NCBI RefSeq assembly: GCF_003569915.1
Contig: NZ_KZ984442.1
Coordinates: 1 to 64,000 of the forward strand
Direction of reading: 5' to 3'
Length of the DNA: 64,000 nucleotides
From: Comamonas testosteroni
Lineage (GTDB): Bacteria; Pseudomonadota; Gammaproteobacteria; Burkholderiales; Burkholderiaceae_C
In this document: positions 1-64,000 of the stretch, piece by piece
Layout: each line of letters begins with the position of its first letter
Numbering within the stretch: position 1 is the first letter of the stretch
Notes under the pieces: generated by a model
What the model saw: the letters and a program-made list of their open reading frames with translations, nothing else
Databases searched by the model: none
Told to the model about the DNA's origin: nothing
Position numbers and translations under genes: made by a program

Positions 1-79
1 CTCGCGCCTTCAACGCTGCGTTGTAAGCCTTCCAGTTCGTTGTGCGGTACTTAACCCGACCCCAGCTCGTCTCTCTCAT
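1..79 (-). CDS. IS5-family transposase, N-terminal fragment (runs off the left edge)
   Basis: The reverse strand opens with an ATG at 79-77 and stays open to the window edge (26 codons). The peptide contains TSWGRVKYRTTNWKAYNAAL, which resembles the N-terminus of IS5-type DDE transposases (a K-Y-R-x-T-N-W-x-x-Y-x-x-A-L pattern). The rest of the gene lies outside the window, so it is unknown whether the transposase is intact. The match is by family recognition only. It is too short to assign an IS name. Confidence 0.7.
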   Translation of the reverse strand, partial: MRETSWGRVKYRTTNWKAYNAALKAR

Positions 80-126
80 CTCCCGAGCCTACCTCAGCTG
101 CGACCGGCATTTGTGCAACAACGCCC
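1..126 (-). mobile_element. End of an IS5-type insertion sequence
   Basis: The sequence upstream of the transposase start reads GGGCGTTGTTGCACAAAT on the reverse strand (126-109). This resembles the terminal inverted repeats of several IS5-group elements, which often carry a TTGCACAAA core. The outer boundary near 126 is inferred, because the other end and the target duplication are not in view. Confidence 0.55.
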
Positions 127-209
127 TTTGACGCCAGAACCGCGTCGATTTTTGAAGCTGAGGCCCAAGCTAAACTGCGCCGCTTTTGGCCAAATTTATG
201 GCTTTTGTA

Positions 210-227
210 CTACCTTGAATTAGGTAG
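210..227. promoter_or_regulatory. Palindrome upstream of the ImpA-like gene (possible operator)
   Basis: The arms CTACCT and AGGTAG flank a 6-bp spacer (TGAATT), about 65 bp before the start codon at 291. The site lies between the IS end and the gene. It could be a regulator site, or chance. No clear -35/-10 pair was found next to it. Confidence 0.25.
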
Positions 228-290
228 ATTTTGACTTGGCAATTGCTTGGAATATGCCCCGCAATTGCAGTGCCCAGACTTCAAAAATTC

Positions 291-3188
291 ATGATTCAGC
301 GCTGGACTCTTACTCTTTTTGCAAGCCTTGCCCTGGCCGCCTGCGGGGGCGGCGGTGATGGTGGAAACGACGGCAACGGCTCGACCTCCACGACACCACC
401 TCAGGTCGAGCAGCCCACCCCGCCTATTGCGCCTCCCACCACTCCTCCCGAATCGGAAGACACGGGTAGCCAGCCACCTGTGGTTCAGCCACCTGATGTG
501 GATGCACCGGAGACTCAACCTCCTGTCGTGACACCTCCTGTCAGCAGCCGTATCACCCGTGCACTGGTTGCCGGTGACAGCAACTTGCTGCTGGACGAAG
601 ACCGCACCCCGCTGCTGCAGGGCGCAACGGAAATCATCGCCAGCGCGCGAGTGCAGCAAAAAGCGCTGATCGCCCAGTTGATCGATGACAGCACCGCCGG
701 GGAACTGAATTTTGGCCAGAGCAGCCAGACCGTAAGCCCGCTGCTGTCGAGCAGCGCCAGCCCTTTGCTGGTCTCCAACACCGGTCGCATTCTGGCCAGC
801 ATCGGCACGTCCCAGGGCGGACGAGCGCTGGGCTATGGCCAGAATCTGCTGAGCCAGTTGTCCAGCGCTACCGGGGGCAATCAATCCCAGTTGCCGCTGT
901 TCAAGCGCAGTTTTGCCTGGCTGGCCACAGGCGATGCACAAAAGGCGTTGCCCGCCAATCTGCGCATTGCCACGCAGAACTACAGCAGCGCCACGGTGGC
1001 CAATCTGGTCGCGCGACTGGGCGGCAAGGCCCAGATGGTCAACTGTGCCATTGCTGATGCGGCCAATACCTGCTGGCAGGACGTCGATGTCTTCGTGTTT
1101 GGCCAGGACACGCCCGCCTCCGCAGCTCTGAGCAATCAGGTCAGCCGCTATCTGCAGGCTGGCAAAGGCGTGATTTATCTGCACAGCAACTGGGGCGACT
1201 CCGGTGGCGGCCGCCAGGTGCTGCAGGCCATGGGCATGGAGCTGGGCGGCTATGGTGGCAACTGGTGGGCGGGCCAGAGTGGCTACTCCATCGCCGGCAA
1301 AACGGCCAGCCAGCAGCGCGAAGCCGCAGACCGCCTGGGCGCACATGAGGCCGTTCTCAATGCCCTGCTTCATGGCAGCAGCGCCAATCTGGCCTCCGAC
1401 ACCAGCCTGATCACGGCGCTGGACGGCATTCGCAGCGACCTGCTGGGCCTGGAAGCCCAGGGTTACAACCTCTTTAGCGACAACTATCTGCAAAAGCCCT
1501 ATATGGAGGCCCATCGCCGTCTAGTGCTGTGGGCAGACATGGCCCGCAAGCTGACCGATTACAGCCAGGTGCGCCGCTCCAACACCAATGAGTTTCTGCG
1601 CACCTTCACTGCAGACTCGCTGAGCTATGCGGTGCGCGGCAGCGAGGCCACGCCCAAAAACTTTGCGGACTGGATGCCTGCGGCCTCGGTCAATCTGGCC
1701 ACCAGCCAGGACTGGGAAACCATCGAAGTCACCATCGCCCAAGAAGGTGGACGCACTGCCATTGGCCGTGGTGCAGTGCCGGGCAAGGCGGTGGATGTCG
1801 AGATCGTGAACGCCTCCGGCGCCAAGCTGGCTTTGCGCGTGGGCAATATCCGCACGCGCGGCAATCCCCTCTCTCAGGAGAATTACACCCGCCCACGCTC
1901 CCCCGATGGACATGAGGCCGCGCTGACGTCCGGCAAGACGCTGACATACAGCACCGCCTGGGGCGGGCCGCTGTTCCTCAGCTACTCCGGTGCCAAGCCT
2001 GGCTCGGTGGTGACACTGCGCGTTCGCGGCAGCGTCAAGTACGCGCACTTTGACTTCACGCGCAACCCCAGCGCACAGGAAATCGACGAAGCCGTGCAGG
2101 CCTTGCAGCGCGCGGATTTTGGCTGGCAGACCAGCAAGATGGTGGGCGGCGAAGTGCAGCAAACCATTGGCTACGCCAAGAGCGCCATCGGCAGCCATGC
2201 GCCCAAAACCTATGTGGTGGACCGCCTCAAAGGCATGATCTTTGACAGCAACCACCTGGCCAACGGCTATAACAATATGGCGGCCAGCGCCAACGTGAAC
2301 AGCATCTGCGCCACCATTGGCTGGGACTGCACAGGCAGCATCCACCGCGCACCAGGCGTGCAGCATTTTGTCGGCTGGCTGGCAGCCTGCGGCTTTCTGT
2401 GCTCGGGCAACCCGTCAGACGGCGCAGCCGGTCTGGCCCCCGGCTGGGGCTGGTGGCATGAACTGGGGCACAACACCGTCATGCGCCATATGCGACTGCT
2501 GACCGACACCGATGGCGTGGGCGGCAACAACGCCGGCGGCGGCTGCCCCGCGGAATGCGACAACAACATCCTGGCCAATGCCAGCGCCCTGCGCCAGTAC
2601 GCCATCACCAACGGCGCTGAAAACAATAGCGGCGACCGCATCGACCACAAGAAGCTGTACACGGACATCCAGGCTGCACGCGCCACAGGCAAGACCGGCA
2701 ACGAGCTGCAGGCCGATATGTTCAGCCGCTTCTGGACTGCGGCCAAGAAGTCCGACAACGCCATGCGCGCCGTGCACTTCCAGCTGGCCTTTATCTACAC
2801 CAAGGAGCGTCTGGGTCAGGCCCAGCCACAGCCTGCCGATGTGATCGACTTCCTGGGCCTGCTGGGCCGTGGCGAGCGCCTGATCTACAACGACAGCTAC
2901 TGGGCCGCCAACAAGGCTGCGCTGGGCATGGGCAGCTATGCCACACGCAGCATCGCCAACCATGAGCTGCTGTACGTCCTGTCCAGCCGCATCATCGGCC
3001 GCGATATGCGCCTGGTCTTTGCCAACTACGGCATTCCTCTGAGCGCCAATGCTCTGAGTTCGATTGCCAATCTTGGCCTGCCGCAGCTCAGCCCCGAGTT
3101 CTACGCCATGGTGCCAAACAAGGGCAACCAGCTGGAACTGGGTCGCTGGGTAGACCTGACAAGCAGCGTGCCTGCCTACCCACTTTGA
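291..3188 (+). CDS. ImpA-like M60-family zinc metalloprotease, surface or periplasmic lipoprotein
   Basis: Predicted 965-residue secreted zinc protease. The start at 291 is chosen because it gives a clean lipoprotein signal: a hydrophobic segment ending L-A-A-C, with the lipidated Cys followed by glycines. A Pro/Thr/Glu-rich linker (about residues 25-100) follows, then a large N-terminal region resembling the ImpA/M60 accessory domain. The zinc site is HELGH at residues 723-727, with a Glu at 755, fitting the M60 pattern HEXXH-X(8-28)-E. Length is near that of Pseudomonas aeruginosa ImpA (about 920), which cuts O-glycosylated host proteins. The substrate here is unknown. The gene stands alone between an IS end and convergent thiC, so it may be accessory. 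Family call is fairly sure; function against glycoproteins is inference. Confidence 0.85.
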   Translation: MIQRWTLTLFASLALAACGGGGDGGNDGNGSTSTTPPQVEQPTPPIAPPTTPPESEDTGSQPPVVQPPDVDAPETQPPVVTPPVSSRITRALVAGDSNLLLDEDRTPLLQGATEIIASARVQQKALIAQLIDDSTAGELNFGQSSQTVSPLLSSSASPLLVSNTGRILASIGTSQGGRALGYGQNLLSQLSSATGGNQSQLPLFKRSFAWLATGDAQKALPANLRIATQNYSSATVANLVARLGGKAQMVNCAIADAANTCWQDVDVFVFGQDTPASAALSNQVSRYLQAGKGVIYLHSNWGDSGGGRQVLQAMGMELGGYGGNWWAGQSGYSIAGKTASQQREAADRLGAHEAVLNALLHGSSANLASDTSLITALDGIRSDLLGLEAQGYNLFSDNYLQKPYMEAHRRLVLWADMARKLTDYSQVRRSNTNEFLRTFTADSLSYAVRGSEATPKNFADWMPAASVNLATSQDWETIEVTIAQEGGRTAIGRGAVPGKAVDVEIVNASGAKLALRVGNIRTRGNPLSQENYTRPRSPDGHEAALTSGKTLTYSTAWGGPLFLSYSGAKPGSVVTLRVRGSVKYAHFDFTRNPSAQEIDEAVQALQRADFGWQTSKMVGGEVQQTIGYAKSAIGSHAPKTYVVDRLKGMIFDSNHLANGYNNMAASANVNSICATIGWDCTGSIHRAPGVQHFVGWLAACGFLCSGNPSDGAAGLAPGWGWWHELGHNTVMRHMRLLTDTDGVGGNNAGGGCPAECDNNILANASALRQYAITNGAENNSGDRIDHKKLYTDIQAARATGKTGNELQADMFSRFWTAAKKSDNAMRAVHFQLAFIYTKERLGQAQPQPADVIDFLGLLGRGERLIYNDSYWAANKAALGMGSYATRSIANHELLYVLSSRIIGRDMRLVFANYGIPLSANALSSIANLGLPQLSPEFYAMVPNKGNQLELGRWVDLTSSVPAYPL

Positions 3189-3210
3189 TGTAAGCACGCA
3201 TCGCCCCACA

Positions 3211-3241
3211 AAAAAGGCAAGCCATTGTGACTTGCCTTTTA
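3211..3241. terminator. Bidirectional intrinsic terminator between the ImpA-like gene and thiC
   Basis: The stem AAAAGGCAAG / CTTGCCTTTT with a 9-nt loop has A and T runs on both sides, so it can serve both convergent genes. Confidence 0.8.
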
Positions 3242-3243
3242 TT

Positions 3244-3290
3244 TCGATAGCTATCAGCGCTTATAGCATCAGGACTACAGCCCTGTTTGG
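3244..3290 (+). repeat. GGACTA-core dispersed repeat, copy A
   Basis: Contains GATAGCTATCAGCGCTTATA and then GGACTACAGCC. It is one of about ten related copies in this window (left part ATAGC-TAGCGC-TAT, right part GGACTA-AGCC-TTT). It lies between convergent genes, just after their terminator. Confidence 0.65.
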
Positions 3291-3297
3291 CATCAAA

Positions 3298-5328
<2,031 letters not shown>

Positions 5329-5397
5329 TTATGGATGTCTGGCCTGCGCTGCTGAAATTCGAGAATTTCAGCCGGCCCTGCGCATTGGGGCTGTCCA

Positions 5398-5436
5398 GAA
5401 AAGACAAAACCCCAGTGCGCGAGGCGCCTGGGGTTG
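5398..5436 (-). terminator. Riboswitch-controlled intrinsic terminator in the thiC leader
   Basis: On the reverse strand, AACCCCAG and CTGGGGTT pair around a GC-rich loop (5435-5408) and are followed directly by TTTTGTCTTTT. It lies between the TPP aptamer and the thiC start, so it is the probable expression platform, with termination when TPP is bound. Confidence 0.8.
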
Positions 5437-5519
5437 CTGTGGCTATGGATTTTGGGCATGTACCAAGCCTTGAAAAAAGCCTGTGCGCCTGTCCATCCAT
5501 GGCCCTGCTTCAGGGTCCC

Positions 5520-5622
5520 GCTCTTCTTCCGCCGGTATGAACCGGATCAAGTTCGTCGGGTTCGCTAATCGGCGGTCTTGCAACCACTTTTCGCATCTCA
5601 GCGCTTTCGCACACCCCGGAGC
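5520..5622 (-). promoter_or_regulatory. TPP riboswitch (THI element) aptamer upstream of thiC
   Basis: The reverse strand shows the hallmark blocks in order: CCGGGGTGTGCG, CTGAGATG, then ACCCGACGAACTTGATCCGG and a short hairpin GGTTCATACC followed by GGCGGAAGAAGAGCG. GCTC at the 5' side and GAGC at the 3' side can form P1. The 5242-5697 gap between thiC and the next gene is mostly this leader. The aptamer sits about 280 nt before the start codon. Confidence 0.93.
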
Positions 5623-5697
5623 TGGCTGCAGTATAGGCGCAATTGCCGCAAATTCAGCAGCTGTTGCCGCTGTTTAACAGTGCTGACCGCGAGCTGC

Positions 5698-6357
5698 TTA
5701 ATCGAGGCCCTGCACGCTCAGCCACTCCTTGCTGTCCGCGCGGCTGGCGCGCCACTGGTTGATGGGGGCGCTGCTGTCTTCATAACCCAGCGCAATGCCA
5801 AAGGCGATCTGGTAGCCGCCGGGCAGCGCCAGCTGATTGACCAGCATGTCGTTGTACAAGCGCCAGAAGCCTTGCGCGCAGGTCGCCAGACCGTTTTCCA
5901 CGGCCAGCAGCATAAGGGCCTGCAAATAGATGCCCAGATCCACCCACTGGGCGTAGCCCATGCGCTCGTCCACGGCGATAAAGATGCCCACGGGCGCGCC
6001 AAACATCTGGCCGTTGGTGGCGAGCTGCTTGAGGCGAGCCGCCTTGTCTTCGCGCCCCACGCCAATGGCGCGGTACAGGTCTTCGCCGTTTTCAAAGCGG
6101 CGGCTGCGGTAGGGCTCCCACAGGCCGGGTGGATAGGACAGGCCGGGGCGCTGCACGGGCTCGGTCTGCGCAGCCTTGGCGCACAGGTCCTTGAGCGCCT
6201 GACCGCCCACGGCCGTCACGCGCCAGGGCTGCATATTGCCGCCCGATGCGGACTGGGCTGCTTGCTCAAGCAGCTTGCGCACGGTGTCGCCGCTGACGGT
6301 CTGGGGCAAAAAAGCACGCACCGAATGGCGCTGCTGCAGGGCTTGTTCTATGTTCAT
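5698..6357 (-). CDS. Nitroreductase-family flavoprotein (paralog 1)
   Basis: A 219-residue FMN-dependent, NAD(P)H-using oxidoreductase of the nitroreductase fold. The N-terminal RHSVRAF (residues 10-16), which contacts FMN in this family, is present, as are SGGNMQPW (about 38-45) and a C-terminal segment ATCAQGFW. The natural substrate cannot be told from the sequence; members reduce nitroaromatics or quinones, or act as dehydrogenases. It is clearly homologous, in DNA and protein, to the gene at 7888-8550, with a substrate-binding protein gene between them on the other strand. The duplicate suggests a tandem duplication followed by divergence or insertion. Confidence 0.88.
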   Translation of the reverse strand: MNIEQALQQRHSVRAFLPQTVSGDTVRKLLEQAAQSASGGNMQPWRVTAVGGQALKDLCAKAAQTEPVQRPGLSYPPGLWEPYRSRRFENGEDLYRAIGVGREDKAARLKQLATNGQMFGAPVGIFIAVDERMGYAQWVDLGIYLQALMLLAVENGLATCAQGFWRLYNDMLVNQLALPGGYQIAFGIALGYEDSSAPINQWRASRADSKEWLSVQGLD

Positions 6358-6552
6358 CTCGACTGATTTTCTGAAATTTCAGCGCGGAGTTTAGGTGTAA
6401 ACACCGAGTCCCTCTGTCGCAAGGGAATCAAAGATCAACGGAGCAAGTGCTTGCCCTGATGGCGGCCCGGAGGCGACCTGCAACCATGCTGTCTGCCCTG
6501 ATTTTGCGCAGGAGCAGCCTCTTCACCACCGATGATTGCAGGAGACGATTTC

Positions 6553-7773
6553 ATGAAATCTGGACACTCTTTTGCGGCCTGCGCGTTGTCGCCGCGTACC
6601 TTGACGTTGGCTCTGGGTTGCCTGTTGGCCGCCGCCAGTGCCCAGGCGCAGGACAAGATTCGCATTGGTTTCATCACCGATATGTCGGGCCTGTATGCCG
6701 ATGTGGACGGCAAAGGCGGCGCGCTGGCCATTCAGATGGCCGTGGAAGACCATGGCGGCAAGCTGCTGGGCAAGCCCATTGAGATACTGACTGCAGACCA
6801 CCAGAACAAGGCCGATATCGCAGCCAGCAAGGCCCGCGAGTGGTTTGACACCCAGGGCATGCAGATGCTGATTGGCGGCACCACGTCCAGCGCGGGGCTG
6901 GCCATGGGCAAGGTGGCCGATGAGAAGAAAAAGGTCTACATCATCAACGGCGCGGGTACATCGGCACTGACCAATGACCAGTGCAGCCCCTACTTTGTGC
7001 ACTACGCCTATGACACGGTGGCGCTGGCCAAGGGCACGGGCAAAGCCGTGGTGGAGCTGGGCGGCAAGAACTGGTTCTTTCTGACCGCCGACTATGCGTT
7101 TGGTCAGGCGCTGGAGGCCGATACCACCAAGGTCGTCAACGCCTCGGGCGGCAAGGTGCTGGGCAGCGTCAAGCACCCGCTCAATACCTCGGACTTTTCT
7201 TCCTTCCTGCTGCAGGCGCAGAACTCCAAGGCCCAGATTCTGGGTCTGGCCAATGCGGGTGGCGACACCATCAACGCCATCAAGTCGGCGCGCGAGTTCG
7301 GCCTGACCAAAAGCATGAAGCTGGCCGGTCTGCTGCTATTCAGCTCGGACATTCACAGCCTGGGCCTCAAGGCCACTGAAGGGCTGATGTTTACCGACAG
7401 CTGGCACTGGGACCTGAACGCCGAAAGCCGCAAGTTTGCGGACCGCTTCTTTGCCAAGTTCAAGAAGATGCCCACCTCGCTGCAGGCCGCCAACTACTCG
7501 GCCGCCATGCAGTACATGAAGCTGGTCGAGCGCATTGGCACGACCGATGCCGACAAGGTCATGGCCGCCTTCAAGGCCACGCCGCTGTCGGACTTCTATG
7601 CCAAGGGCGTCGTTCGCCCCGATGGCCGCTATGCCCACGATATGCATTTGCTGCAGGTCAAGAGCCCGGCGGAATCCAAGAAGGCCTGGGATTACTTCAA
7701 GGTGCTCAAGACTCTGCCCGGTGATCAGGTCTTCACCACCAAGGAAGAAAGCAAGTGCGCGCTGTGGAAGTAA
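6553..7773 (+). CDS. Branched-chain amino acid-type ABC transporter substrate-binding protein
   Basis: A 406-residue periplasmic binding protein of the Leu/Ile/Val type (Peripla_BP_6). The start at 6553 has AGGAGA seven bases upstream. The signal peptide ends in A-Q-A before QDKIRIGF. The conserved N-terminal motif IRIGFITDMSGLYADVDGKG is typical of binding proteins for amino acids, amides, urea or aromatic acids. No permease or ATPase gene is adjacent, so it is an orphan that must use a transporter encoded elsewhere. It is flanked on both sides by nitroreductase paralogs on the opposite strand. Ligand unknown. Confidence 0.9.
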   Translation: MKSGHSFAACALSPRTLTLALGCLLAAASAQAQDKIRIGFITDMSGLYADVDGKGGALAIQMAVEDHGGKLLGKPIEILTADHQNKADIAASKAREWFDTQGMQMLIGGTTSSAGLAMGKVADEKKKVYIINGAGTSALTNDQCSPYFVHYAYDTVALAKGTGKAVVELGGKNWFFLTADYAFGQALEADTTKVVNASGGKVLGSVKHPLNTSDFSSFLLQAQNSKAQILGLANAGGDTINAIKSAREFGLTKSMKLAGLLLFSSDIHSLGLKATEGLMFTDSWHWDLNAESRKFADRFFAKFKKMPTSLQAANYSAAMQYMKLVERIGTTDADKVMAAFKATPLSDFYAKGVVRPDGRYAHDMHLLQVKSPAESKKAWDYFKVLKTLPGDQVFTTKEESKCALWK

Positions 7774-7792
7774 TCTGAGCCGTCTGAACCTC

Positions 7793-7825
7793 AAAAAGCC
7801 GGGCCTCAGTGCCCGGCCTTTTTTG
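7793..7825 (+). terminator. Intrinsic terminator of the substrate-binding protein gene
   Basis: The stem GCCGGGC / GCCCGGC with loop CTCAGT is followed by CTTTTTT. An A-run precedes the stem, so it may also act on the convergent gene. Confidence 0.88.
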
Positions 7826-7834
7826 CACCTCGTC

Positions 7835-7896
7835 ACTATCAAAAATATAGCTATTAGCCTATTTATCTTCTGGACATCAGGCCGATTTCATTCAAA
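7835..7896 (+). repeat. GGACTA-core dispersed repeat, copy B
   Basis: Reads ACTATCAAAAATATAGCTAT, then TGGACATCAGGCC, then TTTCATTCAAAA. Its right end overlaps the last codons and stop (TGA, 7890-7888) of the convergent nitroreductase gene. Confidence 0.65.
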
Positions 7897-8550
7897 ACCA
7901 CGCATTTCGCACCAGTCCTGCGCCTGCGCGCGGCTGGAGCGCCACTGATTGATGGGTGCTGCTTGGTCCTCATAGCCCAGCGCCATGCCAAAGGCGATCT
8001 GGTAGTCCTCGGGCAGCGCCAGATGCTGGCTCACAAAATCGCTGTAATTGCGCCAGAATCCCTGGGCGCAAGTGGCCAGCCCTTTCTCGGTGGCCAGCAG
8101 CATCAGCGACTGCAGATAGATGCCCAGATCCACCCACTGCGCATGCACCATGCGCTTGTCCACGGCGACAAAAATGCCCACGGGCGCGCCAAACATGCGG
8201 GTGTTCTGCGCCAGCTGCATCAGGCGGCCCTGCTTGTCCTCGCGCTCAATACCGATGGCGCGGTACAGGTCTTCACCGTTCTCAAAGCGGCGGCTGCGGT
8301 AGGGCTCCCACAGCGACTGCGGATAGACCATGGCCGGGTCGTGATTGGGCGTGGCAGTGCGCATGGCAGCGCTCAAGTCCCGCAGGCTCTGGCCCGTGAG
8401 CGCCACCACGCGCCACGGTTGCAGATTGCCGCCTGAAGCGGCCTGCCCGGCCTGCGCCAGCAAGTCTTTGACCAGCTCTGCCGGCAGCGCCTGCGGCAGA
8501 AAAGCGCGCACGGAATGGCGCTGCTGCATGGCCTGTTGCACATTCATCAT
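7888..8550 (-). CDS. Nitroreductase-family flavoprotein (paralog 2)
   Basis: A 220-residue homolog of the product of 5698-6357, with the same RHSVRAF, SGGNLQPW and ATCAQGFW segments, so presumably also an FMN enzyme using NAD(P)H. Differences cluster in the central region, suggesting a different substrate. Two ATG codons in a row open the frame (8550 and 8547), and no strong ribosome site is visible. Its last codons and stop lie inside a dispersed repeat. It may have arisen by duplication of its neighbour. Confidence 0.87.
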   Translation of the reverse strand: MMNVQQAMQQRHSVRAFLPQALPAELVKDLLAQAGQAASGGNLQPWRVVALTGQSLRDLSAAMRTATPNHDPAMVYPQSLWEPYRSRRFENGEDLYRAIGIEREDKQGRLMQLAQNTRMFGAPVGIFVAVDKRMVHAQWVDLGIYLQSLMLLATEKGLATCAQGFWRNYSDFVSQHLALPEDYQIAFGMALGYEDQAAPINQWRSSRAQAQDWCEMRGFE

Positions 8551-8655
8551 GGAGTTTGCCCTGCGTTGAAAGACCTGCAGTCTCCCGCTGCGCTGCGGTC
8601 ATGCCTGCCCTCAAATCGACTACGGGCAAGTACGAGGCAAGTGCGAGCAGGCCAT

Positions 8656-8686
8656 GAAAAAAGCCAGCAGTGCATGCTGGCTTTTG
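8656..8686 (-). terminator. Intrinsic terminator downstream of cysE
   Basis: On the reverse strand, AAAAGCCAGCA pairs with TGCTGGCTTTTTT around a short loop and ends in a T-run. It lies 60 nt past the cysE stop and can also work weakly on the other strand. Confidence 0.8.
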
Positions 8687-8690
8687 AGGT

Positions 8691-8752
8691 ATTTTGCTAT
8701 CAAAACAGAAGCTATATGCGCATATATCCTCTGGACTTGAAGCCTATTTACC
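8691..8752 (+). repeat. GGACTA-core dispersed repeat, copy C
   Basis: Contains CTATCAAAACAGAAGCTATA, GCGCATATA and TGGACTTGAAGCCTATTTAC. The right end overlaps the stop codon of cysE (TAG, 8746-8744). Confidence 0.65.
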
Positions 8753-9568
8753 CATGATCTGATCGATCTTGTCCTTGCGGAAGGCCTCGGGCATCTCGGA
8801 CTCGCAAGGCATGCAATCCGTCACCTTGCCCTGAATCGACAGCTTCTCGATCGCCGCCCACAGCAGTGCAATCTGCTTTTCATGGCCGGCCGCGCCGTCC
8901 GACAGCGAACGCATGGCCTGCGCCACGGGGTCCACTTCCGAGGTCACGCCGTAAGCCGTGAAGTTGCCCTTGTCGCAATCATCCTGCGCAGGCTTGGCGG
9001 GCTGCACCTTGGTCACGGCTTCGTGCTCAGTCACATCGGCACTCTCGCCCTGTTTGCTGGGGATGATGCGCGCGGGAATGCCCACCGCCGTCGCGCCCGC
9101 AGGCACGGGTTTGATGACCACGGCATTGCTGCCGATCTTGGCGTTATCGCCCACCTCAAAGCCGCCCAGCACCTTGGCACCCGCGCTGACCACCACGTTC
9201 TTGCCCAGCGTGGGGTGGCGCTTGGTGCCCTTGTACAGCGAGGTACCGCCCAGCGTGACGCCGTGGTAGATGGTGCAGCCATCGCCCACCACGGCGGTCT
9301 CGCCGATCACGACACCCATGCCGTGGTCGATAAAGACTTCCCTGCCGATGACGGCACCGGGGTGGATTTCGATGCCGGTGAGCCAGCGCCCCATGTGCGA
9401 GATAAAGCGGCCCAGCCATTTGAGACTATGCGTCCAGCACCAGTGCGCCGGGCGTTGCAGCCAGATGGCGTGCAGGCCCGGGTAACAGGTGATGACCTCC
9501 CAGGTGCTGCGAGCCGCAGGGTCGCGGTCAAGAATGCACTGGATGTCGGAGCGCAGGCGATCAAGCAT
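8744..9568 (-). CDS. cysE: Serine O-acetyltransferase CysE
   Basis: Transfers acetyl from acetyl-CoA to serine, giving O-acetylserine, the first step of cysteine synthesis in the cytoplasm. The product is 274 residues when begun at the ATG at 9568 ([10 protein letters not shown]), the usual N-terminus of beta-proteobacterial CysE. The catalytic Asp-His region [10 protein letters not shown] is present and is followed by left-handed hexapeptide repeats ([20 protein letters not shown]) that form the trimeric beta-helix. The C-terminal 70 residues carry an extra tail with C-x2-C (MPCESE) of unknown role. No clear Shine-Dalgarno precedes the start. It lies downstream of trmJ on the same strand with a 37-nt gap, a pairing common in proteobacteria. 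Confidence 0.93.
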
Positions 9569-9605
9569 CAAATAACTACATGAGGAAATGTTTAGCTTGT
9601 GAAGT

Positions 9606-10418
9606 CTAGCGGGTTGGCGGCGTACTCTGCAGCATGGCTTTGGCAACACCGCGAAGAATATGGATTTCTTCCTGCGTCAGCTGCGCACGGTTGAAAAGCT
9701 GGTTAAGCCGGGGCATGAGCTTTTTGGGCGCAGCCGGGTCCAGAAAGCCGATATGCGCCAGCGCCTGCTCCCAGTGGCCCAGCATGCCCTGCACCTGGGC
9801 CATGTCGGCGCGGTGCACCTCGGGCGTGTGCTCCACCACAGGGAAACCGCCTAGCGCCTCGCGCCAGTCGTAGGCGATGACCTGAATGGCCGAACCCAGA
9901 TTGAGCGAGCCAAACTGCGGATTGGACGGAATGGACAGTGCCACATCGCAGCGGTACACGTCCTCGTTGCTCATGCCAAAGCGCTCGCAGCCGAACAAAA
10001 AGGCCACGCCCTTCTGGTTGCAGGCCGCACCGGGCGTGGGCTGATTATCGGTCTCATTCAGAGCCGAATCGCCTTCCAGTCCAGATGTTGTACGCACATC
10101 CAGCTCACCTTTCAGGAGCAACTCAAAGTGCTGGCGCGGTGTGCGCGTGGGCGGGCCAAAGTCGCGCGGCGTCATGGCCGTGGCGCACATGTGGCTGATG
10201 CCGTCCAGCGCCTCTTCCAGCGTGTCCACCACGCGGGCCTTGTCCAGCACATCGAGTGCACCACTGGCGCGCTGAATGGTTTCTTCCTTGCGCAGCACAT
10301 TCTTGTAGCGCGGGCGCACCAGCACCAGGTCGTCAAAGCCCATGGTCTTGAGCCCGCGGGCAGCTGCGCCCACATTGCCCGCATGGCTGGTTTCAATCAA
10401 TATGAATCGGGTTTTCAT
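9606..10418 (-). CDS. trmJ: tRNA (cytidine/uridine-2'-O-)-methyltransferase TrmJ
   Basis: SPOUT-family enzyme that 2'-O-methylates position 32 of tRNAs with S-adenosylmethionine. The product is 270 residues, close to the family length, starting [15 protein letters not shown]. Motif 1 ([17 protein letters not shown]), motif 2 ([15 protein letters not shown]) and motif 3 ([16 protein letters not shown]) are all visible. These form the trefoil-knot cofactor pocket. The C-terminal ~90 residues are the helical tail found in TrmJ. It is probably cotranscribed with cysE and divergent from suhB. Confidence 0.92.
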
Positions 10419-10686
10419 CGAGAAAAGCACTAAAAAGCAGCAAAGGCCCTGTGAGCGGCCCTGAAAAGCAAGCGCCTGCATCTGCCTGCTGTACTGGAGC
10501 GGACCTGGGTCAACACCCCGCAAGGCCCCATGACACGCAAGGGCCGCGCAAGCAAAAAAAATGCAGGCTGAGTAGAATTGCCGCTATTGTCGCCGCCCCG
10601 CATCGCCGGTCGCGGCTTTCTCGTTCTTACCCGCGTAGTTCAGCCCACCATTGCTCCGGGCTGCATCGCCAACGCACTCACAATTT

Positions 10687-11610
10687 ATGTCGAACTCCCT
10701 GCACCCCATGCTCAACGTGGCCATCAAAGCCGCACGCGCCGCTGGCGCTCTCATTAACCGTGCCGCCCTGGACGTGGAATCGGTGCGCGTTGCGCAAAAG
10801 CAGGTGAACGACTTTGTGACCGAGGTAGACCAGGCCGCCGAGCGCGTGATCATTGAGACACTGCTCAACGCCTACCCCCAGCACTCCATCCTGGCCGAAG
10901 AATCGGGCAGCGAACACGGTGCCAAGAACTCCGACCATGTCTGGATCATCGACCCACTGGACGGCACCACCAACTTCATCCACGGCTTCCCCGTGTACTG
11001 CGTGAGCATTGCGCTGGCCTACAAGGGCAAGATCGAGCACGCCGTGGTCTATGACCCATCGCGCAACGACCTGTTCACCGCCACCAAGGGCCGTGGTGCC
11101 TACCTGAACGAGCGCCGCATCCGCGTCTCCAAGCGCACCCAGCTGCGCGATTGCCTGATCTCCACCGGCTTCCCCTTCCGCCGTGGCGACAACTTCAAGC
11201 AATACATGCTGATGCTGGGCGAAGTCATGCAGCGCACCGCAGGCGTGCGCCGCCCCGGCTCCGCCGCGCTGGACCTGGCCTATGTGGCCGCAGGCTTTGC
11301 CGATGGTTTCTTTGAATCGGGCCTGTCCATCTGGGACGTGGCTGCAGGCTCTTTGCTGGTCAGCGAAGCCGGTGGTCTGGTGGGCAACTTCACGGGCGAA
11401 GCCGATTTCCTGGAACAAAAGGAAATTCTGGCCGCCAACCCACGCATCTACGGCACGCTGATCCCCGTGCTGGGCAAGTACAGCAAGTTCGCCACCGCCG
11501 GTGAAAAAGCCGCTGTGCGCCAGGCTGTAAAGACCGGCGAGTTTGAAGAAGCTGCCGAAGAAGGCGCTGAAGCTGCCGCCCCCGAAGCTGGCAAAAAAGA
11601 CGCTGAATAA
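10687..11610 (+). CDS. suhB: Inositol-1-monophosphatase family protein SuhB
   Basis: A 307-residue Mg-dependent phosphatase of the IMPase fold. In enterobacteria SuhB also joins the rRNA antitermination complex. Metal-site motifs are present in order: [24 protein letters not shown] and [15 protein letters not shown]. The start at 10687 ([10 protein letters not shown]) fits the family. MLN at 10708 is an alternative. The last ~40 residues are Ala/Glu-rich and end in a lysine-rich tail, longer than in E. coli SuhB. Divergent from trmJ with a 268-bp intergenic region. Confidence 0.92.
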
Positions 11611-11643
11611 ATAAGGCGGTCGCCCCACGACTGCAAAAAACGC

Positions 11644-11682
11644 AAAAAGGGCCTGGTCCGGTGGATCAGGCCCTTTTTTTGT
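11644..11682 (+). terminator. Intrinsic terminator of suhB
   Basis: AAAAAGGGCCTG pairs with CAGGCCCTTTTTTT around TCCGGTGGAT, with a long T-run. Confidence 0.9.
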
Positions 11683-11774
11683 GGGCAGCGGCTCAGCATC
11701 CGGGCTGCGTGCTCTCCACAGAATCCACAAACTAGCTGTCCAGAATCGAGCCCAGGGTAATGGGGTAGATTCTT

Positions 11775-12848
11775 ATGATGGACTTATTCAGCCAGCACTG
11801 GGCGCTGGCCATTGACTGGGTTTCACAACATGTGGTGATTCCTGTCGTCAACACGCTGAACATTGCACAGGCCGCTGGCAACCCGCGCGAGATTGCCGAG
11901 GCTGTGCTGATTGCGGGCTTGCAGCTGTTTCTCATCGCCTGCGTGATGCGCCCGCTCGAAGGCATCTTCCCCGCAGAGCGCTGGGCTGATCGCCGCCACA
12001 CGGTGGTGGACCGCAATATGACACTGCTCATGCTGCTGGGCCTGTTTCCGCTGTTCAGCTTTCTGATTCTCATGCCGTTTGCCCACATGCTGGGCGGCGG
12101 CCCTTCCACCGAAGAAGTCAGCGGCCTCAAGGCCTGGTTCCCCTGGTTCGAGAACCACCCCTATCTTTTGTTTGGCGTTTATTACGTGGTCTACGACCTC
12201 ACGTATTACTGGATGCACCGCGCCCAGCATGTCATTCCCTGGTGGTGGGCCATGCACAGCATGCACCACAGCCAGCGCCAGATGAGCTGCTGGAGCAATG
12301 ACCGCAGCAACTATCTGGACGGCATGCTGCAAAGCTTTGTGCTGGCCACCGTGGGCTTGGTCATGGGTGTGGAGCCTTCGGAATTTGCACTGCTGGGCTT
12401 GCTTAGCGAGCTGGTGCAGAACTTCTCTCACGCCAATATCGCGCTGAAGTTTGGCTGGCTGGGCAAGGTCGGCGAGCGCCTCTTTGTCGGCCCGCGCTTT
12501 CACCGCAACCACCATATGCTGCGCGATGCCGAGCGGCCCGAGCGCCATAACTGCAACTTCGGCCAGGTTCTGCCCTGGTGGGATCAGCTGTTTGGCACCG
12601 CGCTCTACCACAACGAAGAACTGCGCCCCACAGGTGTAAGCGACCCCGAAGTCGATGCCGACAACGAGCGCGGCCTGATTGCCATGCAGTGGTACTCGCT
12701 CAAGCGCTTCTGGGGCGCGGTCACCTGCCGCGCAGGCTGGCGGCTGGGCGATGTGTCGTTTGGACCCGGTTACCGCCCTGTTCATGATGAAGATGAAGCG
12801 GGCACTTCCGGCACCAGTCACGCCACCACTGCAACACCGGTGAAATAG
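11775..12848 (+). CDS. Sterol desaturase / fatty acid hydroxylase-family membrane protein
   Basis: A 357-residue integral membrane protein with the histidine clusters of the di-iron fatty acid hydroxylase superfamily: HRAQH, HSMHHSQ and, near the C-terminus, HRNHH followed by ERHNCNFG. Hydrophobic segments occur at about residues 45-70, 85-110, 135-160 and 195-215. Members hydroxylate or desaturate lipids at the membrane surface; the substrate here is not known. The tail after residue 330 is acidic and Thr-rich. It precedes mutS by 106 bp without a visible terminator, so readthrough is possible. Confidence 0.85.
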   Translation: MMDLFSQHWALAIDWVSQHVVIPVVNTLNIAQAAGNPREIAEAVLIAGLQLFLIACVMRPLEGIFPAERWADRRHTVVDRNMTLLMLLGLFPLFSFLILMPFAHMLGGGPSTEEVSGLKAWFPWFENHPYLLFGVYYVVYDLTYYWMHRAQHVIPWWWAMHSMHHSQRQMSCWSNDRSNYLDGMLQSFVLATVGLVMGVEPSEFALLGLLSELVQNFSHANIALKFGWLGKVGERLFVGPRFHRNHHMLRDAERPERHNCNFGQVLPWWDQLFGTALYHNEELRPTGVSDPEVDADNERGLIAMQWYSLKRFWGAVTCRAGWRLGDVSFGPGYRPVHDEDEAGTSGTSHATTATPVK

Positions 12849-12954
12849 GCAAAAAACAGCAATGCCACCAGCTATTGAGCATCACGGATAATGTCTGGTT
12901 TGGCGCCCGCCCAGCACCGGTGCAGCGCCCCATGCATTCCCAAACGCTGAAGCG

Positions 12955-15621
12955 ATGACCCAGAAAAGCACAGATACCCCGTCGCTGGCCAATTTTCCAG
13001 ATATGTCTGATCTGTCGGCGCACACGCCGATGATGCAGCAATACCTCACGCTCAAAAAGGACCACCCGGACACCCTCGTTTTCTATCGCATGGGCGATTT
13101 TTACGAGCTGTTCTTTGGCGATGCCGAAAAAGTCACCCGCCTGCTGGACATCACGCTGACCTCGCGCGGTCAAACCGCAGGCCAGCCGATTCCCATGGCG
13201 GGCGTGCCCTTCCATGCGCTGGAAAACTATCTGGGTCGCTTGATCAAGATGGGCGAATCGGTGGCGATTTGCGAGCAGGTCGGCGAAATTGGCGTGGGCA
13301 AGGGCCCGGTGGAGCGCAAGGTCGTGCGCGTGGTCACGCCCGGTACGCTCACCGACAGCGAACTGCTTTCCGACAAGAACGAAGCCATTCTGGTCGCGCT
13401 GCACACCGCAGGCCGCCAGCGCGTGGGCCTGGCCTGGATGGCCGTGACCCAGGGCCGTATCCACATGGCCGAATGCGCGGCGGACGAGTTGGGCGCCTGG
13501 CTGTCGCGCATCAGCCCCAGTGAAGTGATTTACAGCGCAGGGGTCACCGAGCGCTTTGAGCAAGCCCTGTTTGCCATCAAACACAGCGGTGCGATCAGCT
13601 GCCCGCTCTCGCCACGCCCTGATTGGCAATTTGATTCAGGTCTGGGCGAGCGCAAGCTGCTCGAAATTCTGGGCGCCGCCAGCCTCAAAGCCTGGGAGGC
13701 CGAAAACCTGCCACTGGCCCATGCGGCCAGCGCTGCCCTGCTCTCGTATGCCGAGCACACGCAAGGCCGCAATCTCACCCATATCCACTCCATACAGGTG
13801 CAGCGTGACGATGAGCTGATCGCCCTGCCGCTGGCCACGCGCCGCAATCTGGAGCTGGTCAAAACACTGCGTGGTGAAGACTCGCCCACGGTGGTGTCGC
13901 TGCTCGATACCTGCATGACGGGCATGGGCAGCCGTTTGCTCAAGACCTGGCTGCTGGAGCCTGAACGCAATCGCAAATCCGCCATGCAGCGCCTTGAAGC
14001 GATTCGCGTGCTTCGCGGCGGCGGCGCAGGTGTGGCACCCTGGCAGACTTTGCGCGCCGAACTTAAAGGCGTGAGCGATGTGGAGCGCATTACCGCCCGC
14101 ATCGCCTTGCGCCAGGTGCGCCCGCGCGAGCTGGTGGGCCTGTCTAAAACGCTAGAAAAAGCGAAGCTGCTCGCCCAATCAGGACAGGCTCCATCAGCCT
14201 ATTTGACGCAGATTTTTCAGGACTTGATCCCACCCGAAGGCTGCGCCGAACTATTGGCCAAAGCCATTATGGAAGAGCCTGCGGCCCTGGTGCGCGACGG
14301 CGGCGTGATTGCTACCGGCTTTGATGCGGAGCTGGACGAGTTGCGCAGTATCCAGAACAACTGCGACGACTTTTTGCTGGAGCTGGAATCCAAGGAGAAG
14401 CTGCTGACCGGCATCCCGAATCTGCGCGTGCAGTTCAATAAGGTGCACGGCTTCTATATCGAGATCACCAATAGCTACAAGGATGCGGTGCCCGAGCGCT
14501 ACCGCCGCCGCCAGACGCTCAAGAACGCCGAGCGCTACATCACGCCCGAACTCAAGGCCTTTGAAGACAAGGCTCTGTCTGCGCAAGAGCGTGCTCTGCA
14601 GCGCGAAAAGTGGCTGTACGAGCAGGTGCTGGACCAGCTTCAGCCCCATGTGCCGCAGCTGACCCGCGTGGCGCAAGCCATTGCCTCACTCGATGTGCTG
14701 TGCACGCTGGCCGAACGCTCGCTGACCCTGAACTGGGCCGAGCCCGAGTTCGTGAGCCAGCCTTGCATTGAGATCGAAGGTGGCCGCCACCCCGTGGTCG
14801 AAGCGCGCATGGCCGAGACCTCGAGCGGCAGCTTTATCGCCAACCACACGCGCATGAACCTGAACACGCGCATGCAGATCATTACCGGCCCTAACATGGG
14901 CGGTAAATCGACCTATATGCGCCAGGTGGCCTTGATTGTGCTGCTGGCCAGCATGGGCAGTTATGTGCCCGCCACGGCCTGCCGCCTGGGCCCCATCGAT
15001 GCCATCCACACCCGCATTGGCGCAGCGGACGATCTGGCCAACGCCCAGTCCACCTTCATGATGGAAATGACCGAGGCCGCGCAGATTCTGCATTCGGCCA
15101 CGCCCCATTCTCTGGTGCTAATGGACGAAATTGGCCGTGGCACCAGCACCTTTGACGGTCTGGCCCTGGCCAGCGGTATTGCCACGCAGCTGCATGACAA
15201 GACCAAGGCCTTCACGCTGTTTGCCACGCACTACTTTGAGCTGACCGAGCTGCCCGCCAAGGCCAAGGCCGCCGTCAACGTGCATGTGGGCGCGGCAGAG
15301 TCCGGCAACGACATTGTGTTTTTGCACGAGATTCAAGCCGGCCCCGCCAGCCGCAGCTACGGGATTCAGGTCGCCAAGCTGGCGGGCATGCCCGCAGGCG
15401 TGCTCAACCACGCCCGCCATGCGCTTGAAGCACTGGAAGCCCAGGCCGGAGAGAACGACTTGCAAGTCAATCTGTTTGATGCGCCAGAAATGAGCGATGA
15501 CATTGCCGCACCCAGCCCGCTGGATCAAGCCCTGGCCGCCATCAACCCCGACGCTCTGAGCCCGCGTGAGGCGCTGGAGGCGCTTTACCAGCTCAAGCAG
15601 GTGGCGGCTCGCAATAGCTGA
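12955..15621 (+). CDS. mutS: DNA mismatch repair protein MutS
   Basis: Recognises base mismatches and small loops and starts methyl-directed or strand-directed repair. The product is 888 residues, normal length. The mismatch-reading motif GDFYELF is near residues 45-51. The ATPase domain has Walker [10 protein letters not shown] at 645-653, the STFMMEM signature and Walker B with [12 protein letters not shown]. The C-terminal part of about 60 residues fits the tetramerisation region. The start at 12955 precedes a conserved [10 protein letters not shown]; an internal Met at 12997 is an alternative. No Shine-Dalgarno is obvious. Confidence 0.97.
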
Positions 15622-15644
15622 CTCACACGGCTCACGCTCCACAC

Positions 15645-15678
15645 AAAAGGCCCGGAACCACATGTTCCGGGCCTTTTT
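15645..15678. terminator. Bidirectional terminator between mutS and the adhesin gene
   Basis: AAAAGGCCCGGAAC and GTTCCGGGCCTTTTT pair around a CACAT loop. It serves two convergent genes. Confidence 0.9.
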
Positions 15679-15681
15679 CAT

Positions 15682-18504
15682 TTACCAGGAATACCCAACT
15701 TGCGCCCTCGCCGCCGGGCGTGAATTGTTGCCGCTGGAGGTGGCCACACCCAGCCCCATATTGACATTGGCGTTGACCTGATAACCCCAGGCCACCCCCA
15801 GTGCAGACTGCCCGCCATAGGTGCCCACGGCAGCGCCCACCCAGTTCTTACCCGGAGCCAAAACCGGAACACTGGGTATGGCCAGCGACGAAGCAATACC
15901 CTTGGCGGCATAGTTTCTGGCGTCTTGCCCCATGGCAGCCACCGCCCCCTGCATTTGCCCCAGATTCACGGCATCCGTAGCTGTCACGCCCGGCGCCACA
16001 TTGGTAATTTGCCGGTGCAGCCCGGTCTGTGCATTGCCTACCGAGACGGTATTGGCCCGCTCAGCCAACGAGCCCTGCCCCAGCGCCACGGCGTTATCAC
16101 CGCTGGCCAGCGTATTCGCACCCAGAGCCACGCTGTTATTGCCTTGCGCCACCGCGTTATTGCCCACCGCCGTGGTCGGATCAGCCAAGGCCTTGGCACC
16201 CGCACCAATGGCCACCGAGCCTGCGAAATGAGCCTGCGCCCCGGCGCCCAGTGCTGTGGTGTTATCGCCATTGGCCACAGAACCATTGCCTATGGCTGTT
16301 GCACCCTGACCATTGGTTTTGGCATCCGGCCCGCAGGTCACATTGCCGCTGCTGAAGCTGCACAGCCCGTTGGAAAAAGCCTGATTCATCAGCGTCTGCA
16401 ATGCCGCCACCTGCTGGCTGGTGAAGTTGTTGGCAAAGTTCAGCATGTTCTGGTCCGCCTGCTGCATCTGCCCCACATTGACGGCATCTCCCGCCGCCTG
16501 CCCGGCGCGCACATTGCTGATGGTTGTGCCCGCGCCGCCATTGCTGTTGAGCTGCAGGCTTTGCCCATTGGCTCCGTACTGGGCAGAGTTCTGCGCCAGC
16601 CCCAGCGCAGTATTCGCCGTGCCCTGCACCGTGGACAGCCCGGTCGACAAGCTGGTGATTGAGCTGGTCGCCCCGGCCAGCCCCGTGGACAAACTACCCA
16701 CCTGTCCAGCCGTGCTGGTGGACAGACTGCTGACCTGCTGCCCTACCGTAGAGATACTACTGGAAAGATTACTCAACCCCGCTGCTGTAGTAGTCGACAG
16801 GCTGCTGAGACCGCTATGGGTTTGCGCCAGCCCCGTTGACAAGCCATTAATGCTGGCCGACGTACTGGTCGACAGACTGCTGATGCTGCTATTAGCACCC
16901 GCAATGCTGGTAGAAAGACTTTGCCCCTGCGCCTGCCCGGTCGCAATCGCGGTCGAAAGACCACTGTTCAGATTGCCGATATCGGCCTGGGCGCCCGCCA
17001 GCCCGGTAGACAGGCTGCCCACTTGCCCTGTCACGCTGATCGACAAACTGCTAATGCTGCTGTTAGCACCCGCAATGCTGGTGGAAAGACTTTGCCCCTG
17101 CGCCTGCCCGGCCGCAATCGCGGTCGACAGACCACTGTTCAGATTGCCGATATCGGCCTGGGCGCCCGCCAGCCCGGTAGACAGGCTGCCCACTTGCCCT
17201 GTCACGCTGGTCGACAAACTGCTAACGCTGCTGTTAGCACCCGCAATGCTGGTGGAAAGACTTTGCCCCTGCGCCTGCCCGGTCGCAATCGCGGTCGAAA
17301 GACTGCTGTTCAGATTGCCGATATCGGCCTGGGCGCCCGCCAGCCCGGTAGACAGGCTGCCCACACTGCCCGCGGTGCTGGTGGACAGACTGCTGAGCTG
17401 CCCCTCAAGGCCCGATATGCCAGTACTCATGCTGGTGGAGACGCTGAACAACTGCCCGCCAGTCACGCCCTCCGTGCTGCCGCTAGCGATACTGCCTGCA
17501 CCCATATTGGTGATCACACGCTGCTGGGTTGCACTGCCCACCGAGACCGTATTGGCCGTACTTGCCACCGACCCCTGACCCAGTGCCACCGAGTTGATTG
17601 CCGTGGCCTGCGCCCCATTGCCCAGTGCCGTGGCGTTATCGGCTGTGGCCTGGGCAGCATTCAGGCTGGCATTGCTACCGCCAATCGCGGTGGTGTAGTT
17701 GCCTGATGCGAGTGCGCCGCTGCCGCCCGCACCACCGGCCCCGCCGCTCACCCCAGAGCTACCCGCCGCACCATTTGCACCACCGCCAATCGCCGTACTG
17801 GCAATTCCGCTGGCCTTGGCACCGCTACCTCCCGCCCCACCGACTCCGCCCGAAAAGCCGTCCCCCCCCATCCCACCACTGCCTCCACTGCCTATGGCTG
17901 TAGCACCCGCAGCGCTTGCCGTCGCACCACTGCCACCGCTGCCACCCGCTCCCCCTATAAATCCCAAGCCGCCGGCTCCGCCGCCACCGCCGCCGCCAAT
18001 CGCAGTGGCACCACTGACATTCGCCAGCGCGCCACCGCCGCCGCCTCCTCCTCCGCCATAGGAAGCTCCACTGTTGTTGGTCGAACCGGTACCCCCTGTG
18101 CCAATCGCCGTGCTTCCAGTCACTGCTGAAGATCCACCACCGCCAGCACCGCTGGCGACGCCACCTCCGCCAAAAGGCCCACCGCCGCCACCTGCACCGG
18201 GTGTACCTCCTTGAGAGCCTCCATTGGTGCCATCTACGCCGCTTGCCCCAGCCGTCCCCCCTGTGCCGCCCGACACACCTCCCGAGCCCGTGCCCCCGGT
18301 ACCCCCGCTGCCTATCTGCACACCTTGCGCCCAGACCGGCGCCACCGGATATAACGCCAGCCCGGCCACGACCACCATGGCCGCGCACAGGGCACGCGGC
18401 AAATAGCGCTGGGGCGGGCACAGAATTTGCTGATGATTTTGCTGCCAGGCGGCCAGCAAATGGGTAGATGTCTGATGGGGTGTCTGGGCGGGTGTCCGGG
18501 CCAT
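15682..18504 (-). CDS. Trimeric autotransporter adhesin (YadA/Hia family) with glycine-rich head
   Basis: A 940-residue surface adhesin. The start at 18504 has AAGGAG eight bases upstream. The long signal sequence (about 60 residues) ends V-W-A-Q. Residues ~61-290 are extremely Gly/Ala/Ser-rich, with YadA-head signatures (STAIG, ATAIG, TTAIG) at roughly 35-40-residue intervals. A first head/neck (NATALGNGAQA, VALGQGS, NTVSVGSATQQRVITN) follows. A coiled-coil-like Ser/Thr stalk (~340-650) includes three near-identical 57-residue repeats. A second head (TAIGNGS, VAIGAGA, VALGAN) comes next. The last ~75 residues form the YadA anchor ending in Trp. It trimerises in the outer membrane. Target is unknown, but attachment or aggregation is usual for the family. 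Confidence 0.92.
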   Translation of the reverse strand: MARTPAQTPHQTSTHLLAAWQQNHQQILCPPQRYLPRALCAAMVVVAGLALYPVAPVWAQGVQIGSGGTGGTGSGGVSGGTGGTAGASGVDGTNGGSQGGTPGAGGGGGPFGGGGVASGAGGGGSSAVTGSTAIGTGGTGSTNNSGASYGGGGGGGGGALANVSGATAIGGGGGGGAGGLGFIGGAGGSGGSGATASAAGATAIGSGGSGGMGGDGFSGGVGGAGGSGAKASGIASTAIGGGANGAAGSSGVSGGAGGAGGSGALASGNYTTAIGGSNASLNAAQATADNATALGNGAQATAINSVALGQGSVASTANTVSVGSATQQRVITNMGAGSIASGSTEGVTGGQLFSVSTSMSTGISGLEGQLSSLSTSTAGSVGSLSTGLAGAQADIGNLNSSLSTAIATGQAQGQSLSTSIAGANSSVSSLSTSVTGQVGSLSTGLAGAQADIGNLNSGLSTAIAAGQAQGQSLSTSIAGANSSISSLSISVTGQVGSLSTGLAGAQADIGNLNSGLSTAIATGQAQGQSLSTSIAGANSSISSLSTSTSASINGLSTGLAQTHSGLSSLSTTTAAGLSNLSSSISTVGQQVSSLSTSTAGQVGSLSTGLAGATSSITSLSTGLSTVQGTANTALGLAQNSAQYGANGQSLQLNSNGGAGTTISNVRAGQAAGDAVNVGQMQQADQNMLNFANNFTSQQVAALQTLMNQAFSNGLCSFSSGNVTCGPDAKTNGQGATAIGNGSVANGDNTTALGAGAQAHFAGSVAIGAGAKALADPTTAVGNNAVAQGNNSVALGANTLASGDNAVALGQGSLAERANTVSVGNAQTGLHRQITNVAPGVTATDAVNLGQMQGAVAAMGQDARNYAAKGIASSLAIPSVPVLAPGKNWVGAAVGTYGGQSALGVAWGYQVNANVNMGLGVATSSGNNSRPAARAQVGYSW
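16865..17377 (-). repeat. Three tandem 171-bp repeats in the adhesin stalk
   Basis: Copies span 16865-17035, 17036-17206 and 17207-17377. The anchor string GCGCCCGCCAGCCCGGTAGA recurs at exactly 171-bp steps (16991, 17162, 17333). Each encodes 57 residues. Copies differ at only a few bases, so slippage or recombination could change stalk length in frame. Confidence 0.92.
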
Positions 18505-18809
18505 GATGTTCTCCTTGGAATCGAAATCACCGGACCACCTTCAATCTGAAAGCTGCACTGCAAGCGCTGCCGGATACATATAGGCACGAATGCTAGAAAG
18601 GCCGCTACCAATAGCCAATCACTGAAATTTGGTATTTTTTGAAACATTCGGGCTTATTACCCGTCAGCCCATCCGGACAGCAAACCGCTGGTCCTGCACC
18701 CAAATTCACCACACCTATAATTTGTTGCTTACCCACGGTCGTGCGCCCAAGGCACAGACCGGGTGCACACTCACTGCGCCTTTATCCCCCGACAGCTTTT
18801 GCCCACAAC
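18505..18809. promoter_or_regulatory. Divergent intergenic region; candidate -10 for the Anbu gene at 18716-18721
   Basis: This 305-bp stretch has no convincing gene. It must hold promoters for the adhesin (reverse) and the peptidase (forward). A perfect TATAAT lies at 18716-18721, 89 bp before the peptidase start, without a good -35. An AT-rich patch lies at 18631-18646. Confidence 0.35.
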
Positions 18810-19802
18810 ATGACTTACTGCGTCGCCCTCAAGCTCAACGCCGGCCTTGTGTTTCTCTCCGATTCCCGCACCAATGCGGGGCTCGATCAGATCAGCTCTT
18901 TCCGCAAGGCCATGGTCTATGAACAACCGGGCGACCGTTTCATGGTGCTGCTGGCAGCGGGCAATCTGTCCATCACCCAGTCCGTGCGCGAGATGCTGGA
19001 GAGCTTTCAGCTGCCCAGCTCCAGCGGCGAGATGCTGACCATCTGGAATGTGCGCAGCATGTTTGATGCGGCCCGCGTGCTGGGTGCGGCCGTGCGCCAC
19101 GTCTACGACCGCGAGGCCGAAGCGCTGCAACGCGCCGGGGTGGATTTCAATATCTCCATGATTTTTGGCGGCCAGATTCAGGGCGAAGGCATGCGCCTGT
19201 TTCAGGTCTATTCGGCCGGCAATTTCATCGAAGCCACGGGCGAGACGCCCTACTTCCAGATTGGCGAATCCAAGTACGGCAAGCCCGTGCTGGACCGCGT
19301 CATTACCTCCGAGACACCGCTGGACGAAGCCGCCAAATGCGCGCTGGTGTCCATGGACAGCACGCTCAAGTCCAACCTCACAGTGGGTTTGCCGCTGGAT
19401 TTGATCGTCTACGAGAACAACCGCTTTGCCACGGACAAGATTGTCTGCCTGGACGCCGACAACCCCTATCTGCGCATGCTGCATGACAGCTGGGGCCAGC
19501 GCCTGCGCAATGTGTTCGATAGCATCGAAGACCCCGCCTGGGGCGGCGGCGACACCAGCGCGCCAATTCGTGTGCACAGCCCGCTGGCGCACCCTATTCT
19601 CAAGGTCGGTGCACCACCCTCATCGCCCGTGGGTTCAGACCAGGGCGCAGGCAGCATGCCCCCCGCCGCATTGCGTCAGCCCTATGTGCCCGTACAAGCC
19701 GGAATGAGCGCCGCGCTGGAGTACCAGCGGATTCAAGAGCAGGAGGAAGAGGCGCGCCTGACGCGGCAGCCCAGCGCCTCTTTGCCATCACGCTCGTTTT
19801 AA
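18810..19802 (+). CDS. Anbu-type proteasome-like peptidase
   Basis: Predicted N-terminal-nucleophile hydrolase of the bacterial proteasome-related Anbu group. The start at 18810 gives MTYCVALKLNAG; Thr2 becomes the N-terminal nucleophile after Met removal, as in proteasome beta and HslV. LVFLSDSRTNAG and the FRKAMVYEQPGDRFMVLLAAGN segment match the family pattern. The product is 330 residues, about 80-90 longer than the ~240 usual for Anbu. The extra C-terminal part is Pro/Gln/Glu-rich and probably disordered. Anbu genes often sit with transglutaminase-like and ATP-grasp/alpha-E genes; none is here. Role and substrates of Anbu remain poorly known. Confidence 0.87.
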   Translation: MTYCVALKLNAGLVFLSDSRTNAGLDQISSFRKAMVYEQPGDRFMVLLAAGNLSITQSVREMLESFQLPSSSGEMLTIWNVRSMFDAARVLGAAVRHVYDREAEALQRAGVDFNISMIFGGQIQGEGMRLFQVYSAGNFIEATGETPYFQIGESKYGKPVLDRVITSETPLDEAAKCALVSMDSTLKSNLTVGLPLDLIVYENNRFATDKIVCLDADNPYLRMLHDSWGQRLRNVFDSIEDPAWGGGDTSAPIRVHSPLAHPILKVGAPPSSPVGSDQGAGSMPPAALRQPYVPVQAGMSAALEYQRIQEQEEEARLTRQPSASLPSRSF

Positions 19803-19806
19803 ATTT

Positions 19807-19842
19807 CAACGCTCCGATGCCGTTTTGGCCGGGGCGTTTTTT
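19807..19842 (+). terminator. Probable intrinsic terminator after the Anbu gene
   Basis: AACGCTCCG pairs with CGGGGCGTT (one mismatch) and is followed by a T-run. It lies 18 bp before the next start codon. Confidence 0.6.
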
Positions 19843-19859
19843 CTGACCTGCCGCCAACC

Positions 19860-20726
19860 ATGCCCCATCGCAAAGCCTGCACCGCACACAGCTCCGCCAC
19901 GCTTTTGCCCGTGGTGTTCTCACATGCCAACAGCTTTGCGCTGCCCACCTACCGGCTGCTGTTTTCGCTGCTGGAGCAACGCGGCATTGCAGCCACGGGC
20001 GTGCAGCGCTTTGGACATGATGCCAAGCGGCCTGTCACCAACAACTGGCCGCATCTGGTGGAAGAGCTGATCGAGTTTGCCGACCAGGAGGTGCAGCGCC
20101 TGGGCCAGCCCGTCTATCTGGTGGGCCATTCGCTGGGCGGTATTCTGAGCTTTATGGCGGCGTCCAAGCGGCCCGACCTGGCGCGTGGCGTGCTGCTGAT
20201 TGATTCGCCCCTGCTGGGCGGCTGGAAGGCCAATGCCGTGGGCCTGGCCAAGCAAACACCGCTGGTGGCTTCGGTCTCGCCCGGCAAGATCAGCCAGCGC
20301 CGTCGCTACCACTGGGCCAGCAATGAAGAAGCGCTGGAGTTCTTTCGCCACAAGAAAGCCTTTGCCCAATGGCACCCGCAGGTGCTGCAGGACTATGTGG
20401 AGCATGGGCTGGTGGACGACGACCAAGGCAAGCGCAGCCTGTTCTTCACGCGTGAGGTGGAGACCGCCATCTACAACACCCTGCCCAGCAACCTCAACAA
20501 CCAGTTGCGCCGCCACCCCATGCGCTGCCCCGTGAGCTTTATCGGCGGCAGGTCCTCGGTGGAGATGCGTCAGGTCGGTATGGAGATGACCGAGCGCATC
20601 ACCAAGGGCCGCGTGACGATGCTCGACGGTGGCCACCTTTTCCCCATGGAGCGCCCGGAGGCCACGGCCGCAGCGATTGAGACCTCTTTGCTCAATATGG
20701 AGCACACCATCTCTCACAAGGCTTGA
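19860..20726 (+). CDS. Alpha/beta-fold hydrolase
   Basis: A 288-residue alpha/beta hydrolase. The nucleophile elbow GHSLGG has its Ser at residue 91. A late GGH (DGGHLFPMERPEATA) probably supplies the catalytic His. There is no signal peptide, so it is cytoplasmic. Family members are esterases, lipases or C-C hydrolases, and the substrate cannot be chosen here. It lies 57 bp after the Anbu-type gene on the same strand, but a terminator-like hairpin separates them. Confidence 0.85.
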   Translation: MPHRKACTAHSSATLLPVVFSHANSFALPTYRLLFSLLEQRGIAATGVQRFGHDAKRPVTNNWPHLVEELIEFADQEVQRLGQPVYLVGHSLGGILSFMAASKRPDLARGVLLIDSPLLGGWKANAVGLAKQTPLVASVSPGKISQRRRYHWASNEEALEFFRHKKAFAQWHPQVLQDYVEHGLVDDDQGKRSLFFTREVETAIYNTLPSNLNNQLRRHPMRCPVSFIGGRSSVEMRQVGMEMTERITKGRVTMLDGGHLFPMERPEATAAAIETSLLNMEHTISHKA

Positions 20727-20730
20727 TTAA

Positions 20731-20797
20731 TTACTATCAAAAATATAGCTACAAGCCTATATATTGATTGGACTAAAAGCCAAAAATATTCAAATTC
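20731..20797 (+). repeat. GGACTA-core dispersed repeat, copy D
   Basis: Contains ACTATCAAAAATATAGCTAC and then TTGGACTAAAAGCCAAAAAT and ATTCAAATT. It is the copy closest to copy B in its left half. It lies just after the hydrolase stop codon. Confidence 0.7.
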
Positions 20798-20811
20798 GTT
20801 AGTTCCAACAA

Positions 20812-20846
20812 CAAAAAAAGCCACCGTCGACGGTGGCTTTTTTCTG
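20812..20846. terminator. Bidirectional terminator between the hydrolase and uppP
   Basis: AAAAAAAGCCACCG and CGGTGGCTTTTTT pair across TCGA, with A and T runs on the two sides. Serves convergent genes. Confidence 0.92.
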
Positions 20847-20861
20847 GCGAAAATCAGGCGA

Positions 20862-21686
20862 TCAATGGTGCCAGTTCACCACGCCGGTATAGGCCGTCAC
20901 CAGCACGATGATGCCGAAGACAATGCGGTACCAGGCAAACGGCACAAAGCTGTTGGTGGAGATAAAGCGCAGCAGCCAGCGCACGCACAGCCAGGCGCTG
21001 ATGAACGAGAAGACCAGGCCCACAGCAAACATCGGCACATCGGCCATGGACAGCTGGGCGCGCTCCTTGTAGAGGCTGTACACCCCCGCGCCCACCAGCG
21101 TGGGCATGGCCAGGAAGAAGGAGAAATCCGTCGCAGCCTTGCGCGACAGGCCCATCACCATGCCGCCAATGATGGTGGAGCCACTACGGCTCATGCCCGG
21201 CACCAGCGCCAGACATTGCACCAAACCGACCTTGAGCGCATCCACAGGCGTCATATCGTCCACCGACTGCACACGGGTCGCCGATGCAGAGCGATTTTCC
21301 GCCCACAGGATCACAAAGCCACCCAGTATGAAGGTCGTGGCCACAATCACCGGCGTGAACAGGTGCTCCTGCACATACTTGCCAAACAGCAGCGCCAGCA
21401 CCACGGCGGGCAGGAAACCGATAAAGACATTGAGCGCAAACTTCTGCGCCTGACGGCTGGTGGGCAACTCCACCAGCGTGGTGCGAATCTTTTGCCAGTA
21501 CACCAGCATCACAGCAAAGATGGCGCCGCTTTGAATGGCGATCTCGAACACCTTGGCCTTGCCGCCGACAAAGCCCATCAGCGAGCCCGCCAGAATCAGG
21601 TGGCCGGTGGAGGAAATGGGCAGGAACTCGGTCAGTCCTTCCACAATGCCCATGATGGCGGCCTTGAGCAGCAATAAAGTATCCAC
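20862..21686 (-). CDS. uppP: Undecaprenyl-diphosphatase UppP
   Basis: Membrane phosphatase that recycles undecaprenyl pyrophosphate to the lipid carrier used for peptidoglycan and other surface polymers; overexpression gives bacitracin resistance in E. coli. The product is 274 residues. A GTG start at 21686 is preferred: AAGGA lies eight bases upstream, and the resulting [10 protein letters not shown] matches the family start. The family motifs [19 protein letters not shown] and [13 protein letters not shown] are present, with about eight hydrophobic segments. Confidence 0.96.
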
Positions 21687-21886
21687 GCGAATCGTCCTTA
21701 GGGTGCAGAGGTTGAGCAAAGCCGCCCATTATCCGCCCTCTGTTTTCCGTCTGGATGGCACAAGACCTTCACTGCCGATCAATCGCAAATTTTTACAAGC
21801 CAAGGTTTGATTTCATAGGCAAAGCGATCTGGCTGTGCTGCAATTGCAGCGCGCCGGCTGTCGGCGTTTTCAAAAACACACACATC

Positions 21887-22165
21887 ATGAAAAAACTCGT
21901 TGTCCTGGCTGTCGTTTCCCTGGCTTGCAGCATGAGCATGGCCGCTGGCGACAAGCCCAAAACCGCTCAGCAGCAACTCATGGGCACCTGCAACACCGAA
22001 GCCACTGGCAAAAAAGGCGATGAGCGCAAGGAGTTCATGAAGTCCTGCCTGTCTGACGGCAAGAAGCGCCAGCAAGAACGCATGAAGGCTTGCAATGTGG
22101 ACGCAACGGGCAAAAAGGGTGATGAGCGCAAGGCATTCATGAGTGAATGCTTGAAGAAAGACTAA
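21887..22165 (+). CDS. PsiF-repeat small periplasmic protein
   Basis: A 92-residue protein with a signal peptide (MKKLVVLAVVSLACSMSMAA) and two copies of the PsiF repeat: C-N-x-E/D-A-T-G-K-K-G-D-E-R-K-x-F-M-x-x-C-L. In E. coli psiF is induced by phosphate starvation; its function is not known. No Pho box was recognised upstream. The start at 21887 lacks a clear Shine-Dalgarno. A GC-rich repeat begins right after the stop codon. Confidence 0.88.
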   Translation: MKKLVVLAVVSLACSMSMAAGDKPKTAQQQLMGTCNTEATGKKGDERKEFMKSCLSDGKKRQQERMKACNVDATGKKGDERKAFMSECLKKD

Positions 22166-22282
22166 GCTCCCCCTGAGGCGCTTCGCGCCTTCCCCCTCTC
22201 TCTACGCGCTGCGCGCTAAGGGAGGGGGACGACAGCTTCGCTGCGCGGCGGCGCTTGCTCGCTGTCCCGCTTTTGGGGGCCG
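22166..22282 (+). repeat. GC-rich stop-codon-adjacent repeat, copy 1
   Basis: Begins four bases after the psiF-like stop with CCCCCTGAGGCGCTTCGCGCC and then CCCCCTC...GAGGGGG, followed by GACGACAG and GCTGCGCGGCGGCGCTTGCT. It can form two hairpins (GGCGC/GCGCC and CCCCCTC/GAGGGGG). Related copies are at 40385-40500, 56333-56450 and 57476-57580. The rest of the gap to 22468 shows no gene. Confidence 0.85.
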
Positions 22283-22468
22283 CCAGTTTTTAGCGTCGTG
22301 ACCAAAGCCACCATTTCGGTGGCTTTGTCGTTTCTGGCGCTCTGTTTGCACACCGTCCGCGCCTGCAATCTGCAATTCGCGGTCTGGGTTTTGCGGTTCG
22401 TCGCAATCGGCTGTCTTTCGGGTCATCGCCCAAACACAGTGCAGGTATTCCTTCTGGAGGGCTGCACC

Positions 22469-22870
22469 ATGCAACTCACGCCGCTCATCGCCATTCATGC
22501 CTTTTGCGCTATCGCTGCTGCCGCCATCGGCCCGGTTGCGCTCTGGGCGCGGCGCAGTGATGCGCCTCACCGGCCCCGCCTGCATCGCGCTGCCGGTTAT
22601 GCCTTTGTCACGCTGATGGTCGGGGCGGCCCTCTCGGCCCTATTTATCCGCGATTTCAAACTGCCCAACATCTGGGGCTACACACCCATTCATTTGCTGA
22701 TTCCGCTGACGCTGGTTGGACTGGTGCAGTCGTTCAGGTATCTGCTTGCAGGCCGCATAGACCAGCACCGCCGCATCATGCGCAAGCTCTACTTTGGTGC
22801 TTGCGTCACGGCGGGCCTTTTCACGTTGCTGCCCGGACGCCTGCTGGGCGACCTGCTCTGGAAACCGTAA
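22469..22870 (+). CDS. DUF2306-like four-helix membrane protein
   Basis: A 133-residue membrane protein with four hydrophobic segments (about residues 5-25, 42-60, 73-90, 107-125). Histidines occur near the membrane edges: H10, H34 and H39. The segments HRAAGYAFV and HRRIMRKLYFGA resemble DUF2306/YozB-like proteins. Function is unknown. The start at 22469 has GGAGG eight bases upstream. It probably begins the operon that continues with the 2TM protein (22-bp gap) and perhaps the LytS/LytTR pair. Confidence 0.75.
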   Translation: MQLTPLIAIHAFCAIAAAAIGPVALWARRSDAPHRPRLHRAAGYAFVTLMVGAALSALFIRDFKLPNIWGYTPIHLLIPLTLVGLVQSFRYLLAGRIDQHRRIMRKLYFGACVTAGLFTLLPGRLLGDLLWKP

Positions 22871-22892
22871 ACCCTCATTCAAGGAGAAAGCC

Positions 22893-23183
22893 ATGAACTG
22901 CGAACCCAATCAGGGCACGCTGCAACAACAGGCCCGCCGCCGCGCAGGCATGAAACTGGGTTGGTATCTGCATGCCTGCGTCTATCTCTGTGTGAACCTG
23001 GGGCTGATGGCTCTGGCCTTGAGTCAGGGCAGGCATTGGGCCATTTACCCGGCGCTGGGCTGGGGTCTGGGTTTGATGATGCATGGGCTGGTGGTCTGGC
23101 TGGCCTCGCCTTCCAGCCCCATATGGCAGCGCATGGTGCAGCGTGAATTGCAATCACTGCAAAAGTCCGAGTCCGGCCACTAG
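22893..23183 (+). CDS. 2TM-domain small membrane protein
   Basis: A 96-residue protein with two hydrophobic helices (about residues 22-42 and 48-70) separated by a short GRHWAIYPA turn. This matches the 2TM domain often encoded beside, or fused to, LytS-type histidine kinases. AAGGAG lies seven bases before the start. The stop codon TAG is formed by the first three bases of the MITE-like element at 23181. Likely a partner or modulator of the downstream kinase, by context only. Confidence 0.8.
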   Translation: MNCEPNQGTLQQQARRRAGMKLGWYLHACVYLCVNLGLMALALSQGRHWAIYPALGWGLGLMMHGLVVWLASPSSPIWQRMVQRELQSLQKSESGH

Positions 23184-23447
23184 GGCCTGTTCACATAACC
23201 CTCGGGGTCGCGCAAGCTGGACAGGGCTGCCAATGCGCGACGCGTGATGCAGTGCGGGTCGGGACCCGCACAAGGCGCGCAACAAAGCAGTGGTAGCCCT
23301 GCCCAGCTTGCCCTTCGGGTTGGGAATCTTGGGCGGTCTGCGGCGTTGCAGGTACTTGCAAGGTACCTACCTTGCTGCGTCCCTGCGCCTTGCATCCCAT
23401 CCCAAGATTCCCAACGCGATCCCCGTGCGTTATGTGAACAGGCCCTA
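23181..23447. mobile_element. MITE-like non-coding element with perfect 19-bp terminal inverted repeats
   Basis: The ends are TAGGGCCTGTTCACATAAC (23181-23199) and its exact reverse complement (23429-23447). The 267-bp interior has no credible gene and holds four inverted repeats: 23212-23228 with 23295-23311 (one mismatch), 23252-23259 with 23264-23271, 23321-23333 with 23401-23413, and 23358-23365 with 23368-23375. A TA at each outer edge would fit a TA target duplication, but it is also part of the repeat itself. It lies between the 2TM gene and the kinase gene. Confidence 0.82.
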
Positions 23448-23472
23448 GCCCCAAACGCTGCCCTCCCCTACG

Positions 23473-24558
23473 ATGCAAGCCATGCCCGCGTCCGCCCCCA
23501 GTCTGTCACTCCCATCCACCAGTGTGCTCAAGCATGGCTGGGTTGTGGTGTCTGTCTGCCTGCTGATTACCGTGCTTTTGACCTGGCTTGGGCAAGGCAG
23601 CTGGGATGTGAACCTGGTCTGTTCGCTGGCCATTGGTCTGCCCACCTGGCTGACGATCGAAATTGGACGCAGGCGCTTCAGCGATAGTGCCGACATACCC
23701 TGGCCCAAGGGCTGGCGCGGTGTGCTGCTGGTGGTCTGCGGCGTGCTGATCGGCTTTAGCCTTGGCAGCCTCATCGGCCACAGCTACCAGCGCTGGATGT
23801 ACCCGCAGCAAAGTAACGCCCAAACGCCTGAGCTGCTGTTTCCCATGCTGATCACCATTGCCTGCAGCGCAGGCATGTCCACTTTTTTCTTTCTGCTGGG
23901 CAAGGCCCGCTATCTGCAGATGCAGGCCGAGCAGTCACAGCGTCAGGCCGCAGAGGCCCATCTCCAACTGCTGCAGGCGCAGCTGGAGCCACATATGCTG
24001 TTCAACACCCTGGCCAATCTGCGGGTGCTGATTTCGGTGGACACCGCGCGCGCCGAGCAGATGCTGGACCACCTGATCGACTATCTGCGCGCCACGCTCA
24101 GCGGCTCACGCAGCGGCACGCACAGCCTGTCAGCCGAGTTTGCGCTGCTGGCCGACTATCTGGCACTGATGCAGATTCGCATGGCCGAGCGCCTGCGCTA
24201 CACGCTGGAGCTGCCTGCCGAACTGGCCGATGTACCCGTGCCGCCGCTGCTGCTGCAACCGCTGGTGGAAAACAGCATTCGCCATGGGCTGGAGCCGCAA
24301 CTGGCGGGAGGCCATATCCATGTGCAGGCCGCTCTGCTGAACGGAGATCGTGTTTGCCTTACTGTGCTCGACAATGGCGCGGGCCTGCCCCAGCCATTGC
24401 AAGAAGCAGAAGCCGATCCCCGCAAAGGCTTTGGGCTGCAGCAGATTCGTGAGCGGTTGGCCAATCGCTATGGTGATGCAGCCACTTTCAATTTGATAGC
24501 AGACAGCGCAAATGGAACCAAGGCTTCCATCATATTTCCTTTGAAATCAGTGTCATGA
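23473..24558 (+). CDS. LytS/YpdA-type sensor histidine kinase
   Basis: A 361-residue membrane kinase. Hydrophobic segments lie at about residues 15-40, 45-65, 77-100 and 117-140. A short coiled coil (LQMQAEQSQRQAAEAHLQLL) follows. The His_kinase box has H174 in LEPHMLFNTLANLR. The ATP-binding domain has the N box (QPLVENSIRHGLEP) and G boxes (LDNGAGLPQ, GFGLQQIRERL). It presumably phosphorylates the overlapping LytTR regulator. The signal is unknown. The start at 23473 or the Met three codons later is uncertain. The MITE-like element ends 25 bp upstream and may have replaced or altered its original leader. Confidence 0.9.
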   Translation: MQAMPASAPSLSLPSTSVLKHGWVVVSVCLLITVLLTWLGQGSWDVNLVCSLAIGLPTWLTIEIGRRRFSDSADIPWPKGWRGVLLVVCGVLIGFSLGSLIGHSYQRWMYPQQSNAQTPELLFPMLITIACSAGMSTFFFLLGKARYLQMQAEQSQRQAAEAHLQLLQAQLEPHMLFNTLANLRVLISVDTARAEQMLDHLIDYLRATLSGSRSGTHSLSAEFALLADYLALMQIRMAERLRYTLELPAELADVPVPPLLLQPLVENSIRHGLEPQLAGGHIHVQAALLNGDRVCLTVLDNGAGLPQPLQEAEADPRKGFGLQQIRERLANRYGDAATFNLIADSANGTKASIIFPLKSVS

Positions 24559-25343
24559 ACCCTGCACCACGCGCCCTGATTGCCGAAGACGAACCGCTGC
24601 TTGCGCAGGCGCTTGCACAGATGCTGGGCCAGCTCTGGCCACAGTTGCAGATTCAGGCCCTGGTGGCAGATGGTTTGAGCGCGGCCCAGCAGGCGCTGGA
24701 GCTGCTGCCCGATATGCTGTTTCTCGACATCCGCATACCTGGCCAAAGCGGGCTGGATGCCGCTGCCGAGATTGCGGACGCCTGGCCCGACGGCAAACCG
24801 CTGCCCGCCATCGTCTTTGTCACCGCCTATGACCAGTACGCGCTGGCCGCGTTTGAGGCCTGTGCCATGGACTATGTGCTCAAGCCCGTGCAGGCCCAAC
24901 GCCTGACGCAGACCGTGCAGCGCCTGCAACAATGGTGGCAGCAAGGCCATGAAGCGCAGCCCACACAGCTTGAGCAATTGTTCAAGCTGCAGCAGCAACT
25001 GCACACCGCACAGGCAGCGCCGCTGCAGATCATTCAGGCCAGCGTGGGCAACCAGATTCATATGGTGCGGGTGCAGGACATCATCTATCTGGAAGCCGCC
25101 GACAAATACCTGCGCGTGCTCACCGCGCAGCAGGAGTATCTGATTCGCACACCTCTCAAGGACTTGCTGCCGCAACTCGATACCCAGCAGTTCTGGCAGA
25201 TTCACCGCAGCACCGTGGTGCGCGCCGACGCAATTGCCAGCGTGCAGCGTGACGAGGCTGGGCGACTTTGGCTGCAACTGCGCAACCGGCCAGAAAAGCT
25301 GGCGGTCAGCCGCCTGTATGCCACGCGCTTCAAGGCGATGTAA
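24555..25343 (+). CDS. LytTR-family response regulator
   Basis: A 262-residue two-domain regulator. The receiver domain (1-~125) has the acidic cluster EDE at 11-13 and the phosphoacceptor D58 (FLDIRIPG). The C-terminal LytTR DNA-binding domain (~155-262) has IIYLEAADKYLRVLT and FWQIHRSTVVRADAI. A Gln-rich linker lies between them. The ATG overlaps the kinase stop (ATGA), so the two are translationally coupled. Its target genes are not visible. Confidence 0.92.
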   Translation: MNPAPRALIAEDEPLLAQALAQMLGQLWPQLQIQALVADGLSAAQQALELLPDMLFLDIRIPGQSGLDAAAEIADAWPDGKPLPAIVFVTAYDQYALAAFEACAMDYVLKPVQAQRLTQTVQRLQQWWQQGHEAQPTQLEQLFKLQQQLHTAQAAPLQIIQASVGNQIHMVRVQDIIYLEAADKYLRVLTAQQEYLIRTPLKDLLPQLDTQQFWQIHRSTVVRADAIASVQRDEAGRLWLQLRNRPEKLAVSRLYATRFKAM

Positions 25344-25358
25344 GTGCTGCTCAGGGCC

Positions 25359-26018
25359 TTACAAAACCATCACATCGTCCCAGTCCACGCCCTGCATGGC
25401 GTCCCAGTGCGCCACCATCACGCAGCGGGGCTGCGCCGGGTCTTTGAGCTGCACCGCCATATCGGCCAGCGCCCGCTGCACATAGCGCTCGGACGGTTTA
25501 TCGAGTGCAGCCAGCGGCTCATCGATCAGCACCAGCTCGGCACCGCTGGCCCAGCCCGCAGCCATCCACAGCTTGCGCTGCGAGCCTGAAGACAGCGCCA
25601 GCAAAGGCTTGTGCAGATGCGGCTCAAGCCCAAAGCCCTGCACATGCTGCTCAAACTGCGCGGCAGACCAGCGCGGGTAAATCGTGCGCTGCAGCGCCAC
25701 CCAGTCTGCAGCGGGCATGCGGCTGTGCGCATCGCTCAGCGGCTGGCGCGGGTCCTGCCAGAAAAACGATGAAGCGGGCAGCATGCCTGAAGGTGCAAAC
25801 GGGTAGTGCAGCATGCCGGTCTGCAGCGGCAACTGGCCCGCCAGCGCCTTGAGCCAACTGGTCTTGCCCGTGCCTTCGTCACCCTGCAGCAGACACAGGC
25901 CCGCATGCCAGCAGTGCGAGACACCATCAGCCACCAGCCGCCCCGGATAGCCAAAGCTGACCTGAATCGCCTGCACCATGCAATGCGTTTCACAGCAATC
26001 GTCAACTTCAGAATTCAT
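25359..26018 (-). CDS. Orphan ABC transporter ATP-binding protein
   Basis: A 219-residue ATPase with Walker A GDEGTGKT (46-53), Q-loop region FFWQDPRQPL, signature LSSGSQRKL and Walker B LVLIDEPLAALD. No permease or binding protein is nearby, so its partner is unknown. The start at 26018 lies inside a dispersed repeat and encodes an odd Cys-rich N-terminus. The Met at 25979 (MVQAIQVSFGYPG) begins where homology to ABC proteins starts and may be the true start. Neither has a good Shine-Dalgarno. Confidence 0.8.
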   Translation of the reverse strand: MNSEVDDCCETHCMVQAIQVSFGYPGRLVADGVSHCWHAGLCLLQGDEGTGKTSWLKALAGQLPLQTGMLHYPFAPSGMLPASSFFWQDPRQPLSDAHSRMPAADWVALQRTIYPRWSAAQFEQHVQGFGLEPHLHKPLLALSSGSQRKLWMAAGWASGAELVLIDEPLAALDKPSERYVQRALADMAVQLKDPAQPRCVMVAHWDAMQGVDWDDVMVL

Positions 26019-26066
26019 AGCAGATCCCGTATTACTTGTCTGGACTAGCGCCCAGTTTTATTCAAT
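26014..26066 (+). repeat. GGACTA-core dispersed repeat, copy E
   Basis: Contains CATAGCAGATC, TGGACTAGCGCCC and TTTTATTCAA. It lies between divergent genes. The possible ATG at 26018 of the ABC ATPase is part of it (reverse strand GCTATGAAT), as in copy F. Confidence 0.6.
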
Positions 26067-26134
26067 ACACCCATGCCAATGCGTTCATCGCATCACAGGC
26101 ACAATGTCGTCCCCTCATCAGCGAGCAATATGCC

Positions 26135-26500
26135 ATGGCTCTGGACTACCTGGAATTTGACTACAGCGAAGACGAAGAAGGCACGGGCACCTGGGATGCC
26201 ATGGCCAGCGTCAAAGCCGAGCGCGTTGCCGCACTGGCCGCTGAAATCGAGCAATTGCTGAGCTGGGCTAGCCGCGCTTTCGCTGGCCGCCAAGGTGCTG
26301 TGGAAGATGGCTTTGACTGGGACTATGACCTGCAGGCGCAGGACGATGATGGAGAGGCTTTGACGGCCCGCTTTGACAAAAGCACCGGCCAGCTGGCTCT
26401 GCAGGCATCGGTCACAGGGCGCACCACGGTCAATCTCTCGCTCTCGGGCTCGCTGCAGTTTGGTGATGCGCTGCGCGAGGCTTTTGATCTGGAAAACTAA
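26135..26500 (+). CDS. Hypothetical protein, acidic, 121 residues
   Basis: Not recognised. The product is soluble and strongly acidic, with DYSEDEEGTGTWDAMASVK near the N-terminus, an alpha-helical stretch (AALAAEIEQLLSWASRAF) and a C-terminal half rich in beta-type alternation (QLALQASVTGRTTVNLSLSG). The start at 26135 is chosen by protein composition; ribosome site GCGAG is weak. It is convergent with the pump operon's last gene, with a 3-bp gap. It has neither signal peptide nor membrane segment. Confidence 0.65.
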   Translation: MALDYLEFDYSEDEEGTGTWDAMASVKAERVAALAAEIEQLLSWASRAFAGRQGAVEDGFDWDYDLQAQDDDGEALTARFDKSTGQLALQASVTGRTTVNLSLSGSLQFGDALREAFDLEN

Positions 26501-26503
26501 GTT

Positions 26504-27031
26504 TCAGTCCTCGTCGCAAACGCATAGCAGCCACCAGAGATCGCGCTCTGGCTGCCAGACCAGATAGCCTGCGCAGTCCGTGGCAGCGCGCATCCATTGG
26601 CACCAGTCCATGCGGTCAAAGCGCCAGACCCACAGCTGTGCGAATGGTGCCGGAAAGACGGCACCCAGCATGTCGCCGACCTGTTTGCGAACCTCTGGCA
26701 AGGGCAGATGGCGGTTCAGCCCATGGCAGCCACCCTCATGCGCCAGCGCAATCAATGAGCCTTCAAACTCAAGGCGATTGAGCCGCGCAAACTGGATGTC
26801 CTGCAGATCGAGCGGACCCATGACCGTCTCCTCTGCCAGAGGCGCAAACCGCCGCATGAACTCCTGCATCCATTGCGCATAGTCGCCATGCATCAGCACC
26901 GGAGGGCGAGGCTTGATGAAGACCGACACCACCTCGCCGCACTGGGACAGTAGTTCCAGAAATTCATTGAGCTGCGTCTTCTGCACATCAACGATGTTCT
27001 GCGCAGTGAAGACAGGGGTGAAATTGCTCAC
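26504..27031 (-). CDS. Hypothetical protein encoded at the end of the RND pump operon
   Basis: Not recognised. The product is a 175-residue soluble protein, Trp-rich at its end (WVWRFDRMDWCQW, DLWWLLCVCDED). Its ATG overlaps the stop codon of the outer-membrane channel gene (ATGA), so it is translated from the pump mRNA. It has no signal peptide. A role linked to the pump is suggested by the coupling only. Confidence 0.7.
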   Translation of the reverse strand: MSNFTPVFTAQNIVDVQKTQLNEFLELLSQCGEVVSVFIKPRPPVLMHGDYAQWMQEFMRRFAPLAEETVMGPLDLQDIQFARLNRLEFEGSLIALAHEGGCHGLNRHLPLPEVRKQVGDMLGAVFPAPFAQLWVWRFDRMDWCQWMRAATDCAGYLVWQPERDLWWLLCVCDED

Positions 27032-28527
27032 GGCTTCACTGCGGCTTGTGTGGGTGACTGCACAGGCTGCCAGCGCCCCGCCACATTCTTGAGCAAGGTG
27101 TTCACCGCCGTGAGTCTGCGGTTTTGCACATTGATCAAGCTGGTCTGCGCGCTGATGACCGAAGTCTGGGCCGACAGCACATTCAGATAGGCCACGATGC
27201 CCGCCTTGTACTGGTTGTTGGCCACGGTCAGCGACTTCTGGGCGGCGGCCAGTGCCTCGACCTGCACCTGCTGCTCCTGCGCCAGATTGCTGGCGGCCAC
27301 CAGGTTGTCTTCCACCTCCTGCAAGGCCGTCAGCACGGTCTGCTTGTAGGTGGCTCCAGCCAGATCCAGTGATGCCCGGGCAGACTCCACCGCCGCACTG
27401 CGCGCGCCACCATCAAACAGGCTCAGCGCCAGCGATGGCCCGATTGACCAGAACAGATTGGGCGCATTGAACAGCTGAGACAGTTGCGAATTGCGATAAC
27501 CGGCGCCGCTGGACAAGGTCAGCGAAGGGAAGAAGGCCGCACGCGCCACGCCAATCTGTGCATTGGCGGCGGCCACGCGGCGCTCTGCCGCAGCGATGTC
27601 GGGGCGCTGCTCCAGCAAGGTGGAAGCCAACATCTCAGGCACCGCAGGGGGCTTGGGCAGGTGCCCCGTCACCGGCAGGCTAAAGGCCGCCGGGGCCTTG
27701 CCCAGCAGTGCGGCCAGCGCGTGCTCAAGCTGGGCGCGCGTGGTTTGTGCCTCGATCAGATTGGCCTGCGTGCTTTTGTACTGTGACTGGGCCTGGGCCA
27801 CATCGGCAGACGAGACCACGCCGGACTCGTAGCGGTTCTGTGTGAGCTTGAGGCTTTGTGCATAGTTGCTCAGGCTCTCCTGCAGAAACTGCATCTGCGC
27901 CTCAGCAGCGCGCAGCGAGAAATAGGTCTGTGCCACCGTGGCCTGTGCCGACAGGCGGGCGGCGGCCAGATCATCGCTGCTGGCCTGTGCCGTGGCCTTG
28001 TTGGCATCTACCGCGCCAGCCAACTTGCCCCACAGGTCCAGCTCCCAGCTGGCATTCAACCCCATGGAGAAGTTGTTGTTGATGGTGCCGCTGCGCGCCA
28101 CGTTCTCACCATTGGTGTTGCTGTAGGTGCCGCCGCCCGTCAAGGCGCGCGAGCCGCTGCCCGTGGCGCTGAGCGTGGGCAATTGCGCCGCGCGGCTGCT
28201 GGCCACACTGGCCTGAGCCGCACGCAAACGGGCCACGGCCTGCTCCACGCTGGGGTTGCCCGCGGCAGCTTCGTCCTGCAACTGGTTGAGTGTGGCGTCG
28301 CCATAGACCGTCCACCATTGCTCAGGCACCGTCGCAGCCGGGCTGCCCGCGCTGCTTTGCGCAGGCTGCCAGATGCCTTGTCTTGCCGCCTCTGGCGTGG
28401 CTTCCTTGAAGTTGGCAGGCACATCCGGCGCAGGCACTTTGTAGGCAGGTTGCAAGGAGCAGGCCGTCAGCAGCACGGCGGCGACCACGGGCACAAGACG
28501 CGGCACAGCAACGGCAGAATGCTTCAT
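27028..28527 (-). CDS. RND efflux outer-membrane channel lipoprotein (OprM/NodT family)
   Basis: A 499-residue TolC-like channel that completes the MdtABC-type pump. Begun at 28527, it has a lipoprotein signal with lipobox L-T-A-C (Cys23) followed by SLQPAYKVP, typical of the family. Two repeated OEP halves are visible (WWTVYGDATLNQLQDEA... and RPDIAAAERRVAAANAQIGVARAAFFPSLTL). An upstream in-frame ATG at 28596 has GAGAAG before it and lies just after the mdtC stop, so translation may begin there with a 23-residue extension that crosses a degenerate dispersed repeat. The downstream gene overlaps by 4 bp. Confidence 0.9.
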   Translation of the reverse strand: MKHSAVAVPRLVPVVAAVLLTACSLQPAYKVPAPDVPANFKEATPEAARQGIWQPAQSSAGSPAATVPEQWWTVYGDATLNQLQDEAAAGNPSVEQAVARLRAAQASVASSRAAQLPTLSATGSGSRALTGGGTYSNTNGENVARSGTINNNFSMGLNASWELDLWGKLAGAVDANKATAQASSDDLAAARLSAQATVAQTYFSLRAAEAQMQFLQESLSNYAQSLKLTQNRYESGVVSSADVAQAQSQYKSTQANLIEAQTTRAQLEHALAALLGKAPAAFSLPVTGHLPKPPAVPEMLASTLLEQRPDIAAAERRVAAANAQIGVARAAFFPSLTLSSGAGYRNSQLSQLFNAPNLFWSIGPSLALSLFDGGARSAAVESARASLDLAGATYKQTVLTALQEVEDNLVAASNLAQEQQVQVEALAAAQKSLTVANNQYKAGIVAYLNVLSAQTSVISAQTSLINVQNRRLTAVNTLLKNVAGRWQPVQSPTQAAVKP

Positions 28528-28550
28528 AAAAGTGAGCCGCTTGTGCTTAC

Positions 28551-28587
28551 GTTGATTAGGCTTGAAGCCATTTTGATTCAAAAACAA
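28551..28587 (+). repeat. Degenerate GGACTA-core repeat (copy I)
   Basis: Reads TTAGGCTTGAAGCC then TTTTGATTCAAAA, matching the right half of copies B-D. The left half is eroded. It sits between mdtC and the channel gene. Confidence 0.4.
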
Positions 28588-28603
28588 TGCTTGCATATTC
28601 TTC

Positions 28604-31600
28604 TCACTTGGCAGCGGGCAGCGGATGGGTTGCAGCAGCAGGGCTTCGGCGCAGCCATGCGGGGCGTGCCGCCCAGGCGCGCAGCACGCGGCGGCGTGCG
28701 CGGTCCAGCAACACATAGACCACGGGCGTGGTGTAGAGCGTGAGCAATTGGCTCAGCAGCAGGCCGCCTACAATCGCAATGCCCAAAGGCTGGCGCAGCT
28801 CGGCCCCATCGCCACGGCCCAAAGCCAGCGGCAGCGCGCCGAACAGCGCCGCCATGGTCGTCATCAAGATGGGCCGCAGCCGCAGATGGCAAGCCCGGTA
28901 GATGGCCTGAGCGGCCGAGACATGGCCGCTTTTTTCTCGCTCCAGCGCGAAGTCGATCATCATGATGGCGTTCTTCTTGACGAGGCCAATCAACAAGATC
29001 ACGCCAATGAAAGCGATCAGCGAGAACTCGGTCTTGAACAGCATCAGCGCCAGCAGCGCACCCACGCCCGCCGAGGGCAGTGTGGACAGAATCGTCAGCG
29101 GGTGCACCAGGTTTTCGTACAGGATGCCCAGCACCAGGTAGATGGTGATGATGGCCGCCAGAATCAGCAGCGGCTGCCCGGCCAACGCCTGCTGGAAGGC
29201 CCCGGCCGAGCCGCTGAAGCTGCCACGGATCGAGACCGGCACGCCCAGCTCCAGCATGGCATTGCGAATCGCGTCATTGGCCTGCGACAGCGAGACATTG
29301 GGTGCGAGGTTGTAGCTCACGGTGCTCGCTGGCGTGCCGCTCTGGTGCTGCACGGAAAGCGGCGTGGTCGAGGTAGTGATCTTGGCAAACGCCGTGAGTG
29401 GAATCTGCTGCCCCGCGCTGTTGACGAAGAAGAAGCCGCGCAGCGTCTCCGGGCTTTGCAGATACTGCGGCGCAGCCGTCATCACGACGCGGTACTGGTT
29501 GAGCGGGTTGTAGATCACGCCGACCTGACGTTGACCAAACGCATCGTTCAGCGTGTTGTCGATCTGCGAGACCGTCAGCCCCAGGCGCGCGGCCTGATCA
29601 CGGTCGATCACGAGCTGCGTCTGCATGCCGTTGTCCTGCACGTCGCTGTTCACATCGGTGAGTTCAGGCAGGGTGGACAGCACCTGGCGGATGCGCGGCT
29701 CCCACAGACGCAGCTCGGCCGTGTCATCGGCCTGCAGCGTGTACTGGTATGAGGACATGCTTTGACGCCCGCCAATGCGCACATCGCTTTGCGTCATCAT
29801 GAACAGGCGCGCGCCCGGCTCGTTCTTGAGCTTTTCACGCAGACGGTTGATGACTTCGTCGCTCGAGACCTTGCGCTCAGCCATGGGCTTGAGCGACATG
29901 AACATATTGGCCGAGTTGGCCTGCCCGCCGCCGGTAAAGCCGGTCACATATTCCACGGCAGGGTCTTGCTGCACCACTTCCAGAAAGCGCTTGATGCGCC
30001 GCTCCATGGCCTGAAAGGATGTGGACTGGTCGGCACGGATAAAGCCCATGACGCGGCCCGTGTCCTCGCTGGGCATAAAGCCTTTTTCGATAGCGCCGTA
30101 GAGATGGATATTGAGGCCGATGACGGCCGCCAGACTCAGCAGCACCACGGGCTGGTGGCGCAGGCCCCAGGCCAGCGTCTTGCGATAAAGAGCCGTCACA
30201 CGGACTTCAAAGCGATCCATGGCGTCCGACACGGCTTGCCAGAAGTTGTCCCAGCGCCGCGTGAAAGGCTTGGTTGCACGCAGCGCGCGGCGGTGCGCTT
30301 CTTCTTCGGGTGTGCGCAGCAAGGCCGCGCACATCATGGGCGTGGTGGTCAGCGATATGACCATGGACACCAGAATGGCTGCCGACATGACCACCGCAAA
30401 CTCACGGAAGAACCGGCCCACGATGCCCGCCATGAACAAAATGGGCACGAACACCGCAATCAGCGACAGGCTCATGGAGACCACGGTAAAGCCGATCTCA
30501 CGCGCGCCTTCGATGGCAGCCTGCATGGCGGACTTGCCGCGCTCCATGTGGCGCATCACGTTTTCCAGCACCACGATGGCATCGTCCACCACAAAGCCTG
30601 CCGCCACCGTGAGCGCCATCAGCGAGAGGTTGTCCAGCGTATAGCCACACAGATACATGATGCCGAACGTGCCCATCAGCGACGCGGGCACGGCCACGGC
30701 CGGAATCAGCGTGGCGCGCAGGCGGCGCAGAAACACAAACACCACCATGATGACCAGCGCCACCGACAGCAGCAGCGCGTTCTGTACTTCCTTGACCGAA
30801 GCGCGCAGCGTCGGTGTGCGGTCCGAGATCACCGTCAGATCAATCGCCGGGTGAATCGATGCCTTGAGCTGCGGCAGCATGGCGCGCACCTTGTCCACGG
30901 CCTGCAGAATATTGGCGTCCGGCTGCTTGAACACCTGCAACAACACCGCGGGTTTGCCATTCATCACGCCGTAGTTGCGCACGTCCTGCACGGAATCGGT
31001 GACGTCGGCCACATCGGACAGGCGCACGGCATTGCCCTCGTTCCAGCGCAGTACCAGGGGCGCATATTCAGCTGCTGTGCGGGCCTGGTCATTGGTCGCA
31101 ACCTGCCAGTAGTGGTCTTCACGCTCCACCGCGCCCAGCGGGCGATTGGCATTGGTGGCCGTGATAGCAGTGCGCACCGAATCGAGAGAGACGCCTTTGG
31201 CAGCCAGACGCACCGGGTCCAGCTCCACCCGCACCGCAGGCAAGGCACCGCCATTGATGGAGGCCTGGCCCACGCCTTCCACCTGCGCCAGCTTTTGCGC
31301 CAGCACCGTGGAGGCCGCGTCATACATCTGGCCGCGCGTGAGCGAATCCGAGGTCAGCGCCAGAATCAAAATAGGTGCGTCGGCAGGGTTGACCTTGCGG
31401 TAGGTCGGGTTGCCCGGCATGCCTGAGGGCAGCAAGGTACGCGCCGCATTGATGGCCGCCTGTACATCGTGGGCCGCACTATCGACGGTGCGCGTCAGGT
31501 CAAACTGCAGCGTGATGCGTGTGCTGCCCATGCTGGAGCTGGACGTCATTTCGTTGACGCCCGCAATCGCGCCCAGCGCCCGCTCCAGCGGCGTGGCTAC

Positions 31601-31786
31601 TGTGGCAGCCATGGTGTCCGGTGCCGCGCCGGGCAGGCTGGCCGTGACCGATATCGTGGGATAGTCCACCTGCGGCAGCGGCGCCACAGGCAGCAGAAAA
31701 TACGCCATGCCTCCGACCAGCGCCATGCCAATGGTCAGCAGCATGGTGGCGATAGGGCGAAAGATGAAGGGCGTGGATATGCTCAT
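28604..31786 (-). CDS. mdtC: RND multidrug efflux permease, MdtC-like
   Basis: A 1060-residue inner-membrane proton-driven transporter with the RND layout: N-terminal helix [15 protein letters not shown], two large periplasmic loops and 12 helices. [12 protein letters not shown] in helix 4 carries the proton-relay Asp pair. It pairs with MdtB, as MdtB2C heterotrimers in E. coli, where the pump exports bile salts and novobiocin. The start overlaps the mdtB stop by 4 bp. The C-terminus is Arg/Ala-rich after the last helix. Confidence 0.92.
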
Positions 31787-34700
31787 CGCCCTGCCCCGGT
31801 TTGATCACCTGCGCCCATGACCTCTTCTTCGGAATGCGGCACATGTTTGACAGCGGGCAGGCCGCGCTTGATGCGCCAGCGCTCGGCCCAGCTTTCAAAC
31901 GTCAGATAGATGACCGGCGTGGTGAACAACGTCAGCAACTGGCTGACCAGCAGACCACCGACCAGCGTCACGCCCAGCGGGTGGCGCAACTCGCTGCCCA
32001 CACCCGTGCCCAGCATCATCGGCAGCGCTGCCAGCAAGGCCGCCAGCGTGGTCATGATGATGGGACGAAAACGCAGCAGACAGGCCTGGAAGATGGCCTC
32101 GCGCGCATTCATGCCCTCTTCGCGCTGGGCATCAAGTGCGAAGTCGATCATCATGATGGCGTTCTTCTTGACGATGCCAATCAGCAAGATGATGCCGATG
32201 ATGGCAATGATGTCCAGGTCCAGCCCCGCTATCAAAAGCGCCAGCAGCGCACCGACGCCTGCTGAAGGCAAGGTGGAAAGAATCGTGATCGGGTGGATGG
32301 TGCTTTCATAGAGCACGCCCAGCACGATATACATGGTGATGATGGCGGCGAGCACCAGCAGCAGCGTGTTGGACAGCGAAGCCTGAAATGCCAGCGCTGC
32401 GCCCTGGAATTGCGAATCCACCGACAGCGGAATTTGCCCATCGTCGCGCAGGTTCTGAATCACCTTCTGCGCAGCCTCCACTGCATGCCCCAGCGACACG
32501 CCGGGCGCGGTGTTGAACGAGATGGTGGCCGCAGGCAACTGCCCCACGTGGTTGACGGCCAGCGCCATGGGGCGCTCGCTCACCGTCGCAATCGACGATA
32601 GAGGCACGGGCGCGCCATTGCTGGATGCGGCATAGATGTTCTGCAGTGCTTCGGGGCCGACCTTGAACTGCGGCGCCACTTCCAGCACCACGCGGTACTG
32701 GTTGGACTGGGTGAAGATGGTCGAGATCAGCCTCTGACCAAACGCGTTGTAAAGCGCCGAATCCACCGAGGACACGGTCACACCCAGACGGCTGGCCTGT
32801 GCGCGGTCAATCTCCACATAGGCCTGACGGCCCTGACTTTGCAGATCGCTGCTCACGTCCAGCAGTTGCGGCAGTTGCTGCAATTGATCGAGCAGCGCCG
32901 TGGTGCTGGCAGACAGCTGCGTCATGTCGGGCGAGGACAGCAGCAACTGATACTGCGTGCGTGCCTGCCGGTCTTCAATCGTCAGGTCCTGCACAGGCTG
33001 GGCATACAGCCGTATCCCGGGCACTTTCTGTGCATCATCGGCCAGCCGGTTCAGCACCACGGACAGCTTGTCGCGCTGAGCATGGGGCTTGAGGTCGATC
33101 TGGATGCGTCCGGTGTTCAGCGTGGTGTTGGTGCCATCCACACCGATAAAGGACGAGATGGAAGCCACCGCCGGGTCTTTGAGCAGCTCTTCGGCCAGTG
33201 CCTGCTGGCGCTCTGCCATGGCTGCGAATGAGATGGACTGGTCGGCCTCGGTGGTCGCAGCGATGGTGCCCGTGTCCTGCTCGGGGAAAAAGCCCTTGGG
33301 CACCACGAAGTACAACAGCACCGTAATGGCCAGCGTGGCCAGAAACACCAGCCAGGTCAGCTTGCTGTGGTCCAGCACCCAGCCCAGCATGCGGCCATAT
33401 TCGGCTACCACCTTATCGAAAAAGCGCCCCACCGCTGCAGTCAGACCGCGCTGCTCGGTCTTGTCTCCCTCTGGCTTGTGACGCAGCAGGCGTGCACATA
33501 GCATGGGGGTGAGCGTGAGCGAGACCACTGCGGAAATCAGAATGGCCACCGTCATGGTGATGGCGAATTCATGGAACAGACGACCCACCACATCACCCAT
33601 GAACAGCAGCGGAATCAGCACTGCGACCAAAGAAATGGTCAGCGAGATGATGGTAAAGCCTATCTGCTTGGCCCCCTTGAGGGCGGCCTGCAAAGGCGGC
33701 TCGCCTTTTTCCACATAGCGGGCAATGTTCTCGATCATCACAATCGCATCGTCGACCACAAAGCCCGTGGAGATGGTCAGCGCCATCAGCGTGAGGTTGT
33801 TGATGGAAAAGCCCGCCAGATACATGATGCCGAAGGTGCCAATCAGCGACAAAGGCACGGCCACACTGGGAATCAGCGTGGCGGAGGCGCTGCGCAGGAA
33901 CAGGAAAATCACCATCACCACCAGCGCAATGGCCAGACCCAGCTCAAACTGCATATCCTTGACGGACTCACGCACGGTCACCGTACGGTCAGTCAACACC
34001 TGCACATCCACCGACGCGGGCAGGGTCTCCTTGAGCTGGGGCAGCAAGGTCTTGATGGCGTCCACGGTGTCGATCACGTTCGCACCGGGCTGACGGCGGA
34101 TGTTCAGAATGACCGCAGATTTGGAGCCTGTCTCGGGCGTACCCGACCAGGCCGCCAGGCGTGTGTTCTCGGCATCGTCCACGGTCTGCGCCACATCGGA
34201 CAGACGCACGGGGTTACCGTTCTTGAAGGCAATGATGAGGTTGCGGTACTCGGCCGCCGACTGCATCTGGTCATTGGCGTCGATGGTGGATGCGCGGTTG
34301 GGGCCGTCAAAGCTGCCTTTGGCTGTCTTCACGTTGGCCGCTGAAATGGCGCTGCGCACATCATCGAGCGTCATGCCAAAACTGGCCAGCGCCGCAGGGT
34401 TGGCCTGAATGCGCACCGCCGGGCGGCGCGCGCCCGCAATGGCCACTAGGCCTACACCCTTGACCTGAGAGATCTTGGGTGCGAGGCGGTTTTCCACCAG
34501 ATCATTAATCTTGATGACGGGCAGCGACGGCGAACTGATAGCCAGCGTCAGCACCGGCGCATCGGCCGGGTTGACCTTGCTGTACAGCGGTGGCATGGGC
34601 AAATCGCTGGGCAGCAGATTGGTGCCCGCATTGATGGCCGCCTGCACCTGCTGCTCGGCCACATCCATGGACATGGACAGCGCAAAACGCAGGCTGATGA

Positions 34701-34968
34701 CCGATGCGCCGCCCGAGCTGGTCGAGGACATCTGATCGAGCCCCGGCATCTGGCCGAACTGGCGCTCCAGCGGCGCGGTGACGTTGGAAGTCATCACATC
34801 GGGGCTGGCGCCCGGGTACAGCGTGGTGACCTGAATCGTGGGGTAGTCCACCTCGGGCAGGGCCGAGATGGGCAGCAGTCGATAGGCAAGAATGCCCGAG
34901 ATCAGCACCGCCACCATCAGCAAGCTGGTGGCAATGGGCCTGAGAATGAAAAGGCGCGAGATATTCAT
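31783..34968 (-). CDS. mdtB: RND multidrug efflux permease, MdtB-like
   Basis: A 1061-residue RND transporter, paralog of the next gene, starting [20 protein letters not shown]. The helix-4 motif [18 protein letters not shown] and the [20 protein letters not shown] segment are conserved. Periplasmic porter loops are complete. It lies 24 bp after the adaptor gene and overlaps mdtC by 4 bp. Two different permeases in one operon identify the MdtABC subgroup. Confidence 0.92.
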
Positions 34969-34992
34969 GATGGCCGCTGGCTCTGGCTTGGC

Positions 34993-36807
34993 TTAGCGAG
35001 CGCCAGCAGGGGCCGCACCTTCACCGTTGGCAGCGCGCTCGGCACGCAGCTTCTGGAAGAAAGCGCGGCGTTCTTCGGACGACATGGCCTCCAGTTTTTC
35101 ACGCTGCTCGGGCGTCAGCTGCGGACGGTCTCCACGGCCCTCGCCGCGTGGCCCACCTTCACCGCGTGGGCCGGCTTCGCCACGACCTTCAGCCTTTTCT
35201 CCACGATCTGAGCGTTCACCACGTGCTTCGGTACCTGCGCCCTTGGCTTCGGCTGCGCCAGGCTGATCGCCTCTGCGTGCAGATTCAGGTCGCGACCCTG
35301 CACCACCTGCGCCACCTGCGCCACCTGCACCACCTGCACCACCTGCACCAGAAGGAGCATTGGCGGAGCCAGCGGAACCACCTGCGCCCTCCGGGCCACC
35401 CTTGGCACCGCGCTCGGCACGCAGTTTCTGGAAGAACTCCTTGCGCTCTTCGGGCGTCATCTTGGCCACCTTCTCGCGCTGCTCGGGCGTGAGGTTGCGC
35501 ATCATGCCGCGCGGCTGGCTGGCGGCGTCCTGCACAGCCTGATCGACTTTCTTGACCTTTTCGGAATCAACCACCGTGACCTGTGCACCCTCACGCAGAC
35601 GGTCAATACCATCGGTCACCACCTTGTCGCCGGGCTGCAGATCACCACGCACGCTGACATAGTCGCCATCAGTCACCCCCACGGTAATCTTGCGCTGCGT
35701 GACCGTGTTGTCGGACTTGACCAGATAGACAAAGTTGTTCTGAACCGCATTGGTAGGCACGGCCAGTGCCTGCTCGATCTGGCGCACCTGCAGCTTGACG
35801 TTGACGAACTGGTTGACGAAGAGCTTGCCATCCTGGTTGTCAAAAGCAGCCTTGGCCTTGACGGTGCCGGTGGTCGTGTCGATGGTGTTGTCCAGCGCGT
35901 TGAGCTTGCCCTTGGCCAGAATCTGCTTTTGCTCGCGGTCCCACAATTCCACGGGCATGACCTTGCCGGCCCGCAACTGCTCTGCCAGCACGCTGACATG
36001 GGCTTCGGGGATGGAGAACACCGCATCGATGGGGCGAACCTGGGTGATGGTGACCAGACCATTGGCATCCGATGGGTTGACCACATTGCCCAGATCGGCC
36101 TGGCGCAGACCCAGGCGCCCCGAAATGGGGGCCACAATCTTGGTGTAGCTCATCTGCAGCTTGGCGGCATCGACCTGCCCCTGATCGGCAGCCACCGTGC
36201 CCTGCAACTGGCGCACCAGCGCTTCCTGCGTGTCCACCTGCTGGCGAGCGATGGAGTCCTGCTTGAGCAGATCGCGGTAACGCTGCAGATCCAGCTGAGC
36301 ATTCTTGAGCTGGGCCTGATCGCGGGCCAGCGAGCCTTGCACCTGTGCCAGCGAAGCCGCAAAGCTGCGCGGGTCGATCTCGGCCAGCAACTGCCCCGCC
36401 TTGACTTCGTCGCCTTCCTTGAAGTGCAGCTTGAGCAACTCGCCCGAGACTTTGGCCTTCACAATCGCCGTGGCACGCGCGTTCATGGTGCCGATGGCGC
36501 TGATAAGCACACGCATGTCGCGCTCTTGCACCACACCGACGGAAACCGGCTGCGACTGACCAGGGCCGCCTGGACCGCCAGGCCCCATGCGGCCACCGCG
36601 AGCCCCTCGCGCTCCGGAACCTGCCGCTCCTGTTTTGGTAGCAGAAGCCCCAGATGAATCCTGGACTACAGCCTGTTTTTGCTGATACCACCAGGCTCCC
36701 CCACCCGCAACGGCCAGCACGGCGATCACGCCCGCCAGAACAGCAGGTTTGACCTTGCCCTGCTGTTGTTGAATGAAGAAAGGAGTCAGAGGTGGTGTGC
36801 TGGGCAT
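34993..36807 (-). CDS. mdtA: RND periplasmic adaptor, MdtA-like, with long C-terminal low-complexity tail
   Basis: The membrane-fusion protein of the pump, 604 residues against about 415 for E. coli MdtA. One N-terminal helix (VLAGVIAVLAVAGGGAWWY) anchors it. The lipoyl, hairpin and barrel regions fill residues to ~420 (GELLKLHFKEGDEVKAGQLL, ALAVPTNAV). The tail (~430-604) has two copies of an LTPEQREK...EERKEFFQKLRAERG module near 438 and 561. Between them lie Gly/Ala runs and a Gly-Glu-Arg-rich stretch. The modules resemble LTxxQ/Spy-like helices by eye. The start at 36807 suits the family, although no good ribosome site is visible. Confidence 0.9.
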   Translation of the reverse strand: MPSTPPLTPFFIQQQQGKVKPAVLAGVIAVLAVAGGGAWWYQQKQAVVQDSSGASATKTGAAGSGARGARGGRMGPGGPGGPGQSQPVSVGVVQERDMRVLISAIGTMNARATAIVKAKVSGELLKLHFKEGDEVKAGQLLAEIDPRSFAASLAQVQGSLARDQAQLKNAQLDLQRYRDLLKQDSIARQQVDTQEALVRQLQGTVAADQGQVDAAKLQMSYTKIVAPISGRLGLRQADLGNVVNPSDANGLVTITQVRPIDAVFSIPEAHVSVLAEQLRAGKVMPVELWDREQKQILAKGKLNALDNTIDTTTGTVKAKAAFDNQDGKLFVNQFVNVKLQVRQIEQALAVPTNAVQNNFVYLVKSDNTVTQRKITVGVTDGDYVSVRGDLQPGDKVVTDGIDRLREGAQVTVVDSEKVKKVDQAVQDAASQPRGMMRNLTPEQREKVAKMTPEERKEFFQKLRAERGAKGGPEGAGGSAGSANAPSGAGGAGGAGGAGGAGGAGSRPESARRGDQPGAAEAKGAGTEARGERSDRGEKAEGRGEAGPRGEGGPRGEGRGDRPQLTPEQREKLEAMSSEERRAFFQKLRAERAANGEGAAPAGAR

Positions 36808-37068
36808 GGTGATTGGCAGGATGTACGTACCTGAATTTGTGCCCAATGGTAGCTATTTGCATTTGCGCCCGAGGTCGGAAGGCCTCGCCTTTGCTTGCAT
36901 TTACCCCGGCTTTACCGCGGGTTTACCTGATCAACCGGCGTTGAAACAGTGCTGACTTCCTTGGTGGCAATGGCTTGCCCGGCACAGGGCATGCTTGAAA
37001 GCTGTTCACATTGCCAGTGGTGCGCCCACACCACAGTGGCGCAAAAACTGGCTCCAAGGAGAATGCCC

Positions 37069-37452
37069 ATGACCACCGAACGCCTGACCAACCACCCCGA
37101 AGAAGCCGCAGTGCGCGTGCCGCTGGAGCTGTATATGCGCGGCCATGCCGAAGACAATGCAGAGCACATGCGCGCCGCCTTCATGCCCACGGCCCGCCTG
37201 GAGTCCGTGCGCGAAGGCCCACTGACGTCCTGGACTCTGGACTTCTACTGCCAGCGCTTCAAGAACACCCCTGCCGCCGACGAAGCCACGCGCCGCCGCG
37301 TGATCGATTCGCTGGACATTGTGGGCACGGCCGCCATGGCCAAGGTCACGCTCTACCACGGAGCCGTGACGTTCACCGACTACTTTGTGTTGCTCAAGAC
37401 CGAGCAGGGCTGGAAGATCGCCAACAAGGCCTTCCACGCCCAACCGCAATAA
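37069..37452 (+). CDS. NTF2-like (lumazine-binding type) protein
   Basis: A 127-residue SnoaL/NTF2-fold protein. Family features: an N-terminal LELYMRGHAEDNAEHMRAAF helix pair, the SLDIVGTAAMAKVTLYHGAV strand pair, and the ending DYFVLLKTEQGWKIANKAFH. Ligand or enzymatic role is unknown. The start at 37069 is chosen because AAGGAG lies eight bases upstream; the ATG at 37063 is too close to it. Transcribed alone, divergent from the pump operon. Confidence 0.82.
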   Translation: MTTERLTNHPEEAAVRVPLELYMRGHAEDNAEHMRAAFMPTARLESVREGPLTSWTLDFYCQRFKNTPAADEATRRRVIDSLDIVGTAAMAKVTLYHGAVTFTDYFVLLKTEQGWKIANKAFHAQPQ

Positions 37453-37472
37453 GGCATCCAGGAAAATGCCAT

Positions 37473-37503
37473 CAAGCCCCGGAACCAGTCCGGGGCTTTT
37501 TTA
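37473..37503 (+). terminator. Intrinsic terminator after the NTF2-like gene
   Basis: AAGCCCCGGA pairs with TCCGGGGCTT around ACCAG and is followed by TTTTT. It touches the end of convergent coxG. Confidence 0.9.
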
Positions 37504-38154
37504 TCGGCTCAGCAGCCAGAGCGCCGCTACAACCACCACAGCCCCCAAAGCCCAGGCCCATGCAGGCACACCGGCTTTCTCTTGCGGTGGGGCGATTGGC
37601 GTGGCATCCAGCGGCGCGTGGCTTGAAGCGGCCGCGTCGTGCTCCCAGGAGCGGGCGTCCGCCTCCGGACTGGACTCCGCTTCCACCTCCGAGGCCGCTG
37701 CGGCGGGATAGCGCTCCTGCATCAGCGCCTCAAAGCGCGCAAAGAAGTCATCCGCCATGTTCTTGGCCGCACCATCGATGAGTCGCTGACCGAGCTGGGC
37801 GATCTTGCCGCCGACCTGGGCCTGCACGTCGTACTGCAGCTCGCAGTGCGATGCATCGACCGGAGTCAGTGCCACCTTGGCCTGCCCCTTGCCAAAGCCC
37901 GCCACGCCGCCCTGTCCTTCGAAAGCGATGGTGTAGCTCTCGGGCGGCTGAATCTCGGACAGCGTGACCTTGCCATTGAACTTGGCCGAAACCGGCCCGA
38001 CCTTGACGGCCATGGTGACGGCGTAGTTGCCGTCTTCGGTCAGCTCGAACTTCTCGCAGCCATTCAGACATTGCTTGAGCGTCTGCGCATCATTGAGCGC
38101 TTCCCAGGCCTGTTGCTGGCTCACGGCCAAAGGGCGGCTTGCATGCATTTCCAT
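37501..38154 (-). CDS. coxG: CoxG-like SRPBCC protein with C-terminal membrane anchor
   Basis: A 217-residue protein. Residues 1-~150 form a polyketide-cyclase/SRPBCC domain of the CoxG type (LNGCEKFEL, QVGGKIAQLGQRLIDGAAKNMADDFFARFEAL). A charged linker leads to a C-terminal helix (AWALGAVVVVAALWLLSR). In Oligotropha, CoxG recruits CO dehydrogenase to the membrane; other work links this fold to quinone handling. AAGGAG lies six to eight bases before the ATG at 38154. It is the last gene of the cox-type row. Confidence 0.88.
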   Translation of the reverse strand: MEMHASRPLAVSQQQAWEALNDAQTLKQCLNGCEKFELTEDGNYAVTMAVKVGPVSAKFNGKVTLSEIQPPESYTIAFEGQGGVAGFGKGQAKVALTPVDASHCELQYDVQAQVGGKIAQLGQRLIDGAAKNMADDFFARFEALMQERYPAAAASEVEAESSPEADARSWEHDAAASSHAPLDATPIAPPQEKAGVPAWAWALGAVVVVAALWLLSR

Positions 38155-38175
38155 CACAGTCTCCTTATGGCGGTT

Positions 38176-39396
38176 TCAATCTCGCTGTTTCATTTTCAAA
38201 AGCCGCGCCAGATGGGTCGCCAGCTGCTGCAGCGACTCCAGGTTGTGCACGGCCAGCATGGCATGGCTATGACGATGCAGCACGCAAGCGCCCGCAGCCA
38301 AGGGGGCATACCCCTCAAAGCGCAACAAGGGGTTGAGCCAGACAATGCGCGCGCTATGGCGCTTGAGCCATTGCAGCTCCTGCTCCAACTGGGAGGCATC
38401 TCCCGTATCCAGCCCATCACTGACCAACAGCACCAGCGTGCGCCTGCCCACCAGATGGCGCGCGGCCTGCTGGCGCAGTTGCGCCAGACATTCACCCAGC
38501 TTGGTGCCGCCACCAAAGTCATCGAGATCAGCATTGACGCGGCCCAGCATGGCATCCGGGTCACTGAGCGCAAAAGCGGCATTCAGATCGCGCAGCCCCG
38601 TGCCCACGCTATAGACATGGCGACGCAGGCCTGCATGGCGCTCCCGGCTGGTGGCTTGGTGCAGAAACGCCAGCAGCAGGCGCACATAGCGCTCCATGGA
38701 GCCGGACACATCGACCAGCGCCAGCCACGGCATGGGCTGCTTGCGCCGTCTTAGCCATTGCAGCTGCGCCAGCTCACCGCCCGTACGCGCAGCCGCTTTC
38801 AGGCTGGCGGGCCAGTGCACGCGCGCGCCTGAGGGGCGCAACTCGCTTCTGCGACTACGGTAGGTGGGCAGAGGCAAGCGAATATCACGCGCCAGCTGCT
38901 GCACCAGCCGATATTCACTGGCGCTGAGCTGATTAAAGTCCGCATGCTGCAGCCGCTGCCTGTCGCTGGCGGACATGGCGGCATCGAGCTGCAACTCTTC
39001 ACTGGCCTGCCCCTGTTTTTGCGCGGCGCGAATGGCACTCAGTGCTTCTTGCACACGTGGTCTATGGCGCGGCTGCGAGGCTTCGGGTGATCTGGGTAGT
39101 AGCTGCGCCAGCAGTTGCTGGGCCACCTCGGGGTTGCGAAAGTAGGCGGCAAACAGTTCCCGAAAAATCGCCAAGTCCTGCTGGCGCGAGACAAACACCG
39201 CTTCCAACGCCGCCTCCACATCGCTTTTTTCCATGCCCACCAGCATCAGGCTTTGCTGGGCCAGCGCCATGCGCTCCGCATCCACGGCCACACCAGCACG
39301 GCGCAGCGCGCGCGCAAAGCCCAGCAGGTTGATGGGCAACTTGCCGCTGCGGGCATCTCCCCACCAACTGACCGGGGCGCTGGCAAGCTCAGTCAT
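38176..39396 (-). CDS. coxE: CoxE-like von Willebrand factor A protein
   Basis: A 406-residue VWA protein. The MIDAS motif DVSGSME is near residue 227, with a later LLVSDGLDTGD. The N-terminal half (INLLGFARALRRAGVAVDAERMALAQ) is the CoxE-specific helical part. With the MoxR-type ATPase CoxD it acts as a chaperone that inserts sulfur/copper or matures the active site in CO dehydrogenases. It starts two bases after the coxD stop, so the two are coupled. Confidence 0.9.
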   Translation of the reverse strand: MTELASAPVSWWGDARSGKLPINLLGFARALRRAGVAVDAERMALAQQSLMLVGMEKSDVEAALEAVFVSRQQDLAIFRELFAAYFRNPEVAQQLLAQLLPRSPEASQPRHRPRVQEALSAIRAAQKQGQASEELQLDAAMSASDRQRLQHADFNQLSASEYRLVQQLARDIRLPLPTYRSRRSELRPSGARVHWPASLKAAARTGGELAQLQWLRRRKQPMPWLALVDVSGSMERYVRLLLAFLHQATSRERHAGLRRHVYSVGTGLRDLNAAFALSDPDAMLGRVNADLDDFGGGTKLGECLAQLRQQAARHLVGRRTLVLLVSDGLDTGDASQLEQELQWLKRHSARIVWLNPLLRFEGYAPLAAGACVLHRHSHAMLAVHNLESLQQLATHLARLLKMKQRD

Positions 39397-39398
39397 AG

Positions 39399-40319
39399 TC
39401 AGTCACCCGCTTCAGGCTGAAGCAAGGCTTCAAGCCGCTCAGGCGTCAGCGCCGCCACATCCTCGCGCTGCTTGAACAGAATGCCTGCGGTGTCGTGAAC
39501 CAGCTCGGGGTCTATGACCAGCGTATCGAGCGCCACCAGCGCCTTGGCCCATTCCACGCTCTCGGCAATACCGGGGGCGCGCGAGAAAGCATCAGCAAAT
39601 GGACGGCTGCGCAGCCGTCCCACAAATTCCGTAATTTGAGCAGTCAGCGCCGGGCTGGCCTCAGGCACCTTGGCCTGAACAATCGCCAGCTCGCGCTCAC
39701 GCTCCGGGTAGTCCAGCCAGTGATAGAGACAGCGGCGCTTGACGGCATCATGCAAGTCACGCGTGCGGTTGCTGGTCAGAATCGTCACCGGCGGCACATG
39801 GGCGCGGATCACACCCAGCTCAGGAATACTGACCTGATATTCGCCCAGGTACTCCAGCAAAAATGCCTCGAACGGCTCATCAGCGCGGTCTACTTCATCG
39901 ATCAGCAGCACCGCACCGGGCGCTGGTGCCTGCAAAGCCTGCAGCAGCGGCCTGCGCACCAGATAGCGGCTTTGGTAGACCTCTTGTTCGGCCGCATCCA
40001 CCTCCGTTGCCCCTCGCAACTCTGAAGCTCGCAGATGGAGCAATTGCGCGGCGTAATTCCATTCATACAACGCCTCGCGCTGCTCCATTCCGTCATAGCA
40101 CTGCAGACGAATCAGCTCCCGCGCCAGCACCGCAGACAAAGCCTGCGCCAGCGCCGTCTTGCCCACGCCGGGCTCGCCTTCCAGCAACAAAGGGCGCTGC
40201 AGTTTGAGCGCCAGAAACACAGCAGTCGCCAAGCGGCGATCTGCGAAATAGCCCACTTTCTGCAACTCAGCCAGCAGCCCATCCACTGACTGCAAAGCGC
40301 TGTTTACTTCAATATTCAT
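39399..40319 (-). CDS. coxD: CoxD-like MoxR-family AAA+ ATPase
   Basis: A 306-residue MoxR-type ATPase with Walker A GEPGVGKT (48-55), Walker B AVLLIDEVDRAD and sensor-1 region PVTILTSNRTRDL. The C-terminal lid helical part is present. In cox clusters it drives active-site maturation with CoxE. The ATG lies at the edge of dispersed repeat copy F (reverse GCTATGAAT) and has no Shine-Dalgarno, which may limit its translation. It is separated from coxM by two repeats. Confidence 0.9.
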   Translation of the reverse strand: MNIEVNSALQSVDGLLAELQKVGYFADRRLATAVFLALKLQRPLLLEGEPGVGKTALAQALSAVLARELIRLQCYDGMEQREALYEWNYAAQLLHLRASELRGATEVDAAEQEVYQSRYLVRRPLLQALQAPAPGAVLLIDEVDRADEPFEAFLLEYLGEYQVSIPELGVIRAHVPPVTILTSNRTRDLHDAVKRRCLYHWLDYPERERELAIVQAKVPEASPALTAQITEFVGRLRSRPFADAFSRAPGIAESVEWAKALVALDTLVIDPELVHDTAGILFKQREDVAALTPERLEALLQPEAGD

Positions 40320-40371
40320 AGCTAACCGCGCATTAACAATAAGGACTAAAGCCGCTTTTTATCTAAAACAC
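40316..40371 (+). repeat. GGACTA-core dispersed repeat, copy F
   Basis: Reads CATAGCTAACCGCGCATTA, then AAGGACTAAAGCCGCTTTTT. The coxD start codon (40319-40317) is part of it. Confidence 0.65.
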
Positions 40372-40384
40372 ACTAAAAATTCGC

Positions 40385-40500
40385 ACCGGGCGCCCCCCTA
40401 ATGCCAGGGACACCGAGGAAGGGCCGCCCCGCACCGATGGTGTCGTCCCCCTCCCGATGCAACGCATCGAGAGAGGGGGAAGCGGCAAAGCCGCTCAGGG
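40385..40500 (-). repeat. GC-rich stop-codon-adjacent repeat, copy 2
   Basis: On the reverse strand CCCCCTGA supplies the coxM stop codon (TGA, 40497-40495). It is followed by hairpin GCGGC-TTT-GCCGC and by CCCCCTC with CGATGC / GCATCG inside and GAGGGGG. Stem bases differ from copy 1 but still pair. Confidence 0.85.
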
Positions 40501-41277
40501 GGTGAGCGCAGCAACAACTCGACTAGTTTGAACACTAATCAGCTGCGCCCGATACCGCGCACTCGCATGCAGATCGCTGTTGAGTTCGCTGTCATCAATC
40601 TTCACGCTCGCCACTGCCACTGGCGTAAAGCTCTGATTGAGCGCGGCTTCCAGCCCTGCATGGCGAAACACCGAAAGGCCTGCACCTGTGATCGCCACAC
40701 GCACGCCTTGCGCGGTCTGGGCCACAAACACTCCCACCAGCGCAAAGCGCGAAGCTGGCTGCTTGAACTTCAGATAAGCCGCGGCCTTGGGCACAGGAAA
40801 GCGCACCGCCGTAATCAACTCGCCCTCTTCCAGTGCTGTGGTGTACATGCCCTGAAAAAAGTCATCAGCCGCAATCTCGCGGCGATTCGTGACCACGGTG
40901 GCGCCCAGACCCAGCACCGCGCTGGGGTAGCAAGCCGCAGGGTCGTTATTGGCAAGCGAGCCACCAATCGTGCCGCGTGCGCGCACCTGTCGGTCGCCAA
41001 TGCCGCCGGCCAGATGGGCCAGCGCCGGAATGGCGGCCTGTACCTCGCGGCTGGCGGCCACATCGGCGTGGCGAGTCATGGCGCCAATTTCGACCTGATT
41101 GCCGCTGACGCGGATACCGACCAGATCAGCCGCGCCATTGAGGTCCACAATCGCACCGGGCTGAGCCAGGCGCAGCTTCATGGATGGGATCAGGCTTTGC
41201 CCACCAGCCAGAAACTGGCCGCTGGCGGCAGCCGCTTCGGCAGCGGTCTTGGGGTTGGAATAACTAAAGGCGTACAT
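40495..41277 (-). CDS. coxM: FAD-binding subunit of a molybdenum hydroxylase (CoxM-like)
   Basis: A 260-residue flavoprotein subunit that passes electrons from the iron-sulfur subunit to the acceptor. FAD-binding motifs AGGQSLIPSMKLRLAQP (24-28 for AGGQS) and the later TIGGSLANNDPAACYP are present. It is slightly shorter than typical CoxM (~285). AAGGAG precedes the ATG at 41277. Its stop codon is provided by the GC-rich repeat that follows. Order S-L-M differs from the M-S-L order of Oligotropha. Confidence 0.9.
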   Translation of the reverse strand: MYAFSYSNPKTAAEAAAASGQFLAGGQSLIPSMKLRLAQPGAIVDLNGAADLVGIRVSGNQVEIGAMTRHADVAASREVQAAIPALAHLAGGIGDRQVRARGTIGGSLANNDPAACYPSAVLGLGATVVTNRREIAADDFFQGMYTTALEEGELITAVRFPVPKAAAYLKFKQPASRFALVGVFVAQTAQGVRVAITGAGLSVFRHAGLEAALNQSFTPVAVASVKIDDSELNSDLHASARYRAQLISVQTSRVVAALTP

Positions 41278-41298
41278 GGATTTGTCTCCTTTGTTGAA

Positions 41299-43686
41299 TC
41301 AGCCACGGGCCGCGTCAATGGCTTCCCACACGCGGTGGGGGCTGGCAGGCATGTCCAGGTCTTTGACACCCAGCGAATGCAGAGCATCAAGCACGGCGTT
41401 GATGACGGCGGGCGGCGAACCAATGGCCCCTGCCTCGCCGCAGCCCTTGGTGCCCAGCGGGTTGTGGGTGCACGGCGTGCAGACCGTGCCCAGCTTGAAG
41501 TCCGGCAGATCATCGGCGCGCGGCATGGCGTAGTCCATAAAGCTGCCGGTCAGCAGCTGGCCCGAGTCGCGGTCATAGACACAGTTTTCCAGCAGGGCCT
41601 GACCTATGCCCTGCGCCAGCCCGCCATGCACCTGGCCTTCCACAATCATGGGGTTGATGATGGTGCCAAAGTCATCGACCGCGCTGAAGCGATCCACACG
41701 CACCACGCCGGTTGCCGGGTCCACTTCCACCTCGCAGATATAGGTACCCGCAGGGAAGGTGAAGTTGGTGGGGTCGTAGAACGCGGTTTCGTCCAAGCCT
41801 GGTTCGAGCTTGTCCAGCGGATAGTTGTGCGGCACATAGGCCGTGAGCGCAATCTGCCCGAACGGAATCTTCTTGTCCGTGCCGCGCACCGTGAACTCGC
41901 CGCCCGCAAAGTCGATATCGGTGTCGCTGGCCTCCATCAAATGCGCGGCAATTTTCTTGGCCTTGGCCTCGATCTTGTCCAGCGCCTTCATAATGGCGGC
42001 CCCGCCCACGCTGATGGAGCGCGAGCCATAGGTGCCCATGCCAAACGGCACGCGGCCCGTATCGCCGTGCACGACTTCCACGTTCTCTACAGGAATACCC
42101 AGACGTGCCGCCACCACCTGGGCAAACGTGGTCTCGTGACCTTGACCATGGCTGTGCGAGCCGGTAAACACCGTCACACTGCCCGTGGGATGCACGCGAA
42201 CCTCGCCGCATTCAAAGAGGCCAGCACGCGCGCCCAGAGCCCCTGCGATATTGCTGGGTGCCAGACCGCAGGCCTCGATATAGCTGCTGTAACCCAGACC
42301 ACGCTTGAGCCCCTTGGCCTCGCTGGCTGCGCGGCGTGCCGCAAAGCCAGCGACATCGGCCAGTTGCTCTGCCTGATCCATGCATGCCTTGTAGTCGCCA
42401 ATGTCGTACTGCAGCGCCACCGGCGTCTGATACGGGAAGGTGGTGATGAAGTTGCGGCGGCGAATCTCAGCCTGCGAGAGATTCATATCCCAGGCGCAGC
42501 GGCTGACCAGACGCTCGAGCAGATAAGTGGCCTCAGGCCGCCCCGCGCCGCGATAGGCGTCGACGGGTGCAGTATGGGTAAACCACGCATCGACCTCGAT
42601 ATAGATTTGCGGCGTGGTGTACTGCCCGGCCAGCAGCGTGGCGTACAGAATGGTGGGCACGGCGCTGGCAAAGGTAGACAGGTAAGCGCCCAGATTTGCA
42701 TCGGTATGCACGCGCATGGCAAGGAATTTGCCATTCGCATCCATGGCCATCTCGGCGTGGCTGACATGATCGCGGCCATGGGCGTCGCTCAGAAAGGACT
42801 CGCTGCGGTCCGCCGTCCACTTGATATTGCGGTTGAGCTTTTTCGAGGCCCAGGTCAGGCACACATCTTCGGCGTACAGGAAAATTTTGGAGCCAAAGCC
42901 ACCACCCACATCGGGTGCAATCACACGGACCTTGCTCTCAGGCAGGCCCATGACAAAGGCCGTCATCAGCAGCCGCTCCACATGCGGGTTCTGGTTGGCC
43001 ACGTACAGCGTGTACTCATCCATGGCGCGGTTGTAGCTGCCGATGGCAACGCGAGGCTCCATGGCATTGGGGATAAGACGGTTGTTGACCAGGTCCAGCT
43101 TGCTGACATGGGCTGCGCTGGCAAACACGGCATCGACCGCGCCCTTATCGCCAATCGCCCATTTGTAGCACTGGTTGTCCGGGGCAATGTCATGCACCAC
43201 TGCGCCGGGCTTTTTGCCGCCAGCGGCATCGGCCACATTCACTACAGAGGGCAGCACGTCGTAATCGACTTCGACCAACTCGGCCGCATCGCGCGCCTGC
43301 TGCAAAGTCTCGGCCACCACCATGGCGACCTGATCGCCCACATAGCGCACGGTGTCGAGCGCCAGAATCGGGTGTGGCGGCTCTTTCATCGGCTCGCCAT
43401 TGGTACTGGTAATCAGCCAGCCGCAAGGCAGGCCGTTGATGGCGTCAGCAGCCACATCCTTGCCGGTGAACACGCCCACCACGCCCGCAGCCGCTCTGGC
43501 CGCATCGGTGTTGACGCTGCGCAGCCTGGCATGTGCGTGCGGCGAGCGCACAAAGACCGCATAGGTCTGCGCGCCCAGCGTGATGTCGTCCGTGTACTGG
43601 CCTGTGCCGGTCAGAAAGCGATTGTCCTCGCGGCGCAGAACGGCTTCGCCGATATGCGGCAGCTTGGAAAAGTCAGATGCACCCAT
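41299..43686 (-). CDS. coxL: Molybdopterin-binding catalytic subunit, form II (AYRGAGR) CoxL-like
   Basis: A 795-residue catalytic subunit of the xanthine dehydrogenase family. The loop reads AYRGAGR at 377-383, the signature of form II enzymes. Authentic CO dehydrogenases (form I) have AYRCSFR, whose Cys binds copper; here that place is Gly380. It is therefore probably an aldehyde, purine or other aromatic-heterocycle hydroxylase, not a proven CO oxidase. Moco-binding GGFGSKI and [16 protein letters not shown] segments and a C-terminal [12 protein letters not shown] (with the catalytic Glu) are present. AGGAG precedes the ATG. Confidence 0.92.
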
Positions 43687-43719
43687 GGTGTGTCTCCTCT
43701 TCTATCGTCGTGATACGGC

Positions 43720-44190
43720 TCAGGCCGCGCTCATGCCTTCGCGGCCTTTTTTGACGGCTGCGACGATGTTCTGGTAACCCGTGCAGCGGCAGATATTGCC
43801 TTCGAGCAGTTCGCGGATTTCGGTGTCGCTGGCATTGGGCTTTTGCTTGCACAGATCGAGCGCGCTCATCACCATGCCCGGTGTGCAGAAGCCGCATTGC
43901 AGACCGTGGCACTGCTTGAAGGCGGCCTGCATGGGGTGCATGGTTCCGTCATTGGCGGCCAGACCTTCGATGGTCTGCACCTCAGCCCCCTGGGCCTGCA
44001 CCGCCAGCATGGTGCAGGACTTGATGGCCGCGCCATTGACGATGACCGTGCAGGCACCGCACTGGCTGGTGTCGCAGCCCACATGGGTGCCGGTCAGGTG
44101 CAGATGCTCTCTGAGCGCCTGCACCAGCAAGGTGTTGGGGGGGACGTCAATACTGGCCGCGCGGCCATTGACCGTGAACTGGACATTCAT
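43720..44190 (-). CDS. coxS: 2Fe-2S subunit of a molybdenum hydroxylase (CoxS-like)
   Basis: A 156-residue electron-transfer subunit with two [2Fe-2S] clusters. The plant-ferredoxin-like N-terminal cluster uses C39, C44, C47 and C59 ([16 protein letters not shown]). The C-terminal helical domain has [13 protein letters not shown] and [11 protein letters not shown]. It begins the operon and lies 33 bp before the large subunit. AGGAGGCAAC precedes the start at 44190. Divergent from the AcoR-like regulator, which may control it. Confidence 0.94.
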
Positions 44191-44360
44191 CGTGTTGCCT
44201 CCTGCCGGTGACCGGCTTGATGTGCTTGTGATGTGGGTGGGGTTTGTTCAGATTCGCGCCCTCCATGCTCATGCCCTCAGGCCTGCAGAGCGCTAGGGTA
44301 GACCCCCAAGGCAGCAGCCAACCGGGCAGATATTCTCAAAATGAAACACTTGGAGCCGCC

Positions 44361-45566
44361 ATGCCACCCGCAAGCCTTGCCACCGTGACTGCGTCCCTGC
44401 CCCTACACACGGATCGCCATCAGCAGATCGCGCAGGCCCGTCACTTGCTGGTCAGTCACGAGCAAGCCCACGCCCCTGTTCCTGCAGGTGTCGCACCCTG
44501 GCTGTGGCGGTCGTGGCAGCGCTGCCTGAGCCATGGCCAGCGGCCCGCGCACAAGGTGGAGTTCGAGGCGGTCAGTCCCCATGCCCTCAAACGCACCCAG
44601 GAGCAGCACCACGCGCTGCTGGATGCGGCCCGGCCCGTGATGGCGCAACTGGTGGGCGCAGTTGGCGCCATGCGCTACTTCTGCCTGCTGACCGATGCGG
44701 CTGGCACGGTGCTGGAGGTGCAAGGCCCGGTGGACCGCCATGACATGCGGGCCCTGGCCGTGGGACGCGTGGGCGTTGATCTGTCCGAGCGCGGCGTGGG
44801 CACATCGGCCATAGGTGCGGCACTGGCCGAGCACAGCCCCGTGTGGCTGCACCAGAGCGAGCATTTTTTTGACGACCTGCGCGCCTATAGCTGTGCGGGT
44901 GCCCCCATCTTCGGCCCGCAAGGGCAGTGCCTTGGCATGCTGGATATCACCGGCATTGATGTGCCCGAGCGGCCCGAGCTGCTGCACCTGGCCATGCGCT
45001 GCGCGCGTGCGATTGAAGACCGGCTGCTGCGCGCCCTGCCCCATGCGCTGCTGCTGCATGTGAACTGGCCCGGAGGCCCGCTGGGCCAGGAAGGTGAGGG
45101 GCTGATGGCTTTTGACAGCGATGGCTGCCTGATCGGCAGCAACACCGTGGCCCGGCAACTGGTGCCACGGCCCTTGCAACCGCCGGGTCAGCCTTCGACC
45201 ATCCATAGCCAGGAGCTGCTGGCCCTGCCCTGGTCCCATCTGGTGGAACAAGCCCGCCAGCGCCCCGAGGCATTGTTACAACTGCCGCTCTGGTCGGGCC
45301 TCAGGCTGCAGGCGCTGATTCAGGCGGGACCACAACTGAGTCCACCTCATCTGGCGGGCGGGTTGGCCGTGCCAGAACTCTCAACCACAACCACCTCAAG
45401 ACTGCGCACCAGTGAGCACCTGCTTATCCAGCAAGCCTTGCAGGAGGCACAGGGCAATATCAGCCTGGCCGCCAAAAACCTAGGACTCAGCCGTGCCACG
45501 CTGTATCGGCGTCTGGCCTCGAAACGGTCTGTGACCGTGCCCTTATCGACTCAGGATTTGCCCTAG
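44361..45566 (+). CDS. AcoR-like regulator without AAA+ domain (GAF plus Fis-type HTH)
   Basis: A 401-residue regulator resembling the sensor part of acetoin-catabolism activators. The N-terminal SWQRCLSHGQ and a GAF-like region (~85-230, DLSERGVGTSAIGAAL, HFFDDLRAYSCAGAPIFGPQG) are followed by a spacer. The C-terminal Fis-type helix-turn-helix reads NISLAAKNLGLSRATLYRRL. No sigma-54-binding AAA+ module (GESGTGKE, GAFTGA) is present, so it cannot be a classic sigma-54 activator. GGAG lies five bases before the start at 44361. Divergent from the molybdenum hydroxylase operon, its likely target. Confidence 0.85.
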   Translation: MPPASLATVTASLPLHTDRHQQIAQARHLLVSHEQAHAPVPAGVAPWLWRSWQRCLSHGQRPAHKVEFEAVSPHALKRTQEQHHALLDAARPVMAQLVGAVGAMRYFCLLTDAAGTVLEVQGPVDRHDMRALAVGRVGVDLSERGVGTSAIGAALAEHSPVWLHQSEHFFDDLRAYSCAGAPIFGPQGQCLGMLDITGIDVPERPELLHLAMRCARAIEDRLLRALPHALLLHVNWPGGPLGQEGEGLMAFDSDGCLIGSNTVARQLVPRPLQPPGQPSTIHSQELLALPWSHLVEQARQRPEALLQLPLWSGLRLQALIQAGPQLSPPHLAGGLAVPELSTTTTSRLRTSEHLLIQQALQEAQGNISLAAKNLGLSRATLYRRLASKRSVTVPLSTQDLP

Positions 45567-45640
45567 TCGACTAAGGCTCAGCACCGGTGCTTGCACTCAC
45601 ATTCAAGACACGCCGCGGCTCTTTTGAAGATAAAAAATGT

Positions 45641-45697
45641 TAAAAAACAAGGCTCTAGTCCTGATGAAATATACGCAATAAGCTATTTAATTTATAG
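45641..45697 (-). repeat. GGACTA-core dispersed repeat, copy K (reverse)
   Basis: On the reverse strand: AAATAGCTTATTGCGTATAT then AGGACTAGAGCC and TTGTTTTTTAA. It is the only clear copy in reverse orientation. The 45567-45864 gap holds this repeat and the TRAP operon leader and nothing else recognisable. Confidence 0.65.
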
Positions 45698-45864
45698 CAA
45701 TCAACAGTGACGCGCCACCGCTACATTTGCGTCGGAATTTGTAAAAAACACCATACCTGCGTCCGTAGAATCTCTTTCTTGCTTCGTTTGAAAACTCAGA
45801 TCGCCCCTGGCGCTTACCAGCTCCAAGTGCGCGACACACACACAGCCTACTTTTTGGAGACACC

Positions 45865-46485
45865 ATGCAGGCTTTACTCGCCCTGTCCCGGGGCATAGAC
45901 AGGCTCAACGCCTTCATTGGCAAATACTCCATCTGGCTGATATTTGCCGCCACCTTCATCAGCGCCGCCAACGCCATCGTCCGCAAGGCCTTCGACACCA
46001 GTTCCAACGCCTTCCTCGAAGTGCAGTGGTACCTGTTTGCCTGGTCCTTTCTAATCGCCGCAGGCTACACCCTGCTGCACCGCGAGCATGTGCGCATCGA
46101 CGTGGTCAACAGCCGGCTTTCCAAGAAAGCCCAGGTCTGGATCGACATCATCGGCTTTGCCTTCTTTCTCACACCGCTGTGCATCACCATCCTCTGGCTG
46201 TCCATGCCCGTGGTCATTCAGATGTACCAGTCCGGTGAAATGTCGGGCAACCCTGGCGGCCTGATCCGCTGGCCGGTATGGGTGGCCATTCCCATCGGTA
46301 TCACGCTGCTGCTGCTGCAAGGCATCTCCGAGCTGATCAAGCGCATTGCCTTCCTGACCGGCAACGGCCCAGACCCCATGGGCAAGCTCAGCGACAAGAG
46401 CGCCGAGGAAGAGCTGGCCGAGGCACTGCGTGCCGAAGCCGATCGCAAGCAGGCTGAGGCGCTCGCCGCCCAGGCCAAGGCCTAA
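45865..46485 (+). CDS. TRAP transporter small permease subunit (DctQ type)
   Basis: A 206-residue membrane protein with four hydrophobic helices (about 18-38, 52-70, 92-115, 140-160). NAFLEVQWYLFAWSFLIAAGYTLL, the conserved DctQ core, is visible, as is the EHVRIDVV motif. It has an extended charged C-terminal helix, Ala/Glu/Lys-rich. GGAG lies seven bases before the start. It is followed 18 bp later by the large permease. The pair forms the sodium-driven membrane part of a TRAP importer. Confidence 0.92.
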   Translation: MQALLALSRGIDRLNAFIGKYSIWLIFAATFISAANAIVRKAFDTSSNAFLEVQWYLFAWSFLIAAGYTLLHREHVRIDVVNSRLSKKAQVWIDIIGFAFFLTPLCITILWLSMPVVIQMYQSGEMSGNPGGLIRWPVWVAIPIGITLLLLQGISELIKRIAFLTGNGPDPMGKLSDKSAEEELAEALRAEADRKQAEALAAQAKA

Positions 46486-46503
46486 CGGTAGCGGGAGATA
46501 CAG

Positions 46504-48354
46504 ATGGAATTTATCGCTACCAACTACGCCCCCATCATGTTTGCGGGGCTGATCTGCTTCTTGCTGCTGGGCTTTCCCGTGGCATTCAGTCTGGGTGCCT
46601 GCGGCCTGGCCTTTGGTTTCCTCGGCATCGAGCTGGGAGTCTTCCCCTCTTCCGTGATGGCCTGGCTGCCCCAGCGCCTGATCGGCATCATGGCCAACGA
46701 CACCTTGCTGGCCGTGCCCTTCTTTACCTTGATGGGCCTGATTCTTGAACGCTCCGGCATGGCCGAGGACTTGCTCGACACCGTCGGTCAGGTGTTCGGC
46801 CCCATCCGCGGCGGTCTGGCTCTGGCCGTGATCTTTGTGGGCGCGCTGCTGGCCGCTACCACCGGTGTGGTGGCTGCTTCGGTGATCTCCATGGGCCTGA
46901 TCTCGCTGCCCATCATGCTGCGCTACGGCTATGACCGCCGCCTCGCATCGGGCGTGATTGCGGCATCGGGCACTCTGGCCCAGATCATTCCGCCGTCGCT
47001 GGTACTGATTCTGATGGCCGACCAGCTGGGCAAGAGCGTGGGTGATATGTACAAGGGTGCATTCATCCCCGGCTTCATGCTGATGGGTCTGTATGTGGTC
47101 TGGGTGGCTTTCCTCGCCATCTTCAAGCCCCAGTCCGTACCTGCACTGCCGCCCGAAGCACGCATCTACCGCGAAGCCAACGGCAGCGGTGGCTACACCT
47201 CGCTGGTCGTGGTGATGGGCTTGTCCACCATCGTTGCCATCTTCCTGGCCAGCCACATGGCTGACATCCACACCTGGTGGGAAGGCAAGCTGGTCACCGA
47301 AGTGGCTACCGATGAAAAAATCGTCACTGCCATGTGCGGCGGCACCTTCATCGCCTTTGTGCTGGCATCGATCAACAAGGTGTTCAAGCTGGGTCTGCTG
47401 TCCAAGCTGGCCGAGCGCGTGACCTTTGTGCTGATCCCGCCACTGCTGCTGATCTTCCTGGTGCTGGGCACCATCTTCCTGGGCATTGCAACGCCTACCG
47501 AAGGCGGCGCCATGGGTGCCATGGCCGCGCTGATCATGGGCTTTGCGCGCGGTCGCCTGAACATGGACCTGCTCAAGCAAGCGCTGGGCTCCACCACCAA
47601 GCTGGCCAGCTTTGTGATGTTCATCATGATTGGTGCCACCACCTTCAGCCTGGTGTTCCAGGCGGCTGACGGCCCCAAGTGGGTGGAGCATCTGCTGACC
47701 AGCCTGCCCGGCGGCCAAGTGGGCTTCCTGATCGTGGTCAACATCATGATCTTCTTCCTGGCCTTCTTCCTGGACTACTTTGAACTCTCGTTCATCGTGG
47801 TGCCGCTGCTGGGCCCCGTGGCCGAGAAGATGGGCATCGACCTGATCTGGTTCGGCGTGCTGCTGGCCGTGAACATGCAGACCTCGTTCATGCACCCGCC
47901 GTTTGGTTTTGCGCTGTTCTTCCTGCGCTCGGTCGCCCCGGAAAAGCAATACGTGGACAAGGTCACGCACAAGGTCATCGAGCCTGTCACCACCATGCAG
48001 ATCTACAAGGGTGCCGTGCCCTTTGTGCTGATCCAGCTGGTGATGGTGGGCGTGCTGATCGCCTTCCCCGGCATCGTGACCGGCGCGCTGGACAAACCGG
48101 TGGTCGTGGACATGAACAAGGTGGGCGATGACATGCTCAACCAGCTCAATGATGCTGGCGGTGGCTACGGCGCAGAAAACCCGTTTGGCGCACCTGAAGG
48201 CGGCGAAGAGGGTTCGGCCACGCCCGCGCCTGAAGCTGGAAAGCCTGCAGCCGATGCGCCTGCAGCCCCTGCTGCCGATACCGGTAGCTATGGCTCGGAT
48301 GATCCGGCCAAGGCCTTGCAGGACTCGCTGAACGCTGCGCCTGCAGCCAAGTAA
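46504..48354 (+). CDS. TRAP transporter large permease subunit (DctM type)
   Basis: A 616-residue, about 13-helix transporter, longer than the ~430 of DctM. It belongs to the long subtype annotated for keto-acid, mannitol or chloroaromatic TRAP systems. Conserved segments: LIPPSLVLILMADQLG-like QIIPPSLVLILMADQLG, GIATPTEGGAMGAMAAL and MHPPFGFALFFLR. A central insert (~240-300) and an acidic Ala/Pro/Gly-rich C-terminal tail of about 60 residues are extra. Its binding proteins are probably the two TakP-like products on the opposite strand. Confidence 0.92.
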   Translation: MEFIATNYAPIMFAGLICFLLLGFPVAFSLGACGLAFGFLGIELGVFPSSVMAWLPQRLIGIMANDTLLAVPFFTLMGLILERSGMAEDLLDTVGQVFGPIRGGLALAVIFVGALLAATTGVVAASVISMGLISLPIMLRYGYDRRLASGVIAASGTLAQIIPPSLVLILMADQLGKSVGDMYKGAFIPGFMLMGLYVVWVAFLAIFKPQSVPALPPEARIYREANGSGGYTSLVVVMGLSTIVAIFLASHMADIHTWWEGKLVTEVATDEKIVTAMCGGTFIAFVLASINKVFKLGLLSKLAERVTFVLIPPLLLIFLVLGTIFLGIATPTEGGAMGAMAALIMGFARGRLNMDLLKQALGSTTKLASFVMFIMIGATTFSLVFQAADGPKWVEHLLTSLPGGQVGFLIVVNIMIFFLAFFLDYFELSFIVVPLLGPVAEKMGIDLIWFGVLLAVNMQTSFMHPPFGFALFFLRSVAPEKQYVDKVTHKVIEPVTTMQIYKGAVPFVLIQLVMVGVLIAFPGIVTGALDKPVVVDMNKVGDDMLNQLNDAGGGYGAENPFGAPEGGEEGSATPAPEAGKPAADAPAAPAADTGSYGSDDPAKALQDSLNAAPAAK

Positions 48355-48372
48355 GCCAGCTCGCTTCCCATC

Positions 48373-48408
48373 GAAAGCCCCGTCTCGCAAGAGCCGGGGC
48401 TTTTTTCA
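48373..48408 (+). terminator. Intrinsic terminator of the TRAP permease operon
   Basis: AAAGCCCCG and CGGGGCTTTTTT pair around TCTCGCAAGAGC, with a T-run. Confidence 0.9.
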
Positions 48409-48445
48409 TGCCCGCTAAGATGAGCTGAAATCCAAAGATGCAACC

Positions 48446-49015
48446 ATGCAAGAAACTCTGATCGCGGCACACACCCAGGGCCATACCTATTACTTTGAGG
48501 CCAGCCAGCAAGCCGCAGCGTCTGTCTATGGCGGTCCGCTCCCGCGTCGCTTAACGGGCGCGGTTCACGGTCCCGCACCGCTGCACCATATCGCCACGCT
48601 CAGCGCTCAGGACTTGCCCATGCTGGGAGCATTGAGCCTGCCTCTGCTCTACGGCTTTCAGTATTCGGGTTGCGAGATGGACTATGCCTACGACACAGAG
48701 CATGTGCAGCTGCTCCATATCTCGCCTGCACAATCCGATGCAGACTGGCCCTATGAAAACTACCCGGCACGTCTTGCGCAACTGGCACTGAAGCTGGCAA
48801 AGGTCGTGACAGAAAGCTGGGATGACTTTTCCTCGCGTTCGCGCTACCCCAATCTGCCCGCACAGCAAGGATCTGAGCTTGTGGCCGTCATTCCTGCACC
48901 CAGGCACATAGGCCAGTCTCTCTGGGGCGAGGACGGTGACGATGAAGGCGTCTGCGTGGTCTGCGAATGCGATCTGTCCGCTCAACGCGTGCGCAGCTAC
49001 AACATCTGCAGCTGA
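48446..49015 (+). CDS. Hypothetical protein, 189 residues
   Basis: Not recognised. Soluble, with no signal or membrane segment. It contains a helical central part (YPARLAQLALKLAKVVTESW) and an acidic C-terminal segment (SLWGEDGDDEGVCVVCECD) with three Cys. It is bounded by terminators on both sides, so it is expressed alone. Resembles small bacterial DUF proteins of immunity or housekeeping type only in general form; no function is claimed. Confidence 0.65.
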   Translation: MQETLIAAHTQGHTYYFEASQQAAASVYGGPLPRRLTGAVHGPAPLHHIATLSAQDLPMLGALSLPLLYGFQYSGCEMDYAYDTEHVQLLHISPAQSDADWPYENYPARLAQLALKLAKVVTESWDDFSSRSRYPNLPAQQGSELVAVIPAPRHIGQSLWGEDGDDEGVCVVCECDLSAQRVRSYNICS

Positions 49016-49023
49016 GCAGAAAT

Positions 49024-49053
49024 GAAAAAACCGCAGCAAGCTGCGGTTTTTGT
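49024..49053. terminator. Bidirectional terminator between the hypothetical gene and the TRAP binding protein gene
   Basis: AAAAAACCGCAGC and GCTGCGGTTTTT pair around AA and have A and T runs at the two ends. Convergent genes. Confidence 0.9.
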
Positions 49054-49096
49054 AGCAGCCAGCCTATATGAATAGCTGGCTTGAACCCAATCAGAA

Positions 49097-50179
49097 TCAG
49101 ATCTTGGCAGTGGCCATGTACTGATTGAAGGGGAACTCGGAGAAGCGGTTCCACAGAATCTGATCGCGCTGGAAGGCGCGCATGTCCTGGTGAATCTTCT
49201 TGAATTCGGGCGACTTGGCTTCGTGTTCGGCAAACACTTCCATGGAGGCCTTGAAGCCCGCATCCATCAGTGCCTTGGGGAACATCTTGAGCTGGGTCTT
49301 GTTAGCCACCAGGCGCTTGATGGCCTGGGGGTTCAGCACCTGGTACTTGCTGGTCATGTCGGCTGCTGCCACGCGGGTAGCGGCGTCCAGGATGGCCTTG
49401 TTTTCGGGCGACAGAGCGTTGTACTTCTTCAGGTTGATGAAGAACTCCAGGTCGGCCGAACCTTCCCACCAGCCGGGGTAGTAGTAGTAAGGCGCGACCT
49501 TGTTGAAGCCCAGCTTTTCATCGTCGTACGGGCCAACGAATTCCACAGCGTCCAGCGTGCCCTTTTCCAGAGCCTGGTACACATCGCCAGCAGGCATGTT
49601 CTGCGCCACCACGCCCAGCTTGGCCATGGCTTCGCCGAACACGCCGCCGCCCAGACGCATCTTCAGACCCTTGAGGTCTTCCACGGTCTTGATTTCCTTG
49701 CGGTACCAGCCGCCCATCTGCGTGGTGGTGTTACCGGCAGAAGCGGTGCGGAAGTTGTACTTGGCAAAGAAGGCGTCCAGCAGCTTGCGGCCGTTGCCAT
49801 GGTCTTTCCAGCCGTTCATCTGCAGCGTGGTCAGGCCAAACGGCACAGCGCAGCTGAAAGCGAAGATGGGGTCCTTGCCGGTGAAGTAGTAAGCGGCGGT
49901 TTGCGCCATGTCGATGGTGTCGGCCTGCAGCGCATCCACCACGCCGAAGGCGGGCATCAGTTCGCCAGCAGGGTGGACCGAAATTTCAAACTTGCCGCCC
50001 GACATGGCCTTGACCACTTGCGACAGCTTTTCGGCGCTGCCGAAGATGGTGTCCAGCGACTTGGGGAAGCTGGAAGCCAGACGCCAGCGCACTGCCGCCT
50101 GGGCATGCACGGCGGGGGCTGCACCGGCAGCCAGAACGCCGGCGATACCAGCATTTTTCAGAATGGAACGACGATCCAT
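49097..50179 (-). CDS. TRAP substrate-binding protein, TakP-like (paralog 1)
   Basis: A 360-residue periplasmic binding protein (DctP family). The start at 50179 (AAGGAG eight bases upstream) gives MDRRSILKNAGIAG, a twin-arginine-like signal, with A-H-A-Q cleavage. The blocks RLASSFPKSLDTIFG, GNTTTQMGGWYRKEI and FVGPYDDEKLGFNKVAPYYY match Rhodobacter TakP, which binds 2-oxo acids (pyruvate and longer keto acids) with sodium. The Arg of GGWYRKEI is the carboxylate ligand in TakP. A 2-oxo or hydroxy acid is therefore likely. It faces the TRAP permease operon, with the hypothetical gene between them. Confidence 0.92.
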   Translation of the reverse strand: MDRRSILKNAGIAGVLAAGAAPAVHAQAAVRWRLASSFPKSLDTIFGSAEKLSQVVKAMSGGKFEISVHPAGELMPAFGVVDALQADTIDMAQTAAYYFTGKDPIFAFSCAVPFGLTTLQMNGWKDHGNGRKLLDAFFAKYNFRTASAGNTTTQMGGWYRKEIKTVEDLKGLKMRLGGGVFGEAMAKLGVVAQNMPAGDVYQALEKGTLDAVEFVGPYDDEKLGFNKVAPYYYYPGWWEGSADLEFFINLKKYNALSPENKAILDAATRVAAADMTSKYQVLNPQAIKRLVANKTQLKMFPKALMDAGFKASMEVFAEHEAKSPEFKKIHQDMRAFQRDQILWNRFSEFPFNQYMATAKI

Positions 50180-50378
50180 TTCGGTCTCCTTGGATTGAAC
50201 AGGATGAGTTGGCACAAACAGCCGCTCTGGGTCGGCTTGTACGCGTGTAACAACCTCAAAATGTACACGAGCCACGAGATGCTCATGCAGCAAATAAGGC
50301 CTGTTGCATTAGGAAGTTCTACCTAGTGACTTGCATCAAACCGCCCCACGGAGATGGCTGCGCGCAAGCAATCGTTCA

Positions 50379-51461
50379 CTACAGACGCACGGCACTCATA
50401 TAGCTGACGTAGCGGAATTCTGAGAACCGGTCCCACAGCAGTTGATCGTGCTGAAAGCTGCGCATGCTGCGGTGAATCTTCTTGAACATGGCGGACTTTG
50501 CATCATGCTCCGCCATGGTCGCCATCACGACCTTGAAGCCCGCGTCCATCAGCTCGCGCGGGAAGGCTCTGAGCTGTACACGCTCACTCTGCAATTTCTT
50601 GAGCGCCGCCGGGTTCAGCGCCAGATATTTCGCCGTCAAATCCTTGGCGGCCAGTGCCGCTGCACCCTCCACCATGGTGCGCAGCTCGGGCGTCAGCCCA
50701 GCAAAAGTTTTGGCATTGATGAAGTAGGCCAGCTCGGCGCCCCCCTCCCACCAACCGGGGTAGTAGTAGTAAGGCGCAATCTTGGCAAAGCCAAGCTTTT
50801 GGTCGTCATAGGGACCAACAAACTCAACCATGTCGAGTCGGCCTTTTTCCAGCGCCTGATGGGCCTCGCCAATGGGCATGTTGAAGGCCTGCACACCGAG
50901 CTTTTGCAGCGCATCCACCAGCAAGCCACCACCGACCCGCATGCGCAGTCCATGCAGGTCCTGCACGGTCTTGATTTCCTTGCGGTACCAGCCGCCCATC
51001 TGTGTGCCGGTGTTGCCCGCGCTCAGGCTCTTGATGTTGTACTGGGCATAGAACTCATCCATGAGCCTGCGCCCGCCGCCGTAGTCCATCCAGGCATCCA
51101 TCTGGCGCGCTGTCAGGCCGAAGGGCACTGCGCAGCCAAAGGCAAAGCAGTAGTCTTTGTCGGTGAAGTAGTAAGGCGCTGTCAGCGCCATCTCGGCTGC
51201 GCCGCTCTGCACCCCCTCCATCACGCCAAAGGCGGGCATGGCTTCGCCCGCAGCCTGGACGCTGACCTCAATCTGCCCGCCCGACATGAGTTTGAGCGTC
51301 TGCGCAAACTTCTCGGCCGCGCCATGAATGGCGTCCAGTGATTTGGGAAAGCTGGTGACCAGACGCCACTGCATCATCTCCTGTGCGCGCACTGCGGGCG
51401 CTACACCAGCAGCCAGCACGCCAGCCATGCCCACATGTTTGACGAGTGAGCGACGGTCCAT
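50379..51461 (-). CDS. TRAP substrate-binding protein, TakP-like (paralog 2)
   Basis: A 360-residue paralog of the previous protein, same length and layout. The signal MDRRSLVKHVG ends A-R-A-Q. RLVTSFPKSLDAIHG, GNTGTQMGGWYRKEI and FVGPYDDQKLGFAKIAPYYY are kept, including the ligand-binding Arg. Differences concentrate at the start of the binding domain and in helices around 150-200. GGAGAG precedes the ATG. The gap to paralog 1 is 199 bp, so it may have its own promoter. One permease pair serving two binding proteins would widen the substrate range. Confidence 0.9.
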   Translation of the reverse strand: MDRRSLVKHVGMAGVLAAGVAPAVRAQEMMQWRLVTSFPKSLDAIHGAAEKFAQTLKLMSGGQIEVSVQAAGEAMPAFGVMEGVQSGAAEMALTAPYYFTDKDYCFAFGCAVPFGLTARQMDAWMDYGGGRRLMDEFYAQYNIKSLSAGNTGTQMGGWYRKEIKTVQDLHGLRMRVGGGLLVDALQKLGVQAFNMPIGEAHQALEKGRLDMVEFVGPYDDQKLGFAKIAPYYYYPGWWEGGAELAYFINAKTFAGLTPELRTMVEGAAALAAKDLTAKYLALNPAALKKLQSERVQLRAFPRELMDAGFKVVMATMAEHDAKSAMFKKIHRSMRSFQHDQLLWDRFSEFRYVSYMSAVRL

Positions 51462-51604
51462 GAATATCTCTCCGCGAATAGTTGTCTATTTCCAAGACTT
51501 CTGGTTATAGCAGTCCGGGCACAAGCTGCGGACATTCTAGAAACGCATGCGCGGCCTGTGGGGAGATTGCGCGCTGCCGTCAGCCTTCATCCACACCACT
51601 GCAA

Positions 51605-51633
51605 GAAAAAAGGCCCTTCAGTGAAGGGCCTTG
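51605..51633 (-). terminator. Intrinsic terminator of dxs
   Basis: On the reverse strand GGCCCTTCACTGAAGGGCC forms a tight hairpin, followed by TTTTTTCTT. Confidence 0.9.
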
Positions 51634-51650
51634 GTTCGGCTTGGCAGTGC

Positions 51651-53516
51651 TCAGGCTGTCAGACGCTTGCGAATCGATGCCTCGATGCCAGCAGCATCCA
51701 GCCCCTGCAGCGCCAGCAGCTTGGCGGGGTCACCATGCTCGATGAACTGGTCGGGCAGACCCAGTTGCAGCACGTTCTTGCTCATGCCATGTGCGGCCAG
51801 CGCCTCCAGCACCGCGCTGCCTGCACCACCCATGATGCAACCCTCTTCCACCGTCACGATCAGATCATGCTCGGCAGCGACCTTGAGCAGCAGCTCTTCA
51901 TCGAGTGGCTTGGCCCAGCGCATATTGGCAACCGTGGCGTCCAGCGCTTCGCCTGCAGCCAATGCAGGATAGAGCAAGGAACCAAAGGCCAGAATCGCCA
52001 CCTTTTTAGCCGCAGATTCGCGGCGAATCTCGCCCTTGCCAAATGGCAGACCTTCCAGGCTTTCCAGCGGAACCACGCCCACACCTGCGCCGCGCGGATA
52101 ACGCACGCAGACGGGATGATCCTGCTCATAAGCCGTGGTCAGCAGCTGGCGGGTTTCACGCTCGTCAGCCGGGCAGGCCATGCTCATGTTCGGGATGCAG
52201 CGCACAAAGGCGATGTCGTAGGCACCGGCGTGCGTCGCGCCATCGGCACCGACCAGGCCTGCGCGGTCCAGCGCAAACACCACCGGCAAGTTTTGCAATG
52301 CCACGTCATGAATCAATTGGTCATACGCGCGCTGCAAGAAAGTGGAATAGATGGCGACCACCGGCTTGACGCCTTCGCAAGCCATGCCACCTGCAAAAGT
52401 GACGGCGTGCTGCTCGGCAATACCGACGTCGTAATAGCGACCGGGAAAGCGCTTGTGAAACTCGACCATGCCAGAGCCTTCGCGCATGGCCGGAGTAATG
52501 CCCACCAGACGCTGATCCTTGGCCGCCATATCGCATAGCCAGTGACCAAACACCTGCGTGAAGGTCTGCTTGGGCGGAGTGGCTGGCTTGACCAGACCGA
52601 CGGCGGGATCGAACTTACCTGGGCCATGGTAGGCAATGGGGTCAGCCTCGGCGAGCTTGTAGCCCTGACCTTTTTTGGTCACCACATGCAGGAACTGCGG
52701 ACCCTTCAAGCCCTTGATGTTTTCCAGCGTGGGGATCAGCGAGTCAAGATCATGACCATCGATAGGACCGATGTAGTTGAAGCCGAATTGCTCGAACATG
52801 GTGGCAGGAACCACCATGCCCTTGGCCTGCTGTTCCAGGCGCTTAGCCAGCTCCAGCAACGGCGGCACCTGTTTGAGCATGCTCTTGCCGACATCGCGGG
52901 CCTTGGCGTAGAACTGGCCGCTCATGAGCTGCGCCAGATAACGGTTCAGCGCCCCCACAGGCGGGCTGATGCTCATATCGTTGTCATTGAGGATGACCAG
53001 CAGATTTGCATCGGCCACACCACCATTGTTCAGCGCCTCAAAGGCCATGCCAGCCGTCATAGCGCCATCGCCAATCACGGCAATCGCACGGCGATCTTCG
53101 CCTTTTTGCTTGGCCGCCAGGGCCATGCCCAGGGCCGCCGAGATGCTGGTGGATGAGTGCGCCGTGCCGAAGGTGTCGTACTCGCTTTCAGCGCGCTGCG
53201 GAAAGCCCGACAGCCCACCCAGTTGGCGCAGCGTGGACATGCGGTCACGGCGGCCCGTCAGAATCTTGTGCGGGTAGGTCTGATGACCCACATCCCAGAC
53301 GATGCGGTCATAAGGCGTGTTGAACACCGTATGCAGCGCCACCGTCAGCTCCACGGTTCCCAGGTTGGAGCTCAGGTGCCCCCCTGTCTGCGAGACGCTG
53401 TCGATCACATAGGAACGCAGCTCTGCGGCCACGGTCTTGAGTTGCGCGCGCGACAGGCGGCGCATGGCTTCGGGGTCGTTAATGGACTGCAGCAGAGAGT
53501 ATGGGTTCGTGGACAT
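51651..53516 (-). CDS. dxs: 1-deoxy-D-xylulose-5-phosphate synthase Dxs
   Basis: Thiamine-diphosphate enzyme that joins pyruvate and glyceraldehyde 3-phosphate in the first step of the MEP isoprenoid pathway. The product is 621 residues, normal. The TPP-binding motif [18 protein letters not shown]...ILNDND, the [13 protein letters not shown] segment and the transketolase pyrimidine domain ([13 protein letters not shown]) are present. The leader immediately upstream is dispersed repeat copy J, and no Shine-Dalgarno is visible before ATG 53516. Last gene of the xseB-ispA-dxs row. Its TPP need connects it with the riboswitch-controlled thiC. Confidence 0.97.
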
Positions 53517-53524
53517 GATCTAAT

Positions 53525-53572
53525 TTTTAGTAGCTGCTCGCGCTTGCCGATACAGGACTAGAGGGCATTCAG
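53525..53572 (+). repeat. GGACTA-core dispersed repeat, copy J
   Basis: TAGTAGCTGCTCGCGCTTG and then ACAGGACTAGAGGGCATT. It lies between ispA and dxs, nine bases before the dxs start. Confidence 0.65.
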
Positions 53573-53597
53573 GGGGCAGGCAATTATCGACAGACAA

Positions 53598-54539
53598 TCA
53601 GTGTGTGCGCTGCACCACCATGTCGGCCAAGGCTGCCAACGCCTGTGTATCTGCTAGACCGCTGCGGGCCAGCGCTGCGTGGGCTTGCTGACGCAATTCC
53701 TCCGCATGGGCACGCGCCTGCTCCAGCCCCAGAAGTGAGACATAGGTCGGCTTGTTATTGGCAGCATCCTTGCCTGCCGTCTTGCCCAGTGTGGCAGAGT
53801 CGCCCACCACATCCAGAATATCGTCCACCACTTGGAAAGCCACGCCCAGTGCCTGACCATAATCCGTCAGCGCAGCCTGCGCCCTGGGATCGGTCTGTGC
53901 ATTGCAGGCCGCCCCCATGAGCACGCTCCCCTGCAGCAGCGCACCCGTTTTCAGGCGATGCATCTCGCGCAGCTGCGCCTCATTGAGCTGCTTGCCCACA
54001 CTGGCCAGATCAATGGCCTGGCCACCCGCCATGCCCTGACTACCCGCCGCAGCGCCTAGCAGGCGACAGAGCTTGGCCTGCATCGAGCAAGCAATACCAT
54101 CGCCCTCAGGCAGCAGCAGCTCGAACGCCAGCGCCTGGAGCGCATCACCCGCAAGCAGCGCTGCAGCCTCACCAAACTGCACATGGACCGTAGGCTTGCC
54201 ACGGCGCATCACATCATTGTCCATGCAAGGCATGTCGTCGTGAACCAGCGAGTAGGCATGGATCAATTCAACGGCACAACCTGCACGTAGAGTTGCTGCA
54301 GCATGACCGCCGACGGCTTCGGACGCGGCCCAGACAAGCAATGGGCGAAGGCGCTTGCCACCATCAAGCACGGCATAGCGCATGGCTTCGCCCAGGCCTG
54401 CGGGTGCACTCACACCCACCCAGCGCGACAGCGCCTCTTCCGTTCGAGCCAGGCGCTCGGTCGTCCAGGCGGAAAAATCCAGGGCTTGCACACCCTTGTT
54501 CAGAGAAGGCTGCTGTTCGGCAATCATTGATTCGTTCAT
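53598..54539 (-). CDS. ispA: Farnesyl/geranyl diphosphate synthase IspA
   Basis: A 313-residue short-chain polyprenyl synthase making farnesyl diphosphate from IPP and DMAPP. The first Asp-rich motif reads LVHDDMPCMDND and the second FQVVDDILDVVGD. DGGKRLRP and the GGQAID region are present. The C-terminal helices are complete. It lies 37 bp after xseB and 81 bp before dxs. The start at 54539 gives an N-terminal extension of about 15 residues over E. coli IspA; a Met four codons later is an alternative. Confidence 0.95.
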   Translation of the reverse strand: MNESMIAEQQPSLNKGVQALDFSAWTTERLARTEEALSRWVGVSAPAGLGEAMRYAVLDGGKRLRPLLVWAASEAVGGHAAATLRAGCAVELIHAYSLVHDDMPCMDNDVMRRGKPTVHVQFGEAAALLAGDALQALAFELLLPEGDGIACSMQAKLCRLLGAAAGSQGMAGGQAIDLASVGKQLNEAQLREMHRLKTGALLQGSVLMGAACNAQTDPRAQAALTDYGQALGVAFQVVDDILDVVGDSATLGKTAGKDAANNKPTYVSLLGLEQARAHAEELRQQAHAALARSGLADTQALAALADMVVQRTH

Positions 54540-54576
54540 GGGCTGATGCTGGAATATTCAAAAAGCACAACGCTGG

Positions 54577-54816
54577 CTAGTCCTGCGTCCAGGCCGACAA
54601 CTGGCCCTCATCCAGCACTTTCACCTGCTCCTGTACCGCCTCCAGTTGACTGCGGCAAAAGCCCAGCAGCTGGGCCGCACGCTGATAGCCACTGAGCATC
54701 TGCTCCAGCGGCATCTGTCCAGATTCAATCTGCGCAATCAACTGTTCCAGCTCCTGTAAAGCAGCTTCATAGCTGGCAGGCTGGTCGGATTTTTTGGCAG
54801 CAGCGGCCTTGGGCAT
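54577..54816 (-). CDS. xseB: Exodeoxyribonuclease VII small subunit XseB
   Basis: A 79-residue subunit of exonuclease VII. The conserved [32 protein letters not shown] helix pair is clear. Starting at 54816 ([13 protein letters not shown]) gives the standard length. The upstream open frame is coincidental. It heads the xseB-ispA-dxs operon, a conserved order in proteobacteria. Confidence 0.93.
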
Positions 54817-55215
54817 AGGCGATATAGGACAGTGTTGGACAGAAGCGACGATTTTAGGCGCGCCAGCCGCCTTGGCGCTCAATGCCCACAATCTCGCCCT
54901 TTCATCCAAAGATTCTCTGGCGCAGCAATTGAGGGATACGTCGCCAAAGCAGGCCTCCACACATACCCCACGGTTTCCAAGCCTTTGAACCACGCATCAA
55001 TACACGTACCAGAAAAACGGAAATAACCCCACAGGCTATAATCCCATTCCCCGTCAAGCCGGCCTCATGCTTGGTCATCCTGGTCGGGCTATGTGTCATA
55101 GGTCACAACCCTGATGCATTGCCTGAAGCTCGTGTCCAGTCAAGGCCGGTTTCGTTTTTATTACCGCGTGCGCACGCGCACCCTCCCTGTGGGGAGTCTT
55201 TAGGTCAGGTCACCC
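54817..55215. promoter_or_regulatory. Divergent xseB / Rieske gene intergenic region with possible structured leader
   Basis: This 399-bp region has no convincing gene. A perfect TATAAT lies at 55037-55042 in the Rieske direction, without a good -35. It would give a leader of roughly 165 nt containing GC-rich inverted repeats (GTGCGCACGCGCAC near 55167-55180, and CTCCCTGTGGGGAG just before the start). The xseB promoter must also be here. Confidence 0.4.
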
Positions 55216-56340
55216 ATGTCTGATTTAAGTCTTCAACTGCAGCAGGCCGCAAGCCAACTACCAGTTTCAAGTTATTTCGACCAAGCGCTGTTTCAGCGCG
55301 AGTTGGAAACCATTTTCAAGCGCGGGCCCCGTTATGTGGGTCATGAGCTTGCCATCCCCGAGATTGGCGACTATTACGCCCTTCCTCAAGAAAAGGAGGG
55401 GCGCGCGCTGGTGCGCAATGCCAAAGGCGAGATCGAGCTGATCTCCAACGTCTGTCGTCACCGTCAGGCCGTGATGCTCAAGGGTCGTGGCAATCTGCTG
55501 TCCGAAGGCAAAGGCCATGCGGGTGGCAACATCGTCTGCCCTCTGCACCGCTGGACCTACAGCACCAGCGGCGAGTTGCTGGGCGCGCCGCACTTTGGTC
55601 ATGACCCCTGCCTGAATCTCAACAACTACAAGCTGCGTGAATGGAATGGTCTGCTGTTCGAGGATAACGGCCGCGACATCGAGGCCGATCTCGCTGGCAT
55701 GAAGCTGCGCGAGCAGCTGAAGTTCGACGGCTTTGTGCTCGACCATGTCGAGATGCACGAGTGCAACTACAACTGGAAGACCTTCATCGAGGTCTATCTG
55801 GAGGACTACCACGTCGGCCCGTTCCACCCCGGACTGGGCAATTTCGTCACCTGCGACGATCTGAAGTGGGAGTTCGCCAAGGAGTATTCGGTGCAGACTG
55901 TGGGCGTGGCGCCGACCTTCGGCAACCCCGGCTCGGACACCTACAAGAAGTGGCACGACGTGCTGCTGCAGTACCGCAATGGTGAGCTGCCTGAGCGCGG
56001 CGCCATCTGGCTGACTTACTATCCTCACATCATGGTGGAGTGGTATCCGCATGTGCTGACGGTCTCGACCCTGCACCCGATGGCTGTGGACAAGACGCTG
56101 AACGTGGTGGAGTTCTATTACCCCGAGGAAATCGCGGCCTTCGAGCCCGAATTTGTCGAGGCGCAAAAGGCCGCCTATATGGAGACCTGCATCGAAGACG
56201 ACGAAATCGCCGAGCGCATGGACGGTGGCCGCAAGGCGCTGTTCGAGCGTGGCGACAACGAAGTCGGCCCCTACCAAAGCCCCATGGAAGATGGCATGCA
56301 GCACTTTCATGAGTGGTATAGGGGGGTTATGGCCCCCTGA
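55216..56340 (+). CDS. Rieske non-heme iron oxygenase alpha subunit-like protein
   Basis: A 374-residue protein of the ring-hydroxylating oxygenase class. The Rieske [2Fe-2S] ligands are C80/H82 and C108/H111 (CRH...CPLH). The gap between the pairs (25 residues) is longer than the usual 16-17. The mononuclear iron site is likely H199 and H204 in EDYHVGPFHPGL, with a downstream acidic ligand. No reductase or beta subunit is adjacent, so it must borrow electrons from elsewhere. It is divergent from xseB. Substrate unknown. The stop codon is provided by a GC-rich repeat. Confidence 0.87.
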   Translation: MSDLSLQLQQAASQLPVSSYFDQALFQRELETIFKRGPRYVGHELAIPEIGDYYALPQEKEGRALVRNAKGEIELISNVCRHRQAVMLKGRGNLLSEGKGHAGGNIVCPLHRWTYSTSGELLGAPHFGHDPCLNLNNYKLREWNGLLFEDNGRDIEADLAGMKLREQLKFDGFVLDHVEMHECNYNWKTFIEVYLEDYHVGPFHPGLGNFVTCDDLKWEFAKEYSVQTVGVAPTFGNPGSDTYKKWHDVLLQYRNGELPERGAIWLTYYPHIMVEWYPHVLTVSTLHPMAVDKTLNVVEFYYPEEIAAFEPEFVEAQKAAYMETCIEDDEIAERMDGGRKALFERGDNEVGPYQSPMEDGMQHFHEWYRGVMAP

Positions 56341-56450
56341 AGCGCTACGCCTTGACGGCTTCGCGCCTTCCCCTAGCCGGGCGCCCCCCGAGGGGCACTG
56401 CGCCTTTGCTGCGAGGCGGCTCTTGCTCGGCACCCCTGAGTTGGGTCATG
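56333..56450 (+). repeat. GC-rich stop-codon-adjacent repeat, copy 3 (divergent)
   Basis: CCCCCTGA supplies the stop of the Rieske gene (56338-56340). Next come GGCTTCGCGCCTTCCCC, GGGCGCCCCCCGAGGGGC and a GCTGCGAGGCGGCTCTTGCT block. It has the same opening and closing blocks as copies 1 and 4 but a changed middle. Confidence 0.7.
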
Positions 56451-56487
56451 CCTGTTCTATATGCTGTTGACCATGTGTAGAAAATAT

Positions 56488-56540
56488 TAAAACTGATAGC
56501 TGCTAGCGCATATCCTATAAGCGCAGCAGCTATTTTTTAT
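56488..56540 (+). repeat. GGACTA-core dispersed repeat, copy G (left half)
   Basis: AACTGATAGCTGCTAGCGCA and TATCCTATAA, then GCGCAGCAGCTATTTTTTA, which pairs back on the left half to make a hairpin (AGCTGCT / AGCAGCT). Lies just upstream of the DMT transporter gene. Confidence 0.55.
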
Positions 56541-56557
56541 GCTGAATTGAGTGAGTT

Positions 56558-57472
56558 ATGAGAGCCCTGTGGATGGTGCTGGCCGCATTGATTTTTGCGG
56601 TCATGAGTGTGTGTGTGAAGTTTGCATCCAGGGACTTCAATGCAGCAGAGATTATTTTTTACCGTGGTTTGGTCAGCATGGGTCTGCTGGCCCTGCTGGC
56701 CAAGCAAAGCGGCGTGTCATTAGCCACCCGATACCCCAAGGAGCATGCGTGGCGCAGCTTTGTAGGGGTGATTTCCATGGGAGCCTGGTTCTACGCTATT
56801 GGTCACCTCGACCTTGCTACCGCCACCACACTCAACTCCATGAGCAGCATCTGGATGGCCGTGTTTCTGATCGCCCAGGGCCTGTGGATGCGCCACACGC
56901 TGCGCAAAAGCTACGCTGCCCAGCCGGAAATCCGCCGCGCCATCCCGCCTTTCCCCTGGGCTCTGGTCGGCACGGTGGTGCTCGGTTTTATCGGAGTGAT
57001 TCTGGTACTGCGCCCCACCAGCGCGCCCGCCAGTGAATGGATTGCCGCACTGGGCGGCCTGTTTGGCGGCATGTTTGCGGCGATGGCCTATATGCAGGTC
57101 ACAACCCTCTCGCGCCTTGGAGAGCCCGAAACCCGCGTGGTCTTCTACTTCTCGCTGGGATCCGCCATTGCGGGCGGCATCACCATGCTGTTTACCGGCA
57201 TATCCCCCTTCCCGGGCTGGAGCGCGCTGTGGCTGCTTCCCGTCGGCGTGCTGGCCGCCGTGGCCCAGGTCTGCATGACCAAGGCCTATGCCTCGGCAGG
57301 GACCAAGCGCAACACGCTGGTCGTGGCCAATCTGCAGTACTCGGGCATTGTGTTTGCAGCCCTGCTGAGCCTGGTGCTGTTTGGCGAGAGCATTCCCCTG
57401 ATCGGCTGGGTGGGCATTGTGCTGATTGTGGTCAGTGGGGCGGCGGCTACGGCGCTGAGGTCGAGAAGCTGA
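56558..57472 (+). CDS. DMT-superfamily (EamA) transporter
   Basis: A 304-residue inner-membrane exporter with ten hydrophobic helices in two EamA repeats. The start MRALWMVLAALIFAVMSVCV and FYRGLVSMGLLALLAKQSG are typical. Exported compound unknown; related members export amino acids or metabolites. No Shine-Dalgarno is obvious, and GTGAGTT precedes the ATG. Followed directly by a GC-rich repeat. Confidence 0.88.
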   Translation: MRALWMVLAALIFAVMSVCVKFASRDFNAAEIIFYRGLVSMGLLALLAKQSGVSLATRYPKEHAWRSFVGVISMGAWFYAIGHLDLATATTLNSMSSIWMAVFLIAQGLWMRHTLRKSYAAQPEIRRAIPPFPWALVGTVVLGFIGVILVLRPTSAPASEWIAALGGLFGGMFAAMAYMQVTTLSRLGEPETRVVFYFSLGSAIAGGITMLFTGISPFPGWSALWLLPVGVLAAVAQVCMTKAYASAGTKRNTLVVANLQYSGIVFAALLSLVLFGESIPLIGWVGIVLIVVSGAAATALRSRS

Positions 57473-57475
57473 TAG

Positions 57476-57580
57476 CTCCCCCTGAGCCGCTTCGCGACTT
57501 CCCCCTCTCTGCTTCGCGGAGGGGGACGACAGCCTCGCTGCGCGGCGGCGCTTGCTTGCTGTCCCTGATTTGGGTACGCG
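57476..57580 (+). repeat. GC-rich stop-codon-adjacent repeat, copy 4
   Basis: Starts three bases after the EamA gene stop. CTCCCCCTGAGCCGCTTCGC, then CCCCCTC / GAGGGGG around TCTGCTTCGCG, then GACGACAGCC and GCTGCGCGGCGGCGCTTGCT. Very close to copy 1. The rest of the gap to 57723 shows no gene. Confidence 0.88.
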
Positions 57581-57723
57581 CCAGTTTCAAGCACTCTGAC
57601 ATCTTCAAACACTCGCTCACTGCTCCAGTTCTGGGTTCTTGTCGCGCCGCATAATGGCTTGCATATCGCAGGACTGCGCGGTTGCGCAGCTTGCAAAAGC
57701 TATGTTTTTAGGAGCATCAAGCC

Positions 57724-58635
57724 ATGACAACATCTGGACAAGAGCACTACAACACTCTTATTTCTGCTGAACAGCTGCTCCAACTCAAGGCCAGCGGCAA
57801 ACCGCTGATGGTGTTTGATTGCAGTTTTGACCTGATGAACCCACCTGCTGGGCAGGAGCAGTATCTGCAGGCCCACATCCCCGGCGCCGTGTTTGCGGAT
57901 CTGGACAAGAACCTCAGCGCCCCGCACGGCGTGCCTGGTGATGACGGCAAGGTCGCCACCAGCGCGCAGGCTGCATCGGGCGGCCGCCACCCCCTACCCA
58001 CGCGCGAGCGCTTTGCGGTCTGGCTGTCATCTGTCGGCTTTTCCAATGAGATGCAGGCCGTGGTCTATGACCGCAACGGCGCCAACTACTGCGGCCGCCT
58101 GTGGTGGATGCTGCGCTGGGCCGGGCACGATGCCGTGGCCGTACTCGACGGTGGGCTTCAGGCCTGGCAAGCGGCTGGCAATAAGGTGAGCAGCGGCGAG
58201 GAGCCCAGCCACTTCCAGTCCAACTTTGAACTGGGCGCGCCGCTGGAGACCCTCAAGACCGTGGATCAGGTGGAGTCCGACCTGGGCCTGCCCGTGCAGA
58301 CACTGATCGATGCCCGCGCTCCCGCCCGCTACCGCGGCGAAGTCGAGCCATTGGACCCCGTCGCTGGTCATATTCCCGGTGCGCTCAATCGCCCGTTCAG
58401 CAGCAATATCGCTGCCGATGGCCGCTTCAAGCCTGCGGCCCTGCTCAAGGCCGAGTTTGATGAACTGCTGGCAGGCCGCGACCCTGCTACGGTCGTGCAC
58501 CAATGCGGCAGCGGCGTCAGCGCCACGCCCAATGTGCTGGCCATGCGCATCGCAGGTTTTGCGCCCACCGCCCTGTTCGCGGGCAGCTGGAGCGAGTGGT
58601 GCAGCAGCCCTGGCCGACCTGCCGAGAAGGGTTGA
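57724..58635 (+). CDS. sseA: 3-mercaptopyruvate/thiosulfate sulfurtransferase (double rhodanese)
   Basis: A 303-residue enzyme with two rhodanese domains (~15-145 and ~165-295). The active loop CGSGVSA has its Cys at residue 261. A C-G-S-G-V-x-A loop favours mercaptopyruvate sulfurtransferase (SseA) over thiosulfate rhodanese. It moves sulfur from 3-mercaptopyruvate to cyanide or thiols. AGGAG precedes the ATG by 10 bases. Monocistronic by context. Confidence 0.87.
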   Translation: MTTSGQEHYNTLISAEQLLQLKASGKPLMVFDCSFDLMNPPAGQEQYLQAHIPGAVFADLDKNLSAPHGVPGDDGKVATSAQAASGGRHPLPTRERFAVWLSSVGFSNEMQAVVYDRNGANYCGRLWWMLRWAGHDAVAVLDGGLQAWQAAGNKVSSGEEPSHFQSNFELGAPLETLKTVDQVESDLGLPVQTLIDARAPARYRGEVEPLDPVAGHIPGALNRPFSSNIAADGRFKPAALLKAEFDELLAGRDPATVVHQCGSGVSATPNVLAMRIAGFAPTALFAGSWSEWCSSPGRPAEKG

Positions 58636-58651
58636 GCCGCCCTGAGGCGCC

Positions 58652-58676
58652 GCCGGACTTGATCCGCAAGTCCGGC
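58652..58676 (+). repeat. Strong inverted repeat after sseA
   Basis: GCCGGACTTG and CAAGTCCGGC (perfect 10 bp) around ATCCG. There is no T-run, so it is either a weak or Rho-assisted terminator. Upstream CCGCCCTGAGGCGCCGCC resembles the opening of the GC-rich repeats, and may be a partial copy. Confidence 0.6.
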
Positions 58677-58975
58677 AACAGGCCAATCCCCTCCGCTCAC
58701 ACGCGCAAGCGGCTGATATGCGTAACGAATGCTCCCAGATAAGGAGCAAAAGTCTGTCATTTCGCGCCATCGACAAACCTGGACAGACCCACAATACCCA
58801 ACAAGCCACACAGAGCAACTCGTCGCTCACTCAGCCATTGCGCACTCAACTTATCATCCATCAGCATGACAGCCGCGTAAGGTAAATCTTACAAAACCCC
58901 TTGTGCAACCAGACAAGCGGCACCGTTGCACCCCGACTTCAGTTCGGTCAAGGCCTGAAACACAATCCATTTCAA

Positions 58976-59023
58976 CAGATCGAAACAGCTTTAACCTCTT
59001 GTTCTGAACGAGGTTGCGATCTG
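58976..59023 (+). promoter_or_regulatory. Nested stem-loop in the flhD leader
   Basis: Outer arms CAGATCG (58976-58982) and CGATCTG (59017-59023) enclose inner arms AACCTC (58993-58998) and GAGGTT (59010-59015). The structure ends seven bases before the flhD Shine-Dalgarno (GAAAGGA). It could control flhD translation. The rest of the 409-bp gap (58636-59044) shows a short palindrome, GTAAG/CTTAC at 58877-58892, and no gene. Confidence 0.55.
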
Positions 59024-59044
59024 TAGAGATTGAAAGGACAGACC

Positions 59045-59371
59045 ATGACCAACGAACAACTGCTCGCCGAGATCCGTGAAGCCAACCTCACTTACCTGAT
59101 GCTGGCCCAGACCCTGATCCGCCAGGACAAGGCAGAAGCCGTGTTCCGTCTGGGTCTGAACGAAGAAGCCTGCGATCTGCTGGCCACGCTCTCCTCCGCA
59201 CAGGTGCTCAAGCTCGCCTCGCGCAACACGCTGCTGGCCAGCTTCCGCGTTGACGACGAAATGGTCTGGAGCCTGCTGACCAACCAGAGCAGCAACAAGA
59301 TCGCCAACGCCGCCACCAACACGCTGCACGCCAACATCCTGATGGCAAGCCGTGTCTCCGAAGTGCTCTGA
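59045..59371 (+). CDS. flhD: Flagellar master regulator subunit FlhD
   Basis: A 108-residue partner of FlhC in the FlhD4C2 activator of class II flagellar genes. LLAEIREANLTYLMLAQTLIR and RLGLNEEACDLLATLS are family-typical. The start at 59045 follows AGGA by six bases. The leader is long and structured. FlhC follows with a 38-bp gap. No other flagellar genes are in the window, so the master operon is unlinked here to motAB. Confidence 0.96.
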   Translation: MTNEQLLAEIREANLTYLMLAQTLIRQDKAEAVFRLGLNEEACDLLATLSSAQVLKLASRNTLLASFRVDDEMVWSLLTNQSSNKIANAATNTLHANILMASRVSEVL

Positions 59372-59409
59372 AGCCGCACTCAAGACTACCTAGTTTGAAG
59401 GAGAGACAC

Positions 59410-59961
59410 ATGCCCGCAGCCAAGACTTCCGTCAAAAGCGTCCTGAACGAATCCAAGCAAATCGAGCGCGCCGCCATGCTCATCGAAATGGGCGCTCGCA
59501 TGCAGGTGCTGGAATCCGAGACCACGCTGTCTTATGAACGCCTGATCCGGCTGTACAAGGAAATTTCGGGCAAGTCTCCATCCAAGGGCCAGTTGCCGTT
59601 TTCCACGGACTGGTTTCTGACCTGGCAGGAAAACATTCACAGCTCGCTGTTCCTGAATATCTATGAATACCTGTCCAAGGGCGTAGAACTGGACACCGCC
59701 GAGCAGTTGACCAAGGCCTACCGCCTTTATACCGAACAGATTCAGGCCGCCGACCTGGAAGTGCTGCTGTCCTTTACCCGCGCCTGGCGCCTGGTGAAGT
59801 TTGTCGATGCGCAAATGCTGACCCGCACACAATGCTCAGTCTGCAAGGGCCAGTTTGTGACCGAGCCTTATGAGAACGCACGCCACTACCAGTGCGGCCT
59901 GTGCAACCCGCCTGCCCGCGCCGGCAAGAGCAAGGCTGCTGGCTCCCTGATGCTGCACTGA
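59410..59961 (+). CDS. flhC: Flagellar master regulator subunit FlhC
   Basis: A 183-residue DNA-binding partner of FlhD. The C-terminal zinc site C-x2-C...C-x2-C is visible (CSVCKGQF and QCGLC). KSVLNESKQIERAAMLIEMGARMQVLE is the conserved N-terminal helix region. AAGGAGA precedes the ATG by about six bases. Forms the FlhDC operon. Confidence 0.96.
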   Translation: MPAAKTSVKSVLNESKQIERAAMLIEMGARMQVLESETTLSYERLIRLYKEISGKSPSKGQLPFSTDWFLTWQENIHSSLFLNIYEYLSKGVELDTAEQLTKAYRLYTEQIQAADLEVLLSFTRAWRLVKFVDAQMLTRTQCSVCKGQFVTEPYENARHYQCGLCNPPARAGKSKAAGSLMLH

Positions 59962-60035
59962 ATGCAGCCTGGCGTACCTGCGGTGCGCCCTCGTTAGCCT
60001 GCACTATCATGGCCGCACCACTATCAAGGGCCGCC

Positions 60036-60386
60036 ATGAAAACTCTGACCACCCTGACATCAGGCCTGTTGCTCGGCCTTGCCACCCTGGCAGGCTCGGC
60101 AATGGCGCAATCAAAAGCATCGGACGACACCGGGTTCGCCATGTTTCTGGTGACCCAGATGGCTGCCAACCTGCACCAGAGCAAGCAGGCTTGCGGCCAG
60201 TTGACACCAGAGCAAGCGCAGGCCGCCAGGGAGCGGGTGCAGCAGAGCCTGGAAAAGGAAGTCCCCAAACAGGACTTTGACGCTGTCTATGAGCGACAGC
60301 TGCAGATTTCAGCACAGCGCTGGGAAGCAGCCGATGCAAGCGCCCGCCAGCAGTATTGCCAGCGCATAGAGCACATGGCCCCCTGA
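60036..60386 (+). CDS. Small secreted hypothetical protein
   Basis: A 116-residue protein with a clear signal peptide (MKTLTTLTSGLLLGLATLAG, then SAMA-QS). The mature part is helical and charged, with two Cys (CGQLTPEQAQAARERV and QQYCQRI) that could form a disulfide. Function unknown. It begins 74 bp after flhC and may be read through from it. The ATG at 60009 is an alternative. Its end, GCCCCCTGA, equals the repeat-derived stop of the Rieske gene, but no repeat follows. Confidence 0.7.
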   Translation: MKTLTTLTSGLLLGLATLAGSAMAQSKASDDTGFAMFLVTQMAANLHQSKQACGQLTPEQAQAARERVQQSLEKEVPKQDFDAVYERQLQISAQRWEAADASARQQYCQRIEHMAP

Positions 60387-60400
60387 ATTTCATTCAAAAC

Positions 60401-60435
60401 AGCATGCTGTCTATATATTCAATACGCAGCATGCT
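60401..60435. repeat. Inverted repeat between the secreted protein gene and ppc
   Basis: AGCATGCTG (60401-60409) and CAGCATGCT (60427-60435) pair perfectly around an AT-rich loop. It is preceded by TTTCATTCAAAA, the right-end string of the GGACTA-core repeat (copy B). It may be a rearranged copy or a weak bidirectional terminator. Confidence 0.5.
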
Positions 60436-60452
60436 ATTCATTTAAGAGCAAT

Positions 60453-63302
60453 TCACCCTGTATTGCGCACCCCGGCTGCAATGCCGTTGATAGACAGATG
60501 AATACCGTTTTTCACGCGGTCATCGGTCTGCCCGGCGCGCCAGCGGCGCACCAGCTCGACTTGCAGGTGGTTGAGCGGGTCGATATAGGGGAAGCGGTGG
60601 CGGATGGAGCGGGCCAGCGCAGAGTTGTGCTCCAGGCGCTGCCTGTCGCCCGTGATGCTGTTAAGCGCTTGCACCGTGCTTTGCCACTCGGCCTCGATGG
60701 CACCAAAGATGCGGCGCCGCAGGCGCGTATCGCTGACCAGCTCGCTATAGCGCGAGGCCAGATTCAGGTCGCTCTTGGCCAGCACCATGTCCATGTTGGA
60801 GAGCAGCGTGCGAAAGAACGGCCACTGGCGGTACATCTTCTGCAGCAGCGCCAGTTGCGCCTTGGCATCCTTGTCCGGGCGATGGATAAAAGCCTGCACC
60901 GCCGCGCCAAAACCGTACCAGCCCGGCAGCGTCAAGCGGCACTGGCCCCAGCTAAAGCCCCAGGGAATGGCGCGCAGGTCTTCAATGGCTTGCGTGGCCT
61001 TGCGCGATGCGGGGCGCGAGCCGATATTCAGCTCGGCAATTTCACGAATCGGTGTGCTGCTGAAGAAGTAATTGGTAAAGCCCGGTGTCTCATACACCAG
61101 CGCGCGGTAAGCCGCCATGCTGGATTCGGACAGAAAGGCCGCCGCTTCCAGAAACGCCTTGGTCGCGGGCTTGGTGGGCTGCAGCAGCGTGGCTTCCAAT
61201 GTGGCGGCCACCAGAGTTTCCAGATTGCGTCTGCCGATTTCGGGGTTTGCGTATTTGGAGGCAATGACTTCGCCCTGCTCCGTCAGGCGAATCTGCCCGC
61301 GCACCGTGCCCGGTGGCTGGGCCAGAATGGCCTGATAGCTGGGGCCACCGCCGCGCCCCACGGTGCCGCCACGGCCGTGGAACATGCGCAGCTCAATGCC
61401 ATGGTGGTCAGCCAGATCGTCGAACAGATCGACCAGTGCAATCTCGGCGCGGTACAGCTCCCAGTTGCTGGTGAAGATGCCGCCATCCTTGTTGCTGTCG
61501 CTATAGCCCAGCATGATGTCCTGCTCACCGCCGCTACGCTTGACCATCTCGGCAATGCCGGGCAACTGGTAGTAGCGGCGCATGATGGGCTCGGCATTGC
61601 GCAGGTCTTCAATGGTCTCGAACAGCGGCACCACGATCAGGTCGCAAACCGCCTCATCCTGCAGCGTGCCGCGCATCAGGCCCACTTCTTTTTGCAGCAG
61701 CAGCACTTCCAGCAGGTCGCTCACCGTCTCGGTGTGGCTGATGATGCAGTGGCGAATCGCCTCCGCGCCCTGCAGACCACGCAGGCGGTGGGCGGTCTCG
61801 AAGATGGACAGCTCGCTGCGCGCATGGTCGGAATACTCTGCGCCGACGACACGCAGCGGGCGGGCGTCTTCCAGCAGGCGCACCAGCAGCGCGCATTTGG
61901 CGTCTTCCTGCAGCGCGCTGTAGTCGGCCTCCACACGGGCCTTGGCCAGCAGTTCGGAGACGACTTCTTCGTGCTTGTCCGAGCTTTGGCGCAAGTCCAC
62001 TGTGGCCAGATGAAAGCCGAACACCTGCACGGCGCGCATCAGCGGGTGCAGGCGCTGCGGTGCCAGCATGTCGCCGTGCGAGCGCGACAGCGACTCGTTG
62101 ATGATCTGCAGGTCAGCCAGAAACTCCTGCGCCGTGGCATAGGCGTTTTGCGGAGCCACGGCGTGGCGCGCGGCCTCGCCGCCGCTCAGGAGCTTGAGGG
62201 TCGCAGCCAGCCGCGCATAAATGCCCGTCAGCGCACGGCGATAAGGCTCGTCGCTGCGGTGCACATTGCCGTCGGGCGAGGCGTCGGCCAGCGCCTTCAT
62301 CTCGGGTGTGACATCGACCAGCCGGTCGGACAGCGACAGCTCGCCGCCCAGATAGTGCACCTCGCGCAGATAGTGGCGCAGTGCCACATCGGCCTGACGC
62401 GACAGGGCCAGCTCCAGGCTTTGCGCCGTCACAAACGGGTTGCCGTCGCGGTCACCACCAATCCACTGACCCATGCGCAAAAAGCTGTGCGCGGGCAGTT
62501 TTTCGCCTAGCTCCTGCTCCAGCTGCGCATAGATCTTGGGAATTTCGTGCAAGAACGTCGCTTCGTAATAAGAGAGCGCGTTTTCAATCTCATCGGCGAC
62601 CGTGAGCTTGGAGTGGCGCAGCAAGCGCGTCTGCCACAGCTGGGCCACGCAGGCGCGCAGCTGCGCATCGACACGGGCCAGCTCACGCGGCGTCAGCGCG
62701 TCCTTGGCGCTGTTGTAGAGCTGGGCGCGCATTTCGATCTCGTCGCGCTCGGCCAGCAACTGGGCAATGCGGCGCTCAGCCGCCAGAATGCTCTGGCGCT
62801 GCACCTCAGTGGGGTGGGCCGTCAGCACGGGGGAGATAAAGCTCTTGGCCAGCGTTTTGGCCACCGAGCCCGAGGACAGGCCCGCCCAGCGCAGCCGCGC
62901 CAGCGCTACTTCAATGCTGCCTTCCTGCGTATTGCCGGCGCGCTCATGCACGGCGCGGCGGCGAATGTGGTGGCGGTCTTCGGCCAGATTGGCCAGATGC
63001 GAGAAATAGGTAAAGGCGCGAATCACGCTCACCGTCTGGTCGCTGGACAGCCCCTTGAGCAGCTTCTTGAGGGCCTTGTCCGCCGCCTCATCGGCATCGC
63101 GGCGAAAGCTCACCGACAGCTGGCGCACCTGCTCGACCAGCGCGAAAGCGGCTTCGCCTTCCTGCTCGCGGATCACGTCGCCGAGCATGCGGCCCAGCAG
63201 GCGGATGTCCTCAATCAGCGGTAAATCCTTGTCCCTGGACTTGTCCGTCGTGCGCTGCGGCTTGTCGGTTCCAGCGGCAGTTTGGGGGCGGGCGGCAGGC
63301 AT
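60453..63302 (-). CDS. ppc: Phosphoenolpyruvate carboxylase Ppc
   Basis: Replenishes oxaloacetate by carboxylating PEP with bicarbonate. The product is 949 residues. The catalytic [13 protein letters not shown] is followed by [13 protein letters not shown] and [10 protein letters not shown]. The C-terminus ends with the conserved G-V-R-N-T-G. The start at 63302 has AAGGAG nine bases upstream. The N-terminal ~40 residues are a low-complexity Pro/Thr/Lys extension. Convergent with the flhDC side and divergent from hemC. Confidence 0.97.
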
Positions 63303-63380
63303 GGACTTTTCTCCTTGGGAGCTATGTAGGTCAACGCGCCATGCTAGCATTCCCTGTTCCCCGCTCGAGACCGCGCCGTC

Positions 63381-64000
63381 ATGAAATTTTCTTCATCCTC
63401 CCCCACATCTATCGTCATTGCCACACGTGAAAGCCAGCTGGCCATGTGGCAGGCTGAGCATGTGCAGGCGATCTTGCGCGGCCGTGGTCACGAAGTGCAG
63501 CTGCTGGGCATGACTACCAAGGGCGACCAGATTCTGGACCGCGCGCTGTCCAAGGTTGGCGGCAAGGGCCTGTTCGTCAAGGAGCTGGAAGTTGCCCTTG
63601 AAGAAGGCCGCGCCAATCTGGCCGTGCACTCGCTCAAGGATGTGCCCATGGAGCTGCCCGAAGGCTTTGTGCTGGCCTGCGTGATGACACGCGAAGACCC
63701 GCGCGACGCCTTTGTCTCTAATAAATATGCAAGCCTGGACGAGCTGCCCCAGGGCGCCGTGGTCGGTACCTCCAGCCTGCGCCGTCAGGCTTTGCTGCAT
63801 GCGCTGCGCCCTGATCTGAAGATCGAAGCGCTGCGCGGCAACGTCAACACCCGTCTGCGCAAGCTCGACGAAGGCCAGTACGACGCGATTGTTCTGGCCG
63901 CTGCCGGCCTGATGCGTCTGGGCATGGCCGATCGCATTCGCATGAAATTTGATCCCGCCCAGATGCTGCCCGCCGCAGGTCAGGGCGCGCTGGGCATTGA
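63381..64000 (+). CDS. hemC: Hydroxymethylbilane synthase HemC (porphobilinogen deaminase), 5' part
   Basis: Joins four porphobilinogens into hydroxymethylbilane for heme. The frame from ATG 63381 is open to the window edge (206 codons). [55 protein letters not shown] and [13 protein letters not shown] are all present. The cofactor-binding Cys lies beyond the window. The start is divergent from ppc with a 78-bp gap. Confidence 0.95.

Follow-up and report, generated by a model that had tools for sequence, protein, structure and literature searches.

Four related GC-rich blocks in the 64,000-nucleotide stretch of Comamonas DNA analysed here (the window) lie at stop codons, and they raise the question of whether such blocks are transcribed structures selected at mRNA 3′ ends or copies of a DNA element that settles there. 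A sequence-only reading had preferred the former to a DNA parasite. The blocks it described are all present, align as one repeat and are co-oriented with their upstream genes, and the stem changes among them are as it had reported.

The repeat consists of a CCCCCTGA(G) head followed by three hairpins in a fixed order. Copy 1 (22165..22301, plus strand; model match 121.1 bits) carries a CCCCCTGAG head at 22169-22177, and its CCCCC starts 3 nt past the TAA stop (22163..22165) of a PsiF-repeat gene (ORF 21755-22165, plus). Sequence and pair counts place its hairpin 1, AGGCGC/GCGCCT, at 22176..22190 and its hairpin 3, GACAGC/GCTGTC with an inner GCG-GCGG-CGC, at 22231..22266, while sequence and folding place hairpin 2, CCCCC...GGGGG with an apical palindrome, at 22192..22228. 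Copy 4 (57474..57599, plus; 123.8 bits; CCCCCTGAG head at 57478-57486) begins its CCCCC 5 nt past the TGA stop (57470..57472) of an EamA gene (ORF 56558-57472, plus). Copy 2 (40372..40506, minus; 122 bits) ends a FAD_binding_5 gene (ORF 40495-41277, minus), the coxM of the earlier reading, and the divergent copy 3 (56329..56469, plus; 65.1 bits) ends a Rieske gene (ORF 55216-56340, plus). As had been recognised, the TGA of CCCCCTGA provides the stop codon in these two cases (40495-40497 and 56338-56340, respectively). The window copies are all single, with no tandem arrays among the four. CCCCCTGAG occurs three times in the window against a shuffle mean of 0.69. RNA folding of the single blocks 1-4 gave z-scores of -2.17, -2.59, -1.27 and -1.19. 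For blocks 3 and 4, the fold of minimum energy departs from the three-hairpin form.

Across the whole genome, a 30-base degenerate pattern (≤3 mismatches) found 136 copies, and the reversed pattern found 0. A covariance model seeded with 53 own copies, including blocks 1, 2 and 4 and excluding block 3, gave matches of 99 to 165 nt in the same genome. Model matches are present in 11 of the 13 genomes behind the named loci, a Delftia acidovorans MAG having at least 95 and Paracidovorax citrulli at least 46; many per-genome counts are lower bounds, with 150, 57, 14 or 11 matches scored. Head-to-tail arrays occur in other genera (loci L095 and L093). In a genome of another family (G393), the same hairpin order recurs in tandem units at spacings of 120/119 and 86/64 nt, and three loci of own-family genera (L257-L259) look intermediate.

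Strand bias and a link to gene 3′ ends, which had been set beforehand as tests that could refute the earlier proposal, were both found, and the stop link is stronger than had been noticed. Positions were tested independently of annotation, by requiring an open frame of ≥100 codons in the main sets or ≥60 in the score thirds; the 96 own copies are loci among the pattern matches listed, not all 136, and are biased to well-preserved copies. Relative to the CCCCC head, a stop on the same strand falls in the interval -30..+8 in 89/96 own copies, 46/51 copies from other genera and 14/16 copies of a third set from Rieske loci, with 1-9, 1-13 and 0-3, respectively, in shifted-position controls. By model score, from the best third to the worst, abutment was 33/33, 32/33 and 28/33. 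This near-absolute abutment, complete in the best-scoring third, is apparently new. The element is not always the stop supplier, because in Acidovorax facilis (locus L187) the Rieske frame reads through the entire element to a later TAA.

According to gene calls from a simple codon-usage script, 62/96 copies stand between tandem genes and 25/96 in convergent settings; for 37 of these 62, the following ORF begins ≤165 nt from the element start. In one convergent gap, L195 has an element behind one gene, and L187 and L172 have one behind the opposite gene, each directed with its own gene. Random insertion followed by sorting, in which copies survive behind stops as those elsewhere damage coding sequence, terminators, promoters or ribosome-binding sites, would fit the tightness of most of these settings. 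However, it leaves both the sense orientation and the single-stop abutment in convergent settings unexplained, and the trend from 33/33 to 28/33 is the reverse of sorting with age, when model score is assumed to measure age. We regard such sorting as very improbable.

Covariation, whose absence would likewise have refuted the earlier proposal, is strong: 113 doubly changed cells were counted against 35.5 ± 4 in shuffles, and 14 of 26 stem pairs have changes on both sides. Departures from Watson-Crick pairing are rare (7 G-U versus 16 A-C among 2234 pair cells, counted with expressions that fix some conserved positions and that captured just 71 H3 among the own copies). The G-U test is itself small, and its tRNA control, with 5 G-U and 3 A-C in 11 tRNAs, is too small to calibrate it. 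Selective maintenance of a cis-acting mRNA element, with hairpins that slow 3′ exonucleases or affect terminating ribosomes and with mobility serving spread only, would account for this strong covariation and for the strand-specific abutment in all three sets. The many operon-like gaps with a close next ORF agree with it, as do E. coli REPs lying ≤15 nt from a stop codon, a reported precedent for an mRNA effect in the excerpted text of PMC12306157, and the gene ends that two species have in common (see below), though most of their occupants are dissimilar. On the other side, G-U is not preferred, the element is absent at many relatives' gene ends and missing from 3/37 genus genomes, and DNA hairpins can produce covariation too. 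Maintenance as an mRNA element is possible, though rather unlikely.

A further candidate role was that of the upstream gene's intrinsic terminator. Gene ends do carry GC-rich hairpins, a T-run of ≥4 lies near the element 3′ end in 58/96 own copies, and terminator-like motifs end inside the element in 35/96 (a figure without a control). In the other genera, however, only 9/51 copies have such a T-run, so that a T-run directly after a GC hairpin is not a shared feature; no T-tract is conserved across genera, and termination as the main role is disfavoured. Moreover, terminator-like motifs lie downstream of the element in 36/96 copies versus 17.4 in shuffles. Past copy 3 stands a separate hairpin, ATAGCTGC...GCAGCTA followed by TTTTTT (56496..56538, plus), which is also found behind the element-free gene in a C. 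testosteroni locus (L132) and in a relative (G308), and which is probably a native terminator. Some copies sit between close tandem genes, and the short distance to the next ORF in 37 of the 62 tandem settings is awkward for a terminator role. That the element itself terminates the upstream gene is hardly credible.

Comparison with relatives revealed insertion. The Rieske gene end that holds copy 3 has no element in L132 or G308, and the window gene ends about five codons earlier than its C. testosteroni counterpart. At ispA-position gene ends, L133 has an element and L143 is empty, and L210 has one and L204 and L205 are empty. The gene ends of copies 1 and 2 (FAD_binding_5) are without an element in G308, and further gene ends are occupied in one genome and empty in the other between the window species and G308. 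Since these ends are empty in relatives, copies insert, at times within the last codons. By eye, decayed remnants are visible at two "empty" sites (own C4:133348 in G308, and G308 piece 77504 in the own genome). No target-site duplication was consistent across sites, with possible short repeats seen by eye at single sites.

Gene ends common to both species were also found: 12 of 24 resolved own elements have an element at the same gene end in G308. The similarity ranks of these partners (of 21) are 1, 1, 2, 2, 7, 8, 9, 9, 12, 13, 13 and 18, the last being that of copy 4. Gene ends common to two species with occupants that are often dissimilar are apparently a new observation. The synteny comparison used 12/15 strong matches of set C5 (3 fall outside the compared G308 stretch; two weak matches, 25.6 and 24.5 bits, were excluded) and 13/13 matches of set C4, and the "empty" call at own C5:96209 depends on a 1489-nt target gap.

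No mobilising enzyme was found in the search for one: the single Y1_Tnp gene lies at a locus without a copy at E ≤ 0.1. A Y1_Tnp domain is present in 34/38 genus genomes, copy-rich or copy-poor alike, and a RAYT partner was rejected for lack of linkage and of correlation between Y1_Tnp and copy number. Rfam at the gathering threshold gave no match at the element; its sole match in the window was a TPP riboswitch at another place. Among the literature matches listed, only PMC3110155 looked relevant to earlier Comamonadaceae reports, and nothing was relevant to R-loops and insertion.

The reading we favor, with a probability of roughly 0.6, is that the blocks are a REP/BRE-like non-autonomous mobile palindromic element with a sense-strand preference for gene 3′ ends. 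Copies would land in sense orientation at gene 3′ ends, right past the stop or a few codons ahead of it; where they land ahead of it, the TGA of the element would usually take over as the stop. They would then stand upstream of whatever comes next, be it a native terminator or the start of the following gene, and the structured mRNA 3′ end would be a by-product. We propose that pairing persists in the stems through copying and homogenisation of the element as hairpin-forming DNA, and that a putative mobilising enzyme moves it. Gene conversion or re-insertion may cause the turnover, and the preference probably acts at the insertion step rather than through later sorting; retention by the host could explain just as well why elements persist at the same ends in two species. 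The earlier RNA proposal is partly supported: its strand bias, 3′-end link and covariation stand, whereas RNA selection over a DNA parasite is not supported, because G-U is not favored, copies insert and the T-run is uncommon elsewhere.

A more specific form of the mobile-element reading, in which integration is aimed at translation stops because the mobilising machinery uses the single-stranded non-template strand of an R-loop that starts behind the stop codon, at the point where the transcript is left by its last ribosome, is a tentative and fairly unlikely idea. If true, the place and orientation of insertion would both be fixed, and stop abutment would be a targeting rule that might also account for many E. 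coli REPs at such places. Because the effect described here is near-absolute, strand-specific, found across genera and complete in the best-scoring copies, targeting, host selection and safe-harbour sorting should be separable in a laboratory strain as causes of the clustering of small palindromic repeats behind stop codons. Many Comamonadaceae gene ends carry this recurrent structured tail, which is relevant to annotation and transcriptome work.

Among known families, GTAG REPs were rejected, since the consensus of the present repeat has no GTAG tag and there is no RAYT association. CGTC REPs, as the excerpted PMC3733652 describes them, are said to be without a dedicated transposase and have their tag beside an 8-9 bp stem with two A-T first pairs and a 4-5-nt loop. 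The present repeat resembles them in a tag-like GACG, that is, CGTC on the reverse strand, beside hairpin 2 (GGGGGACG), but this stem begins with C-G instead of the A-T pairs and its loop varies rather than keeping to 4-5 nt; in addition, CGTC families are mostly head-to-head dimers. This class was also rejected.

The nearest described thing is BRE, the Beta-proteobacterial repeat element of Hot et al. 2011 (PMC3110155), compared by description only, with membership not proven. BRE is described there as a short, GC-rich and mostly intergenic repeat of Betaproteobacteria including Comamonadaceae, with some units overlapping ORF ends, with mobile-element features and with no function; the main text of that paper nowhere uses the term "stop codon". 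The present repeat likewise occurs in Betaproteobacteria including Comamonadaceae (Delftia, Acidovorax), and the G393 tandem units with their same hairpin order fit the BRE description. It differs in size and number, with 99-165 nt and at least 136 copies versus units of 75-91 bp and at most 29 repeats per genome; matches in the own genome all exceed the BRE unit length, and an 86-nt spacing occurs only in G393. E. coli REP/BIME sequences are likewise extragenic hairpin repeats, many of them shortly after stop codons: 446/4,072 predicted REPs, and 260/496 in an earlier cited set, lie ≤15 nt from a stop in the excerpted text of PMC12306157. By comparison with that text, the present repeat abuts stops in about nine in ten cases and in a strand-specific manner, and its unit of three hairpins in fixed order is three times longer.

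The four GC-rich blocks of the window, block 1 at 22165-22301 (+), block 2 at 40372-40506 (-), block 3 at 56329-56469 (+) and block 4 at 57474-57599 (+), aligned as one repeat, as the sequence-only reading had supposed, and all were matched by a covariance model seeded with 53 copies from this genome. Blocks 1, 2 and 4, which were included in the seed, scored 121-124 bits, and block 3 scored 65 bits; Rfam gave no match at gathering level over the four blocks. The element consists of the head CCCCCTGA(G), hairpin 1 (A-G-n-n-G-C, with a loop of 3 nt), hairpin 2 (CCCCC...GGGGG, with an apical palindrome that is variable or nearly missing), a GACG-type linker, hairpin 3 (outer stem of 6 bp, middle of 2 bp and inner of 3 bp, enclosing GCGG) and a tail around GCCAGTTT. 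An insert like GGGGCCGCCTAGG is nested in the hairpin-3 loop of several copies (L001, L023, L024, L039, L058 and L065, with C5:164001 of this genome among the listed loci), and its reverse complement sits in the hairpin-1 loop of one copy. Two copies on contig C18, 45085-45198 (+) and 45212-45348 (-), stand tail-to-tail with 13 nt between them.

Paired stem changes, which had been claimed from the window copies, were borne out by a covariation test on 53 matches, two of them truncated, drawn from other genera and from further members of the genus. Both-sided changes occurred in 14 of 26 pairs, and 113 cells were doubly changed, where shuffles gave 35.5 ± 4 and slid partners no more than 7, in an alignment that was fitted to the model and is thus biased towards its structure. 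When each block was folded alone as RNA, blocks 1-4 exceeded shuffles in stability only slightly (z = -2.17, -2.59, -1.27 and -1.19), and the minimum-energy structures of blocks 3 and 4 differed from the three-hairpin form.

According to our own gene caller, 88 of 96 copies in this genome were co-stranded with their upstream neighbour; 62 lay between tandem genes and 25 between convergent genes. In an open-frame test, a co-oriented stop was counted within -30 to +8 of CCCCC, and positions shifted by 100-300 nt served as the control. Such a stop was found at the head of 89/96 copies (1-9 in shifted controls), 46/51 in a second set from other genera and three genus members (1-13), and 14/16 copies from Rieske loci (0-3), so that the proposed link to stop codons and the gene-sense orientation stand far above the controls. 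Among the 89, the stop was within 11 nt or was the element's TGA in 85, the TGA serving in 12. Four of the seven misses outside this genome lie in the interior of tandem arrays (L095, three; L093, one), and in L187 the frame of the gene end continues through the element; the other two are L119 and L138. Within the window, block 2 supplies the stop codon of the FAD_binding_5 gene (coxM in the sequence-only reading) and block 3 that of the Rieske gene, as had been noticed, while CCCCC starts 3 nt past the stop of a PsiF-repeat gene in block 1 and 5 nt past that of an EamA gene in block 4.

In the reading that we favour, at a probability of about 60%, the element is a mobile palindrome of three hairpins that inserts at stop codons in the sense orientation. 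Random insertion followed by sorting, which would also leave survivors only at stops, is unlikely: sorting predicts that the best-preserved copies are more scattered, and in a second set from this genome, in which 93/99 copies abut a stop, the best-scoring third did so in 33/33 cases (middle third, 32/33; lowest, 28/33).

Occupied and empty versions of the same gene end were found at several loci. The window Rieske protein is 94% identical to the C. testosteroni counterpart over the best segment, in agreement with the Comamonas of the sequence-only reading; its frame ends in WYRGVMAP-stop, compared with WYRRIMGDSVPQR-stop in C. testosteroni L132, and its final residues and stop derive from the element. 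The hairpin ATAGCTGC...GCAGCTATTTTTT lies behind the window element and likewise behind the gene in L132 and in the relative G308. The model placed an element at the Rieske gene end in two of 80 Rieske loci (A. facilis L187 and MAG L197); the other 22 of the 24 loci with inspected ends had none there. In L197, TGA immediately precedes the head. In L187 (1383-1565), the Rieske frame stays open across the entire element and closes at a TAA further on, encoding a C-terminal extension, and thus the element does not always supply the stop. At the ispA-position gene end, Delftia L133 and Acidovorax L210 carry an element, and L143, L205 and L204 carry none. In one convergent gap, the element is behind one gene in L195 and behind the opposite gene in L187 and L172, each following its own gene's direction; five of six further loci lack it and L193 has a masked stretch. 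An element also separates two genes in G308 (178502-178627), where the C4 counterparts overlap stop and start (TGATG); either a coupled gene pair was split by insertion or it was re-joined by loss.

Comparison of two syntenic regions (contigs C4 and C5) with G308, in which the aligned C5 blocks are 74-90% identical, showed that 12 of 24 resolved elements of this genome have a G308 element at the corresponding gene end and, in reverse, that 12 of 20 resolved G308 elements have one here (one more unresolved each way). Ranked by similarity among all 21 G308 elements, the partners stood at 1, 1, 2, 2, 7, 8, 9, 9, 12, 13, 13 and 18; gene ends thus remain occupied, and in eight of 12 cases the two occupants resemble each other no more than they resemble unrelated copies. 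This could be due to gene conversion, to re-insertion or to selection that keeps some element in place; such selection would speak for the main rival reading, a selected element of the mRNA 3' end, which we regard as rather unlikely. The selected transcribed structure of the sequence-only reading agrees with the 3'-end link, strand bias and covariation. Pairing maintained at the level of the sense RNA would be expected to tolerate G-U better than A-C; however, the cells counted in hairpins 1 and 3 (97 H1 and 71 H3 from this genome, 59 H1 and 47 H3 from others) comprised 2170 Watson-Crick, 7 G-U, 16 A-C and 41 other pairs, a small test with no sign of such tolerance. This result weakens RNA selection on pairing; the tRNA control (5 G-U and 3 A-C among 132 pairs in 11 tRNAs) does not calibrate it.

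Termination is unlikely as a shared role, since T-runs of at least four near the 3' end occur in 58/96 copies of this genome and only 9/51 others, terminator-like motifs follow the element in 36/96 copies (17.4 in shuffles), and in 37/62 tandem settings no more than 165 nt separate the start of the element from the next ORF, taken from its longest start. Such motifs also end inside the element in 35/96 copies, a figure without a control.

For the mobile palindrome, the candidate mobilising domain Y1_Tnp is present in 34/38 genus genomes, copy-rich and copy-poor alike; this genome has one Y1_Tnp gene, with no element copy within its locus. A degenerate pattern found 136 copies in this genome (0 when reversed), and the model at least 150. 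Matches were found in 35/61 relatives, comprising 34/37 same-genus genomes (this one counted) and 1/24 from other families, the latter borderline (E = 5.6e-4); in 102/250 genomes and 72/141 genera of the family; and, at E ≤ 1e-5, in 10/300 genomes of the order, two of the ten outside the family. Eleven of 13 genomes behind the named loci had matches. Copies numbered at least 150 in C. testosteroni ATCC 11996, 149 in A. facilis, 145 in Acidovorax sp. sif1233, 95 in a Delftia acidovorans MAG, 78 in Acidovorax soli, 56 in A. temperans, 46 in Paracidovorax citrulli, 25 in Delftia sp. PS-11, 12 in C. aquatica, 4 in Diaphorobacter aerolatus, 1 in Tepidicella, and 0 in each of the Corticibacter and Vandammella genomes.

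The window also carries an unrelated intergenic repeat of about 62 nt, ACTATCAAAA...ATAGCTA (7835-7896, 8696-8757 and 20733-20794; 65-74% alike), which is similar to the ATAGCTGC hairpin that follows many Rieske genes. A TPP riboswitch (5507-5628, minus strand; 58.2 bits) lies upstream of thiC (3298-5274, minus), and three direct repeats of 188 nt at 16865-17394 (spacing 171 nt, 90-96% identity) lie inside an ORF for a repetitive protein (15682-18504, minus).

The Beta-proteobacterial repeat element (BRE) is described by Hot et al. (2011, PMC3110155) as 75-91 bp, often tandem and without known function. In G393, a genome of another family, the model matches of two loci consist of units at spacings of 120/119 and 86/64 nt, and their hairpins follow the order of the window element. 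Of the five loci from that family, L252 and L256 (the latter from G432) have a stop at the head of their first unit, and L253-L255 do not; L257-L259, from three genera of the element's own family, have the inner hairpin of the G393 form and each abut a stop. The window element is likely of BRE stock; we do not file it as BRE, because its unit length differs and the comparison covers the published description of BRE. E. coli REPs also tend to lie at stop codons, though less markedly (PMC12306157). Compared with the literature found, what seems to be new is how strong and how strand-specific the stop-codon rule is, together with the turnover at gene ends occupied in both genomes.
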